Assembly: GCA_007182875.1 (NCBI GenBank)
Contig: AP019514.1
Span: 1,922,001-1,986,000, forward strand
Source of the DNA: Vreelandella sulfidaeris
Lineage (GTDB): Bacteria; Pseudomonadota; Gammaproteobacteria; Pseudomonadales; Halomonadaceae
DNA length: 64,000 nt
Reading direction: 5' to 3'
This document shows, one piece after another, positions 1 through 64,000 of the stretch. A model generated the notes under the pieces. That model had not been told where the DNA came from. It worked only from the letters and a program-made list of their open reading frames with translations, and did not search any database. Both the position numbers and the translations under genes were made by a program. Each line of letters begins with the position of its first letter. The stretch's first letter is position 1.

Positions 1-40
1 ATGACCCCCTGTTCTTGCCATGCTGTTCCTAAGTAACAAA

Positions 41-69
41 AGCCCCTCTCCCCGTGGGGCTATTTTTTT
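41..69 (+). terminator. Rho-independent terminator, probably bidirectional
   Basis: A six-base-pair G+C stem (AGCCCC 41-46 with GGGGCT 56-61) is followed by seven T on the plus strand. On the minus strand the same stem is followed by TTTTG. It can therefore end the minus-strand gene at 119-460 and anything arriving from the left of the window. Confidence 0.75.
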
Positions 70-118
70 GCCAAAAAAAGAGACGTCATAGACGCCTCTC
101 TTCGTGCTGGGCTCTTAG

Positions 119-460
119 TCAATCAAAAGCGGCCATTGTCCTGACGTAACAGGCAGCCAAGTGATTCAGAAAGTGGTGAACGTTCCCGTTGTGGAAGTCG
201 ATCTGAGTAAGAACGTTCATCACGGTAAGCTGCTCATTGGGAGGCGCTTGATGGATCAGCTCAATCACCGTCTCGGTTCCGATCAAGTGAACACCGTCGG
301 CGGCCTGGACTTCATAGAGGCGTGACTGCAACGCCTTTTCCTCGAAGAACAGCTTCAGCCATTTCTGCGTTTGAACAGGCTCTCCAATCATGACGTCCTC
401 GGCTCGGTGGGGTGCTAGGTTCATTGTCTGCGTCTCTTGCTGTTGTGTGCGTAACGTCAT
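119..460 (-). CDS. Hypothetical phage protein
   Basis: A 113-residue reading frame that I do not recognise. The first ATG (460) has no Shine-Dalgarno sequence in front of it; an internal ATG at 424 (MNLAPH) has a weak AAGAGA upstream, so either start is possible. The product is soluble, His- and Glu-rich and has no membrane segment. It is the last gene before the terminator at 41-69 and is separated from its upstream neighbour by another terminator (491-517), so it may be transcribed on its own or by read-through. Confidence 0.5.
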   Translation of the reverse strand: MTLRTQQQETQTMNLAPHRAEDVMIGEPVQTQKWLKLFFEEKALQSRLYEVQAADGVHLIGTETVIELIHQAPPNEQLTVMNVLTQIDFHNGNVHHFLNHLAACYVRTMAAFD

Positions 461-490
461 GATGCGACACGCTTAACAGGCACTCTATAA

Positions 491-517
491 ACAAAAATGC
501 CCCCTCGAAAGAGGGGC
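491..517 (-). terminator. Rho-independent terminator after 548-826
   Basis: Stem CCCCTC (501-506) with GAGGGG (511-516) around a GAAA-type loop. On the minus strand the stem is followed by GCATTTTTG. It lies directly downstream of the stop codon of the gene at 548-826. Confidence 0.7.
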
Positions 518-547
518 GTAGAGATCGAACATGGAACTACAAAGGAA

Positions 548-826
548 TCATGCTGGAGAACCGGTATCGGCCTCTGGAACATCAACGACATCTGGCCCGA
601 CAATGGCGTCTTCACCCTGCACACCAGGAGCTTCCATGCGCAAAATACCGGTTTCAAACAGCAGACCTAAATCGACGATATTGGTGCGACCCTGATCATC
701 AGTGACTTGGAACTGGTCAAAGCCTTGCTTGCCAACTTGCTGACAGAACAGGTGTGAGGCTTCGATGGGGTTACGGGCCTGAACGGCGCCTGACAATGTA
801 ACGCGATAGACGCGGTCTTGGGACAT
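548..826 (-). CDS. Hypothetical phage protein
   Basis: A 92-residue protein of unknown function that starts MSQDRVYRVT. The C-terminal third is acidic and Pro/Val-rich. It is an unbroken frame with its own promoter region: a near-perfect copy of the phage palindrome at 873-886 lies about 47 bases upstream, followed by a -10-like TAGTAT on the minus strand, and a terminator follows the stop. It is therefore probably a single-gene early transcript under repressor control. The bases just before the ATG (ACCCGCACC) closely match those before the cobS-like gene at 38,901. Confidence 0.55.
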   Translation of the reverse strand: MSQDRVYRVTLSGAVQARNPIEASHLFCQQVGKQGFDQFQVTDDQGRTNIVDLGLLFETGILRMEAPGVQGEDAIVGPDVVDVPEADTGSPA

Positions 827-872
827 GGTGCGGGTAACTCCGATGGTGAATTCTTACCTCTATCTTATACTA

Positions 873-886
873 AGTAAGCACTTACT
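873..886. promoter_or_regulatory. Phage operator copy 1 with minus-strand promoter
   Basis: AGTAAGCACTTACT, perfect 5-base arms and 4-base centre, extended to 8-base arms (871-888). On the minus strand the 17 bases ending at the operator separate TGACTG (-35-like) from TAGTAT (-10-like), so a bound repressor would cover the promoter spacer of the 548-826 gene. Confidence 0.7.
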
Positions 887-1018
887 TACCAGTCATGCAG
901 GCAAAAATAGCGACTCGTAAAGAGCCGCCTAATATCGGAATATCAAACGAAAGATCGCTTGATGTTGCGTATGATAAACGAGCGTAGCAGGGCGGACAAC
1001 TGCCCCGACGCTGGCTGT

Positions 1019-1462
1019 CTACTTTCCTGACGTGGGACGAACGCAGGGTAAGCCTAGATGCTCCATGAGGTCGCACATAGTCTGCTGTGAATGAAACCGT
1101 CCTTTGGCTTTGGCAAAGCGGACGGCGAGTTCCGCGGTCTTCACCGTCTTGCGCGCCTCGCTGATCATGGTAGGGAAGTCGCGATCGGGACTGAGCACCA
1201 TGCGGATGTCTTCGAGGTAGCGCATTATCTGGCGTTCATCGGCTCGGGTCTCGGCGAGCTGTTCCTCGACCGCCTTGAGTTCCTGCCGGGTGACTTCGTT
1301 GCGCCGATCGGTGTCCTCGACTGCCTTCTGGATCGCCTCAGCGACGATACAACTGATTCGAGCCTGCTTCTGTGGCCAACCACCTTTGAAGCTGCGGGCG
1401 GCGGGTAGATTGATGACTTCACGAGCTGCCACGAGAGCGAGTTGGTCAATGTCGGCACTCAT
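1019..1462 (-). CDS. Hypothetical phage protein with coiled coil
   Basis: A 147-residue protein of unknown function. Residues about 55-80 are Glu/Gln/Ala-rich with heptad-like spacing and probably form a coiled coil. There is no signal peptide or membrane segment. The frame is unbroken. It lies 57 bases downstream of 1520-1858 on the same strand and is probably in one transcript with it and the glutaredoxin gene. Roughly 190 bases between it and the operator at 873 hold no gene I can support. Confidence 0.5.
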   Translation of the reverse strand: MSADIDQLALVAAREVINLPAARSFKGGWPQKQARISCIVAEAIQKAVEDTDRRNEVTRQELKAVEEQLAETRADERQIMRYLEDIRMVLSPDRDFPTMISEARKTVKTAELAVRFAKAKGRFHSQQTMCDLMEHLGLPCVRPTSGK

Positions 1463-1519
1463 GGGCTTGTCTCCAAAACATGGGCGTAACGCTCAAGGTC
1501 TTCTACGCGACAAAACCAC

Positions 1520-1858
1520 TTAACTCCCCTCCGGGGTCATGGATTCGCGGGTAGCGATCACCGCTTGGCGGATTGCCTGAGCTTTAACATTGGCCAGACT
1601 GGCGGCTGTGGTCTCATCCAAGACCTGCTGCATGGCGGGGCGAGCCTTCTCCGCCTCCTTCCACGCCTGACCATCGTCGCCCATCAGCATATCGTCTATG
1701 CGATAGACGGCGGATTGCAGTTGATGGCGTAGCCGGCCGTTCTGAGCCTCAAGCTCATTGACGTGATTGAACAGCGCTTCGGTGGTATCAGTGTCGATCC
1801 AGGGGTATTTCTTCATTTCCTGCTCGTATTGCTTGGCAATATCACTCTTCTGACTCAT
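1520..1858 (-). CDS. Hypothetical phage protein
   Basis: A 112-residue helical, charged protein of unknown function. Its ATG overlaps the stop codon of the glutaredoxin gene by four bases (ATGA), so the two are translationally coupled. No motif, signal peptide or membrane segment is visible. Confidence 0.55.
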   Translation of the reverse strand: MSQKSDIAKQYEQEMKKYPWIDTDTTEALFNHVNELEAQNGRLRHQLQSAVYRIDDMLMGDDGQAWKEAEKARPAMQQVLDETTAASLANVKAQAIRQAVIATRESMTPEGS

Positions 1859-2094
1859 GGCTGTGCGCTCAAATGAGCTTCAAACTCAGAAAAGCCGCCA
1901 ATATGAATGCCATCGATAAACACCTGGGGCACCGTCTCAACCGGTTTGCCAATTGCTTTCTGAAGATCAGCCTTTGTGATCCCTTTCTCGACTATATCGA
2001 TGTAGCAGCACTCTACCGATGGCAGTGAGTTGGCCAGGGCTTTCGCTTTATCGCAGAAAGGGCAGTTCGCTCTGCCGTAAATGGTGATAAACAT
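1855..2094 (-). CDS. Phage glutaredoxin
   Basis: A 79-residue glutaredoxin. The redox motif CPFC is at residues 12-15 and the family motif TVPQVFIDG with the following GG is in the C-terminal half (about residues 54-67), the normal arrangement and length for monothiol/dithiol glutaredoxins. Phage glutaredoxins commonly supply electrons to a phage ribonucleotide reductase, and this phage carries nrdA and nrdB at 17.8-21.3 kb, so that is its likely partner in the cytoplasm. It heads a small operon with 1520-1858. Confidence 0.88.
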   Translation of the reverse strand: MFITIYGRANCPFCDKAKALANSLPSVECCYIDIVEKGITKADLQKAIGKPVETVPQVFIDGIHIGGFSEFEAHLSAQP

Positions 2095-2107
2095 AGCAGC
2101 TCTCCGG

Positions 2108-2374
2108 TTACATGAAGTGGATCATCGCCTGAGCGATGGTGACGTTGTGTTCTTTGGCGTATGCCTCGATCTGAGCCATCTTGAGCCCGTTCTCGATAGC
2201 CACACGCGTCTGCTTGGTCTGCTTAGCGTTGCCACGGATTTCAGCCTTCTTGCTTCCACGGCGCCGCTTCGAGCCCTTGACTGCATAAACGCTGTTATTC
2301 AGCAGCGCCTGGCTCTCGTTGTGCTTTTGGTTTCTTACGTCTTGGCATGGTTTTATTTCCTCACGCCTCTTCAT
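2108..2374 (-). CDS. Small basic hypothetical phage protein
   Basis: An 88-residue frame, very Lys/Arg-rich in its first 50 residues. The 3' part (TRVAIENGLKMAQIEAYA) looks coding. The start is doubtful: a better ribosome-binding site (GAGGAA) precedes an out-of-frame ATG (about 2,347) whose frame begins MPRRKKPK and soon stops, which suggests a one-base frame error near 2,300-2,330. Function unknown; the basic N-terminus would suit nucleic-acid binding, but this is a guess. Confidence 0.45.
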   Translation of the reverse strand: MKRREEIKPCQDVRNQKHNESQALLNNSVYAVKGSKRRRGSKKAEIRGNAKQTKQTRVAIENGLKMAQIEAYAKEHNVTIAQAMIHFM

Positions 2375-2756
2375 GTTCTTGGTGTAGAGGCTTGCGTTGC
2401 GTTACTGGACAGAAAACCGGCAATGCGATCGATCTCGGCGTGCAGGTCATCGCTATCCAGTGCCCGACGTAACTGCTGGGCGATCTGGTCTTTCAGCTCA
2501 GCGGCGAAGGCACTTTCGTAACCCAGTAGATTGATGTATTCGCGGGCGAAAACATCTGGGTCCATGGGGTGTCGGTAGGTCTCGCTCTTCTCAGCAATCA
2601 ACATGCCAGCGGTGATGTGTCGTTTTCCTTCGCGGGTCTTGATGTAGTAGATCGGCTGCTGTTCGTTGCCCGCCACAATGTCGGCCAATTTGGGCGTGAA
2701 AGGGGTAATCCGAATAGCGCGGGTCGCCGAATGAAAAGGTTGTCGATGTCGGTCAT
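2371..2756 (-). CDS. Hypothetical phage protein (frame broken near start)
   Basis: The open frame runs upstream to 2,784, but its first 20 residues look non-coding. An ATG at 2,756 with GAGAC upstream begins MTDIDNLF and joins the main frame (ATRAIRITPFTPKLA) if one base is changed at the TTTT run near 2,735. The body is about 128 residues, soluble and unrecognised. It overlaps the downstream gene by four bases. The divergent operator at 2777-2790 lies just upstream. Confidence 0.5.
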
Positions 2757-2776
2757 GGGTGTCTCGTGGTATAGTA

Positions 2777-2790
2777 AGTAACAACTTACT
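2777..2790. promoter_or_regulatory. Phage operator copy 2, divergent promoter region
   Basis: AGTAACAACTTACT, perfect arms. It is the only operator between divergent genes in the left part: on the plus strand it is followed by GATTATCT, a -10-like element for the RyR-domain gene; on the minus strand it is followed by TATACC, upstream of 2371-2756. Confidence 0.7.
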
Positions 2791-2819
2791 GATTATCTCT
2801 TACACATAGAGGCGTCGCA

Positions 2820-3185
2820 ATGGAAAAACAGCTACCAAAGCCAGCGTTTGAATTAGACGCTATTGCCCGCGTTACCCATGAAGTGAATCGAGCGTATTGC
2901 CAAGCTCTGGGCGATGACAGTCAGCCTACCTGGGAAGAGGCGCCCGATTGGCAAAAGGACTCAGCTCGGATGGGTGTCTGCATGCACCTAGCTAACCCCA
3001 ATGGCGGCCCTCAAGCTGGTCATGAAAGCTGGATGCGTCAGAAATTGGCAGAAGGGTGGGTATACGGCCCCGTTAAAGACCCGGTGTTAAAACAGCATCC
3101 GTGCATGGTGCCTTTCAGTGCATTACCGCGTGAGCAACAAGCCAAAGACTTCATCTTCCGAGCCGTCGTTCTAGCGCTCGCTTAG
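2820..3185 (+). CDS. RyR-domain protein
   Basis: A 121-residue protein consisting almost entirely of a RyR domain (first described in ryanodine receptors and found alone in many phage and bacterial proteins). The family hallmarks are visible: IARVTHEVNRAYC near residue 16, then HLANP and the block WVYGPVKDPVLKQHPC near residue 80, and FRAVVLALA at the end. Bacterial stand-alone RyR domains have no settled function; nucleotide-derived ligand binding has been proposed. It has a Shine-Dalgarno GAGGCG and its own operator-containing promoter at 2777-2790, and reads opposite to most early genes. Confidence 0.85.
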   Translation: MEKQLPKPAFELDAIARVTHEVNRAYCQALGDDSQPTWEEAPDWQKDSARMGVCMHLANPNGGPQAGHESWMRQKLAEGWVYGPVKDPVLKQHPCMVPFSALPREQQAKDFIFRAVVLALA

Positions 3186-3195
3186 TCCTACCAAA

Positions 3196-3215
3196 AAGCG
3201 CCAGGGAGGGCGCTT
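3196..3215. terminator. Hairpin after the RyR gene
   Basis: AAGCGCC (3196-3202) pairs with GGCGCTT (3209-3215). No T tract follows on the plus strand; on the minus strand it is followed by TTTTTGG. It may mark the end of the RyR transcript, but as a plus-strand terminator it is weak. Confidence 0.4.
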
Positions 3216-3298
3216 AAAGGGCGAGTCACTGCAAAGGTTGGCGATCGCCCACTCAACCGCGAAACCCCAAGAGCTTCTGTGTCACACCGAGGGCCGAC

Positions 3299-4893
3299 AT
3301 GGACACTGTTCTATTGAGTAGCTGTAACGATGCCAACGCTAGCAACGGATACCTGAAGCATGGCGCCCCGATGCGTCTGGCCACCGAGATCAGGCGCATG
3401 GGTCGCACCTGCAAAGTGATCGACTTGTTCACCAAGCTGAACGACAAGGCGTGGGAAATCCTAATCGACAAATATGTGGATAAAGACACCCGCTTGATTG
3501 GTATCTCCACCACGCTGCTGTCGACCTACTTCACAGGTGACGACCTGGAGCGTGAGGTTTACTTCTGGGGAATGCCTTATGAAATATTTCGTGAACGCAT
3601 TGCCATGATCCGCCGTCGTGCTCCGAATGCGCTGATTGTCGTTGGCGGCAGTCAGGTTGGGATAGAGACTGCTGCCACGCTGACGGACTACATCGGCATC
3701 TTCGACCTGTTCATCAGCGGGCAGGGCGAGGGGCCGATCAAGGCGATCATCCGGCATCTCTACGACGGCACCGACCTCAAGATCACCCGGGCTCATGATG
3801 TGCCGTTCGTGACGCAGGAGTCCTACCCTAACCATAACTTTAAAACCTCAGACATCGTGTGGCTGCCTGAAGACCTGATGGAGTATGGCGAGGGTGCTGT
3901 CGTCGAGGTGGCACGCGGCTGTGTGTTCAAGTGTTCCTACTGCACCTACGACCTGATCGGCAAGTCCTGGGGTGACATGGTCAAAGACCCTGGCGTGCTG
4001 CGTCGGGAGCTGATGCGCAACTATGAAATGTGGGGCACCACCCACTACATGATCCCAGACGACACCTTCAACGACTCGATCGAGAAGGTGCGGATGCTGC
4101 ACAAGGTCTTCACCTCGCTACCCTTCCAGATCGAGTTTGGCACCTACATTCGCCTCGACCTGTTCATGCGCAACCCGGACATGGCCAAGCTGCTGCTGGA
4201 GATGGGCATACGTGGCGGCAATCTGGGCATCGAGACGCTGAACAAGAAGGCCGGACGACTGATCGGCAAGGGCATGGGTGAAGAGCGCGTCAAGGAAACC
4301 GCTGCGCAGGTGCGTGAGGTGTGGGGCAATAAGGTCGTGATGCGGGCCAACTTCATCCTCGGCTTGCCGGAAGAGGATGAGGACTCGATGTATCGCACCC
4401 TGGAATGGCTCACCGATCCCGACTGCCCGTTCCACTACGCCGAGTTCAATGCCTTACGCATCGACCGTGACGCGCCCAAGAGCAAGATGGAGTTGGAGGA
4501 CATGAAGCGGCTCGGTTACACGTTCGAGAACCGGATGCTGTGGAGCCGCAAGAGTGACGGCATGTCATATCGACGAGCACAGGCGTTGAAGCTGGAGTTT
4601 AAGAACAAGATTTACCAGTCGCGACCCTACGCTGCAATGGTGATGGCCTTCGGTGTGCCTGATCGCAACAACGTGGGTATCTCGACCAGCGAGATTACTC
4701 GGATGCTCGACGCCAGGGTCGATCTGGTTACGTCACGCGGAGAGACCAAACCCTGGGTCGGATGATGCGCGAGCGAACTCGTCCCCGCACTGATCACTAC
4801 ATTCGCCGCCTTGTCACCGAAGAGCATGAGCCGCAAACGCTACTACCTTATGGCGTTGAGCCAGTGAAGCTGATCTCGCTTCCAGGTGCATAA
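3299..4893 (+). CDS. Radical SAM enzyme with B12-binding-like N-terminal domain
   Basis: The 488-residue open frame (3299-4765) has an N-terminal Rossmann-like region (residues about 1-190) resembling cobalamin-binding domains, then the radical SAM cluster motif C-x3-C-x2-C at residues 208, 212 and 215, and the usual GGNLGIET-like and FILGLP strands of the TIM-barrel. This is the layout of B12-dependent radical SAM methylases or rearrangement enzymes; no DxHxxG cobalamin ligand is obvious. A one-base slip near 4,753 (CCC) would extend it by 44 residues to 4,893, which read well as coding. GAGGG precedes the ATG. It follows the RyR gene on the plus strand, against the direction of the early operons. 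Substrate unknown. Confidence 0.85.
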
Positions 4894-5019
4894 ATCATCA
4901 TGCTCTATTTTCGCGTGTAAGCGCTTGGAAGTCTGACGTATACGACGACTTACTTCGAACTGGGAAACGTCTCCTGCGTGATTTCTGAGCGCTTCCCAGT
5001 CGATTCATCAGCGTTGTTA

Positions 5020-5322
5020 TTATTCGTCAACTTCATGCTTGGGGCGTGTCGCGATCCATCCAGTGATTTCGTCACTGGGGCTGGACAGCAATAAGAATTG
5101 GGTGATGCAAGAAGGGGCGTCTTCAAAGCAGTAACGCCGCTTGAATGGCGAGGTTTCTGTCACGCCGACACAGATAGCCAGCGTAAACATGAGGCGCTGT
5201 AATCCAATGTAGGTGCCGTCCGGCAGCCGTCTTGCACCTACGTATTCATGCTCGTTCCGCATGACCCGGGTGAAGTCATCTTGCTCGCCCTCTGGGAAGA
5301 GAAAATCATCGGTTGCTTCCAT
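5020..5322 (-). CDS. Hypothetical phage protein
   Basis: A 100-residue unbroken frame beginning MEATDDFLF. It has a conserved-looking core (MRNEHEYVGARRLPDGTYIG) and is followed by a Cys-containing segment, but I cannot assign a family. No membrane segment. The 126 bases between its stop and the radical SAM gene hold no supported feature; the 160 bases upstream hold the terminator at 5345-5369. Confidence 0.5.
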   Translation of the reverse strand: MEATDDFLFPEGEQDDFTRVMRNEHEYVGARRLPDGTYIGLQRLMFTLAICVGVTETSPFKRRYCFEDAPSCITQFLLLSSPSDEITGWIATRPKHEVDE

Positions 5323-5344
5323 TGCATTCTCTTAACATTTTGCC

Positions 5345-5369
5345 GTAAAATGGGCACCCGAAGGTGCCC
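5345..5369 (-). terminator. Rho-independent terminator of the 5485-6332 operon
   Basis: A perfect 7-base stem GGGCACC (5352-5358) and GGTGCCC (5363-5369) around CGAA. On the minus strand it is followed by ATTTTAC. It lies downstream of the gene at 5485-5847. Confidence 0.7.
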
Positions 5370-5484
5370 TCGCACACAGCCACTTTACGCTGTATTCTGA
5401 CGGCCAGTAGCCTGCCTCCTGGCTTCACCCTAGCATAAAGATGAACTCAGCAGACGGGGCAGAACCCCGTCATTAGTGCGTCTC

Positions 5485-5847
5485 TCACTTGCTGGTAATT
5501 TCCTTGTAGCGTTTGATCATGGCGTGATCGCCGGTAGACAGATCGCCCATCGAATCGATCAAGCGGAAGGCTTTCAGGATCGCCATCACCTGACCCGTCT
5601 GCGCGTTGGCCGTGCCCTGCGTGTATGCCTTGCCAGGGTTGGACATATAGGCGTTGCGTAGATCGACAGAACTGATTCGCTCGTTCTCGACCAGGAAGTC
5701 GAATGCTAGGCGGGTGTAGACGCTCAGTGAGGTGCCGCGAACCCACCAGTCCATGAGGTTCACGACTTTCTCGCGAGTCTTCTTGGGTAATTCCGCGCAG
5801 TCCGCCAGTATCTCGTCGCGCAGTGATTCAGCATCCGCCTCGCTCAT
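5485..5847 (-). CDS. Hypothetical phage protein
   Basis: A 120-residue, mostly helical soluble protein that I do not recognise. It starts 8 bases after the stop of the acidic protein gene 5856-6332 and shares its transcript, which ends at the hairpin 5345-5369. The two proteins may work together, an inference from pairing only. Confidence 0.55.
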   Translation of the reverse strand: MSEADAESLRDEILADCAELPKKTREKVVNLMDWWVRGTSLSVYTRLAFDFLVENERISSVDLRNAYMSNPGKAYTQGTANAQTGQVMAILKAFRLIDSMGDLSTGDHAMIKRYKEITSK

Positions 5848-5855
5848 GCCGCTGG

Positions 5856-6332
5856 TTAGCTTCCAATGTTCGATGGTGGGCTGATCTTGCCGCTGACTAC
5901 CGCTGCGACATCGATCGCTTCGCGAGGCGCAGAGGGTTCGTCGCTGGATTCCTTCTTTGCCTTCGCCTGTTTCTTGGCTTCTGAGGCCATCGTTTGCTTG
6001 GCTTTCTCCACTTCATCCTCGGGAATAGTGGCCTCTTCCAAGCGCTTTTCCCGCTCAACTGTCTTGAGTTCAGCTTCGAGGTCATCCATGGACACCTCTT
6101 CCTGAGCTACTTCAGCAGGTGCCGCCTCAACCTCGTCAGCTTCTTCAGCCTCAACCTCATCCAGCTCGGCAATCAGCTCTTCCTGAGCAGCTTCCAAAAT
6201 GGCGTCGGCATCGTGTTCCGCTTCAGCCTCTACCTCAACAGCTTCGAATTCCAGGTCTTCGAGTGAACCAAGACCTTCAACGTCAGCGAAGAGAGCATCC
6301 AGGTCGTCCATCTGAGTTGCTACGTTAGCCAT
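5856..6332 (-). CDS. Highly acidic low-complexity phage protein
   Basis: 158 residues. Residues about 25-110 are dominated by Glu, Ala, Asp and Val with almost no aromatic residues, then a Lys/Ala-rich stretch near 110-130. Such composition predicts an extended, strongly negative, possibly DNA-mimicking or scaffold-like protein, but no family is recognised. The start has a good ribosome-binding site (TAGGAG), and the leader just upstream carries the CACACAAAA sequence seen before other early genes. It heads a two-gene operon with 5485-5847. Confidence 0.6.
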   Translation of the reverse strand: MANVATQMDDLDALFADVEGLGSLEDLEFEAVEVEAEAEHDADAILEAAQEELIAELDEVEAEEADEVEAAPAEVAQEEVSMDDLEAELKTVEREKRLEEATIPEDEVEKAKQTMASEAKKQAKAKKESSDEPSAPREAIDVAAVVSGKISPPSNIGS

Positions 6333-6425
6333 GATCGTTCTCCTAGTGGTTTTGTGTGCTAATTAAATATTTCTTACAAGTTGAATTTTACGCGCATGAT
6401 CGTGGCGTAATACGCTATTTTCTAG

Positions 6426-6731
6426 TTATTTAGCGGCACTTTGTTCGAACGTCACAGAACTCAATCGACCTTTCGCAGCACAGAGCAGCCCGTCAAAGAC
6501 CAGCACCAATACCGCGACTGGGCCAACGATAAACATGCCGTATAACGCCAGCAGAGCGGTAACTAGATCGGAGTCAGCCAAGTGTTCTCGTAACATTAGC
6601 CACGAGACCTGGACGGCACGGATAATGCCGAGAGGAATGCTAAATAGCAGCTTGATGGCATTCACAGCAGAGACGCGGTAGTTGCTACCCATTTCAACCG
6701 GGAAGGCCCGGAAGGTGAGCTGGTTTGGCAT
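6426..6731 (-). CDS. Small phage membrane protein
   Basis: I start it at the ATG at 6,731 (MPNQLTFRAF); an in-frame GTG/TTG at 6,752-6,755 lies inside the operator and overlaps the stop of the exonuclease gene. About 101 residues, with a hydrophobic segment near residues 25-50 and a second near 60-85, so two membrane passes are likely. Function unknown. The operator at 6747-6760 sits 16 bases before the chosen start. Confidence 0.55.
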   Translation of the reverse strand: MPNQLTFRAFPVEMGSNYRVSAVNAIKLLFSIPLGIIRAVQVSWLMLREHLADSDLVTALLALYGMFIVGPVAVLVLVFDGLLCAAKGRLSSVTFEQSAAK

Positions 6732-6746
6732 GTCTTTCTTTTCATA

Positions 6747-6760
6747 AGTCACCAATTACT
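6747..6760. promoter_or_regulatory. Phage operator copy 3
   Basis: AGTCACCAATTACT (one arm mismatch). It covers the stop codon of the exonuclease gene and lies 16 bases upstream of the membrane-protein start, a position that would block transcription passing from one gene to the next. Confidence 0.6.
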
Positions 6761-7309
6761 TATCAAGTGGGGTAACAATAAAGCCCGGATACTTGTTACG
6801 AGCCGTAAAGAAGCACTGCATCATCAAGGCTACATCGTAGATTGCCGCGTGAGCTTTGCTGAGGTCGTAAGTGAAGCCGAGTGACTGGGCCAACTCTTTA
6901 AGACTGGGTGGTTTGCCGTCAGGCGTTGCCCAGTTACAACCAATCATCGTGTCGTAAATCTCGACGTCCGGCAGGTCAATACCAACGCGATCCATTTCCG
7001 TCAGCAAAAGGGCAGATCGAACCCGATACCGTTGTGGGCAATGACCATATCCACACGACCAAACAGCTTGGCGATCTTCGGAGCTACTTCTTCCCAGGTG
7101 GGCATGCCTTTCAGTTCATCCAGGCTGATGCCATGCACCTCTTGAGCCTTCGCATCGATGCTGCGCTTGGGGTCAATGCGCTGTTCAAACTTGCCTAGCG
7201 CCTTGCCCGTATGGAAATCATGAACGATGCAGCCAAACTCAATGATGCGGTGGCCCTTTTCCGCAGACAGGCCAGTGGTTTCAAGGTCAAATCCGAGCAC
7301 TGTCGGCAT
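6756..7309 (-). CDS. DnaQ-like 3'-5' exonuclease (DEDDh), frame broken
   Basis: Two overlapping frames make one protein of about 184 residues. The N-terminal frame (7001-7309) has the exo I motif FDLETTGL (Asp-x-Glu) and exo II IAHNGIGFDLPF; after a one-base shift near 7,005 the second frame carries exo III HAAIYDV. These are the metal-binding residues of the DEDDh superfamily that includes the polymerase III epsilon proofreading subunit. With a polymerase III alpha in the same phage (33.8-37.1 kb), a proofreading role is likely. AAAGGAG precedes the ATG. Confidence 0.85.
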
Positions 7310-7329
7310 GACAAACTCCTTTTCTCATA

Positions 7330-7344
7330 GGGGCTCAAAGCCCC
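7330..7344. other. GGGGCT-loop-AGCCCC hairpin between two genes
   Basis: A 6-base-pair G+C hairpin between the 7335-7755 gene and the exonuclease start. The same stem and CAA/TTG loop occurs at 12,665-12,685. It lacks a T tract here, so it may be a processing or attenuation element rather than a terminator. Confidence 0.45.
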
Positions 7345-7755
7345 GTCGGTGATTTCTTTAATCGTGGCTTTCATTCGGTCACGCGCAATTTTGGCCGGCA
7401 GCACTTTGTCAGTCAGATCGATACGCCTTTCGCGCTTAATGTCACCAGTGGCGGTGCGCATGATCACGCTGAGGCTGTCGTCGTTGCGGTGTATCGAAAC
7501 CAGCGTGTAAGGGTGTTTGCGAATAGCGTGATACTCGAACGGCACACGGTCATCTTCGATGCGCCGAGCCTCTTCCAGCATTTCACGCCAATCCTCACCC
7601 GCCAGCCCTGATACACAGGCCCAAAGGGTGTCGAGCATCAGGTTCATTTCGCGGTGCGTGATGCGGCCGGTGTCGTAGTGGTGGAGTATGCGGGTCATTT
7701 CATCCATGGCCTTGCGCTCCAGTTCGTCTTCGACAGTAGGTAATTCGGGAAGCAT
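7335..7755 (-). CDS. Hypothetical phage protein
   Basis: The open frame is longer (7195-7854), but a strong Shine-Dalgarno AGGAGA supports the ATG at 7,755 (MLPELPTVEDELERK), and a one-base change in the GGGG run at about 7,345 would give a stop at 7,335, just before the exonuclease ribosome-binding site. That leaves about 140 residues, charged and helical, with no family I recognise. It is probably co-transcribed with the exonuclease. Confidence 0.5.
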
Positions 7756-7843
7756 TGGTGCTCTCCTGCGTGTCTCTGTGAGAGCTATTTTCAGACGAAA
7801 GAAGCGGGGATCAGTGTCCCCGCTGCGTTCAAATCGGACGTGT

Positions 7844-8206
7844 TTAGCGACCACTAACGTCGCCTGATACGGTTGAAACTGAGCCGCCTATCGCGTTGCA
7901 ATCGACATCACCGCTGACTGTCTTCACATTGCCTAGCACGTTCTCAGACACCTCGACATCACCGCTGACCGTCGTCACTTGACCTACATTGCCAGTCACC
8001 TCGACATCGCCGCTGGCAGTATCGAGACGTTCAACGTCACCATTGACCGTGATTTGTATGTCACCAATCAAAGTGTCTGACTGCGATACGCCATCGACGA
8101 CGACCTTGCCCCGCGCATCAATGCTGACACTGCTACCAACAAAGTCACGGCCATCGATGATGATGCGGCTTTTGCCCTTGCCACTGTGCATTTGGAAGAT
8201 TTTCAT
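7844..8206 (-). CDS. Small beta-repeat (solenoid) phage protein
   Basis: 120 residues. After an N-terminal DGRDFVGSSVSI segment, the C-terminal 70 residues consist of short repeats built on T-x-SGDVEV and GNV, about 16-19 residues apart, at least four copies. This pattern predicts a parallel beta-helix, as in bactofilin-like or DUF4097-type repeats. Function in the phage is unknown. Its start lies 9 bases after the stop of the P-loop kinase gene, so they share a transcript. Confidence 0.65.
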   Translation of the reverse strand: MKIFQMHSGKGKSRIIIDGRDFVGSSVSIDARGKVVVDGVSQSDTLIGDIQITVNGDVERLDTASGDVEVTGNVGQVTTVSGDVEVSENVLGNVKTVSGDVDCNAIGGSVSTVSGDVSGR

Positions 8207-8215
8207 GATGGGCGC

Positions 8216-8828
8216 TCAGTGAAGGGTGGATTCGAGGCACTTCTGACGCTGCGCTTCACCAATGATCAGTTCGATCTTGTCGATGCGTTGCGCCAAGGTG
8301 CTATGCGTGTCGGGCATGAAATTAACCGGGCACTTCATACCGGAACTCAGAACCAGTCCGCGAATGAGGGTTTGCAGTTGGAAATTCCACGACCACGAAA
8401 AGCCCCTTTGCCTGGATTATCAGGGTCGGCAGAGGTCTCGAAACTGTTGCCTACGATGATCGTCTTGTCGAAGAAGGCTGCCTGGGCGCGATAGCACTGA
8501 TCCACGATAGTTTTTACCGTTTCGCTCTCGATGTTAGATACCACATGGGGCATGTAGGAGAGGGTATAGGCGGCCACGTCGAGGAAGGTGCGGTCAGCGA
8601 TGAAGTTATCCTCATGCTCGCTAAACAGGTTGATGCAGTGAGACACCATGTTCTGTTGCACTTCTAAACGGCGAGCAAAGGGAATGATCTCATTGGGGAG
8701 ACGCCGAAAGCCCGATTAACATCAGAGAGCTTGACGTCGATATAGGTCATGTTCCACTTCGTCGCAACGGCTTTGGCCAGGGTGGTTTTGCCGGACTTGT
8801 GGGCACCAGAAATGCCGAAGCGATTCAT
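8216..8828 (-). CDS. P-loop ATPase/kinase (AAA_28 or NadR-like), frame broken
   Basis: The true start is an ATG at 8,828 with GAGGAAAC upstream, giving MNRFGISGAHKSGKTTLAKA: a Walker A motif at residues 8-16. The frame changes near 8,690 and again near 8,395, after which a good coding tail runs to the stop at 8,216 (total about 203 residues). A small kinase-like ATPase of this type next to dihydrofolate reductase suggests a nucleotide or cofactor kinase, but the substrate cannot be told. Its ribosome-binding site overlaps the dihydrofolate reductase stop region. Confidence 0.7.
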
Positions 8829-8837
8829 ATAGTTTCC

Positions 8838-9331
8838 TCAGAGAAGGTCGGTGCGAATGAAGGTGCGAATGTCGGCCATGTGATTCAGCGGTTTGCAGTC
8901 GACATTGACGTAATTGGACTGGCTGTCCATGTTGGGAAGAACGTGTCGGCATCGGCCGCCGTGTCGTGGATATAGGTCAGGATGATTTCGTGGCACAGAG
9001 CGCTTTCGATCACCTGCTTATAGACCTGAGCGCCGCCAATCACGAAAAGATGATCAACCATCGAACGCTCAGCGTTCTCCAACGCCACCTCGATGCTGCC
9101 GACACGGTTCCACTCAGTTGTGAAGATCGATCCGCCGCTAGCTAAGATGTAGTTGCGACGGTTTGGTAACGGTTTGCCGATTGACTCGTAGGTCTTGCGG
9201 CCCATCAAAACAGCGTGGTGCTCAGTGGTTTGCTTGAAGTGACGCATGTCCTCCGGCATTTTCCAGATCAGGTCGTTGTTACGACCCAGTTCCCAGTTAC
9301 GACCTACAGCGGCAATAGCGGTGATTTTCAT
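8838..9331 (-). CDS. folA: Dihydrofolate reductase
   Basis: Reduces dihydrofolate to tetrahydrofolate, needed after thymidylate synthesis by the phage ThyA at 15.6-16.6 kb. The first 149 codons are open: the substrate-site residues in WELGRNNDLIWKMPEDM (Asn/Asp/Trp), the NADPH-site GRKTYESIG and the FVIGGAQVY glycine pair are all present. A one-base slip near 8,930 (CCC) moves to a frame ending at 8,838, giving about 164 residues, the normal length. An operator lies 12 bases before the ATG. Confidence 0.93.
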
Positions 9332-9342
9332 ATTGTTACCTA

Positions 9343-9356
9343 AGTAATCGGTGACT
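9343..9356. promoter_or_regulatory. Phage operator copy 4
   Basis: AGTAATCGGTGACT (one mismatch), 12 bases before the dihydrofolate reductase ATG and right after a hairpin. On the minus strand the operator is followed by TTAGGTA-N5-ATG, the same arrangement as at 26,228 before gp47. Confidence 0.65.
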
Positions 9357-9362
9357 TACTAA

Positions 9363-9382
9363 GCGGGGCGTAATAGCCCCGC
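9363..9382 (-). terminator. Hairpin ending the 9400-10125 transcript
   Basis: GCGGGGC (9363-9369) pairs with GCCCCGC (9376-9382). On the minus strand only TTAG follows, so it is T-poor, but it sits exactly between the stop of 9400-10125 and the operator of the next gene. Confidence 0.5.
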
Positions 9383-9399
9383 GCATTAAAAGCTGCGGT

Positions 9400-10125
9400 C
9401 TAGTTCAGCAATCCACGATCCGCTAAGCGCTGGTCCAGGGCGCGTTCGCGAGCAACAACCGCATCCCGTGCCACCATGCCACTTGCGGCCGAAAGTTTAT
9501 GCAGATGCTTCCGAGCAAGGATAGACAGCTTAATTTCATTTTCAGAGGCTTCCATTGCCTCCCCTATTTTCACGAGCGATGGCGGATATTTTGCCGCGCC
9601 AATTGGCATAAAGTCGCTGGTGTATAGGGCTTGCCTAATGTGCGAATATCCATCAGGCGTGCCCCAAAATTTCAGCCATCGCTTTAGCGATCGACTCACG
9701 GTCGACCACAACAATGTGGTTGCTGAGGTCTTCAACCAGGCTCTTAACGGCCTCTGCCATCCCCGGCTCGATGGGCATGTAGGGAACGCCGCCTTTGCTA
9801 CCTTCGCTCCACTTCTCGATGTGGCCGTTGAGTTTGTTTAGCAGCATGAATGCGGCGCCTAGTTGCGGAGCAATTTTCTCAGCTAGCACCTTCTCCATAC
9901 CTTCCAAGCGCTCAACCTTGCTGGCCAGCTCAGCTTTCTCATTGGTGAGCTGACGCTGCACACCGGCTTCATCAATGAAGGACTGAACCAGCTCGTCATG
10001 ACACTTGGCCAGCTCGTTGAATTCCGCATTCTTTTGGCCAGCTCGTTGTTGGCTTTGAGTAACTGGAGGCGTAAGCGGCTCTCTTGAAGACCGCAGGCGC
10101 GATGGGAGATGATCATTGTGGTCAT
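9400..10125 (-). CDS. Coiled-coil phage protein of unknown function, frame broken
   Basis: Three frames join: MTTMIISHRACGLQESR from the ATG at 10,125 (GAGGAA upstream), a middle frame with a Glu/Lys heptad region, and a C-terminal frame ending at 9,400. Slips are near 10,035 and 9,660. About 240 residues in all. The middle part is a probable coiled coil; the rest has no recognised domain. The mRNA leader contains the ACACTGAAA element shared with genes at 17.6 and 31.3 kb. Confidence 0.5.
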
Positions 10126-10183
10126 GTTGTGTTTCCTCGTTTCAGTGTGTTTGCTCATTATTGAGCATTAAAATATGGCAGTC

Positions 10184-10197
10184 AGTAAGTTGTTACT
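10184..10197. promoter_or_regulatory. Phage operator copy 5
   Basis: AGTAAGTTGTTACT, perfect arms, followed by TACTG. It lies 59 bases upstream of the 9400-10125 ATG and 17 bases after the stop of the next upstream gene. Confidence 0.65.
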
Positions 10198-10213
10198 TAC
10201 TGTATTAGACCAA

Positions 10214-10501
10214 CTAAAAGCCGCGATCAATGCCTAGCTGGCGTAAGGCTTCGCGTTCATTACTCAACGCCCGGTCCAACTCCAACCGAAGGCGAGAGAG
10301 TTCGCATTGACAGTGGTGCTTGAGGTAGGTGACAAACTCTTCAGCCGCCTCCGAAGCATTGCCCTCAAAACACAACTGCCCATTCTGCTCAAAAAACCTT
10401 CCGTGCGAACCAATGTGCATCGAAAAGCCGGGTATTGATAAGTGAACCATCGGGGAAGGGTGCCCAAATTTCTGAATATCCCGAGTTAATACGCTATTCA
10501 T
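10214..10501 (-). CDS. Hypothetical phage protein
   Basis: The ATG at 10,501 (MNSVLTRDIQKF) overlaps the stop of the upstream gene by eight bases, so I prefer it to the longer frame from 10,537. About 95 residues: a beta-rich N-terminal half and a helical, Arg/Glu-rich C-terminus. Not recognised. Confidence 0.5.
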   Translation of the reverse strand: MNSVLTRDIQKFGHPSPMVHLSIPGFSMHIGSHGRFFEQNGQLCFEGNASEAAEEFVTYLKHHCQCELSRLRLELDRALSNEREALRQLGIDRGF

Positions 10502-10829
10502 GTCGGTCATCACGGATGATGTCTCCAAGGCTTTCAACCTGCTTTTCTAAACTGGCAATGGTTTGTTCCATGCTCTTAATTTGACGGATAAATATGTCTG
10601 AAGGTTTACCCTCTTCGGTGCGCGCCTCTTCTGGGTCAATGTCCAGCGCGTCGCTCACTTTAATCAAGGTCTCCCAAAGCGCGTCGACTTCATCGGTGCG
10701 ATCGGTAGCGGCTATCAAAGCGCGTGCGAAGTCGAATACATAGGGGTTGAGGTCTTCGCTGCCGTCCGGCTGTGCCTTGAGCTTAAATCCGTTGGCCAGG
10801 GCCAGATCGCGAATCTGTTCGTTAGTCAT
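10494..10829 (-). CDS. Conserved-looking phage hypothetical protein
   Basis: From the ATG at 10,829 it reads MTNEQIRDLALANGFKLK, a sequence type I associate with a widespread small phage protein of unknown function; the PDGSEDLNPYVFDFARAL block follows. About 111 residues, with a C-terminal coiled coil near residues 80-105. The open frame continues upstream to 10,982, but that part looks like a separate gene. Confidence 0.6.
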   Translation of the reverse strand: MTNEQIRDLALANGFKLKAQPDGSEDLNPYVFDFARALIAATDRTDEVDALWETLIKVSDALDIDPEEARTEEGKPSDIFIRQIKSMEQTIASLEKQVESLGDIIRDDRHE

Positions 10830-10982
10830 CTTTGCCACGTTCCTTCTGATAGTTAGCTTGGGATCGCGACGGCCATGAAGCTCGCAGTAAGCCTTAACGT
10901 AGCCAGCCATTTCGAACCCATGACGGACGGAGGGTGTGTTCTTGGACGTTGCTATAACGCAGCCACACTTTCGTCTACTCAT
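10826..10982 (-). CDS. Small Cys/Arg-rich hypothetical protein, probable separate gene
   Basis: Starts MSRRKCGCVIATSK. A one-base slip near 10,850 would end it with a TGA overlapping the next ATG (ATGA), the arrangement seen between many genes here. About 51 residues, basic, with a Cys-x-Cys pair. Function unknown. Confidence 0.4.
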
Positions 10983-11032
10983 CCCCGATTATCCTGCGCT
11001 GCTTTGTGTTCAAGCATTATTGCGGATACTCA

Positions 11033-11052
11033 AAGGGGCACGATAGCCCCTT
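11033..11052. other. AAGGGGC hairpin in the leader after operator 6
   Basis: AAGGGGC (11033-11039) pairs with GCCCCTT (11046-11052). On the minus strand it follows operator 6 and precedes the 10,982 start, like the hairpins at 12,665 and 17,706. Confidence 0.45.
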
Positions 11053-11067
11053 CTTGAATCAAGTATA

Positions 11068-11081
11068 AGTAATTGGTTACT
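11068..11081. promoter_or_regulatory. Phage operator copy 6
   Basis: AGTAATTGGTTACT, perfect arms; on the minus strand TATACTT follows as a -10-like element. The 14 bases and the flanking TATA are identical to copy 7 at 12,701. Confidence 0.7.
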
Positions 11082-11119
11082 GCCATAGCAAGACGCACGA
11101 AGGTAAATAATCGCGCCTT

Positions 11120-11271
11120 TCAGTAGGGAATGAAATCGCGAAGTATCTCATCATCGGCATTTCGAACCTCGTAACAGACACCCATTGGCTGTTTGCCGAT
11201 AAAGTCCCACGCTTCTTTGCTGAATATACCGTTACCTTCCGCCGACCGTTAATGTAAACCCGGTGAGTCAT
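11120..11271 (-). CDS. Small hypothetical protein, frame broken
   Basis: The ATG at 11,271 begins MTHRVYINGRR and overlaps the reconstructed stop of the HD-hydrolase gene. After a one-base slip near 11,235 the frame reads SKEAWDFIGKQPMGV and ends at 11,120, about 50 residues. The run-on frame in the original reading continues to 11,077 but looks non-coding. Function unknown. Confidence 0.45.
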
Positions 11272-11814
11272 GGGGCGACGGCGCTCTTTTTCCTCTTTGA
11301 CCTTGTCGATGCTGTCCATGCAAATCTGCATGGCTTCGGCATAAAGAACCGCGTCACCTTTATCCATCACCCGAAGCAACTGCTGTTTCTCTTGGAGGTA
11401 GATCGTGGCGAAGTCCAGGTCGTGTTCGACGATAGACTTGGTGTTGTCGATCAGGTCAGCCAGCTTGATCGTTTGAGCAGAAGGGGAGGCGCTGGCCAGC
11501 TTCTCACGCTCCACGCTCTTGCGAGCTGCCCGGTTGCCATCGGCTGAGGTTTGAAAATCCGACACCCATTCGACCAGCGCTGCAACTTCAAAGCCGAACT
11601 CTTCACTAATCGCCTCGATAGTAACGTGCGTGTCTTCCACGACGTCATGCAGATAGGCGGCGGCTATCATTTCCGGCGTGCCACCTGCCTCTTGGACAAT
11701 CTCGGCTACACGGAAAGGGTGGGTGTGATAGGGCTCGTCGGTATATTTCCGACGCTGGTTGATAGCCAGGTGAGCCGCCTTAGCAAATATCGCTGCGCGG
11801 GAGACGATGTTCAT
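11269..11814 (-). CDS. SpoT-like HD hydrolase, probable (p)ppGpp pyrophosphohydrolase
   Basis: From the ATG at 11,814 (AGAGGAAG upstream) it reads MNIVSRAAIFAKAAHLAINQ, then YHTHPFRVAEIV and AYLHDVVEDTH, the metal-binding His and His-Asp residues of the RelA/SpoT hydrolase domain, and later TIKLADLIDNT. About 180 residues: a stand-alone hydrolase like MESH1 or small alarmone hydrolases, with no synthetase domain. It would remove the alarmone (p)ppGpp and so counter the stringent response during phage growth. A slip in the AAAAA run near 11,288 would give a TGA overlapping the next ATG. Confidence 0.8.
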
Positions 11815-11955
11815 GCCACTTCCTCTGCGGTTTCCAGTTGAATAATACCAGGCGCCACGCCCTCGATTGCGTTCAGGTGCCGAATACGAATGCCTTTTGT
11901 CTTGCTGCTGCGAAGATGGCCATCGTAGGCAGCCAGCAGTGTGGCTTCCTATCAT
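11811..11955 (-). CDS. Small hypothetical protein, frame broken
   Basis: The upper part of the long frame reaching 11,955 changes frame; the coding-looking reading is AYDGHLRSSKTKGIRIR to ETAEEVA, ending in a TGA that overlaps the ATG of the hydrolase gene. The start is uncertain (ATG at 11,955 needs a one-base correction). About 47 residues, unknown function. Confidence 0.35.
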
Positions 11956-12323
11956 CTACCGCTGCAAAATGAGCAATCCTACGTGAAGAATTACGCACCT
12001 CGAAAGCTGTAGTCGTTTGTCAGCCCGATTGGTTCGCTCAAGGGCGTAACCCAGGCCATCGAGTTGAACGTAGTTACGCCACAACATCGGCCATTGACGC
12101 TCGGCCATATCACGCGGACTGCGATAAATGCTGGTTGACGCCCACCAGCCGCCACTTGCGAAGCCTCGACTCCAACAGGGTGGGCACTTTGCTCGCTGCT
12201 TACCGCGACTTTGCTCGCAATTGAAAGTATCCACCAGCCAGTCACCGCCGCAGTGAGGGCAGCACTGCATGAAAGACTCCGGCATGTAGGAAAGAACCGC
12301 GCTTCTTCGATTAAGCTGCTCAT
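11956..12323 (-). CDS. Zinc-ribbon-like small protein, frame broken
   Basis: Begins MSSLIEEARFF at 12,323; after a slip near 12,290 the frame contains MQCCPHCGG and later CPPC, a C-x2-C ... C-x2-C arrangement expected to bind zinc, then a Trp/Tyr-rich C-terminus. About 115-120 residues. A second slip near 12,010 is possible because the other frame ends sensibly at 11,991. Function unknown; the zinc ribbon suggests nucleic-acid or protein contacts. Confidence 0.5.
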
Positions 12324-12361
12324 TTTAAATCCTCTTAGGGATATATTGGTTCATGACAGCA

Positions 12362-12619
12362 CTACAAAAGATGCCAGACAAAGCCAGCGGGCGTCTGCAC
12401 GCTGCCCAAGTAGGTCAATTTATCGTTCGGCTCTGTGATGAGTTGCCCAGTGGCATAGATACGAAACCGACGAGTCACAGCCGGAGCTTCCAGGTCGAGC
12501 TGAATCCAGAGACAGGTGACGCCATGTTGATGGCCCACATGCAGCACAGTGGCGTCTGCTGGTATTTGGAACTCCGACTGTTCAGCAGTCATTGAGAACT
12601 TATGAATGGTAGATGGCAT
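12362..12619 (-). CDS. DUF7352-like phage protein
   Basis: 85 residues, unbroken. The layout (IHKF near the start, then ADATVLHVGHQHG, CLWIQLDLEAP, IYATGQ and a final GFVWHLL) matches a small beta-strand protein common in tailed phages and annotated as DUF7352. The function is unknown. The gene has its own operator (12,701) and hairpin leader. Confidence 0.65.
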   Translation of the reverse strand: MPSTIHKFSMTAEQSEFQIPADATVLHVGHQHGVTCLWIQLDLEAPAVTRRFRIYATGQLITEPNDKLTYLGSVQTPAGFVWHLL

Positions 12620-12664
12620 GTTTGCTTCTTAGTGTGTGTGTTGAATTGTCATTATCAGCGCATG

Positions 12665-12685
12665 AAAAGGGGCTCAAAGCCCCTT
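12665..12685 (-). terminator. AAGGGGCT hairpin with T tail
   Basis: AAGGGGCT (12667-12674) pairs with AGCCCCTT (12678-12685) and on the minus strand TTTTC follows. It lies between operator 7 and the DUF7352-like gene, so it either ends the vapC transcript or caps the leader of the next one. Confidence 0.55.
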
Positions 12686-12700
12686 AACGTTACAAGTATA

Positions 12701-12714
12701 AGTAATTGGTTACT
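12701..12714. promoter_or_regulatory. Phage operator copy 7
   Basis: AGTAATTGGTTACT, identical to copy 6, again followed by TATACTT on the minus strand. It lies 5 bases beyond the vapC stop codon. Confidence 0.7.
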
Positions 12715-12718
12715 GCCT

Positions 12719-13114
12719 TCACAAGTCCGAAATAAGCCTCACGACCCGGCCAGTAGAGTCATACCGCTTGAGCGCTCTGTCGCCGGTCAGCAGCGTCATT
12801 CCCTCAACGGTCGCCTGCGCTATCAGCAAACGGTCGAAGGGGTCTGCATGATGCTTTGGCATGTTCTGAACAGGCAGCGTGTGCTGAGGCAGTATGGGCA
12901 TTGTTTTGATGAACGTGCCTTCCAGATTCTTCATCACGCCACTGGCATTAATTCTTAGCTTGCCGTTGCCAGATTTGATAGCGATTTCCCACAGCGAGAC
13001 TGCGCTATACCGAACCTCTTCGGCGTCATCGAGTGTCATGCTAACCTTGGAGTTAATACGTTCATCACCGGCCAATAGCCAAATGATAATGTTGGTGTCG
13101 AGCAGTAGTCTCAT
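12719..13114 (-). CDS. vapC: PIN-domain toxin (VapC family)
   Basis: 131 residues, the usual VapC length. The acidic residues of the PIN nuclease site are visible: LLLDTN (Asp), SLWEIAIK (Glu), HHADPFDRLL (Asp) and LLTGDRAL (Asp). VapC toxins cleave RNA, often initiator tRNA or rRNA. The ATG overlaps the reconstructed antitoxin stop (ATGA), the standard coupled antitoxin-toxin order. Within a phage early region it may act in prophage maintenance or exclusion of other phages, an inference. Confidence 0.9.
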   Translation of the reverse strand: MRLLLDTNIIIWLLAGDERINSKVSMTLDDAEEVRYSAVSLWEIAIKSGNGKLRINASGVMKNLEGTFIKTMPILPQHTLPVQNMPKHHADPFDRLLIAQATVEGMTLLTGDRALKRYDSTGRVVRLISDL

Positions 13115-13367
13115 CCCAGGTTATCCTCGTGAAAGCTGGCCAATTCGTCGCCTTCCAGGGAGCGTCCCAGCCTTCGGCGTATTCGATTTCATCTTTCATG
13201 CACCCCAGTAGCTTCAGAGCATTCGACTCCTGCTCGATAGGCACCAGACGCACCATTGGCTTGCCGCGTTTCGCAATTATCACTTCATCACCTGCCATTG
13301 CCTTCTCGATCAGCTTTGAGAGTTGTGACTTGGCGTCGTGAATGTTGACGTCCACCATAACCTCCAA
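13112..13367 (-). CDS. Phd/YefM-family antitoxin
   Basis: N-terminal VNIHDAKSQLSKLIEKA and the EVIIAKRGKPMVRL block are hallmarks of the Phd/YefM DNA-binding fold. A one-base slip near 13,160 moves to a frame ending at 13,112 with a TGA that overlaps the vapC ATG; the predicted length is then about 85 residues, normal for the family. The C-terminal part would neutralise the toxin. The inverted repeat at 13370-13388 just upstream is the expected autoregulatory operator. Confidence 0.85.
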
Positions 13368-13369
13368 AC

Positions 13370-13388
13370 TAGCTAAGTAACTTAGCTA
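13370..13388. promoter_or_regulatory. Toxin-antitoxin operator
   Basis: TAGCTAAG-TAA-CTTAGCTA, a perfect 8-base inverted repeat three bases before the antitoxin start. Its arms differ from the phage AGTAA-N4-TTACT family, so it is probably bound by the antitoxin itself. Confidence 0.7.
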
Positions 13389-13649
13389 AGTGTAATCGAC
13401 TCTTCCTGGCTACGCGAATCCTCTTCCGCCGGAGTGACGTGGTTGATCCAAGCACCTATGCCGTTTTTAGTGTAGGCAAATAGCTCGTCCCAGTAATTAT
13501 GGTAACGAGGTGAAGTTTATTTCTAGTTAATACGGTTAGAAATCATTAGTTTTATTAATATTTAATTTATATGTTGAAATAATACATTTCGTATTAAAAG
13601 TATAGTAAATAGGGATAATTTACCTTTAAGTGAAGGTGTTGTTGCTATA
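13389..13649. other. AT-rich non-coding stretch
   Basis: No gene is supported here. From about 13,510 the DNA is markedly AT-rich (runs such as TTTATTAATATTTAATTTAT), unlike the surrounding early region, and leads into the plus-strand moron-like genes. A promoter is likely within it, but I cannot choose one. Confidence 0.5.
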
Positions 13650-13946
13650 ATGAATGATGTTTGTCATTTAAGCGGGGGTTATGAATACTTGTTTTATGGT
13701 GACAACCGTTACTCCGAAGGGACAGAAATTTGCCAGCAAGGTCGTGTTATGAGGTGCATAGGGGCGTGGTCAGACACAGGAAGAGATTGTCCTGAAGGCT
13801 TTATCGAGGAAGAAGAGCGAATTCAAGAAATATTGAAAGATATACCAACTTCTTTAGAAGAGCGAATTAAAGAATTATTGAAAGATATACCAACTTCTTC
13901 AGAAGAGGGAGAAAGAAAAGAAATATTCTTTAGATACTTCTCATGA
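13650..13946 (+). CDS. Hypothetical moron-like protein with internal repeat
   Basis: 98 residues on the plus strand, against the early operons and in AT-rich DNA. The C-terminal half contains two copies of a 15-residue repeat (ERIQEILKDIPTS and ERIKELLKDIPTS with EE linkers) encoded by a 45-base tandem duplication. The N-terminal half has four Cys. No family recognised. Composition and orientation suggest recent acquisition and possible expression from the prophage. Confidence 0.5.
   Translation: MNDVCHLSGGYEYLFYGDNRYSEGTEICQQGRVMRCIGAWSDTGRDCPEGFIEEEERIQEILKDIPTSLEERIKELLKDIPTSSEEGERKEIFFRYFS
13812..13907 (+). repeat. 45-base tandem repeat
   Basis: Two nearly identical 45-base units (13812-13856 and 13857-13901) plus the first six bases of a third. 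They keep the reading frame and encode the 15-residue repeat in the 13650-13946 protein. Confidence 0.85.
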
Positions 13947-13990
13947 GAGCATTAGTCAAGCTGGTCGAAATTACGTCCTTTTGCTGAGAA

Positions 13991-14173
13991 ATGGAGCCTG
14001 ACAAATTATGGGGTTGGGTAACTGGCGTAGGGGCTGAAACAATGGGAGAAGTTTGCGGAGGTTCTTTCGCTCCATTTAAAATACCTTCAGGGAATATTTA
14101 CTACATAGACGATGAATTTCAGCGATGCCCAGATAGGTTACTTTCTTACAAAGAAATTAGATACCGCGGGTAG
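13991..14173 (+). CDS. Small hypothetical moron-like protein
   Basis: 60 residues, MEPDKLWGWVTGVGAETMG at the start, with two Cys and an aromatic-rich middle (NIYYIDDEF). It follows the repeat protein on the same strand after 44 bases and shares its AT-rich composition. It could be the 3' part of one larger frame-broken gene. Unknown function. Confidence 0.4.
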   Translation: MEPDKLWGWVTGVGAETMGEVCGGSFAPFKIPSGNIYYIDDEFQRCPDRLLSYKEIRYRG

Positions 14174-14206
14174 TGGAAACACTTTAATGCAGGCGGAAAT
14201 AAACCA

Positions 14207-14353
14207 ATGAACCAGCTACAGCTTGCTCATAAAGGCGGTATTTACGTCTTTTCGCTTGCTGTAGCTTTGTTTCATTTTGCACTCGGTATATGGCTTTGGC
14301 TGTTATACGAGTGCTTGTTACCCACGCTCACTCCACGAGTGGCCGCTTATTGA
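14207..14353 (+). CDS. 48-residue membrane peptide
   Basis: A short frame, MNQLQLAHKGGIYVFSLAVA onward, with a hydrophobic segment of about 25 residues (12-36) rich in Phe, Leu and Trp, then a short polar tail. A GGCGGAA lies upstream of the ATG. It completes the plus-strand block 13650-14353. It may be a single-pass inner-membrane peptide such as a lysogenic conversion or exclusion factor; function is not known. Confidence 0.4.
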   Translation: MNQLQLAHKGGIYVFSLAVALFHFALGIWLWLLYECLLPTLTPRVAAY

Positions 14354-14380
14354 GTTGAAGCGAGTGACGGTGGGAATCGC

Positions 14381-14899
14381 TCACGGATAACAACGGTGGT
14401 CATCACGCAGTTTCCTTGGGTGCGTATTCCGATTGGCATTCCCCGAACGCTTAATGATGGCGTCGCGAAGCGCTCGCATATTTCGCTTAGCCTCAGAGTC
14501 ACACCAGGTATTCACAGCAGATCGGGCACACTTCACGCCCTGATGACCCTTGACCCACTTCAGCTTCACATACTTGGCACCCAGGGCAGTCAGTCGCAAT
14601 GCGCGGTCGCGGATAGCGTCAATTGCCCCAAGACAGTCCGACTCGATCACCACGATTTGATCTTTGAGGTCTAAACGAGTCTCTAAGTGAGCCAGCGCTT
14701 CCTCCAATGCGATGATCTCGGCGTTTTGCGAATCCTTGACCCCAGGGAGCGCTCCAGAGAGGCGTTTGGTTTCAGGTGGACTTCCAAGTTTCATCCAAAC
14801 TGCCCAGCCTGTAGCGAGCGTATTGGGGCAATGAGAGGCATCGCAGAACACTGTCACGAACTTGGCCCGGCGCTCAGCAAGATTCTGATACATGGTCAT
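14381..14899 (-). CDS. Ribonuclease H-like protein
   Basis: 172 residues. The RNase HI acidic residues appear in order: FCDASHCPNT (Asp), QNAEIIALEEAL (Glu), VIESDCLGAI (Asp) and, after KWVKGHQG, the final Asp in WCDSEA. Such enzymes degrade the RNA strand of RNA-DNA hybrids, for phages mainly Okazaki primers, a job that fits the replication genes around it. The ATG overlaps the stop of the upstream small gene by four bases. Confidence 0.85.
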   Translation of the reverse strand: MTMYQNLAERRAKFVTVFCDASHCPNTLATGWAVWMKLGSPPETKRLSGALPGVKDSQNAEIIALEEALAHLETRLDLKDQIVVIESDCLGAIDAIRDRALRLTALGAKYVKLKWVKGHQGVKCARSAVNTWCDSEAKRNMRALRDAIIKRSGNANRNTHPRKLRDDHRCYP

Positions 14900-15096
14900 T
14901 TCATAAGCTCCACAGGATGGCTGGGCTCGTCTTCGCGGTCACGACCTTTGTAATACAGCTCAGCGTCACCTTTCAGAACGTCGTGGAACGTGATGCCCTC
15001 TTCAAGAACGCAGTAGTAGATGCCGGTCGTCTTATGCCGACACAGCGGCCTGCCGAACCAGTCAATACCGCAGGCTTCAAGTTCATTAATTGTCAT
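14896..15096 (-). CDS. Small hypothetical phage protein
   Basis: Within a longer open frame (to 15,351) I start it at ATG 15,096 (MTINELEACGIDWFG), preceded at some distance by AAGGAGG. 66 residues, including two Cys and a charged C-terminus; no family recognised. It overlaps both neighbours by a few bases and so belongs to the RNase H operon. Confidence 0.5.
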   Translation of the reverse strand: MTINELEACGIDWFGRPLCRHKTTGIYYCVLEEGITFHDVLKGDAELYYKGRDREDEPSHPVELMK

Positions 15097-15476
15097 TGTT
15101 GTTCTCAGCCTCCTTACGAATAGCAATCTCACTTGTAAAACGGATGCCCACATTACACCCAATTGGATATTGGGTTTAACGAAAGAATGGCGACCGTCGG
15201 CGATCATCTTCATCACGTTAAGGATGTATACGCTGTCCATTTCCTCGACCAGCATTGCACCGCCACTCTTCGACTTGGATAGCCAGCAGCGGAGTTCGAC
15301 GGCCTTGATGTAGCCAGCGCTGTCGTGCTTTAACTGCTTGGCAAGCTCCAAGCGGCGTTCCGCGTCGGAACTCCTGGCAGCCTTTTATCGATCGACGCGA
15401 AAGACGGTGCGGCAGTAGTGGGAATCACCGGTTGCTTAGTAAATCCGGCGAGCGCACCCCATGAAGGGTTATCCAT
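15086..15476 (-). CDS. Hypothetical phage protein, frame broken twice
   Basis: Starts at ATG 15,476 with AGGAG seven bases upstream (MDNPSWGALAGFTKQP), changes frame near 15,375 (AAAAGG) and near 15,165 (TTGGG), and ends at 15,086. The middle frame is ELAKQLKHDSAGYIKAVELR and continues for 60 codons. About 129 residues, unknown function. Confidence 0.5.
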
Positions 15477-15572
15477 TGGTAAACTCCTGAATTAGCAGCG
15501 CTTTTGCTGCAAAGATATTTTCGATCAAATAGCAGGGGAGACAGCGCGACGTTGCGGCCGCGCTGCTGATCA

Positions 15573-16649
15573 CTAAACGGCGATGGGTGCCTTAATAGCG
15601 GGTTGAAAGCTGTAGTCGAAAACGCTGATGTCGTGGAAGGTGTATTCGCTTGGGTCATTTACCTGACGATGAAGCACCACGTAGGGCGAACACTCGACAA
15701 CCTCGCGTGGCAACTGCTCAGCGATCTGGTCAATGTGGTTGGGTAGAGGTGCGCATCGCCGATGGTGTGAATAAACTCCAGCGACTCCATGCCAACGCAC
15801 TTGGCAATCATGTGAGTCAGCAGCGAGTAGCTGGCGATGTTGAACGGCACACCCAGGAAGAAGTCTCCGCTGCGCTGATACAGGTGACAGGACAAGCCGC
15901 GAGTCGCTGGAACCAAGCGATCCAGCAGTTCAGGCGGTATCGAGTCTTTGTTGGTCAGGTGCCCAGAGATAAACAGCTCGACTTCGGCTTCTGTCAGCTC
16001 GCGAGAGTCGTCGCGGTCTATCTGGAAGGCACGCTCACGGGCAATCTCACAACGCTCGGCGTAGGTCAGCTCACGGCTGTAGAACTGGACAAAAGAGTGG
16101 CAGGGCGGTAGCGCTTGCTCTTCGACCACCGACGGATTCCAGGCAGTCAGGATCAGTCGACGCGAGTCGGGATTGGTGCGAAGTTGATGAAGCAGGTCGG
16201 CGATCTGGTCGATCTTCCGCTGTATCGTCACTAAACCTTTGCTGGATCGAAGGCGACTACCTCAAAGCCAGGGTTTTGGCGGCAAAGTCGCTCAGCGTCC
16301 ACTGGTCAACGTTCATTACCCGGGTGTCGTCCCACTTACGCCATTGCACGCCGTATACCGGCCCTAGATCACCATTCTCATCCGCCCATGAGTCCCAAAT
16401 ACCGACCTTGTTCTCTTTCAGGTAAGCGATATTGCCTTCACCACGAAGGAACCAGATCAGCTCATGGATGATCGACCGCAGCTTCAGCTCTTTGGTGGTC
16501 AGCAATGGCAGCTTGTCAGCGGTAATATCGAAGACCATTTGCTGGCCAAACAGGGAAACAGTGCCCGTTCCGGTGCGGTCGCCCTTGGAAGCGCCGAATT
16601 CCAGTATTTGCTCAGCCGTGTTGAGGTAAATATCGTCTGGCAGTTGCAT
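15573..16649 (-). CDS. thyA: Thymidylate synthase, frame broken
   Basis: Makes dTMP from dUMP and methylene-tetrahydrofolate. The start frame has [15 protein letters not shown] (phosphate-binding Arg) and [16 protein letters not shown]; the middle frame has the catalytic Cys in [11 protein letters not shown] and later [11 protein letters not shown]; the last frame has DQIAEQL and ends at 15,573. Slips lie near 16,260 and 15,740. About 358 residues, longer than E. coli ThyA because of an insert of the kind found in many ThyA proteins. It works with the phage DHFR, RNR and MazG-like genes in dNTP supply. Confidence 0.93.
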
Positions 16650-16650
16650 G

Positions 16651-16743
16651 TTAAATTCCTACTATTAGGTTGATGATCGGAGAAATATCAGCAGCGGTAA
16701 GCGTCAACATCACCAAGAACACAACGCCTTTGAGTAAAGTCAC
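16651..16743 (-). CDS. 30-residue hydrophobic peptide upstream of thyA
   Basis: Starts with GTG at 16,743 after a good AAGGA site and stops one base before the thyA ATG. The sequence ([20 protein letters not shown] onward) is hydrophobic along most of its length and could span the membrane once. It may be a leader peptide coupled to thyA or a small membrane protein. Operator copy 8 overlaps its start. Confidence 0.4.
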
Positions 16744-16751
16744 CAATTCCT
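16738..16751. promoter_or_regulatory. Phage operator copy 8 (degenerate)
   Basis: AGTCACCAATTCCT, two mismatches from the consensus. It pairs with copy 9, 33 bases away (about three helical turns), so two repressor dimers could sit on the same face. Confidence 0.45.
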
Positions 16752-16770
16752 TATCCTCGTTAAAAATATA

Positions 16771-16784
16771 AGTAACGTGTGACT
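16771..16784. promoter_or_regulatory. Phage operator copy 9
   Basis: AGTAACGTGTGACT, one mismatch. On the minus strand it is followed by TATATTTTTA, a -10-like element upstream of the thyA operon. Confidence 0.6.
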
Positions 16785-16827
16785 ATTATCGTGGAGCGCA
16801 CTAAGGCACTCCACGTTCTTTAAAGGG

Positions 16828-17616
16828 TTAGTGGGCGGGAACCAGAGAGGTGAGGTCGGCTTTGCTGTAGTTGGGGTTCTTCACCACCTTGCCGTTGTCG
16901 ATGTTCTTCACCACCCAGCGCATATCGTCCATGCGGCGGAACATCAAGCCATCCAGCGAGCCGGTGAAACCTGCACTCTTCATGTATTCATGGCAGGCGT
17001 CTTCGTTTGGAAGAGTATCGGGAAGCAGCTTGCTCATGTTGGAGCGGTGAATCTCAGACATGACCGCCAAAGGATCGGCGCCAGTAACCACTTTCATCGA
17101 GAAAATGAACGACAAAATCAAACCGACGCTTGGCTCGACGGTTGTAAAACTAACTTCACTTTCTGGCAGCTCGTGAGTGGCGTCTTTGGCAATTACGCTT
17201 GTGATTTCAAAGTTCGCCTGGATGAAGACGTTGCGCATCCAGCGCGCCCAGCCACCAGCACTTTCAACCTCGCTCAATGTGTAAGCGATGTCTTCTTCGA
17301 TGGCCATAGAGGCGATAATCTCACTAACGACCTCACCTAAACTTTCGCTGGTCACGCCGCATTCCACGATGTTTCCCAGGGAGAAGTAAATTGAATCGCC
17401 CAGCGCATCGACGACCTCTACCTTGTCGGTCGCCAGACTTGCTTTCGTGCCTTCCAAAAGCTCTTCGAGTAGGTAAGTGTAGCGTTCAACGCCACGACGC
17501 TCAGGCAGCGTCATAGAAGGTTCTACGCCCACCGGATGGCCATAGACTTCGTGGAACTCGCGCACCATCTCAGCAGAACGAACGATGGTATCAACGATGG
17601 ATTGTTTGGTGATCAT
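16828..17616 (-). CDS. MazG-like nucleotide pyrophosphohydrolase
   Basis: Starts at ATG 17,616 (MITKQSIVDT); a longer start at 17,634 has no ribosome-binding site. About 262 residues. The all-alpha NTP-pyrophosphatase signature is present: YLLEELLEG (Glu-x-x-Glu), then VDALGDSIYFSLG (Asp-x2-x-Asp), and a later MSEIHRSNMSKL with NPNYSKADL as in the MazG/PRA-PH group found in phages. Such enzymes hydrolyse dNTPs or alarmone-like nucleotides to monophosphates; a dUTP- or dATP-cleaving role beside thyA is likely. Confidence 0.8.
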   Translation of the reverse strand: MITKQSIVDTIVRSAEMVREFHEVYGHPVGVEPSMTLPERRGVERYTYLLEELLEGTKASLATDKVEVVDALGDSIYFSLGNIVECGVTSESLGEVVSEIIASMAIEEDIAYTLSEVESAGGWARWMRNVFIQANFEITSVIAKDATHELPESEVSFTTVEPSVGLILSFIFSMKVVTGADPLAVMSEIHRSNMSKLLPDTLPNEDACHEYMKSAGFTGSLDGLMFRRMDDMRWVVKNIDNGKVVKNPNYSKADLTSLVPAH

Positions 17617-17705
17617 GTAAACCAGTGACCTCATTTCAGTGTGCTGTCAGTCGTATTGCTGACACTGTCATTTTCCGCTGCGCTGTGTAGGCATAACAGC
17701 GCATA

Positions 17706-17735
17706 AAAGGGCGAAGCTCTGAGGCTACGCCCTTT
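17706..17735 (-). other. Long leader hairpin after operator 10
   Basis: AAAGGGCG (17706-17713) pairs with CGCCCTTT (17728-17735). On the minus strand TTTATGCGCTG follows; a hairpin followed by TTTTCATGCGCTG is also found after operator 7, a shared leader design. Confidence 0.5.
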
Positions 17736-17739
17736 AGTA

Positions 17740-17753
17740 AGTATGCCGTTACT
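17740..17753. promoter_or_regulatory. Phage operator copy 10
   Basis: AGTATGCCGTTACT, one mismatch. It overlaps the last base of the nrdB stop region and precedes the MazG-like gene by about 124 bases. Confidence 0.55.
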
Positions 17754-18912
17754 TATACCTGTATGTCGAGAGCCACTTTGCGAAGTTTTTCCAAGTCAAG
17801 GGTGGGGTTCACTCGACCAAGCAGATACGAGCTAATCTCGGCCTCTGCGGGGCTGCCTGAACGTTGCCGCTGTAGAGGTATTTATTCACCCACTGAACTT
17901 GATGAGGCTCAGCAGTCGGGAACAGGGCAGGGATGCCGCCGCCCAACATCGTTTGGTTGGTGACGTTAGCCAGGAAGCCTTTGATGTGAGAGACGTTCAA
18001 GCCCGGTAACGTGCGTCCATTGGCAAACAAATGTTCCGCCCAAGCCACCTCCTGATCGAAGCACTCTTGGTAAATCTGCGTCACTTCCGGCAGCACCGCA
18101 TCAAAGTCCGCCTTCCACTCAGCGCCTTCCTTGCCGGTGGCAATGGTCTTCAGAACGTCTCCGATCGCCTTACGGTGGAGCGCTTCGTCACGGGCAATAA
18201 AGCGGATGATCTTTGAGTTGCCCGCCATCACGTTCAGCTTTTCCGTAAAGGCGAAAGAACACAGGAAAGACACATAGAACCGCACGCCTTCCAGTGCATT
18301 GACCGCTGCCAGCGCCTTGATGATCAGTCGACGCATCAAGCTGGGGTCGATCATGACCCGCTCATTGCGCGAAGGAACCACATGGTAGCCGTAGCCATAA
18401 ACCGAGTAGATCATGCCGATCTCGATCAGCTCGTCGTAGGCTTGGGTTAATGCTTGAGCGCGATTGATGATGTTCTCGTCGACCACGATGGAGTCAAACA
18501 CTGCCGCAGGGTCAGGGAAGACGTTGCGGATAATGTGGGTGTAAGACTTATCGTGAATCGCCTCGAATGCCGGCCAGACGACGGTAAACGTCTCAAGCTC
18601 AGGGATTGAGATCAGGTGTCCAAACGCAAGCATCGGAGCGCGAGCCTGGACCGAGTCGAGTAGCGACTGATACTTCAGGTTGGCCAAGAAGATATAGCGC
18701 TGGTCTTCTGTAAGGGTGTTCCAAAACTCCAGCTTGTCCCGGCTCAGATCGACCTCTTCAGGACGCCAGAACTGGGCGAACTGCTGGTCAGTTGCCTTAT
18801 CCAAGAAGCGATACTTGACCCGGTCATACCGGGCCACGTTGAGACCTGAACCGAGGAACATCGGCTCAGTGGTTGCATCGACTTGTTTGGCGTTAAAGGT
18901 GGTATAACTCAT
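17753..18912 (-). CDS. nrdB: Class I ribonucleotide reductase beta subunit
   Basis: Provides the diiron-tyrosyl radical for dNTP synthesis. Di-iron ligands are visible: ETFTVVWPAFEAIHDKSYTH (Glu and Glu-x2-His) and RDEALHRKA (Glu-x2-His), and GVRFYVSFLCSF precedes the second half. The frame is open from 18,912 to about 17,870, then a slip in GCAGCCCCGC leads to a normal C-terminus (GRVNPTLDLEKL) ending at 17,753; about 386 residues. The start lies 25 bases after the nrdA stop, so nrdAB is an operon. Confidence 0.95.
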
Positions 18913-18937
18913 CGCTTACTTACTCCTTGGGAGAAAA

Positions 18938-21306
18938 TTAAAGGGCACAGGCGCCGCTATCACAGCCAACTTCGTCATTGGCGATTGCTTCCCACTGCTG
19001 TTGTTTGAGGCTTTCCAGCTCTTCCCTGGCGGATGCCTCGGTGTTCTCTACAGAATGGGATTGAGCCCCTTTCTCAGTTTTTCCTCATCACCCTGGCCAT
19101 CGCGAAGGTTTGAGTAGTAGGCCGTTTTCACACCCCAGCGATAGGCAAGCAGAAGCTCTTCAGTGATGACCTGAAGCGGAATCTGACCGTCAGCGTAGGA
19201 ATCGGGGTTGTAATTGGTATTGGCAGAAATCGATTGGTCGACGAACTTCTGCATGATTCCCACCAGACCCAAGTAGCCACGATTGTTGGGTAACTCCCAC
19301 AACGTTTCGTAGACACCCGCCAGCTCTTCGTAATCCGGCACGATCTGACTGATGGTGATCTCGGCATTGCCTTTAACGGACACCAGCTCACGAGGCGGCT
19401 CGATACCGTTGGTGCTGTTGGACACCTGGCTGGATGACTCACAAGGCATCAATGCGGATAGGGTGCAGTTACGCATACCAAAGCGCAGGACGTTGTGACG
19501 AAGGGTTTCCCAGTCCATGTGCAGGGGGTTCGTCGTGCAGCTCGTCAACGGCTTTCTTGTAATGATCGATGGGCATCAGACCGCGTGAATACTTGGTCGC
19601 GTGGAATCCAGGGGCGACACCGAAACGCCGTGCTAAGTCGACGGAAGCCTCGATCAAGTAATACTGGAATGCCTCCATAAACGCGTGAGTGATGTTGTTG
19701 CCGGAGCCATCGCTGTAGCGAGCGTTGTTCTTGGCCAGCCAGTTGGCGAAGTTGGTGATGCCAATTCCAAGCGGACGATATTTCTTGGTAGCGTTGCGAG
19801 CCGCAGGCACCACGTAATCTTGATAGTCGAGCAGGGCGTCGAGGAAGTTGACCAGCACACGAACGACACGGCGAAGCTGCGCCAGGGATGTGATTTTGCC
19901 CATGTTTACGCCCGCCAAGGTGCAGAGCGACACTTCACCATTGGGATCGTCAACAGTCAGCAGCGGCTTGGTGGGAAGGGTTATCTCCACGCAAAGGTTC
20001 GACTGACGGATCGGGGCGATCTCTGGCAAGAATGAACTGTGCGTGTTGCAGTGGTCGACGTTCATCAGGTAAAGCCGAGACGTCTCGGTGCGCTCTAAGA
20101 GCAACTGTGTGAAGACCTCAACCGCGCTCATGGTCTTCTTGCGGATCGTGGTGCTCTTCTCGGCGTTTTCGTAGAGCTTGATCCACTGTGCGGTGTCAGC
20201 AAAGAAGGCGTCGTAAAGCCCTGGCACTTCATGCGGACTGAACAGGGTGATTTGCTCGCCGTTCTGAAGACGCTGCCACAGGTAGCCGTTGATCTGGAAA
20301 CAGTGATCCATGCGGCGGACTCGGTTCAGCTCAAGCCCCTTGTTGTTCTTCAGAACCACTAGGTTCTCAAACTCCAGGTGCCAGATTGGCCAGAACATGG
20401 TCGCAGATGCACCGCGGATGCCGCCCTGTGAACACGCTTTCACCGATGCTTCGAACTTCTTGGCAAAGGGCACTACGCCAGTGTGATACGCCAAACCACC
20501 GCGCACTTCTGAGCCTTCAGCGCGGATCATTCCCAGGTTGCCACCTAAGCCAGCACGGGCGGCGCCATACAAACTGGCCACGTCACAAGCGGCATTGATT
20601 TCAGCCAAGGAATCACCGGCCTCGACGACCACACAGCTTGAGAACTGACGAAGCGGCGTGCGAACACCACCCCAGATAGGCGTTGGCAAAGAGCCTTCGA
20701 ACGTCGACACCACGTCGTAGAAGTCTTTCACCTGTTGGATTAAATCGTCGCCCTGGTAGCGCGTCGGCAAAACAGCCATGCCAATCAACATAGCGGCGTG
20801 CTGAGGGGCGTCGTAGATGCGACCAGTTACCCGATTCTTGATCAGGTATTTGGTGGTCATCTGCATTGAACCCGCGTAATGGAAGTTCATATCGCGGTCA
20901 GAGCGCACGTAGGCGTTGAGTTCTTCGAGCTGGTCGTCGGTGAAGGGCTCAAGCAATTGCTTGTCGTAGATGCCCGCTTCAATCAGCTTTCGCGTGTGAT
21001 GGGCGAGGTGCGGGTAGTCGTATTGACCGTAGGCTTCTTTGCGCGCCCGGAACATTTCTAACCGACCAGCCACGAGCGAGTAGCTTGGCGATTGGCCAGC
21101 TTCTACCCCGATAAGTTGGGCAGCGGCCTGTGTAACAACGGTGTGCAGTTGAGCGGTAGTGATACCGTCAAAGAGATTGGCTTCGGCGATATTAACGATC
21201 GCCTGGACGCTGGCATTTTCAGCTCACCAACTGCCCAAAAAACGACACGCTCGATCTTTTCTCGATTGAATGGCAGACGGGCGCCGTCGCGTTTAATAAC
21301 GTGCAT
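18938..21306 (-). CDS. nrdA: Class I ribonucleotide reductase alpha subunit, frame broken
   Basis: About 789 residues after joining four frames (slips near 21,210, 19,530 and 19,050). The start MHVIKRDGARLPFNREKI is the ATP-cone; FSSCVVVEAGDSL and NLCVEITLP carry active-site Cys and Cys-x-Glu; the C-terminal CDSGACAL has the redox-relay Cys pair reduced by glutaredoxin or thioredoxin. AGGAAG precedes the ATG, 39 bases from operator copy 11. The breaks in such a conserved enzyme argue for sequencing indels rather than decay. Confidence 0.95.
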
Positions 21307-21344
21307 GAAAATACTTCCTGATGATGGGTGGTGCGTCAATGATA

Positions 21345-21358
21345 AGTAAGTTGTTACT
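21345..21358. promoter_or_regulatory. Phage operator copy 11, nrdAB promoter
   Basis: AGTAAGTTGTTACT, perfect arms. On the minus strand a 17-base stretch containing the operator (GTAAGTAACAACTTACT) separates TAGCTA (weak -35) from TATCAT (-10), so repression would occlude the nrdAB promoter. Confidence 0.75.
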
Positions 21359-21433
21359 TACTAGCTAGGCTTGACAGCATAGAAATATGCCATCAAGCCC
21401 AATATCTTGTGTAAGAAGGGTGGTGCGGCTACC

Positions 21434-22007
21434 TCATGCAGCAGCCTTTAGGAAGGAGGCAATGCGCTGGAACTCTGCGGTGGCCATACCAGCATAGATG
21501 GCTGCGATTGCGTCAGCCATGTGCTCAGCCTTGCCCTCGATCACCGTGGAGACGCCTTTTTCTTCTGCATGGGCCAGGGGCTTCGGGGTGCTTGGCCATT
21601 GCCCAGGCGATCATTTCCTCTTTGGTGGCCGTCTTCTTGCCTACAGAGGTCACTTTGACTTCCGTCGGGGTCACTTCGAAGAACGGAGTGCCTGATGCTC
21701 GAAGTCCGCCCAGAACGCCCACACAGACGCCGTAGGACGCCATTGCTCGTGCGCTCTTGCTACCGACAGGGACTTCGACAAAACACGCCTTAGCGCCTAA
21801 TCCAGCCGTTATAGCGCCTTCATAAAGCTGGCGTGCCACGTCAACATCAGTAGAGTTCTGACGCACCTGTTTACCTTCCAACTTGTTGGGCTGAATGACG
21901 TCGAGGTGGTCGATCGTCAGTGCGCCCGTGTTGAGGTTCAGTAGCCCAACGGCCAATCCCCAATTGCGCAACGATGGGTCTTGGCCCACCACTCGGATGA
22001 TACTCAT
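21434..22007 (-). CDS. RuvC-like Holliday junction resolvase
   Basis: Begins MSIIRVVGQDPSLRNWGLAV: the GxDPSLRNTG-type N-terminus with the first catalytic Asp, as in phage RuvC-like nucleases of the RNase H fold. FVEVPVGSKSARAMASYG holds the second acidic residue. A slip near 21,555 leads to a C-terminal frame with EHMADAIAAIYAG (third acidic cluster) ending at 21,434; about 191 residues. Likely resolves recombination intermediates before packaging. Confidence 0.85.
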
Positions 22008-22015
22008 GGCTTCTC

Positions 22016-22742
22016 CTAAAATTTCAGAACGCCGTAGTTGGGGTTGATGTTGCGAAACTCGGCAACCTCAGCAGCAATTGAGTCGTCGAGTTCGGGAATG
22101 CTAACGTCCTCTTGGCTCGTGTTTACGTTGACCACGCAACCGTCCACCAAGAACGGTAGCTTCAGTTCAGTGAGAATACTTTCGGCGATAATCGAAGGGC
22201 TATGGTTGTTGAAGTTGACATTCATTGGGTGCAGAGAGTCCGAGAGGTCACGACTTATCGCCTGCGGCCAGATGAAGCCAGATTTCCGATACTTATCCTG
22301 CTGGACCCGGCTGATATAGGTCAGAAAGTCTTCCAAATTCCGACCGTCACCCATGCGACCCGAGTAGATGCGCTCTGCGTCATACTCGGTCAGGTAGATC
22401 AACTCGTTACCTCTTGTTCTGACTCCAAAAGCCAATTGCGGTGAATCCCCCTACGCGCAAGTTGGCAGTAATGAACTCAAACCGCTCGATGTCGGAAACC
22501 ATAATGGTCTTTTCGGTAACTGACTCCAGCCAAGGAGTCGACCCTTCCATCGAGGGGCTGTATGTCGAGGCGTCGACTCCAGGCAAGCGATAGATCATGT
22601 GCCGATCTAAGAGAAGGTTTCGGAACTGGTCGTTGAAGAACGGGTATTCGTCGAGCTTAACGCCTAGCATCAGCATCCATTTGAGAAAGCCGTTTGCATC
22701 CACATGTCGACGCTGTGATTCACGGGTTGGTGTATAGGGCAT
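22016..22742 (-). CDS. Hypothetical phage protein, frame broken
   Basis: Two frames (MPYTPTRESQRRHVDANGFL from 22,742; then MAFGVRTRGNELIYLTEYDA to 22,016) join near 22,430 into one protein of about 242 residues. Soluble, mixed alpha/beta, not recognised. It ends nine bases before the resolvase start, so it is probably in the same operon. Operator copy 12 is 13 bases before its ATG. Confidence 0.55.
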
Positions 22743-22754
22743 ATCTTTACCAGA

Positions 22755-22768
22755 AGTAAGCTGTTACT
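22755..22768. promoter_or_regulatory. Phage operator copy 12
   Basis: AGTAAGCTGTTACT, perfect arms, identical to copy 16. It lies 13 bases before the 22,742 start, too close for a normal promoter plus leader. Confidence 0.65.
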
Positions 22769-22809
22769 TACATTATGACGCGCACGTAGAGGCTACGCAC
22801 GCATCTTTG

Positions 22810-23220
22810 CTAGGCCGACCGATACAGAGGGTCGGCGCCAATGAACACTTCTTCGGGTGCCTCCGGCCAATCTCTGCGAATGTCGTCAAAGTCAGCCTCA
22901 TACCAGCAGCGCAAGAAGGCCAGACCGTCGTCGGTTTCGAGGGCGAACTTGATCGCCGCAACACAAGATTCGGTTCCCTGCGTGGCTTCCCCATCAAGGT
23001 CGAAATGTCCCGCCTCCAGCGCCTTCTTGCCTAGATGAGTGATCTGCCATGCTTTGCCCGTCTCCGGGTAACACACGTTGGCCAGCCCGTTATTGCACAG
23101 CGACTTAATGGTTGATCCGTTGGCTCCCACCTTAATCAGGTCAAAGTAGTCACATGGGCCGTCTTTCATTCTCTGAAGCCCGGCGAGCTGCGATGCGGTG
23201 AGCTGTTTTGTTTTGCTCAT
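22810..23220 (-). CDS. Winged-helix-like phage protein with FIGADPL tail
   Basis: From the ATG at 23,220 (MSKTKQLTASQLAGLQRM) 137 residues. The N-terminal 65 residues look like a small winged helix-turn-helix (GSTIKSLCNNGLANV then a hairpin and THLGKKAL). The C-terminal block, FLRCWYEADFDDIRRDWPEA with VFIGADPL, is a short module I associate with several unrelated phage proteins. Function unknown. It starts just after the gp46 stop, within the recombination operon. Confidence 0.6.
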   Translation of the reverse strand: MSKTKQLTASQLAGLQRMKDGPCDYFDLIKVGANGSTIKSLCNNGLANVCYPETGKAWQITHLGKKALEAGHFDLDGEATQGTESCVAAIKFALETDDGLAFLRCWYEADFDDIRRDWPEAPEEVFIGADPLYRSA

Positions 23221-23224
23221 GGTA

Positions 23225-25139
23225 TTAATCCTCAATACGGCTCAGGCCGTGTTCTTTGACGACGGTGATGGCGTCGGAAATGTAATGATTAAGATCGTTA
23301 TGGCTGATGACCAACACGGTGCCGGACTTCGTTGCCTTTTCCTTCATGATCGACATCAGACGCTCAAGACCATTTGAATCCAGGGCGTGGTCAATCTCGT
23401 CGAAGATGAATAGCGGCAGAGACTTGGCCGAACGGGTAGCCACAAGGTCTTGCAAAGCCATTGCTGTCGCGATTCGCACTTTGCGCTTCTCGCCGCCAGA
23501 CAGACCGCCGAACGACTTGGCTCCTTTGGTGTTGGTGACGTGGATCGCAAACTTATCGCGCAGCTCACCGGCTTTAGTCGCACTGATCGTTTGCCACGTA
23601 GCGGTGATCTCGCCTTCGGATAACTGCCCCAGGTAGTGACCGGTGCGGTCATTGAGAATGGGGGTGACGTGGTCGAGGATATGCGCTCGCACCCCGGACG
23701 TTCCCAGCACCTCGACAGCCAGGTTAGCGACACTAAGGCGACGCTCGACTTCGCTCATTTTGGCCACTTCGCCAGTGCGATCAGCCACCAGCTTCTCGAT
23801 TGCCTCTTGCGTCTCAGCCAGCATCTTGGCGTAGGGGCTGGTTTCAGCCTGGATACGCTTAAACTCTGCGATTGCTGACTCGACTTGTCGCTTGAGCCCC
23901 GATGCGCGTGCTAAATCGCTATCAACAGCAGCCATCAGACTTCGAATTTCGCGTTCTAAGCTCGTTTCGTCTGCAATGCTAGTCATCGCATCTTCGAAGT
24001 TGGTAAGCGTCTCCTGAGCGATTTTTAAGCGTTCCCGCGTATCTTCCATCTTCGTCTGCAAAGACTTGTATTCAGCGACGGCTTCCGTGAGCGACTTTTT
24101 TGCGGAGAGCGCGAGCGTCTTCCAGGTCGTTCTCGTGATAAGGCTTGCCACATTCGCCACACGGCTTGCCAGCCAATTCACCCACTTCCTGATAGGCTTT
24201 CTTACCAGCCTTGACTCGCTCACCGGAATAACGAATATCCGTATCGAGACTGGCGATTTGGCGATCTATCGTGGCGACTTTGGCTTGTAGGTCTTTCTGA
24301 ACGTCGCGCTCTTTGCCAGTGGCATCGATGCGCTTACGCACTTCAGCAAGGCGCTTATCCAGTTCCTTCTTGCGATCCTGAATAGACTTCACATCGAGGG
24401 CATCAAACTGACCCTTTAGATCAACGGCGTCTTTTTCACCGTCTCAGCTTTGGCTTTCTGGTCAACATGCCACTGCTTATTGGCCTCTTCGTAGCGGGTG
24501 AGCTGTTCACGCTGTCCCTGAAGGCGAATATCTAGCTTCTCGATGGCGGTTTGCTGCAATTCCGCTTCGCGTTTTACCAAGTTGGCTTTTTTCGCGCTGA
24601 AGTTTATACGCCTCATTGAGTCGATCGATGCCCGCCGCTTCCTCAACCAGCGCTTTCAGTTCCTTGTCAGTGCGCATCGGAAGGTCGGGCATGGCCTCCT
24701 GTCCCGCGTAAACCGAGTTGGCGAACACCGACTCAGACGATCCGACGATCTTATTGACCAGCTCTTGGGTCTGCTTATCGGTGCCAAGCGTAATGTCCGT
24801 GCCGTTATGCTCAACGGTCAGGCGATTCTTGCCCTTGCTGTGCTTACGGTGCCGGGTGACGAGGTAAACGTCTGCGTCATCCTTGATGGTCAATATGACA
24901 CGGCACTCTTTGCCAGCAGCGTCATTGATCACATCGTCGGTGCCCACGCCACGCGCTGTTTTGCCGTAGAGGCACCAGAACACGGCGTCCACCAGGGAAG
25001 ACTTACCGGCACCGTTGGAACTGGCCCCGCCATTCTCTAAATTCTTTCCCTGAATCAGCATCAAGCCGCGATTGGCCAGGGAGACTTCCGCTTCACCAAT
25101 GGAAAGGAAGTTTTCGATCTGTAGGTGATCAAACTGCAT
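23225..25139 (-). CDS. gp46/SbcC-like recombination ATPase, frame broken
   Basis: An SMC/Rad50-type ATPase of about 638 residues in four frame pieces (slips near 24,600, 24,420 and 24,100). The head starts QFDHLQIENFLSIGEA with Walker A GASSNGAGKSSL, followed by a Cys-x2-Cys zinc-hook-like CGECGKPY in the coiled coil and, at the C-terminus, the signature LSGGEKRKVRIA and Walker B LPLFIFDEIDHAL. With gp47 it resects DNA ends for recombination-dependent replication, as in T4. Its start overlaps the gp47 stop by 11 bases. Confidence 0.92.
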
Positions 25140-26216
25140 GGTCGACCTCCGCTAAAGTTGTAAGCACGGCGGCGTTCACATCGGCCTTGAGGTCGGCATC
25201 AATGGAGCTGCTTGCGGAAATGAAATGGGTAACGCTGTCTTCGAGGCGATCCAGGCTGGTCTTCGCTGCGCCCTTGCGGGTGACTGCCTTTTCCTTACGA
25301 ACTGGCAGGATCAACGCAGCGGCAGCACCAAGCTCGTCGACTAACAGCTCGCGGTAAGCCACGACCTCTTTGTCTTCGTCGATTTCAATCCGAGCCCGAA
25401 CGTAGTTGCCCGCGACACGGTCGGCGTCATCGACCTCTATGTCTTCCATATCAATGAACTTCGGTGCGTCGGTCTCGAAATGCTGAACGTCGCTGACGGT
25501 GCCCTTGTCTTGGACGATCAGGTAGCCCGCCTTGCTATTAACGTCGCCCCAGTTTTGATGCGTCAGCGCGCCTACAGAGAACACGCCAGGACGAACGCGC
25601 TTGAAGTTGTGGTAGTGACCAACGAAGACGTTCTTGAAGCCAAAGCAAGCCAGCACGTCTGGATCGATACCGTGATCCGGTAAGCCAGGGATGATCTCGT
25701 TGACGGGGCGTGGATCATCAGCGTCACTTCCTCCGCCTTAACCCCAAAGCGAGCAGGTGCCTCCTTTAGCCACGCTTCGATGGTCGCCAGCAGGTCTTTC
25801 TGCTTCGCGTGCCAGGGGATCATCAAAACGTTGTGGACTGGCTGAAAGAAGGGCTCATCCGAAACAACAGTGATGCCATCGCCAGTCAGGGCAGTGCCCG
25901 AGTTGCCGATACGATTGGAGTTTTCGAATTCAAGGTCGTGGTTTCCGGCCAGGGCAAAGATCGGCATGCCTAACTCTTCAGCGATTTCTTTGAAGAGGTC
26001 AGCAACCGGATTAAGCACTGACGGAGCCACACGACCGCGGACATGGAAGATGTCGCCGCAGTGATAGAGTGCGGTGCATCCGGCGTCCTTCATGTGAACC
26101 GCTGCTTTGCGCGTTTCATCCATGGCGATCTGAAGACGGGAGTTGATCAACCCGTCCTGTTTCGCAAAGGCAGTGAAAGGGTGGTAGTGCGTGTCGGAAA
26201 TTATTCCAAATTTCAT
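25129..26216 (-). CDS. gp47/SbcD-like nuclease, frame broken
   Basis: Calcineurin-like phosphoesterase: MKFGIISDTHYHPF (metal Asp and His), CGDIFHVRG, LAGNHDLEF and, after a slip near 25,690, FVGHYHNFKRV give the full set of metal-binding motifs of the Mre11/SbcD family. About 362 residues. Partner of the overlapping gp46 gene. The ATG is 12 bases from operator copy 13. Confidence 0.93.
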
Positions 26217-26227
26217 GTTAATACCTA

Positions 26228-26241
26228 AGTCAGTTGTTACT
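26228..26241. promoter_or_regulatory. Phage operator copy 13
   Basis: AGTCAGTTGTTACT, one mismatch, 12 bases before the gp47 ATG. On the minus strand it is followed by TTAGGTATTAAC-ATG. Confidence 0.65.
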
Positions 26242-26330
26242 TACTACTACAGGCAAAATTGTAAGCCCATAGTCTCGAATCAAACGCACCTCATCGGCAG
26301 CGTATTGATTAGCGTTGACCCGCAGGTCAC

Positions 26331-26633
26331 TCAAAAAACGTGGGAAGGGGCGCGTCTGGAGAAGGTGCAATGAATATAAGAAGGGCGGGTGAGTCCGCGT
26401 GAGTCCTTGATGTTATAGGTCAGGTCTACGCGCATGCCGCTGTCTGTGAACCGCTTTCCTGCCCGGATCAATCGAAGTGAGTCACTTTCGTTCACGGTTC
26501 GATGTGCTGTATGCCAGCACGTTTTAATCTGACTATCGAAGTAGGCAAGGTAACGATCGCCATTGGCAAAGTAGCTACCGAACGCGAGTCCTACGGCAGC
26601 AGCGGTAACGATCAGTGGTGTCTTTAGTTTCAT
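26331..26633 (-). CDS. Small membrane-anchored protein, paralogue of 26720-27097
   Basis: 100 residues. An N-terminal hydrophobic segment (residues 4-22) acts as a signal peptide or anchor, followed by DRYLAYFDSQIKTCWHTA, matching the DRYKAYIDPHGAQCWNAA pattern of the neighbouring gene. The last 15 residues may be out of frame. Tandem small envelope proteins in a phage early region are typical of superinfection exclusion or host-envelope modification, but function is not shown. Confidence 0.55.
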   Translation of the reverse strand: MKLKTPLIVTAAAVGLAFGSYFANGDRYLAYFDSQIKTCWHTAHRTVNESDSLRLIRAGKRFTDSGMRVDLTYNIKDSRGLTRPSYIHCTFSRRAPSHVF

Positions 26634-26719
26634 CGGAAAGCCCCTGTGTGGAATCGATCTTGTTGCTTGATGTAGTCATGCTAACGCGAGCGATACAGGG
26701 CTCTACGCGCCGCTTATCG

Positions 26720-27097
26720 CTACTGTTGAGCCATCTCGTTAATGACGTTCAGGTCATCGCCTGCCCAGGTTTTTCCGTATACCTCCAAAAATTCCAGCAT
26801 GGGTCTGTCGCCCACCCATTGTTCCTCTTCGCCGAAGTCGCAATCAGCGTAGGTGCTGGTTTTGACGCCATCTTTGTCTGTATAGCCAAACTCGATACTC
26901 AGGTCGCCGAAGTAGTTGGTGCCGACCTTCTGGACCATTCCCACCTTACCTTCCCGCATCACTTACTTGGCTGCATTCCAGCACTGCGCGCCGTGTGGAT
27001 CGATATACGCCTTATAGCGGTCGTTATGTATTGCGAAGCCAGCGGCAGCAGTGGACAAAGTAAGTCCCGCAATCAGCACGATGGTCTTGATCTTCAT
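26720..27097 (-). CDS. Small membrane-anchored protein, paralogue, frame broken
   Basis: Starts MKIKTIVLIAGLTLSTAAAG at 27,097, a clear signal peptide or anchor, then DRYKAYIDPHGAQCWNAA. A slip near 26,965 joins the frame MREGKVGMVQKVGTNYFGD ending at 26,720. About 125 residues, exported, acidic C-terminus with one Cys. Shares the (D)RY-x-AY-x-D ... CW-x2-A motif with 26331-26633, so the pair arose by duplication. Confidence 0.6.
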
Positions 27098-27123
27098 GAA
27101 GTGATCCCCGTTAGAATTTTTGA

Positions 27124-27516
27124 CTACAGCTCTACGATATTTGAAATGTTGAAGGGGCAAAAATCGCTGAAGCGACCCCCGCGAGCGCTGTAGTTGAGAA
27201 TTCTAATCTTGGTTTTATCAAAGTAGTTATCAATTTTAGTGACGTAACGATCACCCGTATCACGCACAAAAACGCCCACGACAGTAATGCCGTGAGCGCG
27301 CATCATGCTGAGGGTGTCATCGTCCATTGCCCAGGCTGCCACTCCCTTCTTAATGGCTTCCCCGACTCTTACCTCACCAGCCCGGTATATCTCGCTTCGC
27401 TTGCGATACGCCATATAGACCTTCTGGCCGGTATCGAGCGTTACTATTGCGCCATAGAGACGCTTATCCTTCTTGACCAGCTCCAGATGCTTCTCTGGGC
27501 ATAACACGTAAGCCAT
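27124..27516 (-). CDS. Conserved-looking phage hypothetical protein
   Basis: 130 residues, soluble. GGAG lies eight bases before the ATG. The blocks LELVKKDKRLYGAIVTLDTG, VAAWAMDDDTLSMMR and VRDTGDRYVTKIDNYFD look well conserved and I associate them with a small phage protein family without known function. Confidence 0.6.
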   Translation of the reverse strand: MAYVLCPEKHLELVKKDKRLYGAIVTLDTGQKVYMAYRKRSEIYRAGEVRVGEAIKKGVAAWAMDDDTLSMMRAHGITVVGVFVRDTGDRYVTKIDNYFDKTKIRILNYSARGGRFSDFCPFNISNIVEL

Positions 27517-27780
27517 GTTCCAGTCTCCGCAAGTAGATAGCGGTTAGAGTGGAGTTCTCGCTGAGAAAGTGGCCGTGTGCCTTCTGCATGATATGCCCGA
27601 CGTAGTCGACCGCAGACTGATTGGTGTCGCGGAAGGGAGCGCAGTGATTGAACGCTGCGTGCCGTTCGAGCATTTCACCGTAGACACCGTGATGCAGACG
27701 AGTGACTTCGGCATAGCCTTCGATTTCCGCCGTCTTGGTATTCACCATTGCCACTTTGTCACCTACCTTCAGTCGCTCAT
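27464..27780 (-). CDS. Hypothetical phage protein, frame error at start
   Basis: The main frame (27464-27754, VAMVNTKTAEIEGYAEVTR) extends upstream to KVGDKVAM; an ATG at 27,780 that overlaps the previous stop (ATGA) joins it after a one-base change near 27,770. The C-terminal part overlaps the next gene by 50 bases and may be run-on. About 95-105 residues, unknown function. Confidence 0.45.
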
Positions 27781-28059
27781 ACCACCCCTTTGCCTACTCG
27801 GAGAGTGTTGAACTGACGCTCAAGACCAACGATAGGGGGCATAAAACCAACGGAAGGAATGTATTTCTCACAGTGGCGGACTGACAGGGTGACGAAGTGA
27901 TCAGCCTTATCCATCATTTGCCTCACGGGACACTGATCGTTGATACCGCAGGTGTCGCAAAGAAGAACCTCACGCTTCTTCTCTGAGGGCGGTTTCAATG
28001 GTAAAGCGACCTGATTCGGTGCGCTTCACCCAGCGAGAACGCTTCAAGTTGATTGCCAT
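27777..28059 (-). CDS. Small Cys-rich zinc-ribbon-like protein, frame broken
   Basis: The ATG at 28,059 begins MAINLKRSRWVKRTESGRFT; a one-base change near 27,993 (CCC) joins it to PSEKKREVLLCDTCG. The second half has C-x2-C, then C near NDQCP and C in RHCEKY, four Cys that may bind a metal. About 93 residues. Downstream of recA in the same direction. Confidence 0.5.
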
Positions 28060-28127
28060 GCCAAAATCCCGTTTTGATTGATCCTGGCATGACTATAAAC
28101 GCCCTACTGATAAGGCATCCAGTTATT

Positions 28128-29199
28128 TCAGGCGGCTGTATCGTCTTCGTCAGCGGTCAAATCGATGTTGATGTCATCGACCGATGCGCCGTCTAACAAC
28201 GCTTTTATCGCAGCCGCTACGGCGGGATCACTCTTGATCATGCCAGCGAGTTTCTTCTTGGTGATCTTCTCGCCTTCCCAGTAGCAATACGCCGACTTCT
28301 TGCCGCCACCCTGTAGGATTTCATGCTCGCACATATACTCGACCAGGGAGCCTTCAACATCGAAGTTGCCGGTGCCGTCGTCGTTGAACATGAAGTTCCA
28401 CTTGCACTTACGGAAGGGCGCAGAGACCTTGTTCTTGATGCACTCGGCGCCAATCTGCTGGCCGACTTTCGTGCTATCGCTGGCCGACTTCTTGATCATG
28501 GTGCGACCCAGGCGAATACGCACTGAGGCGTAGAACTTCACCGCGTCACCGCCAGGGGGTGGTAGTCGGATCACCGAACATCACGCCAATTTTGGTGCGG
28601 GTCTGGTTCAACACGATCAAAAGGCAGTTGTAGTCGTCACACGCCTGAGCGATCAGCTTGAATGACGCCGACGTTGCCCGAGCAAGCGCCGTGTTGTCGT
28701 TCATGTTCATGGCGTCGGCAGACTTATCGGCGATCTGCTTGGGCACCATGGACGCTAGCGAGTCCCAAACCACGACGATGGGTGCCTTCGCATCGATCAA
28801 TTTCTTCTCACGAACCACGCGCAGCAGGTTGATCGTTTCGACCACCGTCTGCTCGTAGGTCACACCCTTTTGTAGACGAAGCGCCCGGGTGTTAGATCAA
28901 GACCACTCTTCTCGGCCTGTTCGGTGTCGAAGCTACGCTCATGGTCGAAGAACGCAGCGATACCGCCAGTCTTCTGAGCAGACTTCATGCACTCATTGGC
29001 GATCGCAGTCTTACCCGAAGACTCTGGGCCTGACAGCTCGACAACACGGCCGCAAGGCATTCCGCCGTCGTAACGTCCGCTCACGTTGCGGTTGAGGGGG
29101 AGGGAAGCCAGTGTCGAGCCATACGGAGACGGTGGACACTGCGTCGTTTGCGCCAATAGCGGCCATGATTTCTTTGGCTAAGTCGGGTGTTTTGCTCAT
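28128..29199 (-). CDS. RecA/UvsX-family recombinase, frame broken
   Basis: About 357 residues in four frame pieces (slips near 29,110, 28,860 and 28,555). The start is MSKTPDLAKEIMAAIG; then Walker A GPESSGKTAIANE, AFFDHERSFD, the Walker B region PIVVVWDSLASMVPK, and LLIVLNQTRTKIGVMFGDP (loop L1/L2 region with the Gln switch). It catalyses strand exchange with the phage SSB and UvsY-like mediator. Its ATG overlaps the stop of the 5' nuclease gene (ATGA). Confidence 0.93.
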
Positions 29200-30156
29200 G
29201 ATGCTTTTCTCATGTGTGAACGGGGGTTGTGGTCAAGGAACGGCTCAACGAAAGCGTCGAAGTCCGCCAGGATTGAGTTAAAGGCGAACTCGCGGCAAAA
29301 CTCTCGGAACCCATCAAGGTCAAGGCTGTTGCGATAAAGCACCTGAACGTTTTCAGGGGTTGGCCCGCTGAGTAGGTTCATCAGCTTGACGTTGCGCTTG
29401 AAGACCTCGATGCGTGTCAAATCAGGCTCTTTAGGCGAAGGTTCGCCCATCGCAAAGTCGCGGTAGGCTTTCGGCACTTTCCGCTTGGCTTCTACGTCCG
29501 CACGAATACGGGTGATGAAGTTCTTTACGTCGCCATACTGGGCGAGGATTTCCGGTGCTGACTTTTCACCGATACGACCAACGCCAGGTATTTCGTCAGA
29601 ATTGTCGCCGTGAAGCGCTTTGCCTTGAACAAACGCCACTGGTGATAGGTAGCCGGTGTTTTCCGCGAAGGTGACGCTATGCACCATCCGGCCATCTTTG
29701 TGATTTACCCAGGTCGCGTTTTCCTTGATCAATTGCTTCCAGTCGTGGTCGCCTGTGATCATGAAAACTTCGTGACCTTGATTGGTGTAAACCTTCACTA
29801 AATGGCCGGCCAAATCGTCCGCTTCAAAGTCTTCGGCGTAGATCGATGGCACGCCAAGCAGACCCAGCCCGCGCTTAATGTCTTCGCGGCATTCACGGAA
29901 GCATTTGCGCATGTGCTGAACGCGGGGATCAGGCTCTTTACCGCGCTTGGCTTTGTAGTCAGGGAACAGGTCGTAACGCCACTTGGCCTTGCCATCCCAC
30001 AGCATCAGGGGGCGAGCCTTTTAGCTCAACGATGTGGCGGCGGACACTGCGGATCGAGCCAAAGATCGATTGAATCTCGCGATCACCGACTGTCAGCTTG
30101 GTTCCATCCTGGGCGGCGTATCCGATAGCGTGGCTATCGAACAAAACGTATCTCAT
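29196..30156 (-). CDS. 5'-3' exonuclease / FEN-like nuclease, frame broken
   Basis: Starts MRYVLFDSHAIGYAAQ at 30,156; a slip near 30,010 joins the main frame. The FEN metal residues are in DFEADDLAGHL and MITGDHDWKQL, and the helix-hairpin-helix region is GDNSDEIPGVGRIGEKSA. About 320 residues, like T4 RNase H (rnh) or the T5 and Pol I 5' nucleases. It removes RNA primers and flaps; located between ssb and recA. Confidence 0.92.
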
Positions 30157-30174
30157 AGGGTATCTCCCAACGAG

Positions 30175-30196
30175 AAGGGGGCCGATTGGCCCCCTT
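30175..30196. terminator. Hairpin between ssb and the 5' nuclease gene
   Basis: AAGGGGGCC (30175-30183) pairs with GGCCCCCTT (30188-30196) around GATT. On the minus strand it is followed by CTCG without T tract. It could attenuate transcription or protect the ssb mRNA 3' end, allowing more SSB than nuclease. Confidence 0.5.
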
Positions 30197-30207
30197 TCGT
30201 GTCGCGC

Positions 30208-31268
30208 TTAGAGGTCGTCCAAACCGTTCAGGATGTCGTCTAGGTCATCGTCGGAGGCGGCAATCTCAGCAGCAAGATCAACAGCCGGAGCTGGGGTAGC
30301 GGCAGGGCAGGAGTCGCAGCAGCTACAGGAGCCGGGTCTTCTTCCCAGGGCGCCTCTTCCATCAGCTCGCCTTCCAGTGCTTCCAGTTCTGCTTCTGCGG
30401 TATCAGCAGCAGTGGCAGCAGTATTCAGAAGGGCAGCGCCGCCAGTAGCAGCGGCGGTAGTAACGGTCGCAGCAACACCCACAGCAGCAGGGCAGAAGCA
30501 GCGGCACCTTCTGGCGGAGTGAAGAACCCAGCAGGGCCATCAGTTCCGGTCGCCGCTACAGCAGGTGCGCTAAGACGTGCCATTGCAGGGGCGGGCAGAC
30601 CAGTGACCGCAGTTGTTGCACGAACTGCCTTCAGCAAGCCTTGCTCGGATTCCTGAGAGCAGTAAGCAGCAAGATCAGTCACCGCTGACTTATCGTATTC
30701 GACAGCCGTAGATTTCGGGGGAGACAGCAACCGAGTATTCGGTATCGATACCAGAGCCAGTCTTGGTGACGATGAAGTCGTAGCCAGACGCAGGGTTGGT
30801 GATTTCTTCGCCTTCGTCCAGATAGACCATCATCTGATCGACCATGGAGTCAAACACGCCAGCGGGCAACTCAACGACCACAGGCTTGTTGGGTTCAGCG
30901 CTATCACGCATCAGCGCGTTAACCAGAACACGACCGGAGGCTTTCGCCTGACCCAGCAGCTTCTCCATGCCCAAGTTGCCGGTGTCTTTGGCAACCTTGA
31001 TGCCTTCGTAAATCGCCGAGCAGACAGGGCATTCCTTACCGTAAGTCTTATCGGTGCAAACGTAGACCGCAGCCAGTTTGCTTTCCTTGTCTTTGACGTA
31101 GTGCATGCCAAAGTCGTGGTAGAACACGTCAGGCTCCTTCCAACCCGGCAGAACACGGATGCGGTTCTTACCAGCCTGGAAACGGACGGGTTTGATGTAT
31201 TGCGCTTTCTTAGCAGCCTGCTCAGCTTTACGGTTGTTCAGGCGGTTTTTAAGATCAGCCAGTGACAT
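30208..31268 (-). CDS. gp32-like single-strand DNA-binding protein, frame broken
   Basis: Starts MSLADLKNRLNNRKAEQAAK (basic LAST-like N-terminus), followed by RFQAGKNRIRVLPGW, a zinc-binding CTDKTYGKECPVC and the OB-fold core. Three slips in the Ala/Pro-rich linker (30,300-30,720) precede an acidic tail DDDLDDILNGLDDL ending at 30,208, the protein-interaction tail expected of T4 gp32-type SSBs. About 353 residues. Its leader carries operator 14, a TATTAT -10 and the ACACTGAAA element. Confidence 0.88.
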
Positions 31269-31337
31269 TGCATTTACCTCTATTTCAGTGTGGTATTTCG
31301 TTTTTTTTATTTCCGCTTCAGCGGAGTGACAATAATA

Positions 31338-31351
31338 AGTCAGCGCTTACT
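31338..31351. promoter_or_regulatory. Phage operator copy 14, ssb promoter
   Basis: AGTCAGCGCTTACT, one mismatch. On the minus strand it is followed directly by TATTAT, a strong -10-like element, 70 bases before the ssb start. Confidence 0.75.
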
Positions 31352-31368
31352 GGTATAAAAGCGCAAAT

Positions 31369-31894
31369 TTATTCCGTTGCGACGGCGTCTTCTCGCTTCT
31401 GTTGACGCATTGCATCGGCCAGTTGAGAGCGTTGCTCGTCACGGGCAGCGCCGGTAGCAGCACCGCCTTTGAAACTATCCCGCATCACCATTTGTTCAAG
31501 GTGGTGCTTCGAAGCCTGCACGATCATATCTCGGCGTTGACGTAACGCTTCCAGCGACGTCTTGGCGAGGTTCAGTATCAGCACAGCCTTGTTGTGGTTC
31601 TCGAACGCTTCCAACATACGGGGTGACTGGCGACGAACTCTTTTACTGTGCCTTCGGTGACTTTGACACCAGTCTTAGGCAGTTCTTCGCGAGCTAACTT
31701 GCCCAGTTCCGCCCTCGATGATGCTGAGTCGGTTCTTGAAAGCGTTCGCTTGGTGCTCGGCGCGTGCAGCGATCACCCCATAACGGACGTAAAGTCCGGC
31801 CTGGGTCGACCACATGCCGTCAAGGTCGGTAGCGTTAAATGCCACGTCAGCCTTGAGCTGCACCGCGTCGAGTAGGTTTTTCACCCTCACTCAT
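31369..31894 (-). CDS. UvsY-like recombination mediator (probable), frame broken
   Basis: Starts at ATG 31,894 (AAGGAG upstream, MSEGEK) and joins NLLDAVQLKADVAFNATDLD after a slip in AAAAA; two more slips near 31,705 and 31,625 lead to the frame ending at 31,369. About 175 residues, helical. The layout (short N-terminus with D-x-T-x-L, a Tyr/Ala-rich helix, then R-x-R repeated near a final helix) resembles T4 UvsY, and the gene sits just upstream of ssb, the 5' nuclease and recA. UvsY loads the recombinase onto SSB-covered DNA. Moderate certainty. Confidence 0.55.
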
Positions 31895-31971
31895 ATAGGT
31901 CTCCTTGTTAAAGAGCAGGCTGGATGCTGTCTTGTTCCAGCGCTGCAATCTTATACTTACGCTATTGGGTA

Positions 31972-31985
31972 AGTCATCACTTACT
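31972..31985. promoter_or_regulatory. Phage operator copy 15
   Basis: AGTCATCACTTACT, one mismatch; 78 bases before the UvsY-like start, with GTATAAGATTG downstream on the minus strand as a possible -10. Confidence 0.65.
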
Positions 31986-32021
31986 TATATAATTGATGAA
32001 AAAATATCCGCAGCCTCTCTA

Positions 32022-32416
32022 TCAAGCCTCATAGCAGTAGATCGAGTAGCGATGCCAATCACCTGACTGTTTGGTGCCAATGCCGTCGCTATGGAGTTTC
32101 CAGTGGGTGTCACCGAACTTTTCATTGAAGTGGTCGTGAACCGCCTTGCGCTGATCTTCTTTGTTGAGGGACTTCACGCACTCACAGCTCACATGCTCTA
32201 CACGGCGCGCTCTGCCGATATATTCGACATTTTCGCCATCTATGACTTGACGCAGATTGCCCTTGCAAAGGAAAGGCCGGTCACGCAGTCACCGAACATT
32301 TCCGGCGTCATCGACACTTCCACGATTTGAAGACGCGAGGCTTCATCGGCAATACGAATGCTAATATCGCCATGATTTGACCGGCTGATGCTCACATTGA
32401 GAGTGGTTTCGCTCAT
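32022..32416 (-). CDS. Hypothetical phage protein, frame broken
   Basis: Starts MSETTLNVSISRSNHGDISI at 32,416, overlapping the upstream stop (ATGA). A slip near 32,275 (CCTTT) joins GNLRQVIDGENVEYIGRARR, which runs without stop to 32,022. About 131 residues, two Cys (CEC) and a Tyr/His-rich C-terminus. The N-terminal beta-strand part resembles a small phage family of unknown function. Confidence 0.55.
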
Positions 32417-32807
32417 TTATCTTTAGCCTTTGCTTTACTTTTACTGTTGCCATTCTGAGCAGCCCGCGCTCTTTGAATGTCCGCTTCAGTGACGTAGGGC
32501 TTCGATAGCAACTGGTCTATCGCGCCACTAAGTTCATCAATTCGGGCGTCACGCCATGCCAATTCAGCAGCTATGTCGGATTTATCATGGAGCTGCTCGC
32601 CGGTCATCGCGCTCAAGTGGCGGCTGTAGTAGTTACCCTGGCGATCCAGACCCATGATGTCGCGTTCGGTGTATTCGTCCATTAGTCGAGCATCCAATAG
32701 GTGGTGTGCATGTAGTGTTATCCCAGATACACGTTGCGAGTAAAGAGGCGTGGATTGGTTAGCGCCCCTAGTGAGCAAAAGCCAAGATATGAGATTTGTG
32801 TTGCCAT
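32413..32807 (-). CDS. Conserved-looking phage hypothetical protein, frame broken
   Basis: The best start is ATG 32,807 with AAGGAAGG upstream (MATQISYLGFC); a slip near 32,735 joins the main frame MDEYTERDIMGLDRQGNYYS, RHLSAMTGEQLHDKSDIAAE, a motif I have seen in many phage proteins of unknown function. The C-terminus is a helical, Lys-rich tail. About 131 residues. Confidence 0.55.
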
Positions 32808-32848
32808 AAAGCCTTCCTTCTAGCTCTTAAAAATCACACAGTGCTTAT

Positions 32849-32862
32849 AGTAAGCTGTTACT
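32849..32862. promoter_or_regulatory. Phage operator copy 16
   Basis: AGTAAGCTGTTACT, perfect arms. On the minus strand ATAAGC follows, 42 bases before the 32,807 start. Confidence 0.7.
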
Positions 32863-32918
32863 TAATGGGCTGCATATTGAAAAGTTGCAGAGACGGTAAG
32901 GTTTTTCGAGCAGGCATG

Positions 32919-32942
32919 AAAAAGCCCGCATGGTAGCGGGCT
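32919..32942 (-). terminator. Strong Rho-independent terminator
   Basis: AGCCCGC (32923-32929) pairs with GCGGGCT (32936-32942) and on the minus strand TTTTTC follows. It ends the transcript carrying the two membrane-protein genes at 32962-33601. Confidence 0.85.
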
Positions 32943-32961
32943 TCTGGGGCTTATAGATAAG

Positions 32962-33323
32962 CTATGTGTTTTCCTTCGTCGATGGTCGATGACCGACGGT
33001 CGATCTCATTCTTTCGGTTTCGGTCTCTAAAAGCTCAAATGCACCAGTAAATATACCAACGGGTGGGAGGCCGGGATTAATGGCTTCCTCATCGCTTGTG
33101 GTTTGGGCGGGTTTGTAAGTCGCCGCCGTGTAGAAATAAGGTGATACTGATTCACCGATGCTTTCGGCATTTATGCCATGAGCGGCCTCGTTCCTCTTGC
33201 GCCTTTGAACGGCGACAAGTTTCGCGTATTTTTATTGGCCTTAGTGACAACCGGAATTAGAGCCACTGCGACCAATAGCAGTAGTAGCATGGGTGAAATC
33301 ATCAGCCAATTTTGAGCAGTCAT
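32962..33323 (-). CDS. Single-pass membrane protein, frame broken
   Basis: Starts MTAQNWLMISPMLLLLLVAV at 33,323, overlapping the upstream stop (ATGA): one N-terminal membrane segment (residues about 8-27). Adding one A to the AATAAAAATA run near 33,220 opens a frame (YAKLVAVQRRKRNEAAHGIN onward) that reads to a stop at 32,962. About 120 residues with a long hydrophilic, Pro/Thr-rich tail. Unknown function; the pair of membrane genes ahead of a strong terminator could be lysis- or envelope-related. Confidence 0.55.
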
Positions 33324-33601
33324 GATCCGTCCTCTTTGGGTTTGGCCTTGCTGGCTTCGGTCTCAGTCTCTTCAGCCTTTCCGCTTAACACCTCTCGGAC
33401 ATTTTTCAGTATAGCGTCGACTCTATCTTTTAGATAACCGCCTACCAATATTGCAAACAGACCTATGCTTACGCCTGTCCAAGCCGCTGTTGACGTCATG
33501 GCGTTGGTTACAGGGGCTAGTAGGCCACCTATCACGCTTACTGCAACAATCGTGGCGCCAACTCTGTCGAGACCATCCAAAAGACTCTCGCCAATAGCCA
33601 T
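33320..33601 (-). CDS. Small two-pass membrane protein
   Basis: 93 residues with two hydrophobic segments (about 14-34 and 42-60) and a Glu/Lys-rich cytoplasmic-type tail. Size and topology resemble holins, but holins are usually late genes and no lysin is next to it, so I leave the function open. Translationally coupled to 32962-33323. Confidence 0.55.
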   Translation of the reverse strand: MAIGESLLDGLDRVGATIVAVSVIGGLLAPVTNAMTSTAAWTGVSIGLFAILVGGYLKDRVDAILKNVREVLSGKAEETETEASKAKPKEDGS

Positions 33602-33757
33602 AGGCGTTCGTTTCTCCTGTGAGTCTTCATTGGGTCTTTAGACATATCGGCCGACCGGAAAGTTTAATTGCCTTGAGACTGCCACAGTGTAGCCGGTTAG
33701 CCAATAAACGAAGAGGGCAGGCTTACCAAAGCCACTGGATCGCCTGCCATTGGAACT

Positions 33758-36700
33758 TTAGATGCCTGCCGCCTCGATCACCTTGCTGAGACAGGCTTTC
33801 AGATCGGCGGCCATTTCTGGGTTAAAGTAGATGCGCCCCTGGCTGAAGCCGTAGACAATCGTGCGGTCAGCTCCGGCGTCATAGCGACTCTTGCCAATCA
33901 AATCACCTGCTTTCTTCTTCTGGTCGTCATTGAAGTGGCGAGTCGCAAGCGAACCCATCGACAGGATCACTGGCGGATCGAGTTCGGCGACTTCGCGGTC
34001 AAGAAACTCGGCACACGCGCTGATTTCGTCATTACTAAAGCCATCGACGTCACCTTCTTCTTGCGCTTTCGGCTTCACGAACTTCATCAACGTGGTGTAG
34101 TAGAAATTCTCGTGCGTCAGCCCGGCAGCCTTGATTGCCTCGTTCCATGAAGTGTAGGGCTTGCCCGACACCAGCTTGCCATCGTTCTCGTCCGACCAAG
34201 AGGGCGCATCGAAAACCACCATGATCTTTGACTTCTTGCCGATGCGGGGAACGCAGGTCCAGCGGTCGTCGAACAGGTCGGCATATTCGTTCACGATGCT
34301 CAGCAGCCGCGCATGAGTCCCTTTATCCACGATCATATCGCGGTCGATCGTGGCCACCTTCTGGATTACACCTGGCATTAGCGTTAGTTGGTCTTTAAGG
34401 CGTGATTTATCAGTAGCAGGGGGTGAGCCAGGGGTGATCGTTGCAAAGGCTCCTACGCGCTCCAAATGGTCGATAACGCGCTTGTTTACGATGCGACGAT
34501 TAACCGAGAGGCTGAACTGCGTCATATCAGTGAAGTGGCCGCCAGCTTTGTCACGACCCTCGACAATCGCTGCCGCTCCCTTCTCGCTAATGTTGGCCAC
34601 GGAGTTGAACGGGGCAACCAACATATCCCTTACCGGAAACAGCATCACGGCGGACTTCGTAGCGGTGGGTCGATGTGTTGACGTCAGGTGGGCCAATGCG
34701 CAGATTGTATTTAGCCGCGTCACCTACCAGAGCAGGCATACGGTCGCTATCCAGCACCGACATACAGGAAGCGAAGAACTCCGCTGGGTAGCGCACCTTG
34801 AGCAGCATCGTCCAGTAGGAAAGCAGGGTGTAGGCAACGGAGTGACTGGCGTTAAAGCCGTAGCCAGCGAACTTCTCGATCTTGTCGAACAGCGCCTCAG
34901 AGTCCACCGCGATCATTCCTGAGTGGTCACGGCAGCCATCGACCCACTGTTGACGCACTTTGGCCATCATATCGGCGTCTTTTCTTACCCATCGCTTTCC
35001 GCAACCCGTCGGCTTGAGCCATCGTGAACCCGGCAAGCTCCTGAGCGGCCTTCATGACCTGCTCCCTGGTAAACAAATACCCCCTTTGTGCTTTCAAAGC
35101 ACTGGGATCAGGCTGGGGTGAGGGTAAGAGGGCGCTTCGAACCCCTTGTGACCGAGACATATTGCTCCAACATGCCTGATTCCATTGGGCCAGGGCGATA
35201 CAGAGCGGTCGCTGCGACCAGATTGTCGAACGTGAGGCGCCCAGCGTAAGCAAGGCTGGTCAGCAACCCCTTCATACCTGCCGATTCGAACTGGAAGATG
35301 GCGGTTGTCTGGCCAGCGGAGAACGCATCCAGCACGTCCGGCTGATCCAGCGGTTCACGCAGTAGGTTAATCTCAACCCCGTGCCGTGTTTTCACCCGCT
35401 CGACGGTCTGCTGAATGATGTCCAGGTTCGAGAGACCCAGAATATCCAGCTTCACCATGCCCATGTCCTCACAGACGCGCTTGTCCCAGTTAATGACTGG
35501 CTCACCGTCGCGGGATTCAACCACTGCCATTTCACGTAGGGGCCGGCCACCGACAATGACACCCGCAGCGTGTTTGCCGTAAGAGCGCATTGCTCCTTGT
35601 AACTTGACGCTATGGTCGAACAGAGCAGGATGAGCTTTGGCATACGCTTGAACTTCGGCAACTGCTTCGTAAGCGGATTCGAGCGTGGCGTCAGCGGGGA
35701 TATGCTTTGAAACCGCAATCTCCATCGACGAAAGCCCATGGACACGGCCAACGTCACGCAATGCAGACGCCGCACCAAGCTGGGAGTAGTTACTGATACC
35801 AGCGACACGATCCATGCCGAACGTCTCACGCAAGTAGCGGATCACTTCATCACGGCGAGAACTCATAAAGTCGAGGTCAGCGTCGGGCAAGTCCAGACGG
35901 TCGGGGTTAATGAATCGTTCGAAGATCAGGCCAAAGCGGATCGGGTCGACGTCGGTGATGCCCACGAGATAAGCGACCAGCGAACCGCCCACAGAACCCC
36001 GTCCTGGCCCAACAGCGATGCCATTATCTTTTTGACCAAGCCACGATCTGTCGCACCAGTAGGGAAGTAACCGGCAAAGCCCATGCTACTGAGAACGTTC
36101 AGTTCGAACTTGAGGCGATCACGATAGACCGCGACTTCAGCTCCAGTAGGGCGATGGCCCATGACGGGCATCGAGAAGCGCTCTTTCCAGCCTTCTTTGC
36201 TGAGACGAACCAGCTCGGCGTTCTCATCTTCAGCCAGTGTGGGTAGCGAAATCGGCAGCTTGTGCCACTCATAGGTGACTTGTTCCTTCAGCCACTCATG
36301 ATCACGTAACAGGGCGCTGTTGATCGTGCAGTCGGTGCGCTCTGAAAAGCTCTTGAGAGCGCCTGCTAGGTCACGAAGGGTTTTAGGGTGATGATCACGC
36401 ACGTAGGGCTTCTTGGCCGCCCAGTGGTCAACTTGCGTGTTTTCAGTGACAACGCGGTAAACATCGCGTGCGTCCGCCTCGCCATCCTTGTAGTAGCTGG
36501 GCAAATACGCGATAACGCGCTGCCCCGTTGTCGCTGCTAACTCCATCACACGCCGATTGACGCTATCGTAATACGGAGTATGGATTGGGTGCAGTGCTAA
36601 AACGCTCAAATCTGCGTTCTGAGCGTTGGGAATTTGTGAGACTACTTCCGCATAGTTCGGAGCGTGAAACACGCTGTAAGAGTCGCTATTGAGCGATACC

Positions 36701-37109
36701 ACGTTGCCCCGACCAATCACTGCGTTCAGCTCTGCAAATCCGGTGCGTGCTTTGTAGTAGAAGAACTCCTGGCTGTAGGCTTGCGACAGCATATCGAAAA
36801 CGTCAACCAAGCCCCTTGTCATTCTTGATGATCAGGTCGTGGTAGCTCTGGATTCGGCTTGTCTTCGTGGGTATCACCCTTCTTGGGCTTACGATGCCGT
36901 GGATCAGGCACAATGCGCACTCGAATACCGATCATCGGCTTGATTCCAGCGTCTTTGGCGGCCTTGGAAAAGGCAATCATGCCGCTGATATTCATGGTGT
37001 CGATTAAGCAGGCGGCGTCATAGCCGAGTGCTACGGCCCGGTCGACGATGTCTTTGGGCTTCAATGTCGACTCACCGACACTGAAATGGCTTCTACCGAA
37101 CAGAATCAT
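33758..37109 (-). CDS. DNA polymerase III alpha (DnaE-like) with C-terminal UDG-like domain, frame broken
   Basis: Five or more frame pieces give about 1,117 residues. N-terminal PHP-like domain (MILFGRSHFSVGES, with the usual TDHG replaced by IDTM, so probably inactive); polymerase core with GPGRGSVGGSLVAYLVGI, PDADLDFMSSRR (catalytic Asp-x-Asp) and SYGKHAAGVIV; then FAGYGFNASHSVAY and a helix-hairpin-helix region. The last 170 residues (34,270-33,758) are not tau- or beta-binding sequence but look like a family 4/5 uracil-DNA glycosylase: MVVFDAPSWSDEND, then GKPYTSWNEA, and ELDPPVILSMGSLATRHF. The phage's replicative polymerase, paired with the DnaQ-like exonuclease at 6.8 kb. Confidence 0.88.
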
Positions 37110-37632
37110 GGCTTTCCTTGATGGTTAGTGTGGCGATAAAGCGGGTAAGGGTTACGACGCCTAGAAGCACGCCAATTCCGAGGGCATCGGAGACGAGCCC
37201 TGATGCGGTGGAACGGCTGCAACGGTGCTTCTGCATGACGTTTTCCACGAGGTCTCGCTTACGAGCGGAGCCTTGCTGTAACAGGTCTCGGAATACGTCG
37301 GCATAGGCGGCTTGGGTGCGGAACTCTTCGAAAGGATTTTTGCCAGCGCGTAGTTGCTCGCGAGCATTGGCGAAGGTGAACCCCTTCCGATTGAGAAGTA
37401 GGGCTTGGTCTTTGATGCGATCACTGACATCGGCCAATGCAATGTGAATCTGGTCATCCTGATCGGGATTGACCGTCGCAAAACTGACTGATAAAAACGC
37501 CGCTCGAGCCTTTGGACGTAATAACTTTGTCCTGGTCTGAGCGGCGGTATGACAGCCCCCTTGACGGGGGCAGTTGCGACAGGTGCTCGATTCAGGCGAA
37601 TAAACGACAGCGCTTGTGTGACAACCGAGCAT
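37093..37632 (-). CDS. Hypothetical protein with N-terminal Cys cluster
   Basis: 179 residues starting MLGCHTSAVVYSPESSTCRN with Cys at 4, 18, 21 and 26 (CRNCPRQGGC), a probable metal site. The C-terminal part (KRDLVENVMQKHRCSRSTAS) looks like a helix-turn-helix. It overlaps the polymerase start by 17 bases. The ribosome-binding AGGTGA that decides its start lies inside operator copy 17, so repressor binding and translation initiation share DNA. Confidence 0.55.
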   Translation of the reverse strand: MLGCHTSAVVYSPESSTCRNCPRQGGCHTAAQTRTKLLRPKARAAFLSVSFATVNPDQDDQIHIALADVSDRIKDQALLLNRKGFTFANAREQLRAGKNPFEEFRTQAAYADVFRDLLQQGSARKRDLVENVMQKHRCSRSTASGLVSDALGIGVLLGVVTLTRFIATLTIKESHDSVR

Positions 37633-37636
37633 AATA

Positions 37637-37650
37637 AGTCACCTATTACT
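37637..37650. promoter_or_regulatory. Phage operator copy 17
   Basis: AGTCACCTATTACT, one mismatch. On the minus strand TTAACA (37654-37659), 17 bases and TATTAT (37631-37636) form a textbook promoter with the operator as spacer, but the -10 overlaps the ATG at 37,632, so the transcript would be leaderless or start inside the gene. Confidence 0.7.
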
Positions 37651-37655
37651 TACTG

Positions 37656-38901
37656 TTAAGAACCGAAGATACGATCAGCAATTTCACTTACGGCCACTGA
37701 TGACGTGGAAGGCATCTTGTTGATGAACGCCCGCATGATGCCTGCTTTAAAATCACCACCGAACAGGGCACCCAACTTGGCTGCGTAGAGCAGTTCGCGG
37801 GGGCCGATGGTGTTGGTGATCTCTCCGCGGTCATAGGACTGACGCACACGGTCGGCGAACGTCACCAGCTCTTTAGCTTTCGCCTCTGGAATCTTGGCTT
37901 TACGCTCCAGCATTTGAGCCTCGTCGTCCCTTGTCCATGTAGCTGGTCTTAGTGACGATGCCGAAACGCGAGTAGTTAGCGGCGTTCTGGAGGTTGGTGC
38001 CTTGATACAGACCCGTCTCATCGCCAGCGCCGTTCGTGTTTCCAGTGGCAACAAAGCGGAACTGCGGGTGCGGATCAACACGACGCCAGTCATGGGGCGC
38101 TTCTTTGATGATTAACGGCTTACCTTCGAGAACGGGCTGATAAACGCCCAATACTTGTGGGAAAGCGAAGTCGTATTCGTCAGCCAAGTAAACCCAACCA
38201 AAGCGCATGGCCATTGCCAGTGGACCCGGCTCGAAGTAGGTGCCCGATTCGTTAGCAAGCATCTGGCCAATGATGTGTGCCTCTTCCGTGTTCGCGGTGT
38301 GCTGAATACGGATGAAGGGGCGGTTGGTGTAGGCTGCATACTGTTCCCAAGCAGTCGACTTACCCGTGCCAGCGTGACCCCAGAACATCGCAGGAATGTT
38401 GTGATCTAGCGCGGCGATACAGTCACGTAGTAGTTCCGGCATCCAGATAAACTCTTCATCAACCTCCGGCACCATATCCTGGGCATCGTGAGTCTCGAAC
38501 ACCGCAACTGGGATCGAAACAGAAGAGGGCAAGCCCTGGATATTGGGGATCAGCTTCACAACGTCCGCTGTGCGGATACCGTAGTCAGCACCGCGCTTCT
38601 TGAGCGGCACAACACGGGAGAAGCTGGTGAAACGCCTGCCATGTGGGCTTTGATACCCTCACCGCTGGCCGCTTCTTCAGCCTTCTTCTTCTCCAGTGCC
38701 TTCTTAGCTTGCTCAGAGCATAGGGGCGCCTGGGAAGCGCTCTTGGTATTCCGACAGGCTCACTGAAGGGTGATTCTTCTTCAGGTAAGTCTGGATGATG
38801 TGAACAGCAGTGCCGTCCAACTGACAGATCGGCCGGCCATCCTCAGAAGTCAGAGGGTAAGGAAAGGCTTCAGAAGTAGCAGCAGTAGCAGTAGTGGTCA
38901 T
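37656..38901 (-). CDS. CobS-like AAA+ ATPase, frame broken
   Basis: Three frame pieces (slips near 38,715, 38,610 and 37,935) give about 415 residues. N-terminal domain with LTSEDGRPICQLDG, then the AAA+ core: Walker A WGHAGTGKSTAWE, Walker B WVYLADEYDFAFP and sensor FRFVATGNTNGAGD. It matches the CobS subunit of aerobic cobalt chelatase and MoxR-type ATPases. CobS-like genes occur in T4-like cyanophages and other large phages; here it pairs with the CobT-like gene just upstream, so they probably form one ATP-driven complex. Confidence 0.88.
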
Positions 38902-38918
38902 TGTGCGGGTCTCAAATA

Positions 38919-38932
38919 AGTAATGGGTGACT
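38919..38932. promoter_or_regulatory. Phage operator copy 18
   Basis: AGTAATGGGTGACT, one mismatch, 18 bases before the cobS-like ATG; it lies between the cobT-like and cobS-like genes. Confidence 0.65.
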
Positions 38933-38999
38933 TATGTCGCGTTACAAGTGAATGATACGACACGCAGCGCTGGTGTAAAACGCTACGTGTCACGGTTAC

Positions 39000-41360
39000 T
39001 CAATTCAGCAGCATTGCCGAGAGTTCGGTGATGATCTTCGTGGGCAGCTCGGACACGTTATCGATCACGATATGTTTTGGGTAATACTGCTTAACATCGT
39101 GGGTCTCGATGCCGATACCCAGTGTCTCAATACCCACGCTTTCAAGCTCAGTTACCACGTTCTTCAGGTGTTCATCTGCGCGTCCGTCATGGCCATAGGA
39201 AGTGTAAGCGGAAGCCATTGCGGGCTGACCATCTGAAAGCACAATCATGATCTTGCGTTCTTCCTGGCGTCCACGAAGGATATTACCGGCAATCTCCACG
39301 CTCTCACCGTCGGCGTTGTTACGCATCGAGACGTAGGGGATGGCGGCTACACGCATTTCCGCTGTGGGCGTTAGGCGTTCATCAAAAGATTTGAAGATGG
39401 GCATGAATAGCGGTTCGACACGATCAAAGCCACCAGCAAACTTGGGGTTCTTCTTCAGCACGGCTTCCAGTTGATTGTAAGCGTCACGGTGCATATCGCC
39501 GTCTGTGCCGGTGGTGAAGCCCATTACCTGTGTCTTGATATTAATGCGTTCCAGGGCGTGGCATAGGGCGTAGGCGGCGTCTCCCGCTTTGACGATTCGG
39601 TCACGCGAGTTCATCGAGCCTGAGCAGTCCACCAACAGCATGACAGCGGTGTTCTTGGTGCGAATCTCTTCCTTGCGGCGAAAAACCCGGGTGTCTCCTG
39701 TCTGGAGCTTGTAAAGCCCCGCGCTGTGCAGGCGTCCACTGCGGAAACCAGGCACAAACATCGAGCGGTTACGGGCGACCAGCAGTCGCTCCAGGGACTT
39801 CGACATTACCCCGATACGGTCGCTGTTTTCCTCGCGTAGTCTCCGCTGGCGGTTCTTGGCGTATTCTGTGCGAGCGGTAGGGATTTTGAAGGTTTCGATT
39901 ACATCCTTCTCACTCGAAAAGGGCATATAGCCAGCTTGTTCCAGTGAGGATGCGGCCCCGTCGCTGATTACGCTTTCTAGTGCCGAGTCGTAGGTCTCAA
40001 CCTTCTCGATTTCCTCTAACAAGCTTTTTCATGCTCGCCTTCGGTTCCATCATTGGTAACAAAGTCGGGCGTGGGTGGGGAGAGCTGTCGGCGCGCTCGT
40101 GTTTATCCGTGGTGGATTTCTTGTCGCGGCTTTCGTCTTCGTCATCATCACCTTCGAAGTCGTCGTCATCATCGCCATCTTCATCATCGAATGAGCCCCA
40201 ATCGCTATCGTCATCGTCAGGCTCACCCTCAGCGTCATCATCGCCATCAGACTCGGAGTCTTCTGCTTCGCCTTCTTCATCACTGTCGCCGCTTGAACTT
40301 GAGCCTGACGCATCAGCTTCCTCGTCGCCTTCCTCTTCGGAATCAGATTCGCCGTCCGAGTCACCATCGTCTTCACTTTCTTCAGGCTCATCGTCAGAAT
40401 CACTTGAAGACCCACTGCCGCCAGAATGGTCGGACTTCTCGGTGGATTCTTCACAATCACTACCGTCGGACTTCTCAGGCTTTTCCTCGCTCTCTTTCTC
40501 AGGCTCATCAAAAATACTGTCGCCGGAGTAGCCTTCTGATTCTTCAGACTTCGATTCACCAGTAGTAGCACCAGGGCGTCATCACCCTCGTCGCCTTCTT
40601 CGCCATCATCAGACTCGCTAGGCTTGGATGGCTTCTCCATCGGATCAGCTTTCTTGGCTTTCTCTTTCTTAGCCTTACGCTCGTTGGTTTCAACGTCTGC
40701 CAGAATCTCGCGGATCGTGTTGGCCAACTTGAGGGATTGCAGTGATGAATTGATGCTCTCCAGGCTTTCAGCGAGCGGAGCAAGACCCTCATACACCTCT
40801 GGAATCAGCTCCCATTTGTCAGCCATAAACTCTTGAGCGGCTTCCTGTCCAGACAATGCGCGAATGCCCGGTGTAGCAAGCGCACGAACGAAGAACCGAG
40901 CCTGTGAGCTATCATCAGCCTCCGTGTCGTAGCCCTTAATGTGCTTGTCGAAAGACCGCTGAAAGAAATGCTTAATGGCGAATTCCAGGGTCTTGTCGAT
41001 GTTACGAGTGGAGCCAGCAAAGGCGTTCTTCATCTTCCGTTCAATGAAGGTGTCTTCTACGATATTGTGGAGATTGGCGATGCGCTCTTTGTGGGCACGT
41101 TCGATAATTTTGGCGTCAGTGAAGAGTAGGTGAGCGACCTCGTGATCGACAAAACCCTTGATCGCTGTCACCAATTCAGGGGGAGACTGATCGCTGATAG
41201 AGGGGATATTGACGCGCTTGGCTTCGAGGGTGCGTTCGTCGTATTCAACAAATGCCTGGATGCCAACCTGAGTCACTTTGATGCCCTTGTTAGCGAGCAT
41301 CTTAACGACCAGCGCAAGTGAACTACGTAGCTCACCGATATTTGTGTGCTTCTTGGCCAT
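39000..41360 (-). CDS. CobT-like VWA/metallopeptidase-like protein, frame broken
   Basis: About 786 residues after joining frames across an Asp/Ser/Glu-rich linker (40,030-40,580). N-terminal domain: MAKKHTNIGELRSSLALVVK with HEVAHLLF, an HExxH-like zinc motif. C-terminal von Willebrand A domain with the MIDAS motif LLVDCSGSMNSRDR, then MGFTTGTDG and VLSDGQPAM. This is the CobT architecture (peptidase-like region, acidic linker, VWA). With the CobS-like ATPase it forms a chelatase- or MoxR-VWA-type remodelling machine whose phage target is unknown. Operator 19 is 25 bases upstream. Confidence 0.87.
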
Positions 41361-41384
41361 GTCTTTTCCCGTTTTAGATAATTA

Positions 41385-41398
41385 AGTAATTTGTTACT
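41385..41398. promoter_or_regulatory. Phage operator copy 19, cobT-like promoter
   Basis: AGTAATTTGTTACT, perfect arms. On the minus strand TCGATA, 17 bases (GTAAGTAACAAATTACT) and TAATTA give a promoter with the operator as spacer. Confidence 0.72.
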
Positions 41399-41415
41399 TA
41401 CTATCGATTATATAG

Positions 41416-41447
41416 AAAAGGACTGGCGGAATACGCTCAGTCCTTTT
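41416..41447. terminator. Bidirectional Rho-independent terminator
   Basis: AAAAGGACTG (41416-41425) pairs with CAGTCCTTTT (41438-41447): a 10-base stem with A and T flanks on both strands. It ends the 41469-41696 transcript before the cobT-like promoter. Confidence 0.8.
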
Positions 41448-41468
41448 GTCTATCCTATCCTGCGCCTC

Positions 41469-41696
41469 TTAGGAGGAGTAGATAAGGCATCCCTCACCTG
41501 ATATAGCACTGAAATGAGCCACGCGACCCTCGCTCAGAATGGCGATCTGACCACCGTCTGACAAGAATACCATCTGCTCGGCTTCTTCCAGAAAGTCAAT
41601 GAACTGCTCATGGTTGATGCTTGTTGTATCTTTCGCCATTCTTGCGGCCAACTCCAGTAGACCTATGGAAAACAGAGTAAGCAATGACTTACTCAT
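41469..41696 (-). CDS. Small phage protein next to the repressor, possibly leaderless
   Basis: 75 residues, MSKSLLTLFSIGLLELAARM at the start, then an acidic middle. First gene left of the repressor, so it takes the place of Cro-like or first early genes, but no DNA-binding motif is visible. Operator copy 20 lies within codons 3-7 of the gene, and a promoter (TTGCAA 41728-41733, 18 bases, TACTAT 41704-41709 on the minus strand) would start transcription within a base or two of the ATG. Confidence 0.55.
   Translation of the reverse strand: MSKSLLTLFSIGLLELAARMAKDTTSINHEQFIDFLEEAEQMVFLSDGGQIAILSEGRVAHFSAISGEGCLIYSS
41676..41689. promoter_or_regulatory. Phage operator copy 20
   Basis: AGTAAGCAATGACT, one mismatch, inside the first codons of 41469-41696. 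A weaker match (AGTAAGACGTTTTA, 41706-41719) lies 30 bases further right, over the -10 of that gene's promoter. Confidence 0.6.
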
Positions 41697-41923
41697 GTCA
41701 CTTATAGTAAGACGTTTTAGGCAACGCTTGCAACGATTTTCTTAGCAAGAAAATACATTCAATTGAGGCGATTAGCTGTATGTATAAATGGCTTTCGGGC
41801 TCAAAAACTTAGACCCCTTTGTTAGCGCACAAACAAATTCCACTTGAAACGCAGCTCCCGAGACTAGATTTCTAATCATCATAATTAATTTTAATAAATA
41901 TATGAAAAATAAGTAACGGCTTC

Positions 41924-41951
41924 TTGACTCAGTAAGTCGTTACTATAAGAA
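41924..41951 (+). promoter_or_regulatory. Repressor promoter with embedded operator copy 21
   Basis: TTGACT (-35, 41924-41929) and TAAGAA (-10, 41946-41951) flank a 16-base spacer made of the perfect operator AGTAAGTCGTTACT (41931-41944). The repressor therefore very probably represses its own gene. A weak second match (AGTAACGGCTTCTT) overlaps the -35 from the left at 41912-41925. Confidence 0.8.
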
Positions 41952-42010
41952 TAGATAACAAGCAGGGTGTCACGAGAACCCGGCCTATCAAACCTACGGG
42001 GAGAAGAGCT

Positions 42011-42418
42011 ATGGCAGCTCGCAAGAAGATCGAAGAGTTCATCACCGAGCGACAGCTAGACCTTGGACTCACCAATCAAGATATAGCGACAGGTATCGGT
42101 TACGCTAACCAGAATGTTATCAGCATGATCAAGAAGGGACGCACCAAGCTCCCGATCGACAAAGTAGAGAAGTTGGCCCGCGTGCTTTCAGTAGATGAAA
42201 GTAAGCTGATGCGAATGGCATTGAATGAATACATGCCCGACACCTTGAAAGTCATCGAGCGTTGCTTAGGCGCTACCGTAACTAAAAACGAATTGGCTCT
42301 TCTGGAAATATGGCGTGATGCTACTAACCACGAAGACCCCTCAATCCCTGAACATAAAATTCGCGGCTTACGTGCTGGCTTCGTCCAGACAATGGCAGAT
42401 CAATCAGTCACCGAATAA
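42011..42418 (+). CDS. XRE-family phage repressor
   Basis: 135 residues. Residues about 15-66 form a Cro/CI-type helix-turn-helix (LTNQDIATGIGYANQNVISM, KKGRTKLPIDKVEKLA, then VDESKLMRMAL). The second half is helical and has no LexA/S24 peptidase signature, so induction is unlikely to be by RecA-stimulated self-cleavage. GGGGAGAAGAG precedes the ATG. It is the only plus-strand gene at this end and its promoter contains a perfect operator, making it the best candidate for the protein that binds all 21 AGTAA-N4-TTACT sites. Confidence 0.88.
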   Translation: MAARKKIEEFITERQLDLGLTNQDIATGIGYANQNVISMIKKGRTKLPIDKVEKLARVLSVDESKLMRMALNEYMPDTLKVIERCLGATVTKNELALLEIWRDATNHEDPSIPEHKIRGLRAGFVQTMADQSVTE

Positions 42419-42433
42419 GTCGACGTATATATA

Positions 42434-42462
42434 AAAGGCGGCCCTTGAGCCGCCTTTCTTTA
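42434..42462 (+). terminator. Terminator of the repressor gene
   Basis: AAAGGCGGC (42434-42442) pairs with GCCGCCTTT (42449-42457), followed by CTTTAT. It closes the repressor transcript and marks the end of recognised phage genes. Confidence 0.85.
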
Positions 42463-42580
42463 TGGACGCTATTCTAAATAGTGTATCGCTTTGACGGCTA
42501 TACGCGAAATCTGAGGAAGAAGTCGCGGCTAATTACCCAGAAATTCATCGTTGCAAGGGCCAAATAAAGGGGGGGTTGGA

Positions 42581-42703
42581 TGAATCCAGTATTTACGTTT
42601 TTGAACATTTAAATCAATAGCTTACGGTCAAAGTCGTGAATCCCTCCTGAATCCAAAATCACTGAAAACCCCTGTTTCAGGGCTGTGAATCCATCGTGAA
42701 TCC
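42581..42703. repeat. Phased TGAATCC repeats, possible integrase arm sites
   Basis: TGAATCC occurs at 42581-42587, 42637-42643, 42648-42654, 42686-42692 and 42697-42703. Two pairs have 11-base spacing (one helical turn) and lie 49 bases apart; four copies read GTGAATCC or CTGAATCC. Short phased direct repeats beside an attachment core are typical arm-type integrase sites. They lie about 100-220 bases before the tRNA-Pro. No other feature is visible between 42,463 and 42,804 except a TTGACA at 42726-42731 that may be the tRNA promoter -35. Confidence 0.5.
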
Positions 42704-42804
42704 GGTAATATGAGTGTAGGGCGCTTTGACAACTTATTTAGTTAAATCACGTAAACTATTGATTACCATTGTTTTGTGGTGAGAAGAGCGGCCAAGAAAG
42801 ACAG

Positions 42805-42881
42805 CGGAGCGTGGCGCAGCTTGGTAGCGCGTTGCAATGGGGTTGCAAAGGTCGCAGGTTCGAATCCTGTCGCTCCGACCA
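42805..42881 (+). tRNA. tRNA-Pro (GGG anticodon)
   Basis: 77 bases ending in encoded CCA. Acceptor stem CGGAGCG/CGCTCCG, D-arm GCGCAGCTTGGTAGCGC, anticodon stem TTGCA/TGCAA with loop ATGGGGT (anticodon GGG), variable AGGTC and T-arm CAGGTTCGAATCCTG. All arms pair. tRNA genes are common attachment sites and this one marks the phage/chromosome border, though a second copy of its 3' end is not in the window. Confidence 0.95.
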
Positions 42882-42891
42882 AAATACATAT

Positions 42892-42930
42892 AAAACGGCC
42901 ACTTAGCTAATTGCTACAGTGGCCGTTTTT
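42892..42930 (+). terminator. tRNA terminator
   Basis: AAACGGCCACT (42893-42903) pairs with AGTGGCCGTTT (42918-42928), followed by T. Eleven bases after the CCA end of the tRNA. Confidence 0.88.
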
Positions 42931-42964
42931 GTTTGGAAAAAGTTCTAGCTGAGATATAGGTGAC

Positions 42965-42986
42965 ACTCCTCGGGCGGGAGTTTTTT
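42965..42986 (+). terminator. Second Rho-independent terminator
   Basis: ACTCC (42965-42969) pairs with GGAGT (42977-42981) and six T follow. A back-up terminator behind the tRNA or an end of a neighbouring transcript. Confidence 0.6.
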
Positions 42987-43020
42987 GATGAAGTCACTTC
43001 ATCATTTACTAAAAATCGGA

Positions 43021-43329
43021 TCATGGTCTGTACGTTTTACTGCACAGAAAGCCCATAATCGTCACGACTCGGGGAACGCTTTTGGAGGGTGGCCTAAAGG
43101 TAAAGGCTTCAACGGCTTTATACGCAGCTGCCTGTAATCCTGGCGCTGCAACATTGCCAGCCCACATTAATAGACTATCCTCTGATTCGCCTTCACTAAC
43201 TCTATCTCTAACCTCAATTGCCATTTCGGTAAGTTTCTGGCGATCCCTGCATTCGCTAATTGTTTGGCCGAAAGCTATAGAGGGCAATAAAACGAGACAC
43301 AAGCCCATTATTAACTTTTTCTTCATCAT
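43021..43329 (-). CDS. Small exported hypothetical protein
   Basis: Start chosen at ATG 43,329 (MMKKKLIMGLCLVLLPSIAF) with GGAG upstream; the longer frame to 43,413 lacks support. A clear signal peptide is cut probably after AFG. The mature part (about 80 residues) has three Cys and no family I recognise. It is the first gene to the right of the tRNA-Pro. Confidence 0.55.
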   Translation of the reverse strand: MMKKKLIMGLCLVLLPSIAFGQTISECRDRQKLTEMAIEVRDRVSEGESEDSLLMWAGNVAAPGLQAAAYKAVEAFTFRPPSKSVPRVVTIMGFLCSKTYRP

Positions 43330-43637
43330 TGCGCTCCACTTCAACCCCCCTGCGTACTTGGCCTTTTCAGGGCCCAAGCAGTGGATTGAATATTCTCGGC
43401 AGTAGTCAGTCACAACAAATTCCCCTTTAAGTCACGCCAGCAGGGAACGTATCGCACTTAGGTGAGGAATTACAGTGTTCAAACTCATGGAGTCAGTTCA
43501 TTGGCGGGGTTTTTTATTCACCCGCAGGCAGATCGGTGCACGGAAAATGCAGCCGCCTAGTCTTGCTGTGCTGTTTTAACTGCCCACTGATAAAACCGTG
43601 GCGGCTGCCTGCGTAATGAACGATGCGCTATCGTGCG

Positions 43638-44636
43638 TCAGTTCTTCGAACCCCGCCCGGCCAGGGCAACGGCGCCGATCAATGCTCCAGCCAATACGGT
43701 CGTGGTCAGTACCGGGTGCATCGAGGCATTGGTGTATAAGCTGGTCTTGGAAACGTGGCGGGAGTAGCGGGTGCGTTCGCGCATATCGGTGGATGGCTCT
43801 TGCAGCGCGAAGTGGCGGCGATGCTCGGGGTTGTCGGTCTGCTGCTGTCCTATGACCTTCGCTGACATGATCTTGTCCATCAACCGTGGTGCGCAGTGTC
43901 CCATCGCGGCCATGAGCCTTCCGCCGCCACCGACATACATGTCACGTCGCGGGTGTTCGGCGCAGTAAAGGATGCTGCGCGCCACGATGCGGGGTTCATA
44001 GAGGGTGGCGGGAGTGTCGGTTCCGTGTCCATCACGTTGCCAGCATGTTCGGGGTAGGGTGTAGCGATGCTGGCTGGCTTGATTAACGTGACCGAAATGG
44101 GCGCGCCAGCATGTTCAAGTTCCATGCGCAGGGCATCGGTGAAGCCCTTGACGGCATGCTTGGCGGCCGAATACATGCCCTGATAGGGGAATGGCTTGGT
44201 CCGAGGCGACCGAACCGATATTGATGATTGCACCGGCGTAACCATCGCGGCGTTTGCTCAGGTAGCGTGCCGCTTCCAGCGAACCATACACGACGCCCCA
44301 GTAAGTCGTATCGAACAAGCGGTGGTAATCCTCCTCGTCGATATCGAGCATGTTGCCATAAAGGGATACGCCGGCATTGTTGATCCAGGTATCGAAGCCG
44401 CCGAACGTATTGATGGCGGTTTGCGTTATCCTGTGAACTTGCGCGTTATCGCCGACATCCACCGCAACGTGGACGGCCGAACCTCCGGCGTTGTTGATCT
44501 CGTCACAAAGCTCACGCAACGACTTCTCGTCACGTGCCACCAGAACTAGGCGTGCCCCATGCTCGGCGGCCATGCGCGCCGTTGCCAGGCCAATGCCCGA
44601 GGTTGCGCCTGTGATGATCACCCTCTGGTTTTCCAA
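43638..44636 (-). CDS. Short-chain dehydrogenase/reductase, frame broken
   Basis: Three frame pieces give about 332 residues. N-terminal Rossmann motif VIITGATSGIGLATA, WINNAGVSLYG, catalytic Ser in NIGSVASDQA and, after a slip near 44,190, YSAAKHAVKGF (Tyr-x3-Lys); after another near 43,960 the C-terminal frame (RSILYCAEHPRRDMYVGGGG) ends with a hydrophobic tail. Classical SDR, NAD(P)-dependent, substrate unknown. Chromosomal island gene. Confidence 0.85.
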
Positions 44637-44699
44637 GTTTTCAAATGCAGTGCCATTTCGCGCTCCTTGCTTGTGTCTGCGGTTTTCGGTTAAGAACTG

Positions 44700-46273
44700 T
44701 TGAACTCAGCTTGTCAGTTCGAACCGTTCTCTCAGAATAGACGCTCTGCAAGGATTGCAACATGCGTTGACGCAACGGGCATGGGGCTGGAATCGGTACG
44801 AAAAGCGTGAAACGCAGCTATCAACGCTGACCGAGCTATCATGACGAACTTCGGTAAACGCAAGCGAAATGACGAGAGCAGGGACGCTTTAGCCTGTAAT
44901 TAGCTATGGTTAGCGATGTGAAACGTCAACAGTCCTTAGGTGTTAAGGGTAAAACTATTACGATTCTGCACTTAGCGATGACGTAAGAAGATGTTAGATA
45001 AACACGTCACTCAATTACTACCTAAGCAACACCCCATCGTATATAGATTTGTCTGCTGCCACCTGGCGTCATGCCCATCTAGATAGTGCATTAACAGATA
45101 CTTGGGACCAATGGGCTTTGGCATTGCATTTGTAAGCGTGCTGGAACATGCGATGTACGATCTAAAGGCAGAAAGCTCCACAACGAAGATGATCGCTCGC
45201 ACCAGCTTGCTTGGCTTGCGGTTTATGACATCCACTCCAGCGCTGTGGGGCGTTCATAGGTTAGGGCTTAGCGAGAGAAGGGCAGCTGCTGAACGCGACC
45301 AAAGAACGATGTTGCCAACCTCATACCCGCAGCGACTCACGGCACGCACTCGACAGCTCACCAACGCGCTAAATGTGTTGGTTTTTATGCATCCCTGCAC
45401 ACGCCGCCAAGCTACGCTATTGCTGGGCTGGCTGGTGAAAAATAGGTGCATGACAATCATGCGGGTTTACGCACTGTAGTACGGTACGTGTGACTAATCA
45501 GGCTTGGAAGCTCGCTCTTACCTTACTGATAGCGAAAAGAGCGTTCTTGAGCAGTCCTCGCAAAGCCTTACCGCACATTTCATAGGAAATGCTAGTAATT
45601 AAGTGTGGGGAATGTCTCTTTATGAGGCTTTGTTGTCATGGAGTAGGGGCAGTGCTTATGGCGGCATTCAAAGGTATTCTGAGAGTCTTCCATTGGCAAT
45701 CCACAAGACCCTCGCCCAGCGCGCGTTGCCCCCCTCGCCTGCGATGTTCGCTTGTCGGGCAGTTCTTCATACACGCTGAAAATTTGCCAAAGCCCGCCAT
45801 TACTGGGCTTTTAGGTGGGTTTTTGCTGAATGGGAGTAATGCTAAATCATGCAGATTTATGTGTTTTTCATGTGCGATAGAAAGGCTAAGCCACAAAGCG
45901 AAAATTTTAATCTCCTGACAGCCAAGAAAGGCATTCCTGATAAAACCTTGTAGTGCTAAAGTGTTCCACAATGAGTAGGTATCAATTGATCTAAAGATTT
46001 AAAATATTAGGCAGTAAATTATCAAAGATATAGTTAATAAAAATGAATATTTAATAACTTTGGGCTGTATTTTATGAAAAATAGAAAAATATAATTTATC
46101 TGGTTAAGTTGCTGAAGTTCCCGCATTTAGTTTTTAATGAGGCAGGGTATTCAGCTGCAAAGATAGTATCTAACGGTCCAGTGATGCCAGTATAGTCGTC
46201 AGTAATTTTACGGTGGTCAGTTTGTTAAAGTGTATATCGGAGTGGTTAGCCCATCGCGCTAAAAAAGTACTGC
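44700..46273. other. 1.6-kb stretch without a convincing gene
   Basis: No ORF here has a good start, ribosome-binding site or recognised domain. From about 45,970 it is AT-rich and leads to the KAP NTPase gene, whose promoter must lie there. Fragments with coding-like texture are listed separately (45011-45460). A hairpin (AGCCCGCCATTACTGGGCT, about 45,791-45,809) is present. Confidence 0.5.
45011..45460 (-). pseudogene. Possible decayed or frame-broken reading frame
   Basis: Two consecutive minus-strand frames (45254-45460 and 45011-45235) follow one another with little gap and share Ser/Cys/Arg-rich texture (ALVSCRVRAVSRCGYEVGNI, then LLMHYLDGHDARWQQTNLY). They may be one gene interrupted by an indel or a remnant of an integrated element. 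There is no ribosome-binding site and I cannot name a family. A third fragment of similar look lies at 45636-45971. Confidence 0.25.
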
Positions 46274-48671
46274 GTGAAGGATATAAAGATCGAACTGAAT
46301 GATAGCGGAATTGGAGCAGAAGCGCCTATTCGTGCTGCGTCTCAAGATTGCTTAAGAAGGGTAAACTTCGCTGAGCGAATAGCGAACGTGCTCTCGGAAA
46401 CCAATCTAAGTGAGGGCAGAGTGTTCGCAATCCGCGGGGGATGGGGATTTGGAAAGTCCTCTCTTAAAAATCTAATCACCGAAAAACTTGACGCTGAAAG
46501 TGATGGAGCGGACTGGCTTGATTTCAATCCTTGGCAATGGGGTGACAGCGATGCCATTGCCCGCGCGCTCTTTAGTCAGATCGCAGATCGTCTTGGGAGC
46601 GAACATTCGAAAGCAGCTCTCGCCCGAGCCAGAGCATTACGACGTTACGGCGCGGCTCTAACGGGAAGCAGTGCACCTCTCAAGAAAGCCGGGAACAAGT
46701 CCGGCGCTATCTCTGCAATACTGACTAATGGCTCGGTGATTGCAATCGCATCAGCCATTAGTTTAGATATCCCTACCGTAGCTAAAGTAGCAGCATTTCT
46801 TGCTTTACTTTCAGTAAGCGTATATTTGCTGGGTAGCATGCTGTCATATCTCGGGCGTGATCGTAGTGGTGATTCGCTCGATAAAATTCGCGAAGCATTA
46901 GAGTCTCGACTTCAAGAACTCGAACGGCCGCTTATCGTCTTTGTAGATGATATAGATCGGCTTGAGCCTGACCAGATTCGAATGCTTCTTCGACAAGTGA
47001 AGGCAAATGCTAACTTACCGAACATCATATTTGTGTTGTTGTTCCAACCGAGCATTGTTGAGCAAGCACTCGAACCGATCGCAAATGGAGATGGTCGCGC
47101 CTTTCTTGAGAAAATTGTACAAATTAGCTTCGACTTACCTGCAGTTCCTGTGGCGACTGTACATAATATCTTGGGGATGGAGCTCAGCAAGGTAGCGGGA
47201 GCTTATGCAACAGAGGCTAACGGGTTCTCGCACCAGCGATGGGGAAACGCTTTCGCCGGATGTATCCAGCCTCTAGTTCGTAACTTGCGCGACTCTCGGC
47301 GACTAATTTCTTCAATTGCTGCGCACCTGCCGATGCATTTAGCTGACGACGTTTTGAAGTGAACATTGTCGACTTCCTTGTATTGGAAACACTTCGAGTT
47401 TTTGGAGCCAAGGCTGCATGAGATATTGTTTCAAGAGAGAGAGCTGCTTTTACAGGAGCGACGGTTCCAAGGTGACGGTAAACACGATGCAGATAAGATC
47501 GCGGCCGGTCAGCTTCTTGAAATCGTATCTGAGAGCCGTCGTACCATCATTCAGGACATTCTCAAGGATCTTTTCCCGTCTTTCGAGCAAGCCTATGGAG
47601 AGTAACTTACGATAGCGGTTTTCGTTCCATATGGTTAGCCCAAAAGCGGATTTGCACTTCAAGATACTTTCCAAGGTATTTCGAACTCCAAACAGCCGTA
47701 GGCGAAATGTCAGAACGTCGGTTCGTCGAATTCCTCGGTGCTACTGCGGATGAGCGCTCACTTTCAGAATCTATTAATGGTATAGAGGCAGACTGCTTGC
47801 TGCCCTCGCTCGCCGCAAGACTCGATGAGTCTGTTGATCGCCTCCCTGTTGATAACGCCGCCGTGTTACTTCCGGGAATGTTCCGAATTGCTGAGAAACT
47901 AGCAGGTTTAGGAGAAGCAGATCCATTTAGTTCGCCTTGGCTATCTGCATGGCGCTCTACTAGTTGGTTCTTGGCAAAAATTCCCCGGGAGCAAAATAGA
48001 GATCTTTTTTAAAGGCTCTTCTTGAAACTAGAGCGCTAACCGTTGCTGTAATTTTGATCCATCTTAACGATCCATCAGATCAACCAGAGAACAGGACCGG
48101 CACATTTAATCCGTCATTGAGTGTTGAAGATATTGAGAAGATTAAGAGCGAATGGTTGCGATTAATCAGAGGCCTTGCTGAAAACGATGACTCACTAAAG
48201 GTTAAGCCAGATATCGTGTCCCTACTCTATGGATGGAGGAAATATTCAGGTTCACTGGAGGAACCGAGGGCTTGGGTGTCGCAAGCGATCAAGAACGACG
48301 AAGATTTTGTCAGCATGGTTGCACGTATGGTAAGCCGGGGCACTAGTCACTCAGCAGGTGATCGGGTCGCCACACCCCTTAACAAGTTCAACAGAGAAAC
48401 GATAGCTGACTTCATCGGTATTGATGTGGCGAAAACTAGATGTGATGCGATTAACCCAGCCGAATATCCTGAGCACGAAGAAATCCTGAGGACATTGCAT
48501 ACTTCTCTTGAGGTATGGCTCGGGCTTAGAGAACCTAGCCCACTTGATCTTCCCTTACCTTTGAGCATCTTGAGGCTTAGGCGGAAAATACTTATTGCTG
48601 GCTTTAAATCCGCAGTCGACTGGTCACTGCTTTTGGCCTTAAGTATTCCATGTGTGTGTCGCACAAGATAA
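46274..48671 (+). CDS. KAP-family P-loop NTPase with membrane segments, frame broken
   Basis: The first frame (362 residues) has Walker A IRGGWGFGKSSL at residues about 53-64, WLDFNPWQWGDSD, two adjacent hydrophobic segments at about 145-190, and Walker B PLIVFVDDIDRLEPDQ near 218-233: the KAP NTPase signature of membrane segments inserted within the P-loop domain. After slips near 47,355, 47,395, 47,605 and 48,010 the protein continues (VNIVDFLVLETLRVF onward) to about 800 residues. KAP NTPases include the PifA phage-exclusion protein and are frequent in defence islands. AT-rich, beside a tRNA and prophage, so probably horizontally acquired. Confidence 0.82.
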
Positions 48672-48904
48672 CCAAGGTTGAATGACTTCTAGCCGGAAAC
48701 TGCGAATTAATTGCAAATATGGGTAATGGCATACTAGCTGGTATATTTTAATTACTAAAATGAATAGCTAAAGATTTTTATGATCCTGTCAGGCCCATTT
48801 CACTTCTTTTTACCCCCTCAAGCCACAATTCCATGTTCTAGGCCTAAATCTCCCCAATACCCAGCCCACTAATCAGCCCCATCAGTAATACTCCGCAATC
48901 TCTA

Positions 48905-51040
48905 TTACTGATTCAAGCCTTTACCCAGCTCGCTGCCACCACGTCCATAGGTCGGGGTCGGCAAGCCATCTTCGCCAATCGTCAACCAAAAGCTTGAAGG
49001 AGCAGGGCGTGAGAGCTGGTAAAGCGGTGTATGGCTTGCGTTAAGGTGGGCGTGCCAGTGGGCGACCAGCACCGCGGTAGGTGTCTCGGGGATATCGAGC
49101 CCCGTAAACTCCCGACGGGATAGCGGCCACTCGGCGGCCAGGTCTGTCAGCAGTTGCGCCCATAAACGGTCGATCTCTTCCTGAATCAGCAATTTGGCTT
49201 GTGCGATGTCGGCCTGCGAGCACTGCACAATGTATGCCACGCTTGCCGGGTCGCCATCGATAAAGCGGACAGCGGCGATATAGCCCAGTTGGTGGGTTTG
49301 CCGCATGGTGTGAAAGAAAGGCGCGCTATGGCGTTTGGCCGCGAATGCCATTACCTGGCGATGGGTAGTGCTGCCCGGTAGCGTTAGCGTGCGCATCAAC
49401 GTTACACGTTGTGACGGCGTGGCCGGGCCTTCAGCTGTACAGGGAGTGGGTACTTCGGGAAGCGCTGCCAGTAGCGGTGAAAGGGCGCGTGCTGCTTCGG
49501 TGCTGTCTGTCCAGAGAAGTGGCATGGCGGGCTGGGCGTAAGCTCGGCAAGCAGGCGGTGCGCTTGCAAGCCCGTTGGCGCAGGTAGTGGCGTCAGCCAG
49601 GCTTTCAGCATTATCTGGCTTAGCGCATTGGCAAGCGGCTGTTCCCCATGGGCACACAGCCAGCTTCCATGCGCGGTGGTGTGCTGTAAAAGCCCGATAC
49701 CCTGAGCGGCCAAGTGCTTTTGGGCAAGTGCTGGTAGCGCTATTTTTCTTTCAGGATAAAAACAGGCAAGCCAGTGCGCGGGCAGGCCAGTGCCGCCGCT
49801 ATCGCCCACTTTTACCGATGACACTGGCTGAAGGCGTGGTGGGTTTTGAGTTGCCACCTTATGGGCCTTGGCATCCAGGGGCATGGTTAAAAGTGCGTAA
49901 GGGAACTGGTTGGCCAGCAGCCCCGGGCCGCTTATTTCTGATCCGGTAGCGCCAAATCGTTGGCTAGGGTGTTCGCTGGCGCGTCTGGGTAAATAGCCAC
50001 TCGGCAAGCGAGGGCCGGTCAACGGTGACCAGGGCGCGGTCGGTATGCGCTTCTAGCACGCGGTTAATCACTTGGTAATGCCCGCGCTGCGCGTTAAAAG
50101 CTCACGCTGTTTATCTGCCGGTAGGTGAACCGTCACGGCAAGCGTATCGGTGGCGCCGCTTGGGCAAAGCGTTACTTCGTAGTCGTCGGCTACGTCGACC
50201 AACAGCTCTGTCAGGGCGCCTGCATTGAGAGCTTGCTCGCTTGCTTTCAACACCTCCATGTTGTGGGCAAGGCCTGCAGCAGCAAGCGGCCAGAGCAGCT
50301 CTACTGAAGACGCCGGACCCTCGATCTCACCGGTTGCGCGATAGGGCGCCAGCGCCTGCTCAGGGGCTTGGTGTCAGGCGACGTTGAAGGGTCATCACTG
50401 GGCAGAAAGGCGTCGATCAGTGCCTGCTGTTGCACCCGGGGTAGCGGTGCCGAAAGGCCCACGCTGATGCGTGAAGGCGTATAGCAACGACTGTGGAAGT
50501 GCTTGAGTTCGTCTTTGAGTGTTTCAGGCGGGCGCCCCAGGCTACGGCATGATCCGTGGTGGCAGAACGCACCGGGGTGGGTAGCCTCGGAGAGCGTTTG
50601 AAGGCCAGCCAGGCGGCGCATGGCGGGTGTGCCCAGGCGGGCCTGGTACTCGGCGTCAATCGCGGCGCTTTCGCTGGCAATGGTGTCTTCATCGAATCTT
50701 GGCGCAAAAGCGCTTGGTGTAGGTAGGTCAGAAACTGTGAAAGCGACCCGGCAGGCAAGCTAGCGTGAATATCGGTCATCAGGTCATCGGTGCGCGCATT
50801 TAGTTTGCCCCCAACTGCTCGGTCAACGTGAGCAGCGAGCTGCCTTGCTCAACGGGCTGGGTGAGCAGTACGTGCTCCAGCAGATGGGCAAGGCCAGGGA
50901 TCGATTCAGGCTCATCAAGATACCCCGCGCCAACCACGATGATGATATGGACAAGCGGCGTTGACTGGCGGGTATGAAAAGGCCCTGGGCACCGCCTTTC
51001 AAGGCGGCCAGCGTAGGGGAAGTGAGCGTGAGAGGGCCAT
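48905..51040 (-). CDS. pqqF: PqqF-like M16 zinc protease, frame broken
   Basis: Probable PqqA-processing protease of PQQ synthesis. The inverzincin motif H-x2-E-H is visible as LAHLLEHVLLT near the start, with a third-ligand region further on. At least five frame pieces run from the ATG at 51,040 (directly after the S9 peptidase stop) to the stop at 48,905, about 710 residues. Last gene of the pqq cluster. The 230 bases beyond its end to the KAP gene hold nothing I can identify. Confidence 0.75.
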
Positions 51041-51043
51041 GGC

Positions 51044-52847
51044 CTAGGGTGAAAGCGTTTGGTAGAAGGCGAGTTCTTGCTTAATCATCGTCATGCGGTT
51101 CTGAGGATTTTGCATACCGTGACTCTCGTTATCAAAAATCAGCACCTCGGCGCGTCCGCCGCTCTTTTCGAGCTGGCGAGCCAGCCGATGGGCTTGCTCA
51201 GGCACCACGACTTTATCAAGCTCGCCCTGAATCAGCAGCACATTGACTTGATGAGCGCTCTGGGCAAGCGCATGCATGGGGCTGCGCTGCTGCTTTTGCG
51301 TTTCATCGCCGAGGAGCCAGTCCAGGTAGCCGGATTCAAAGCGGTGGGTCTGCTGTGCCAGGCTGACCGCATCGGTAACGCCGTAAAGGCTGGTGCCTGC
51401 CAAAACCGCCTGGAGCTGGCGAGTGCATTGAGCACCGTAAAACCACCGGCGCTTTGGCCGCGAATAAAGCAGCACCGCGGGCAGATACGCCCCTGGGCAA
51501 TCAGCGCGTCGGCAAGCGTCTCGACATCCTCGGTATCCAGCACGCCCCACTGCTGGTGCAGCGCCTGACGATAGGCCCGCCCAAAATTGCCGCTGCCACG
51601 CGGGTTGATATCCACCACGTTGAAGCCTTGCGCCACCCAGTAGTGAATCAGCGGGTCATACACCGGGTAGCAGGCCGAGGTAGGGCCACCGTGTACGCGC
51701 ATGATCATCGGGGTAGGGGCATCTTGCGCCGTTTGGCTTGCAGAATATAAAAACCCCTGCACGCGTTGCTCGCCATCACCCAGCGCAATGCTGAGGGTTT
51801 CGGGTTGGGGTGGATTGTCGATGGGGCGGCACCCCTTAATACTTCATTGGGCTTGCCGTGCTTTCCCAGTTTGATCAGCTGCGTCGTGGTCGCCTGACTT
51901 TGGGCCAACACGTACTGCCCGTGCGAAGCCTGGGCAAGGCTCACCACGCGGCCGGTATTCAGCGCAACGGGGTCGCTTTGGGTGGGAGTGATGCGGTAAA
52001 GCCGGGCGGCACCTTGCTCAACGTGCAGGCAAAGCCCTGCCTGGTTGCCCCACGTGCTGCCGCTCGCCTAGCTGCCAGGGGGTGGTGATGTGGTCAAAGG
52101 GCGCGTCGCTCAGACAGTGCAGGCTGTCTTGAGCAACACGCCAGGGTTGCCACCAGCCCGCGTGGTCGCTCATCACGATAAGCGCGTTATCCGCGGTGAA
52201 GGTAGGTTGGCTGACGGCGGCCCCGAAATCGAAGGTATCGATGATGTCAAGCGAGCCGTCACCGGTGATAGCGGCAAGCGTTAGCCGACTGAGTTGCCAG
52301 GGCATGTCAGGCAGAGACCATTCGACCCAGGCCATCAAGGCGCCGTTAGGCGAAATAGCCGGGGCGCCGTAAAAGTCGGCGCCTTCGGCAAGCACCTGCT
52401 GGCGGGTTTGGTCGATGGCGACCAGGCGCTGCTGGGTGACCGCTACGCGTCGATCCTCCACGGCGATGATGCGCTGACGCAGCGGGTCGAGCGCACAGCC
52501 CGCCCAGGCTGCCCTGTGCGGGGTGTACCAGGTGTGGGTTTCTAGGGCAGCGCCATTTGAATCCAGGCCCTGCCAATAGCGAAGCGACTGATCGCCCTGG
52601 CGTACCCAGGCCGCGCCCTCATCAAGAGGTACGTGGCTGCCGCCACCGTATTGGTTGACCCGGCTACCCACGCTCTTCACTGCTCAAGCAGTGGGCTCTT
52701 CGCCATATCGCCCGCCGGGCAGCGCCACAGGTGAGTGGTACCGCTTTCGGCATGGCGTTCCAGCCAGAAAAGTGCCGATTCAGTGCAGTGTAGTTCGGCC
52801 ATCCGCTCTGGCGGTGTTGCCGCCTCTTCAAGCGAGGGAGTCAGCAT
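51044..52847 (-). CDS. S9-family prolyl oligopeptidase/acylaminoacyl peptidase, frame broken
   Basis: Starts MLTPSLEEAATPPERMAELH at 52,847 with AAGGAG upstream. The first half is a beta-propeller-like region; the C-terminal alpha/beta hydrolase has the nucleophile RGQSAGGFTVL, the acid in QGELDKVV and the base in DNESHGM. Slips near 52,680, 52,040, 51,790 and 51,440; total about 600 residues. It sits inside the pqq operon between pqqE and pqqF, where an S9 peptidase is known in several Gammaproteobacteria; it may trim the PqqA peptide. Confidence 0.85.
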
Positions 52848-52862
52848 GGGCGCTCCTTATGC

Positions 52863-53983
52863 TCAGGTTTGACGACAAATGATTTGCGACTGGCGATGCT
52901 GGCGCGGTATGAGCGCCTGCTCGTCGGTCTGGGTACTCTTCAGGCTGGCGACCAGCGCCTCGTGTTGCGCCGAGTATTGGCACACCGGATCGGTGGCGGC
53001 CGGGTCGCCGGTGAGAAGGTACGCCTGGCAGCGGCAGCCGCCGTGGTCGGTATGGCGCTCGTCGCAGGATTGGCAGAGCGGCGACATCCAGTCTTCGCCG
53101 CGAAACGCGTTGAACGCATCGCTTGATCGCCAGATGTCGGCAAGCGGCGTATCTCGTGTATTGGGGAAATTGAGCGGCAGCTCGCGGGCGCTATGACAGG
53201 GCAGTGCCAGCCGTCCGGCGCCACGGCCATGAAGATGCTGCCCCAACCGCCCATGCACGGCTTGGGTTTATTTTCGAAATAATCGGGCACCACAAACAGC
53301 AACGACATCTGGCGGCCCTGCCGGCGAGCTTATCGCGCCAGCGTTCGGTAACGGCTTCGGCATGAATGAGCTGCTCCTGGGTGGGCAGCAGCGCATGGCG
53401 ATTGAGAAACGCCCAGCCGTAGTACTGGCAGTTGGCCAGTTCCACCGCGTCTGCGCCAAGCTCGTCACACAGGGCGATAAGTTCATCGATCTGGTCGATG
53501 TTGTGGCGGTGCAATACCACGTTGAGCACCATGGGGTAGCCGGCCGCCTTGACCGCACGCGCCATGGCAAGCTTGTTGGCGTGGGCCTTTGCGAGCCCGC
53601 CAGAATCGCCGAAAGCTCAGGGTCGGCGGCTTGCAGGCTGATCTGGATATGATCCAGCCCTGCTTCTGCCAGGGTGTTGACGCGCTTTTCGGTCAAGCCC
53701 ACTCCGGAGGTCAGAAGGTTGGTATAAAACCCAGCTCACGGGCGTGGCTGACCAGGGTCTCCAGGTCACGCCTGACCAGCGGTTCGCCCCCGGAGAAGCC
53801 AAGTTGGGCGGCCCCCATTTCGCGGGCCTGGCGCAGCACACTCAACCACTCATCGGTATTCAGCTCGTTGCGGTACTTGCTAAAATCCAGCGGATTGGAG
53901 CAGTAAGCGCACTGCAGCGGGCACAGGTAGGTAAGCTCTGCGAGTAGCCAGAGCGGCCCGTGGAGAAATTTCGCCGTCGGCAT
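52863..53983 (-). CDS. pqqE: PQQ synthesis radical SAM protein PqqE, frame broken
   Basis: Links Glu and Tyr side chains of Pqq[17 protein letters not shown] has the radical SAM C-x3-C-x2-C near residue 21; [13 protein letters not shown] is the GGEP motif. C-terminal SPASM cysteines are in [17 protein letters not shown]. Frame changes near 53,735, 53,600, 53,310 and 53,200; about 373 residues. Lies four bases after pqqD. Confidence 0.92.
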
Positions 53984-53986
53984 ACG

Positions 53987-54258
53987 TTACGCCTCCTTGG
54001 TTAGCCAGCCATTTTGCTGCGCCTCGCTAAGAAATTCGAGCACATCGCCTTCAAGCGCACCTGCCTCGGGGTAGAGCGCTTCAAGGTTTTTGATGATCGA
54101 TGACACGCTGCGTTCACCGTCGATTTGATTCAGGATCGCCCCGGCGGTTTCGTTGAGCTTGACCATGCCTTCAGGGTAGAGCAGTACGAAACAGTCCTGG
54201 TGGGCTCCCACTGGAACCGCCAGCCTCGCCGCCATTGGGGAATCGTCTCAAGCTTCAT
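53987..54258 (-). CDS. pqqD: PqqA chaperone PqqD, frame broken
   Basis: Binds the PqqA peptide and presents it to PqqE. An ATG at 54,258 gives [19 protein letters not shown], the family N-terminus; one slip near 54,205 joins [19 protein letters not shown] and [16 protein letters not shown]. About 90 residues. Overlaps the end of pqqC by 11 bases. The simple open frame 53987-54235 would miss the true start. Confidence 0.92.
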
Positions 54259-55049
54259 TTAACGCTCCCTTCAGCGAGCGGGTGCCAAGGCCGCGATGGT
54301 AGACCCGCTCGTTCGTGACGGTATGGTAGGGCGGGCGGTCGAGCTGGTAGGCCAATGTCATGGCATCGAGCATACTCCACAGCACATCCAGCTTGAACTG
54401 GAGGATCTCGAGGGCGCGCGCCTGACGCGCGGCGGTTGTGCATACCTCCAAGGCGATCTCCAGGCCGTGGTCCACATCCCGCCGGGCTTCGCCCAAGCGC
54501 TTGCGAAAATAGCGGTACCCCTGCTCGTCAATCCAGGGTAGTGGGTAGGCCATGTATCGAGCCGGCTCTGGTGCGCCTCGGGGCAAAAGCTCGGTCAACG
54601 ATGAGATCGCCGCCTCTTCCCAGCTCGCCTGACGTACAAAATTGAGGTAGGCATCAACGGCAAAACGCACGCCGGGGAGCACATGCTCCTGGGCCACAAG
54701 CTCTTCACGCGTAAGGCCCACTGCCTGGCCAAGCGCTATCCAGGCTTCAATGCCGCCTTCATCATCCTGGTCGCCATCGTGGTCGAGTAAACGCTGCACC
54801 CACTGCCTGCGCACTGCCGCGTCGGGACAGTTGGCCAGCAGCGCCGCGTCTTTTGCGGAATCATGAGCTGGTAGTAAAGCGGTTGGCGACCCAGCCTTGA
54901 AGCTGCGTTTTGGAAAGCTCACCCTTGGCCATGGCTTGCTGAAAAGGGTGGTGAAGATGATAAAACTGCCCTTTAGCCATCAGCGCCTCTTTAAACGCCT
55001 GCTGAGTAAGCGGCGCTGCGGGCTCAAGGGTGGAAGTGTTCGATAACAT
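54248..55049 (-). CDS. pqqC: PQQ synthase PqqC, frame broken
   Basis: Catalyses the last oxidation and ring closure of PQQ. Starts [20 protein letters not shown] at 55,049, includes [20 protein letters not shown] (active-site His region) and, after a slip near 54,880, [20 protein letters not shown] and VERVYHRG-type C-terminal residues ([12 protein letters not shown]). About 267 residues. Confidence 0.93.
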
Positions 55050-55151
55050 GGTAGGCCTCTTGAAAAGCGGCTTCGTGATGGTGTTCACCTGCGGCAAACG
55101 TGCCTTGGCAGCGCGAGCTTGTTCACAGGATTTCAAAACAGGGCGTAAGCA

Positions 55152-56075
55152 TCAAAGCGTCAGACGCATTCCATCGAACGCCACTTCGATATGCTCTTGG
55201 TCAAGAGCGCGCGCTCCTCGCTTGCCCTCATCAAGAATGGGGTTGGTGTTGTTGATATGGATAAGAATCTTTCGTGTAGCAGCGGGCAGCGTGGCTAAAT
55301 ATTCGCGCATCCCGCCCAGGCCGTTCAACGCCAAGTGCCCCATTTGCTGGCCGGTTGAGGTACCCACCCCGGTGCGTATTAGCTCGTCATCTTCCCAAAC
55401 GGTGCCGTCCACCATGACAACATCGGCCTTTTTTAAATAGCCCATGACCTCTTCGGTGGGTTGGCCCAGCCCCGGCGCGTAGCAAAGCGACTTGCCGGTG
55501 GTTTCATCGGTAATGAAAAGCCCCAGGTTGTCGCCGTTAGAGGGCTGGCCGCGACGGGGCGAATAGGGGGGCATTACTCGCCAGGGCAAAGGCGGTAAAG
55601 TGAAGGCCCTCGCAGCTGGGTACATCAAAATCGATGGTCGAAGCGGTTTCATCGAGCCCGAGGGCGCGCCATTGAAGACCACCGTTCCAGTGACTTAGCA
55701 TATTGAAAAGCGGAAACCCGCTGGTTAAATCGCTATGGGCGTTGGGGTGCACCAGATATCCAGCGGGCAGCCTTCACGTAGCGATAAAAGCCCTGTCACG
55801 TGGTCTACCTGGGCATCTACCAGCAGCACTTCGGCGATACCGCTGCCGCGAAGCGTATTGGGCCACAGTTCAGGTGTGGCGTTTAGCTGGCTGCGAATAT
55901 CCGGGGAAGCGTTGCAAAGTAGCCAGCGTTTGCCGTCGCTGCTGATGGCAATCGATGATTGGGTGCGGGCCGTATACCCTTCACGATTCTGGCGAACGCT
56001 TTCGCAGTTGGTGCAGTTGCAGTTCCACTGAGGAAAACCGCCGCCGGCTGCCGAACCAAGCACTAATACCTGCAT
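55152..56075 (-). CDS. pqqB: PQQ synthesis protein PqqB, frame broken
   Basis: Metallo-beta-lactamase-fold oxygenase of PQQ synthesis. Starts [20 protein letters not shown] at 56,075; [11 protein letters not shown] carries metal ligands. Two slips near 55,735 and 55,555 join the frames; the last ends at 55,152. About 308 residues, the usual length. Confidence 0.93.
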
Positions 56076-56191
56076 AAGCGTAACGCTCCATGTCTTGCGG
56101 CTCACGTATATCCATGACGCAGCCTTTACATCAAAAAAATATTCAGCGAGAAAACAAATGCCCGCCATATAAGGCAGGCATTAAGACGATC

Positions 56192-56262
56192 TTAACGGTT
56201 TGAGATGTACAGGGTTACTTCAAACCCGAGACGAATATCCTGGTAAGCAGGTTTTTCCACAT
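56192..56262 (-). CDS. pqqA: PQQ precursor peptide PqqA, one base short
   Basis: 71 bases, too short for usual gene callers. ATG TGG AAA AA then CCTGCTTACCAGG: if the A5 run (56252-56256) had six A, the product would be [20 protein letters not shown] plus SNR, 23 residues, a normal PqqA with the Glu-x3-Tyr pair (E and Y of FEVTLY) that becomes PQQ. AAGGAG precedes the start. As written, the frame reads MWKNLLTRIFVSGLK and stops. First gene of the pqq operon; about 290 bases upstream hold its promoter but I cannot choose one. Confidence 0.9.
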
Positions 56263-56551
56263 AATGCGCTCCTTGATAGAAAGACAGGGGAAGATGCTGA
56301 GTCTACAAACAATCTTCACTCTACAGCCTAGACCCCAACACAAGGTTTTGTGGATTTTTAAAGCCTCTTTATTGAACAAATGATGCAGATACCTTGATGA
56401 TGGCTACCCACGACCTATAAATCATTGCCGACATCTATAAATACATTATTATGACAGCAACCGATGTCAAAGAAGGGGGCATCTATCCTTATTACCCCAT
56501 CAGCCAGTTCGCTGCTTAAAAGACGTTTCCTGCTGTGCCGATGTAGGCGCG

Positions 56552-56752
56552 CTAGCTTTTTAAAAGGGCGTTATCGCGTGCCTCGTCTAAACGCCTAAAC
56601 AGTTCTGCCACGGTAATGTCCTCAAGGTCGCGAGGCCTTTCAAAAGATACCGATAGGCTCGCTTGCTTCTCTTCATTGATGTATCTGCCCTCTACAAAAC
56701 CGCCATGACTCATAACATTGACGGAAAAGTCCGCTAGCTCCCAGTGACTCAT
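56552..56752 (-). CDS. Hypothetical protein
   Basis: 66 residues, soluble, starting MSHWELADFSVNVMSHGGFV. Acidic helix at the C-terminus (FRRLDEARDNALLKS). No family recognised. It follows 56762-56950 after nine bases and probably shares its transcript. Confidence 0.55.
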   Translation of the reverse strand: MSHWELADFSVNVMSHGGFVEGRYINEEKQASLSVSFERPRDLEDITVAELFRRLDEARDNALLKS

Positions 56753-56761
56753 TCGTGGCTC

Positions 56762-56950
56762 CTATCTTTTAAGGATGTCTTGCAGGTAATCAATATGGTG
56801 ATCATTACAAGATAGGCCAACCCCTGCGCTTTCTACCACCTTGTTAGCAAGGTGTTGAATATATTTTTCGAGAGGCAATAAATCATGACCTCGGCGCCAT
56901 GAGCAATGGTCGTCACGGGGCATAGAATACGGGGCAAAGAACAAAGACAT
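56762..56950 (-). CDS. Hypothetical protein
   Basis: 62 residues, MSLFFAPYSMPRDDHCSWRR, His- and Cys-containing, unknown. Divergent from the hydrolase gene that starts at 56,968, so the 17 bases between them are very short; the promoters must lie within the flanking coding sequence or the starts are further in. Confidence 0.5.
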   Translation of the reverse strand: MSLFFAPYSMPRDDHCSWRRGHDLLPLEKYIQHLANKVVESAGVGLSCNDHHIDYLQDILKR

Positions 56951-56967
56951 ACTCAGGAGAAGCTGTC

Positions 56968-58154
56968 ATGGAAAAGACAACGAAAACGGAAGCCATTTCA
57001 CCTTGTTACCCATTCCCTAACACTGAACAGCTGCCCAGGCGCACTGATTGGCAAGCGCTAATGGCGCTTTTGCTCGGCGTTGCGGCCATGGTATTCCGTA
57101 CCCCAGTGCCGCTCAGGCTGAACAGCCAGAGTCAGGCACTTTGGCAGGTGCCGTGGATCCCGTAGAGGTAACGTTCGAACATCCCAGCGAGTATCTTCTC
57201 GTCAGCGATTTCCCAGGCTCCCTCATCGATGCCGATCTATCTACCTGGCAGGAATATATACCCGATATTCAGGATATCGAAATTACGTCTTCGGCTGATG
57301 AGTCGAGTCAGCCAGCCCTCTACCATAACTCCGGCTCTGATGAAGAGAAGCCGCTGCTGATGGTGCTACACAGCTGGAGTATCGGTTACCTGCAAAATAT
57401 TGATATTCCTTTGGGTGAGTTCGCCGTCGCCAATGATTGGGTGTTCATACACCCTGATTTCCGTGGTCAGAATGATGGTCGCCCCGAGTCGACGGCCTCG
57501 GAGCTGGTGATATCCGACATGGAAGATGCGCTTGAGTACGCGCGTGAAAACGCCAACATCGACGAGTCACGCATTTATCTACTCGGCTATTCGGGTGGCG
57601 CCATGAATGCGCTGCATCTTTGCCAGCCGTCACCCAGAGACATTTGCGGGGTTGCCGCATGGGTGCCGGTCTATGATCTGGTGACGTGGTACCAATGGAA
57701 TGCTGAACGCGGTGAGCCGTACGCTGACGAGATCACCGGTGCTTGTGGTGGGGTCCCTACCGAAGACAGCGAAGCCAGGGAAGAGTGTGCCCAGCGAGTG
57801 TTAGCGCCCACCTGCCTGAGGTGGCGGGAGAGCTTCGAGTGCTCCTGGCACACGGTATCAACGATAATACCGTGCCGCCCGAGCAAGCACTTCATGCTTT
57901 TAATGATTTGGCCGCCGAAGAGGATCAAATTCCTCAGGAACAAATCGATCAGCTTATGGAGCACCGTGAAGTGCCTGAAGCACTGGCCGAGCGCTCGACG
58001 CATGAAGAGCGCAATTTCAAGTATTTCGATGAAGCCGATGCCCTCGGTGCAGCTCTATCTTCAGTCGGGTCCTGCCGAGCTAGTGCTCTTCGAGGGCGAG
58101 CATGAAATGCTTTATCGCCCTGGGCTTGAGTGGCTTGCTCGCCAACAGCGCTGA
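56968..58154 (+). CDS. Exported alpha/beta hydrolase, frame broken
   Basis: The first frame (from 56,968) carries a hydrophobic segment LMALLLGVAAMV; a slip near 57,100 joins YSAAQAEQPESGTLAGAVDP, suggesting a signal peptide cut at AQA. The body has VLHSWSIGYLQN, HPDFRG, the nucleophile elbow YLLGYSGGAMNAL and, after a slip near 57,795, LAHGINDNTVPPEQA (acid) and EGEHEM (His). About 395 residues. A peptidase/esterase of the S9-like hydrolase fold; substrate unknown. Confidence 0.78.
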
Positions 58155-58188
58155 GTGAAACAACGTCATTAACAAGGATGCTTTCGTT

Positions 58189-59022
58189 ATGCCCCGTTTT
58201 TGCTCCACGAGATATCTATTACGCATAACCGTCATGCTGCTTGCCTTGACCGCCGTCTGCGGCTTTTGGAGTGTAAGCGCCATCGCTGCTGACGATTGGG
58301 CCGATATCACCGAGCCGCTGCCCGGTGAGCCACGTATCATCGGCCATCATGGCGGAGCTTGCTTGGTGGGGCCGAGCAACTTCCTCCCGAAGGAGACGGC
58401 TACCAAGCGGTGGATCTGGGCCGCAATCGCCACTACGGTCATCCCTACCTTGATCGATTATATCCAAAGGCTCGGCCAGCGCGTCGATGCATCCGGCTTC
58501 GGTCCCATGCTGGTGGTGATATGGCCCAGCCACGTGGTGGCCCAATGCCGTATGGGCATGTGAGCCATCAGAGTGGGCTGGATGTCGATATCTGGTTCCG
58601 GCTCGATCTGCCACCACTGGAGCGCAGCGAGCGCGAAGGGCTTGAACAGCCAATTCTAGTCGACCCTGTCACTCATCGGGTTGATGAGCGTTGGAATAAA
58701 CATCATGCCATGCTGATTCGTCTTGCTGCGGATGATCAACGAGTCGCGCGTATCTTTGTTGATAGCGCGGTCAAGCGCGATTTGTGTGAGCGAGAATGGG
58801 ATGATCGCTCCTGGCTGCGCCGGGTCCGCCCCTGGCACTCTCATGACGAACACCTACATGTACGCCTTCGCTGCCCACCGGGTGCCTCCGAGTGTGTTGA
58901 CCAGCCCGAACCGCCGCCAGGGGGAGGGTTGCGATACTTTCGCACCCACACCGCGCCCAGAGGTCTATCCAAGCCCAGGACGTAGCTTGCCACCGGCCTG
59001 TAATGCCGTATTGAACCCATAG
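58189..59022 (+). CDS. mepA: Penicillin-insensitive murein endopeptidase MepA, frame broken
   Basis: Signal peptide (RITVMLLALTAVCGFWSVSA), then PRIIGHHGGACL, and after slips near 58,395 and 58,520 the zinc motif YGHVSHQSGLDVDIWFRLD (His-x6-Asp) and RPWHSHDEHLHVRLRCP. These are the metal ligands of the MepA family, LD- and DD-endopeptidases acting on periplasmic peptidoglycan. About 278 residues, ending near 59,022 after a final slip. Confidence 0.9.
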
Positions 59023-59127
59023 CTTGCAACGGCTAAAGTGGTTTTTGCAACACCAACAGTAGAGGTTGATGACTGTTTCGATTAAGCTCCTCAGCAAATT
59101 TACTGGCCACCCACCTAAGGTGATTGT

Positions 59128-59964
59128 ATGGGGAGCCTTCTACGGCTGTTTGCGTTAACGCTATCAGTTTTAATGATAGCGGGTTGTTCAGATCCCAAAA
59201 TTGGATACCAGCTCAATGCCAGCGTCGATTGTATCTATCGAGAAGGTGCGCAACTCGCTGCCTAGTTATAAGCGCAACGATTTCGATCAAGGGCTGATTA
59301 TCATTGCGACGACGTCAACCTTTGGCGGGGTCGATCTTCTAAATCCTCATCGTATGAATGCAGCTGAGATCGCCGAAGCAGCGAATGTTCAAATGCATGG
59401 ATTGACGGGTAATCAAATTATTCAGCGTGCTGATGAGATTTTGCGCGAGCGTCGGTCACGCGAGCGAGAACACGCAATTCGTACGTTAAAGCGTTTAGAA
59501 GATAAACAAACCAAAGCTGAAAGCGACCAGCAGCAATTAACGCGGTTTATCATTGATAGCGCACGCTATTATATGGGGATGAGTCCTTTCGGTGCTCCTG
59601 AGCCGGTAATTGATCTTAAAGTAACGAACGGTACCGATCAGGCCATTTCCGAACTGATTTTATGGGCGTTGTCACCAGCCCAGATCGTACCGTGCCCTGG
59701 GTGGATGAGACTTTCTACCATGTTATCGAAGGTGGCATTGAGCCGGAAGAAACACTGCAATGGAGCCTTGCACCCAACCGCTTTGGTCCGTGGGGAAATG
59801 CTCAAATACCCAATGACGCAGTATTGACGTTAACGTTGGAAGGGCTAAAGGGGATTGATAAGCAGCCATTATGGGACTCCCCTGAGCTAACTGAGCGTGA
59901 ACAGGCCAGGCTTGAGCGTCTTCGGGAAGAATACGGCGGTATTGCTTTCTCTCGTGTGGATTGA
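59128..59964 (+). CDS. Lipoprotein, DUF6694-like, frame broken
   Basis: ATG at 59,128 with AAGGTGAT upstream; MGSLLRLFALTLSVLMIAGC is a lipoprotein signal with a lipobox Cys at residue 20. A slip in CCCAAAA joins LDTSSMPASIVSIEKVRNSL; residues in the middle are a Glu/Arg-rich helix and, after a slip near 59,660, VVTSPDRTVPWVDETFYHVI leads to the C-terminus. About 278 residues. It resembles the DUF6694 lipoproteins; function unknown, membrane-attached. Confidence 0.65.
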
Positions 59965-59986
59965 GCTATAAGAGTGGCGAAACGCA

Positions 59987-60016
59987 AGCGCCCTGTCAGC
60001 TTTCTGATAGGGCGCT
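59987..60016. terminator. Hairpin after the lipoprotein gene
   Basis: AGCGCCCTGTCAG (59987-59999) pairs with CTGATAGGGCGCT (60004-60016), one G-T pair, four-base loop. T-poor downstream, but it separates convergent genes and so probably serves both. Confidence 0.65.
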
Positions 60017-60040
60017 GCTGGTTTGCATAGTCTGGGTTAT

Positions 60041-60241
60041 TTATTCGTTAGCTTCATGATCGGCTAAAGCGGCAGCAATTGCCTCTTCCCACTGCCCTTC
60101 GGTTAACCCCCAGTGCTCCATTTCTGCTTGATCGGCGCTGCCTTCAGCCGCATCGCGAAGTTTCTCGACACTGCTGGACTCATAGCAGTGCTTGGCAAAA
60201 TCTTTCATATTTCCATCTTTTAACTGATTTATCATCGACAT
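60041..60241 (-). CDS. Small acidic hypothetical protein
   Basis: 66 residues, MSMINQLKDGNMKDFAKHCY, with two helical segments rich in Glu and Ala. Unbroken. No family recognised. The 210 bases between it and ppnN contain short imperfect GTAGCT-TTTAAG repeats (about 60,298-60,350) and no gene. Confidence 0.5.
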   Translation of the reverse strand: MSMINQLKDGNMKDFAKHCYESSSVEKLRDAAEGSADQAEMEHWGLTEGQWEEAIAAALADHEANE

Positions 60242-60452
60242 GCTGAGTTCCTTTCAATGGAGCATAGTGAGGTAGCATTCTCTATGCGTAATTTTTAAGC
60301 GTAGCTATTAAGTATAGTTTTCAAGAGTAGCTTTTAAGTGCAGCTATTCAGGCCATTCTTTTCTTTTATGGTTCCCATTGTTTGGGAATGCCCATGTCGA
60401 TAGCTCCACAGCCGCCCCCTAATAGGGGCAGCTCTAGCTCGTTTTAGCACGC

Positions 60453-61831
60453 TTATTTGAGGACGTAGCAGGGCGTATAATGTTGGCCGTCGAGTTTCAT
60501 CCGCCCTTGTGCGACAAAGGAAGTCAAAAGCTCATCCAAACGCTGCATCAGTTCGGGTTCGGCTGTCAGTACGAAGGGGCCGTGAGCTTCGATGGCGCGA
60601 ATGCCGGCCTCTTTGACGTTGCCCGCTACAATGCCAGAGAACGCGCGGCGAAGATTGGCAGCAAGCTCATGGGTGGGTTGTTGGCGGTGAAGCGCTAGTG
60701 AACGCATCGCTTCATGGCTCGGCTCAAACGTGGCCTGGAAATCACGCGCAATGGTCATCCGCCAGTTGTAATAAAAGCGTCCTGATGGGTGCGCCTGAAT
60801 TCAGCGATTTCATCAATACCCTGGCGCATGGTCCGAGCAACGGCCACGGGGTCACCGGTGATGATGGTGTAATAGCGGCGAATCTCCTCACCTAAGGTAT
60901 AAACGAGGAATTCATCGATTTTCTGGAAGTAGGCTGCAGAATCGGCTGGGCCGGTGAAAATTAATGGAAAGGGAATATCTTGGTTACTTGGGTGTAGCAA
61001 AATGCCCAGCAGATAGAGTATCTCTTCTGCGGTGCCGACGCCACCGGGAAAACAATAATGCCATGGCCTAGGCGGACAAAAGCTTCGAGGCGCTTTTCGA
61101 TGTCCGGCATGACGACCAGTTCATTAACGATGGGATTAGGCGCTTCGGCGGCGATAATGCCTGGCTCGGAAATGCCTAAGTAGCGACTTTCCTTGCGCCG
61201 TTGCTTGGCATGCGCAACGTTAGCGCCTTTCATGGGGCCTTTCATTGCGCCGGGCCCACAACCGGTACAGATATCTAAATCACGAAGTCCTAAGTGGTAA
61301 CCCACATCTTTGGTATATTCGTACTCTTCTCGGGAATGGAATGACCGCCCCAACACACCACAAGGCTAGGGTCGCGGCCGGGTTTTAACGTACCTGCTTT
61401 ACGCAAAATGTGAAAGACGGCATTGGTGGTGCCTTCGCCGGTGCTAAGGTCGAAGCGATTATGATGTTGAATTTCATTGTAGACATAAACAATGTCACGA
61501 ATTATCGACGATAAATGTTCGCGGATACCGCGTATCATGCGGCCATCTACAAACGCTTCGGCTGGCGCGTTAGTTAGCTTTAAGCGTATGCCGCGGTCTT
61601 GCTGTAGTACTTCAATATCAAAATCTTTATAAGCTTCTAAAATAGCCAGGCTATCGTCGCTGGGGTTACCACAATTGAGTACCGCCAACGCACATCGCCG
61701 CAGCAGATCATGCAGACCGCTTTGAGACGTTTTGTGTAGCCGATTAACTTCATGCTGAGACAGTACTTCGAGGCTACCCTCGGGGAAATAATGCTGGAAA
61801 GAGTAGCGCGAGGTTGAACATTTTCGGTCAT
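60453..61831 (-). CDS. ppnN: Pyrimidine/purine nucleotide 5'-monophosphate nucleosidase, frame broken
   Basis: LOG-family nucleosidase (YgdH) that splits nucleoside monophosphates into base and ribose phosphate and responds to (p)ppGpp in E. coli. Start [11 protein letters not shown] at 61,831; [28 protein letters not shown] (PGGxGTxxE-type loop follows, interrupted near 61,050 by a missing G) and the C-terminal domain [20 protein letters not shown]. Slips near 61,770, 61,340, 61,050 and 60,770 are each fixed by about one base; TTTT should be TTTTT at the last. About 459 residues. Confidence 0.9.
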
Positions 61832-62034
61832 TAGCGGGGCTGTCCCTAATCGTTAGATGGTTTTTTGCATACTACCACGCCGACGCGGTGGGTACAGCGC
61901 AACGGCTGCCCAGCTTGGCTGTGCTATGATTAGCTGTATTTCACATGACGGCGACTAAACAACCTATTGTTTACTAAAGGCTGTTCTCAAGCGCTGTCTT
62001 CACAGAATGTCCTCAAAGGCAGTTGAGGGAATTT

Positions 62035-62086
62035 GTTTCCAAAGACTGTTTCTAAAGACTGCCTCTAAAATCAGTTTCTCAAGACT
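62035..62086 (+). repeat. Four 13-base tandem repeats upstream of the LysR gene
   Basis: GTTTCCAAAGACT, GTTTCTAAAGACT, GCCTCTAAAATCA and GTTTCTCAAGACT follow head to tail. They end 13 bases before the LysR start and may form part of its leader or a regulator site. Confidence 0.6.
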
Positions 62087-62099
62087 ACGGCGCTTAATT

Positions 62100-62991
62100 A
62101 TGTTCAATGCCCATTATTTTCGTACGTTTATTACGCTTGTAGAAACAGGGAGTTTTACACGTACCGCGCAACGTTTAGAAATGACCCAGCCCGGCGTAAG
62201 CCAACATGTACGCAAGTTAGAGCATTATTTAAGCAAAGAGCTGCTGGAGCGAAAGGGACGCAGTTTTACCTTAACTGAATCGGGCCGACGTGCTTATGAT
62301 TACGCCTTAAAGCTATTTGCTGAGCATGAGCAGTTTCGACACGGGCTAGATGATGACTCGTTAGACAGTGGCGACTGTCGTATTGCTTCTCCGGGCAGCG
62401 TCGGCTTGATGTTCTATCCGTTCATATTGGGACAGCAGCAAATGCATCCTAATTTAACGGTCAACTATAGTTTTGCGTTTAATCACGAGATTGTGAATGA
62501 TCTGCTTGAAGGGCGCTACGATATCGGCATAGTGACCGAGGCAATGAGCCATCCAGAGCTACATTGCAGTATTTGGCATCAGGAACCGCTTTGCTTGGTT
62601 GTCCCTGCGGATTTTGCGGGCGGTACGCTGTCAGATTTAATGGGCATCGGCTTTCTCAACTATTACGACGGCATCAACCACGCCAACGCGTTATTGCGCG
62701 CAAATTATCCCGACGAGTTTCGTTCCATGACGCATTTCCGTCACCAGGGGTTTTACCAATGAGGTCAGCATGGTGTTGGATGCGGTAGCCAGGGGGTTAG
62801 GGTTTACCGTGGTATCGAGGCTCGTACTGGAAACATCCCCTTGGCAGCGACAAGTAAAAGAACTGAACTTACCCAACGCCGTCAACGAAGTGCTTTACCT
62901 ACTGCGCCGTCGTGACTCTGTATTACCGAAGCGCTACGAGAAGCTGTTAGACGGTTTTCACGCGCAGCGTATGCAGAAAAAACGCCCCTGA
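62100..62991 (+). CDS. LysR-family transcription regulator, frame broken
   Basis: From ATG 62,100: MFNAHYFRTFITLV, GSFTRTAQRLEMTQPGVSQH (winged helix-turn-helix), then a substrate-binding domain with DIGIVTEAM. A slip near 62,755 joins the C-terminal frame VLDAVARGLGFTVVSRLVLE ending at 62,991; about 297 residues. Convergent with gcvP across a shared terminator, so a link to glycine metabolism is not implied by orientation. Confidence 0.88.
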
Positions 62992-63036
62992 TGCTATCGA
63001 ACGGTTAAGGCAGCAGGGGCGTTACTCTATTTTTCA
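62981..63036. terminator. Terminator between LysR gene and gcvP
   Basis: AACGCCCCTG (62981-62990, in the last codons of the LysR gene) pairs with CAGGGGCGTT (63014-63023); the plus strand continues ACTCTATTTTT. The 23-base loop is large. It could end both convergent transcripts. Confidence 0.6.
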
Positions 63037-63042
63037 GCGAGA

Positions 63043-64000
63043 TTAATCACGATACTCATCAATACTTGGGCACGAGCAAATCAGCTGTCGGTCGCCAAAC
63101 ACGTTATCGACGCGGTTAACGGCAGGCCAGTATTTAGCAGCTTGCACGGCAGCAGAGGGGAACGCTGCTAATTGGCGATCATAAGGTCGCTTCCAGTCGC
63201 TATCCATCAGGTCTGCTTGCGTATGGGGTGCATTCACCAGCGGATTATTATCCAGCGGCCATTCACCACTTTCGACTCGTGCGATCTCCTTCCGAATCGC
63301 AATCATGGCATCGCAAAACCGATCTATTTCATACAGCGACTCAGATTCTGTCGGCTCGATCATCAGTGTGCCTGGTACGGGGAACGACATGGTAGGCGCA
63401 TGGAAGCCGTAATCCATTAAACGCTTGGCAATATCTTCTTCACTGATCCCTGAAGCAGCTTTGAGCGGACGAATATCGATAATGCATTCGTGGGCGACGG
63501 TGCCGTTCTGGCCTCGATAGAGGATCGGGAATGATGCTTCCAAACGCTTGGCAATATAATTAGCGTTGAGGATGGCAAGCTCTGTGGCTTCCCGCAGCCC
63601 GCGTGCGCCCATCATTTTAATATAGGCCCATGAAATGGGCAGAATAGAGGCACTGCCAAAGGCTGCCGCGGACACCGCGCCGCTGTCGCTATTCACACCG
63701 TTGATCGGCGTTACCACATGGTTAGAAACGTAGGGCGCAAGGTGCGCTTTAACGCCGATAGGGCCCATGCCTGGGCCGCCGCCACCATGGGGGATGCAGA
63801 ACGTTTTGTGCAGGTTAAGGTGAGACACATCACCGCCAAAATCGCCGGGCCGGGTTAATCCAACCTGGGCATTCATGTTGGCGCCATCGATGTAGACCTG
63901 ACCACCATTGTCATGCACGACTTTGCACGCTTCACGCACGCTGGTTTCAAACACACCATGGGTGGATGGGTAGGTCAGCATAATGGCCGACAGCTGATCA
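63043..64000 (-). CDS. gcvP: Glycine dehydrogenase (decarboxylating), C-terminal part
   Basis: P-protein of the glycine cleavage system; the 5' part lies beyond the window. Visible: [20 protein letters not shown], then [20 protein letters not shown] with the Lys that binds pyridoxal phosphate, and the C-terminal [13 protein letters not shown] region ([20 protein letters not shown]). Unbroken over about 315 residues to the stop at 63,043. Confidence 0.95.

Follow-up and report, generated by a model that had tools for sequence, protein, structure and literature searches.

Dispersed palindromes in a ~110-kb prophage of Vreelandella sulfidaeris as probable operators of one small HTH_3 repressor

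We propose that a palindrome repeated along an integrated prophage of Vreelandella sulfidaeris is the operator of a distributed lysogeny switch run by a 135-aa HTH_3 protein, a reading to which we assign a probability of about 0.85. Since the ~50 sites lie mostly before genes and the site sets of related elements vary with one repressor, a single small protein probably keeps much of the prophage silent at many places at once.

The window, which is the whole 64,000-nt stretch of DNA that was analysed, contained 46 matches to AGTAA-N4-TTACT at up to two mismatches, while 100 shuffles gave a mean of 14.8 (sd 3.3, maximum 22). A sequence-only reading of the window had listed 21 copies, every one of which was recovered; 10 of these have perfect arms, in agreement with its "about half", and the copy at 16738 carries two mismatches as it had noted. 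The palindrome itself is therefore real, but its length of 14 bp was not upheld. The site is the longer rTAAGTAA-N4-TTACTTAy, with a conserved stretch of ~18–22 bp in flanking DNA that mostly differs from site to site. A position model placed about 50 sites in the prophage and 24 inside the window (Table 1), three of which (cores 18907, 30677 and 41912) were additions to the earlier list. The absence of copies to the right of 41,951 was borne out, with just five two-mismatch matches beyond that point. The 41-kb extent given to the regulon proved to be an artefact, because the window edge cuts the ~110-kb element and the sites run ~65 kb further left, across C1:1855101-1964882. The motif is not equally common in host DNA: 39 of 48 genome-wide matches to the core AGTMAN4TKACT lie inside the prophage and 9 in the remaining genome.

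Table 1. Predicted operators (core positions, position-model scores) and associated features in the window. "Added" marks sites absent from the earlier list.
Feature	Position	Strand	Score (bits)	Context
Operator	873..886		27.0	before 548-826(-)
Operator	2777..2790		27.4	
Operator	6747..6760		24.4	at start of 6426-6755(-)
Operator	9343..9356		24.6	before 8885-9331(-)
Operator	10184..10197		27.6	
Operator	11068..11081		23.1	
Operator	12701..12714		23.7	
Operator, weak	16738..16751		14.2	paired with 16771
Operator	16771..16784		17.9	before 16257-16649(-) and thymidylate synthase gene 15659-16231(-)
Operator	17740..17753		23.6	before PRA-PH-domain gene 16828-17634(-)
Operator	18907..18920		23.8	at start of ribonucleotide reductase small-subunit gene 17809-18912(-); added
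Operator	21345..21358		27.9	before ribonucleotide reductase large-subunit region 19469-21073(-)
Operator	22755..22768		24.1	before ORF 22407-22742(-)
Operator	26228..26241		23.6	before ORF 25572-26216(-)
Operator	30677..30690		21.8	added
Operator	31338..31351		21.4	before gp32-like gene 30690-31268(-)
Operator	31972..31985		26.4	
Operator	32849..32862		18.5	
Operator	37637..37650		27.9	before 37093-37632(-) and dnaE region
Operator	38919..38932		24.5	before 38713-38901(-) and cobS-like AAA gene
Operator	41385..41398		26.9	before cobT-like gene 40050-41360(-)
Operator	41676..41689		19.0	before called gene 41469-41639(-)
Operator, weak	41912..41925		16.6	upstream of repressor gene, centre 92 bp before start; added
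Operator, weak	41931..41944		14.0	upstream of repressor gene, centre 73 bp before start
Candidate master repressor	42011..42418	+		135-aa HTH_3 (XRE-type) protein
Right attachment repeat	42787..42882	+		96 bp with entire tRNA-Pro(ggg), identical to left-end C1:1855101-1855196

The prophage measures ~109.7–109.8 kb between its two 96-bp tRNA-Pro repeats, and an integrase with an arm-binding domain adjoins these attachment repeats. It encodes DnaE, CobT/CobS-like proteins and a class I ribonucleotide reductase related to those of SSU5, RHEph10 and 100–110-kb Acinetobacter and Aeromonas elements; DnaE was the one of these shared proteins compared against named records. The order HTH gene, cobT, cobS, dnaE matches that of the Acinetobacter plasmid and of the phage-plasmid Cyrano. 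Judged by its sequence, the prophage is kin to the SSU5-like phage-plasmids. The element is chromosomally integrated in the GCA_007182875.1 assembly, and since it lies between tRNA-Pro repeats beside an integrase, we term it kin to phage-plasmids rather than a phage-plasmid. Many genes of the host appear split in this assembly.

The product of the HTH gene, which adjoins the integrase/attachment region, is the best candidate for the protein that binds the palindromes. Its HTH_3 domain scored 26.3 bits against a Pfam cut-off of 23 and was the only domain that Pfam found in the 135 residues. A LexA/CI-type self-cleaving repressor was rejected because the C-terminal S24 peptidase domain was absent in this search. 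As for SOS control, the whole prophage holds one CTGT-N8-ACAG box, and no box both is AT-rich and lies at most 120 bp from a called gene. The modelled recognition helix spans residues 35–41, and N33 and V36 are the residues linked to specificity. In a structure comparison, 434 Cro matched with an E-value of 2.4e-3 and a TM score of 0.79 by target length, the sole match at E ≤ 0.001 being a protein other than 434 Cro.

The HTH protein might bind the sites as a Cro-like lytic-phase regulator, or serve mainly in superinfection immunity, with lysogeny kept by other means. The small size of the protein, the lack of a detected domain beyond HTH_3 and the weakness of its own operators are in keeping with such a role, which we regard as improbable in view of Cyrano, carried by E. 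coli LF82. CYRAN_45 belongs to the same family (profile E 2e-28), occupies the same spot between integrase and cobT and has a weak operator-like site with four mismatches 30 bp upstream, although Cyrano is a plasmid and the Vreelandella element is chromosomal. Excerpts of PMC9928086 describe CYRAN_45 as a putative repressor whose transcription in an LB culture of the carrier exceeds the prophage background 10-fold, and they count it among 14 Cyrano genes whose expression reaches at least 5 times the local background; neither operators nor a regulon of Cyrano come up in these excerpts. The location of the Vreelandella gene beside the attachment region likewise argues against a Cro-like regulator.

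The distribution of the motif was examined in 24 relatives that were read whole. They were hand-picked, mostly for length and an HTH match, so that the 22 of 24 in which expectation maximisation (EM) found the same type of palindrome or a drifted form of it is no prevalence figure. Besides the prophage itself, these genomes contain 18–61 sites each, with 426–1344 bits, and the motif form is coherent within each genome; G065, whose HTH homolog has K33, has ~56 modelled sites. First-order Markov controls, two per genome, gave 0–15 sites and at most 247 bits. The motif-bearing relatives come from enterobacteria, Aeromonas, rhizobia, Roseospira, Paracoccus, uncultured hosts and, more weakly, Acinetobacter, whose AT-rich plasmid DNA holds just 18 sites and yields another palindrome as the top one. 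Among the relatives, 831 of 915 sites are intergenic, and for 23 genomes the figure is 879 of 965 compared with ~170 expected. For sites within 150 bp of a gene start in these 23 genomes, the median distance to the start is 29–65 bp. Sites were kept before orthologs in nine of 12 genome pairs tested (p < 0.01), for example 17 of 19 between the Vreelandella prophage and G058 and 32 of 34 between G083 and G087, and this retention spans phages whose proteins are ~60% identical. It was not significant for the Vreelandella prophage paired with SSU5 (p 0.7), Paracoccus (p 0.4) or G083 (p 0.12). The phages nickie and ANB28, used as motif-less kin controls, lack both the motif and the HTH protein; nickie retains dnaE, cobS, cobT, primase and nrdA, and ANB28 retains dnaE.

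The HTH family is statistically tied to the motif. Homologs turned up in 10 of the 12 related records of one set and 26 of the 33 of another, with two records shared by the sets. Of the 40 G063 proteins found in at least 18 of 21 motif-bearing genomes, the HTH protein alone was missing from both motif-less phages, a count that left out SSU5 and G058, which have the motif and no detected HTH gene; their inclusion brings the tally to 20 of 23 motif-bearing genomes with the protein. Three other G063 proteins, present in 15–17 of the 21 genomes, were likewise missing from both motif-less phages. No homolog was detected in SSU5 (~30 sites), G058 (53 sites) or G066 (24 core sites), or in record G070 from the DnaE scan; for G058 and G066 we suspect that the contigs end near the expected place of the gene. 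At least one operator lies within 150 bp upstream of the HTH gene start in 19 of 20 genomes, with Paracoccus as the exception and the HTH start of G085 not located, and in 18 of 19 genomes these operators are weaker than the genome median. In the Vreelandella prophage, the single site placed by the sequence-only reading in the promoter region of this gene turned out to be two adjacent weak ones, 41912 and 41931.

Residue 33, at the start of the modelled recognition helix, ranked first of 105 columns for the choice of A or C at operator base 4 (adjusted R2 0.59; 0 of 1000 permutations, with relatedness ignored). The fraction of A at this base was 0.22–0.84 in 10 genomes with N33, one of which pairs the sites of SSU5 with the protein of Cyrano, and at most 0.12 in seven genomes with K33 or R33. 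The remaining five of the 22 genomes cannot be brought under a simple rule: A was at 0.08 and 0.85 with T33, at 0.25 and 0.80 with Q33 and at 0.49 with L33. A prediction for base 4 was fixed beforehand. It was borne out by all 11 held-out K33 genomes, where C exceeded A (10 of them blind; G064 was not), and clearly by one of two held-out N33 genomes, G067 having A at 0.27 and C at 0.50. Several of the held-out recognition helices are identical to ones in the first set of genomes. A tree test of the residue-base rule was not significant, the HTH protein tree being poorly resolved. K/R33 changed at least five times on the best tree, and since only one independent pair falls on supported branches, shared ancestry may be a cause of the association.

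KorB of RK2 serves in both global regulation and partition. A protein of this KorB/ParB type, binding the palindromes both as operators and as centromere-like sites, would suit an element related to phage-plasmids, and ParA-family genes occur in the Aeromonas, SSU5 and Cyrano relatives and ParB-like nuclease genes in SSU5. We consider this very unlikely, however, given that the HTH protein was alone in its phylogenetic profile, that the residue best associated with the base preference lies at the HTH recognition helix and that the sites lie genome-wide, mostly shortly before gene starts.

The relation of the sites to promoters was also explored. The claim that several sites lie exactly in a promoter spacer was weak within the window and stood only as a pooled trend. 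Between 30000 and 43000, nine consensus promoters were found and 9.4 were expected from shuffles. In the prophage, none of 29 oriented sites sat in a spacer whose two hexamers each matched at four or more of six bases, and two of 29 did when read away from the gene. Pooling 23 genomes did show enrichment: of 724 sites, 40 had the arrangement when read towards the gene, a minority, and 7 when read away from it. Where sigma-70 hexamers can be made out, the 17-bp spacer is often taken up by the site, with 23 cases at one offset and three at the next most frequent. A T-rich stretch is found 21–28 nt upstream of the sites in the direction of transcription, and it could represent terminator tails or part of a phage promoter. 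This stretch, the position of sites before many genes and the sigma-70-family genes annotated in the Acinetobacter and RHEph10 relatives would fit a promoter or activator element of the lytic programme, for instance one working with the sigma factor beside dnaE in some relatives. We think there is little chance of this, since nickie and ANB28 keep dnaE, and nickie also cobS, cobT, primase and nrdA, without the motif or the HTH protein, the site is symmetric, its place in the spacer is an occluding one, and CYRAN_45 is expressed in prophage-carrying bacteria (PMC9928086, excerpts). That the palindromes are a repeat spread by copying and devoid of regulatory function, as their high number in one element might suggest, is hardly credible when ~18–22 bp are conserved between differing flanks, the sites stay before orthologs of such divergent phages and each genome has a coherent motif.

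In the reading we prefer, the HTH_3 protein would bind rTAAGTAA-N4-TTACTTAy as a dimer just upstream of many transcription units and block the start of transcription at each site along the ~110-kb prophage. The replication, nucleotide-metabolism, packaging and tail regions would be repressed directly and not via one early switch. The two weaker copies before the repressor gene would set the repressor level by negative autoregulation, and loss of the repressor, or its inactivation by an inducing signal, would release the operons together. Dispersed sites of one motif stand before many genes, as in a multi-operator global repressor system. The earlier proposal of one repressor with dispersed operators, its own gene included, gains support from the phylogenetic profile, the residue-base association, ortholog conservation and the sites before the repressor gene. 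The suggested shut-off of a replication programme appears sound but too narrow, as the sites cover the whole prophage, including its terminase, tail and primase regions, and related phages as well.

We further consider it likely, though less so than the reading for this prophage, that temperate phages and phage-plasmids of ~100–115 kb share one undescribed lysogeny architecture, in which a short HTH repressor and 18–61 symmetric operators diverge together. Taken jointly, this would include about one operator per 2–4 kb in most members, early and late genes being controlled alike with no cascade; a small recognition code in which Asn33 goes with AGTAA and Lys/Arg33 with AGTCA; and repressor-less phages with fossil operators (SSU5) or none (nickie, ANB28). 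If so, the code would allow immunity groups to be assigned from sequence, and the shared motif and readable specificity position would give every lineage a master repressor open to testing. With the motif one could also forecast mutual immunity between elements and recognise those that no longer have a repressor, and the group would offer a natural comparison of distributed with single-switch control of lysogeny.

Lambda-type control relies on clustered operators at one switch. The prophage shares a 434-like HTH and palindromic operators with the lambda/434 immunity region, but its operators extend along the entire length of the element. For SSU5-like phage-plasmids, which can carry resistance integrons, excerpts of the review PMC11652158 on life-cycle regulation name no operator set, and the partial texts returned by our literature search contained no description of dispersed operators in such elements, an earlier mention in the D6/SSU5 genome papers being possible. 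P1 C1 is similar in that one repressor acts at many operators genome-wide, 22 being reported, in a plasmid-living phage; its operators are asymmetric 17-mers (PMC8546580, excerpts), whereas the prophage group has symmetric palindromes of 18–22 bp, 18–61 per genome. In L5 and other cluster A phages, more than 20 sites lie genome-wide in promoters and short intergenic gaps, and within the clade the repressor has diverged along with its motif, but the sites are asymmetric 13-mers in one orientation, recognised by a monomeric repressor that has two DNA-binding domains (PMC9283540, PMC6550527, excerpts). Stoperators of the L5 type block elongation as well as initiation. The palindromes of the prophage group, mostly shortly before gene starts, are consistent with blocking initiation. 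The likeness to L5 drawn by the sequence-only reading thus holds for how the system would work and not for the form of its symmetric sites. The SPbeta element SPBRE, which ChAP-seq later identified as the site of the master repressor MrpR, likewise recurs in promoters between genes of a large prophage, but MrpR has a tyrosine-recombinase fold and a 15-bp motif derived from nine or ten peaks (PMC10516654, excerpts), whereas the prophage group combines a 434-Cro-like HTH fold with 18–61 sites per genome.

Every one of the 21 AGTAA-N4-TTACT palindromes that the sequence-only reading had listed within 41 kb, as the dispersed operators of one repressor, was confirmed. With up to two mismatches, the 64-kb window contained 46 matches, while 100 shuffled sequences gave a mean of 14.8 (sd 3.3, maximum 22). 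The claim that no copies lie right of 41,951 held for the better matches, but five two-mismatch matches remain there. A genome-wide scan for host copies placed 39 of 48 AGTMAN4TKACT matches at C1:1858986-1963944 (C1, whole contig); the other nine are scattered over the remaining 4.37 Mb, where their density is about 170 times lower. The pattern read backwards, as a control, occurred at 15 places genome-wide. Palindrome-constrained EM gave rTAAGTAA-N4-TTACTTAy as the motif of the surrounding element, with 48-50 sites, 24 of them in the window. Two sites share identical cores and near flanks (CAAGTATAAGTAATTGGTTACTGCC), and these flanks suggest that a local duplication may have occurred.

We interpret the element as an integrated prophage, 109,686 bp long and lying between two copies of a perfect 96-bp direct repeat containing a whole tRNA-Pro(ggg). 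An integrase arm-binding domain gene adjoins the left copy, and the gene of the candidate repressor, an XRE-type HTH_3 protein, ends about 370 bp short of the right copy. The left part carries primase, terminase, head scaffold, tape measure, tail J and tail fibre genes; the right part encodes thymidylate synthase, ribonucleotide reductase, RNase H, 5'-3' exonuclease, a gp32-like protein, CobS/CobT-like proteins and DnaE. The DnaE piece shows 77% and 73% identity to two ~105-kb viral contigs and 51-57% to DnaE of SSU5, RHEph10 and the 100-110-kb elements of Acinetobacter and Aeromonas. By DnaE identity, the element is judged to be kin to the SSU5-like phage-plasmid superfamily. Its called coding density is 0.62 versus 0.69-0.88 in relatives, and the stated genome completeness is 74.6%; three genes look split, through either assembly indels or decay. 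The radical SAM gene, on the strand opposite most prophage genes, is possibly cargo. Separately, an SSU5 gene is annotated as guanosine polyphosphate hydrolase/synthetase.

Coordinates of features in the prophage and of a gene seen in relatives
Feature	Contig position	Window position	Strand
96-bp repeat, left copy	C1:1855101-1855196		
96-bp repeat, right copy	C1:1964787-1964882	42787-42882	
HTH_3 protein (135 aa)		42011-42418	+
Radical SAM protein (488 aa)		3299-4765	+
HD-domain protein (HD_4)		11077-11955	-
dnaE, apparently split over several frames		33758-36822	
cobT, apparently split over several frames		39000-41360	
Large ribonucleotide reductase gene, apparently split over several frames		19469-21073	
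Sites with shared flanks		11060-11084 and 12693-12717	
Gene for a sigma-70-family factor, lying between cobS and dnaE	Acinetobacter NZ_CP027182 83111-83776; RHEph10 gp045		

Twenty-four related phage, plasmid or contig records (G numbers and named records) were analysed whole. They were selected by length (85 kb or more for most), in most cases because an HTH homolog was known; SSU5, nickie and ANB28 were added as named kin lacking such a homolog, and G058 because it is the nearest relative, and the set is not a random sample. In a de novo search (5-letter arms, spacings 0-14), the same motif type or a drifted form ranked on top in most relatives; another palindrome outscored it in the Acinetobacter plasmid and SSU5. 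EM recovered the motif in 22 of the 24: as TAAGTAA or TAAGTMA in G058, G059, G061, G069, G077, G083, G087 and G088; AGTCA or GTCA in G060, G063, G065, G075 and G076; TCAGTC in G084; AATCA or ARTCA in Roseospira, RHEph10 and G090; AGTAA in Paracoccus, Aeromonas and Acinetobacter (18 sites, weak); AGTMA in G085; and with about 30 sites in SSU5. It was absent from nickie (2 sites) and ANB28 (1 site). Markov control sequences, two per genome, gave 0-15 sites. A separate core-pattern count found 10-46 sites in 11 of 12 viral records versus 0-4 for the reversed pattern, and zero in G062, a record of 36 kb whose HTH relative is distant. Other dispersed palindromes were AAACA-N3-TGTTT in SSU5 JQ965645 (L245-L250, 14 copies), GCCTA-N2-TAGGC in the Paracoccus contig (L243, L244, L263, L264, L283, L284; 12 copies) and TTTGT-N3-ACAAA in the Acinetobacter plasmid (L225-L230, 10 copies).

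A simple gene caller based on a codon model put 879 of the 965 sites in 23 genomes, our own included, between genes, versus about 170 expected. The contrast was weakest in our element (48 of 50 versus 19.1), where much DNA went uncalled on account of the split genes. For sites no more than 150 bp from a start, the median distance was 29-65 bp. A site before a gene predicted one before its reciprocal-best ortholog in 9 of 12 genome pairs at p<0.01 (own/G058 17/19, own/G059 12/17, G058/G059 18/26, own/G061 8/10, G083/G087 32/34, G063/G065 19/25, G060/G063 16/21, G063/RHEph10 11/15, Aeromonas/SSU5 7/11); conservation was not significant for own/G083 (4/7, p 0.12), own/Paracoccus (3/7, p 0.4) and own/SSU5 (3/11, p 0.7). 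TTGACA and TATAAT (at least 4/6 each) flanked the site exactly, at 17-bp spacing, towards the gene at 40 and away from it at 7 of the 724 sites whose downstream gene is unambiguous. When the genomes were pooled, a T-rich stretch leading into G/C-rich bases was seen 21-28 nt upstream of operator centres, on the side facing away from the gene but not on the gene side; it may represent either terminator tails of the operon before it or a promoter element of an unusual type.

Homologs of the HTH_3 protein were found in 10 of 12 and 26 of 33 related records, two records being common to both sets; none was found in G058, G066, G070, G091, SSU5, nickie and ANB28 of the 33. The contigs of G058 and G066 end near the expected place of the gene (DnaE lies 5.5 and 6.2 kb from their starts, and in the window 6.0 kb separate DnaE and the HTH gene); its absence there may therefore reflect truncation. 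The homolog lies before cobT in both the Acinetobacter plasmid and Cyrano, an SSU5-like phage-plasmid; in SSU5, no gene is annotated between 41776 and the tRNA before cobT, the expected place. Operators kept without an HTH gene, as in SSU5, would fit a phage whose repressor was lost. For a phylogenetic profile, the G063 proteins were compared with all called proteins by profile search in two passes, leaving SSU5 and G058 aside. Forty proteins occurred in 18 or more of the 21 motif-bearing genomes, and only the HTH protein among them (20/21) was missing from both nickie and ANB28; three further proteins (17, 16 and 15 of 21) were likewise missing from both. In 19 of 20 genomes, the 150 bp preceding the HTH start contain an operator, and the best one scores below the genome median in 18 of 19, as expected of an autoregulated repressor.

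The AlphaFold model of the protein has a mean pLDDT of 76, exceeding 90 over residues 11-60. Foldseek matched it to DdrO, 434 Cro (E 2.4e-3), controller proteins and Stl, with a single match at E<=0.001; a PDB-sequence profile search returned the immunity repressor 8bny (E 3e-5) and, with E values of 0.017-0.039 that exceed the usual threshold, 434 repressor. Helix 3 comprises residues 35-41. Residue 33, just ahead of it, was aligned by hand to position 27 of 434 repressor, which is a base-contacting residue. Asn usually contacts adenine, and Lys or Arg guanine. When 105 alignment columns were tested for association with how often operator base 4 (AGT[A/C]A) is A in 22 genomes, the SSU5 motif being paired with Cyrano's repressor, N33 ranked first (adjusted R2 0.59, 0/1000 permutations) and V36 sixth; for base 2, R44 ranked first (0.78). 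The A fraction was 0.22-0.84 in N33 genomes (n=10), 0.01-0.12 in K/R33 genomes (n=7) and mixed in five others (T, T, Q, Q, L). Relatedness is a possible cause of this association because the tree is poorly resolved. A held-out prediction was recorded before counting on one 16-21-kb piece per genome, with up to two mismatches allowed and chance sites thus included. C exceeded A in all 11 K genomes; one of them, G064, was not blind, its matches being already known, and some held-out helices equal first-set ones. A exceeded C in the N genome G086 (0.50 versus 0.25), and the reverse was found in the N genome G067 (0.27 versus 0.50), whose HTH protein is nearly identical to that of first-set G069. 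G068 (S33), for which no prediction was made, gave A 0.39 and C 0.54.

Most likely, repressor dimers sit on the dispersed operators and would block transcription start at many operons; the repressor's own weaker operators would buffer its level, and its loss would release the operons together. PMC9928086 places CYRAN_45, the HTH_3 homolog and putative repressor of Cyrano, at 10-fold over prophage background in the transcriptome of carriers, and ciprofloxacin induction of Cyrano at 39-fold. The window HTH_3 protein showed no S24 domain, so induction would take another route. In relatives G069, G076, G085 and G088 (L291, L340, L318, L321), a small conserved protein with an ~80-aa core lies behind a CTGT-N8-ACAG LexA-type box; three loci were found via the box and that of G085 independently via a profile. 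This protein is a candidate SOS-induced antirepressor and induction route. In our own element, no LexA-type box before a called gene and no such protein were seen.

The likeness to P1 and L5 drawn in the sequence-only reading stands for dispersed operators, but the sites here are symmetric, whereas P1 uses 22 asymmetric 17-mers and L5 asymmetric 13-mers bound by a monomer; SPbeta uses the 15-bp SPBRE. We found no description of dispersed-operator control for the SSU5-like superfamily in the open-access literature searched. What is new relative to the known dispersed-operator systems is the symmetry of the sites, their number per genome, their occurrence across distant hosts and a specificity position that can be read.
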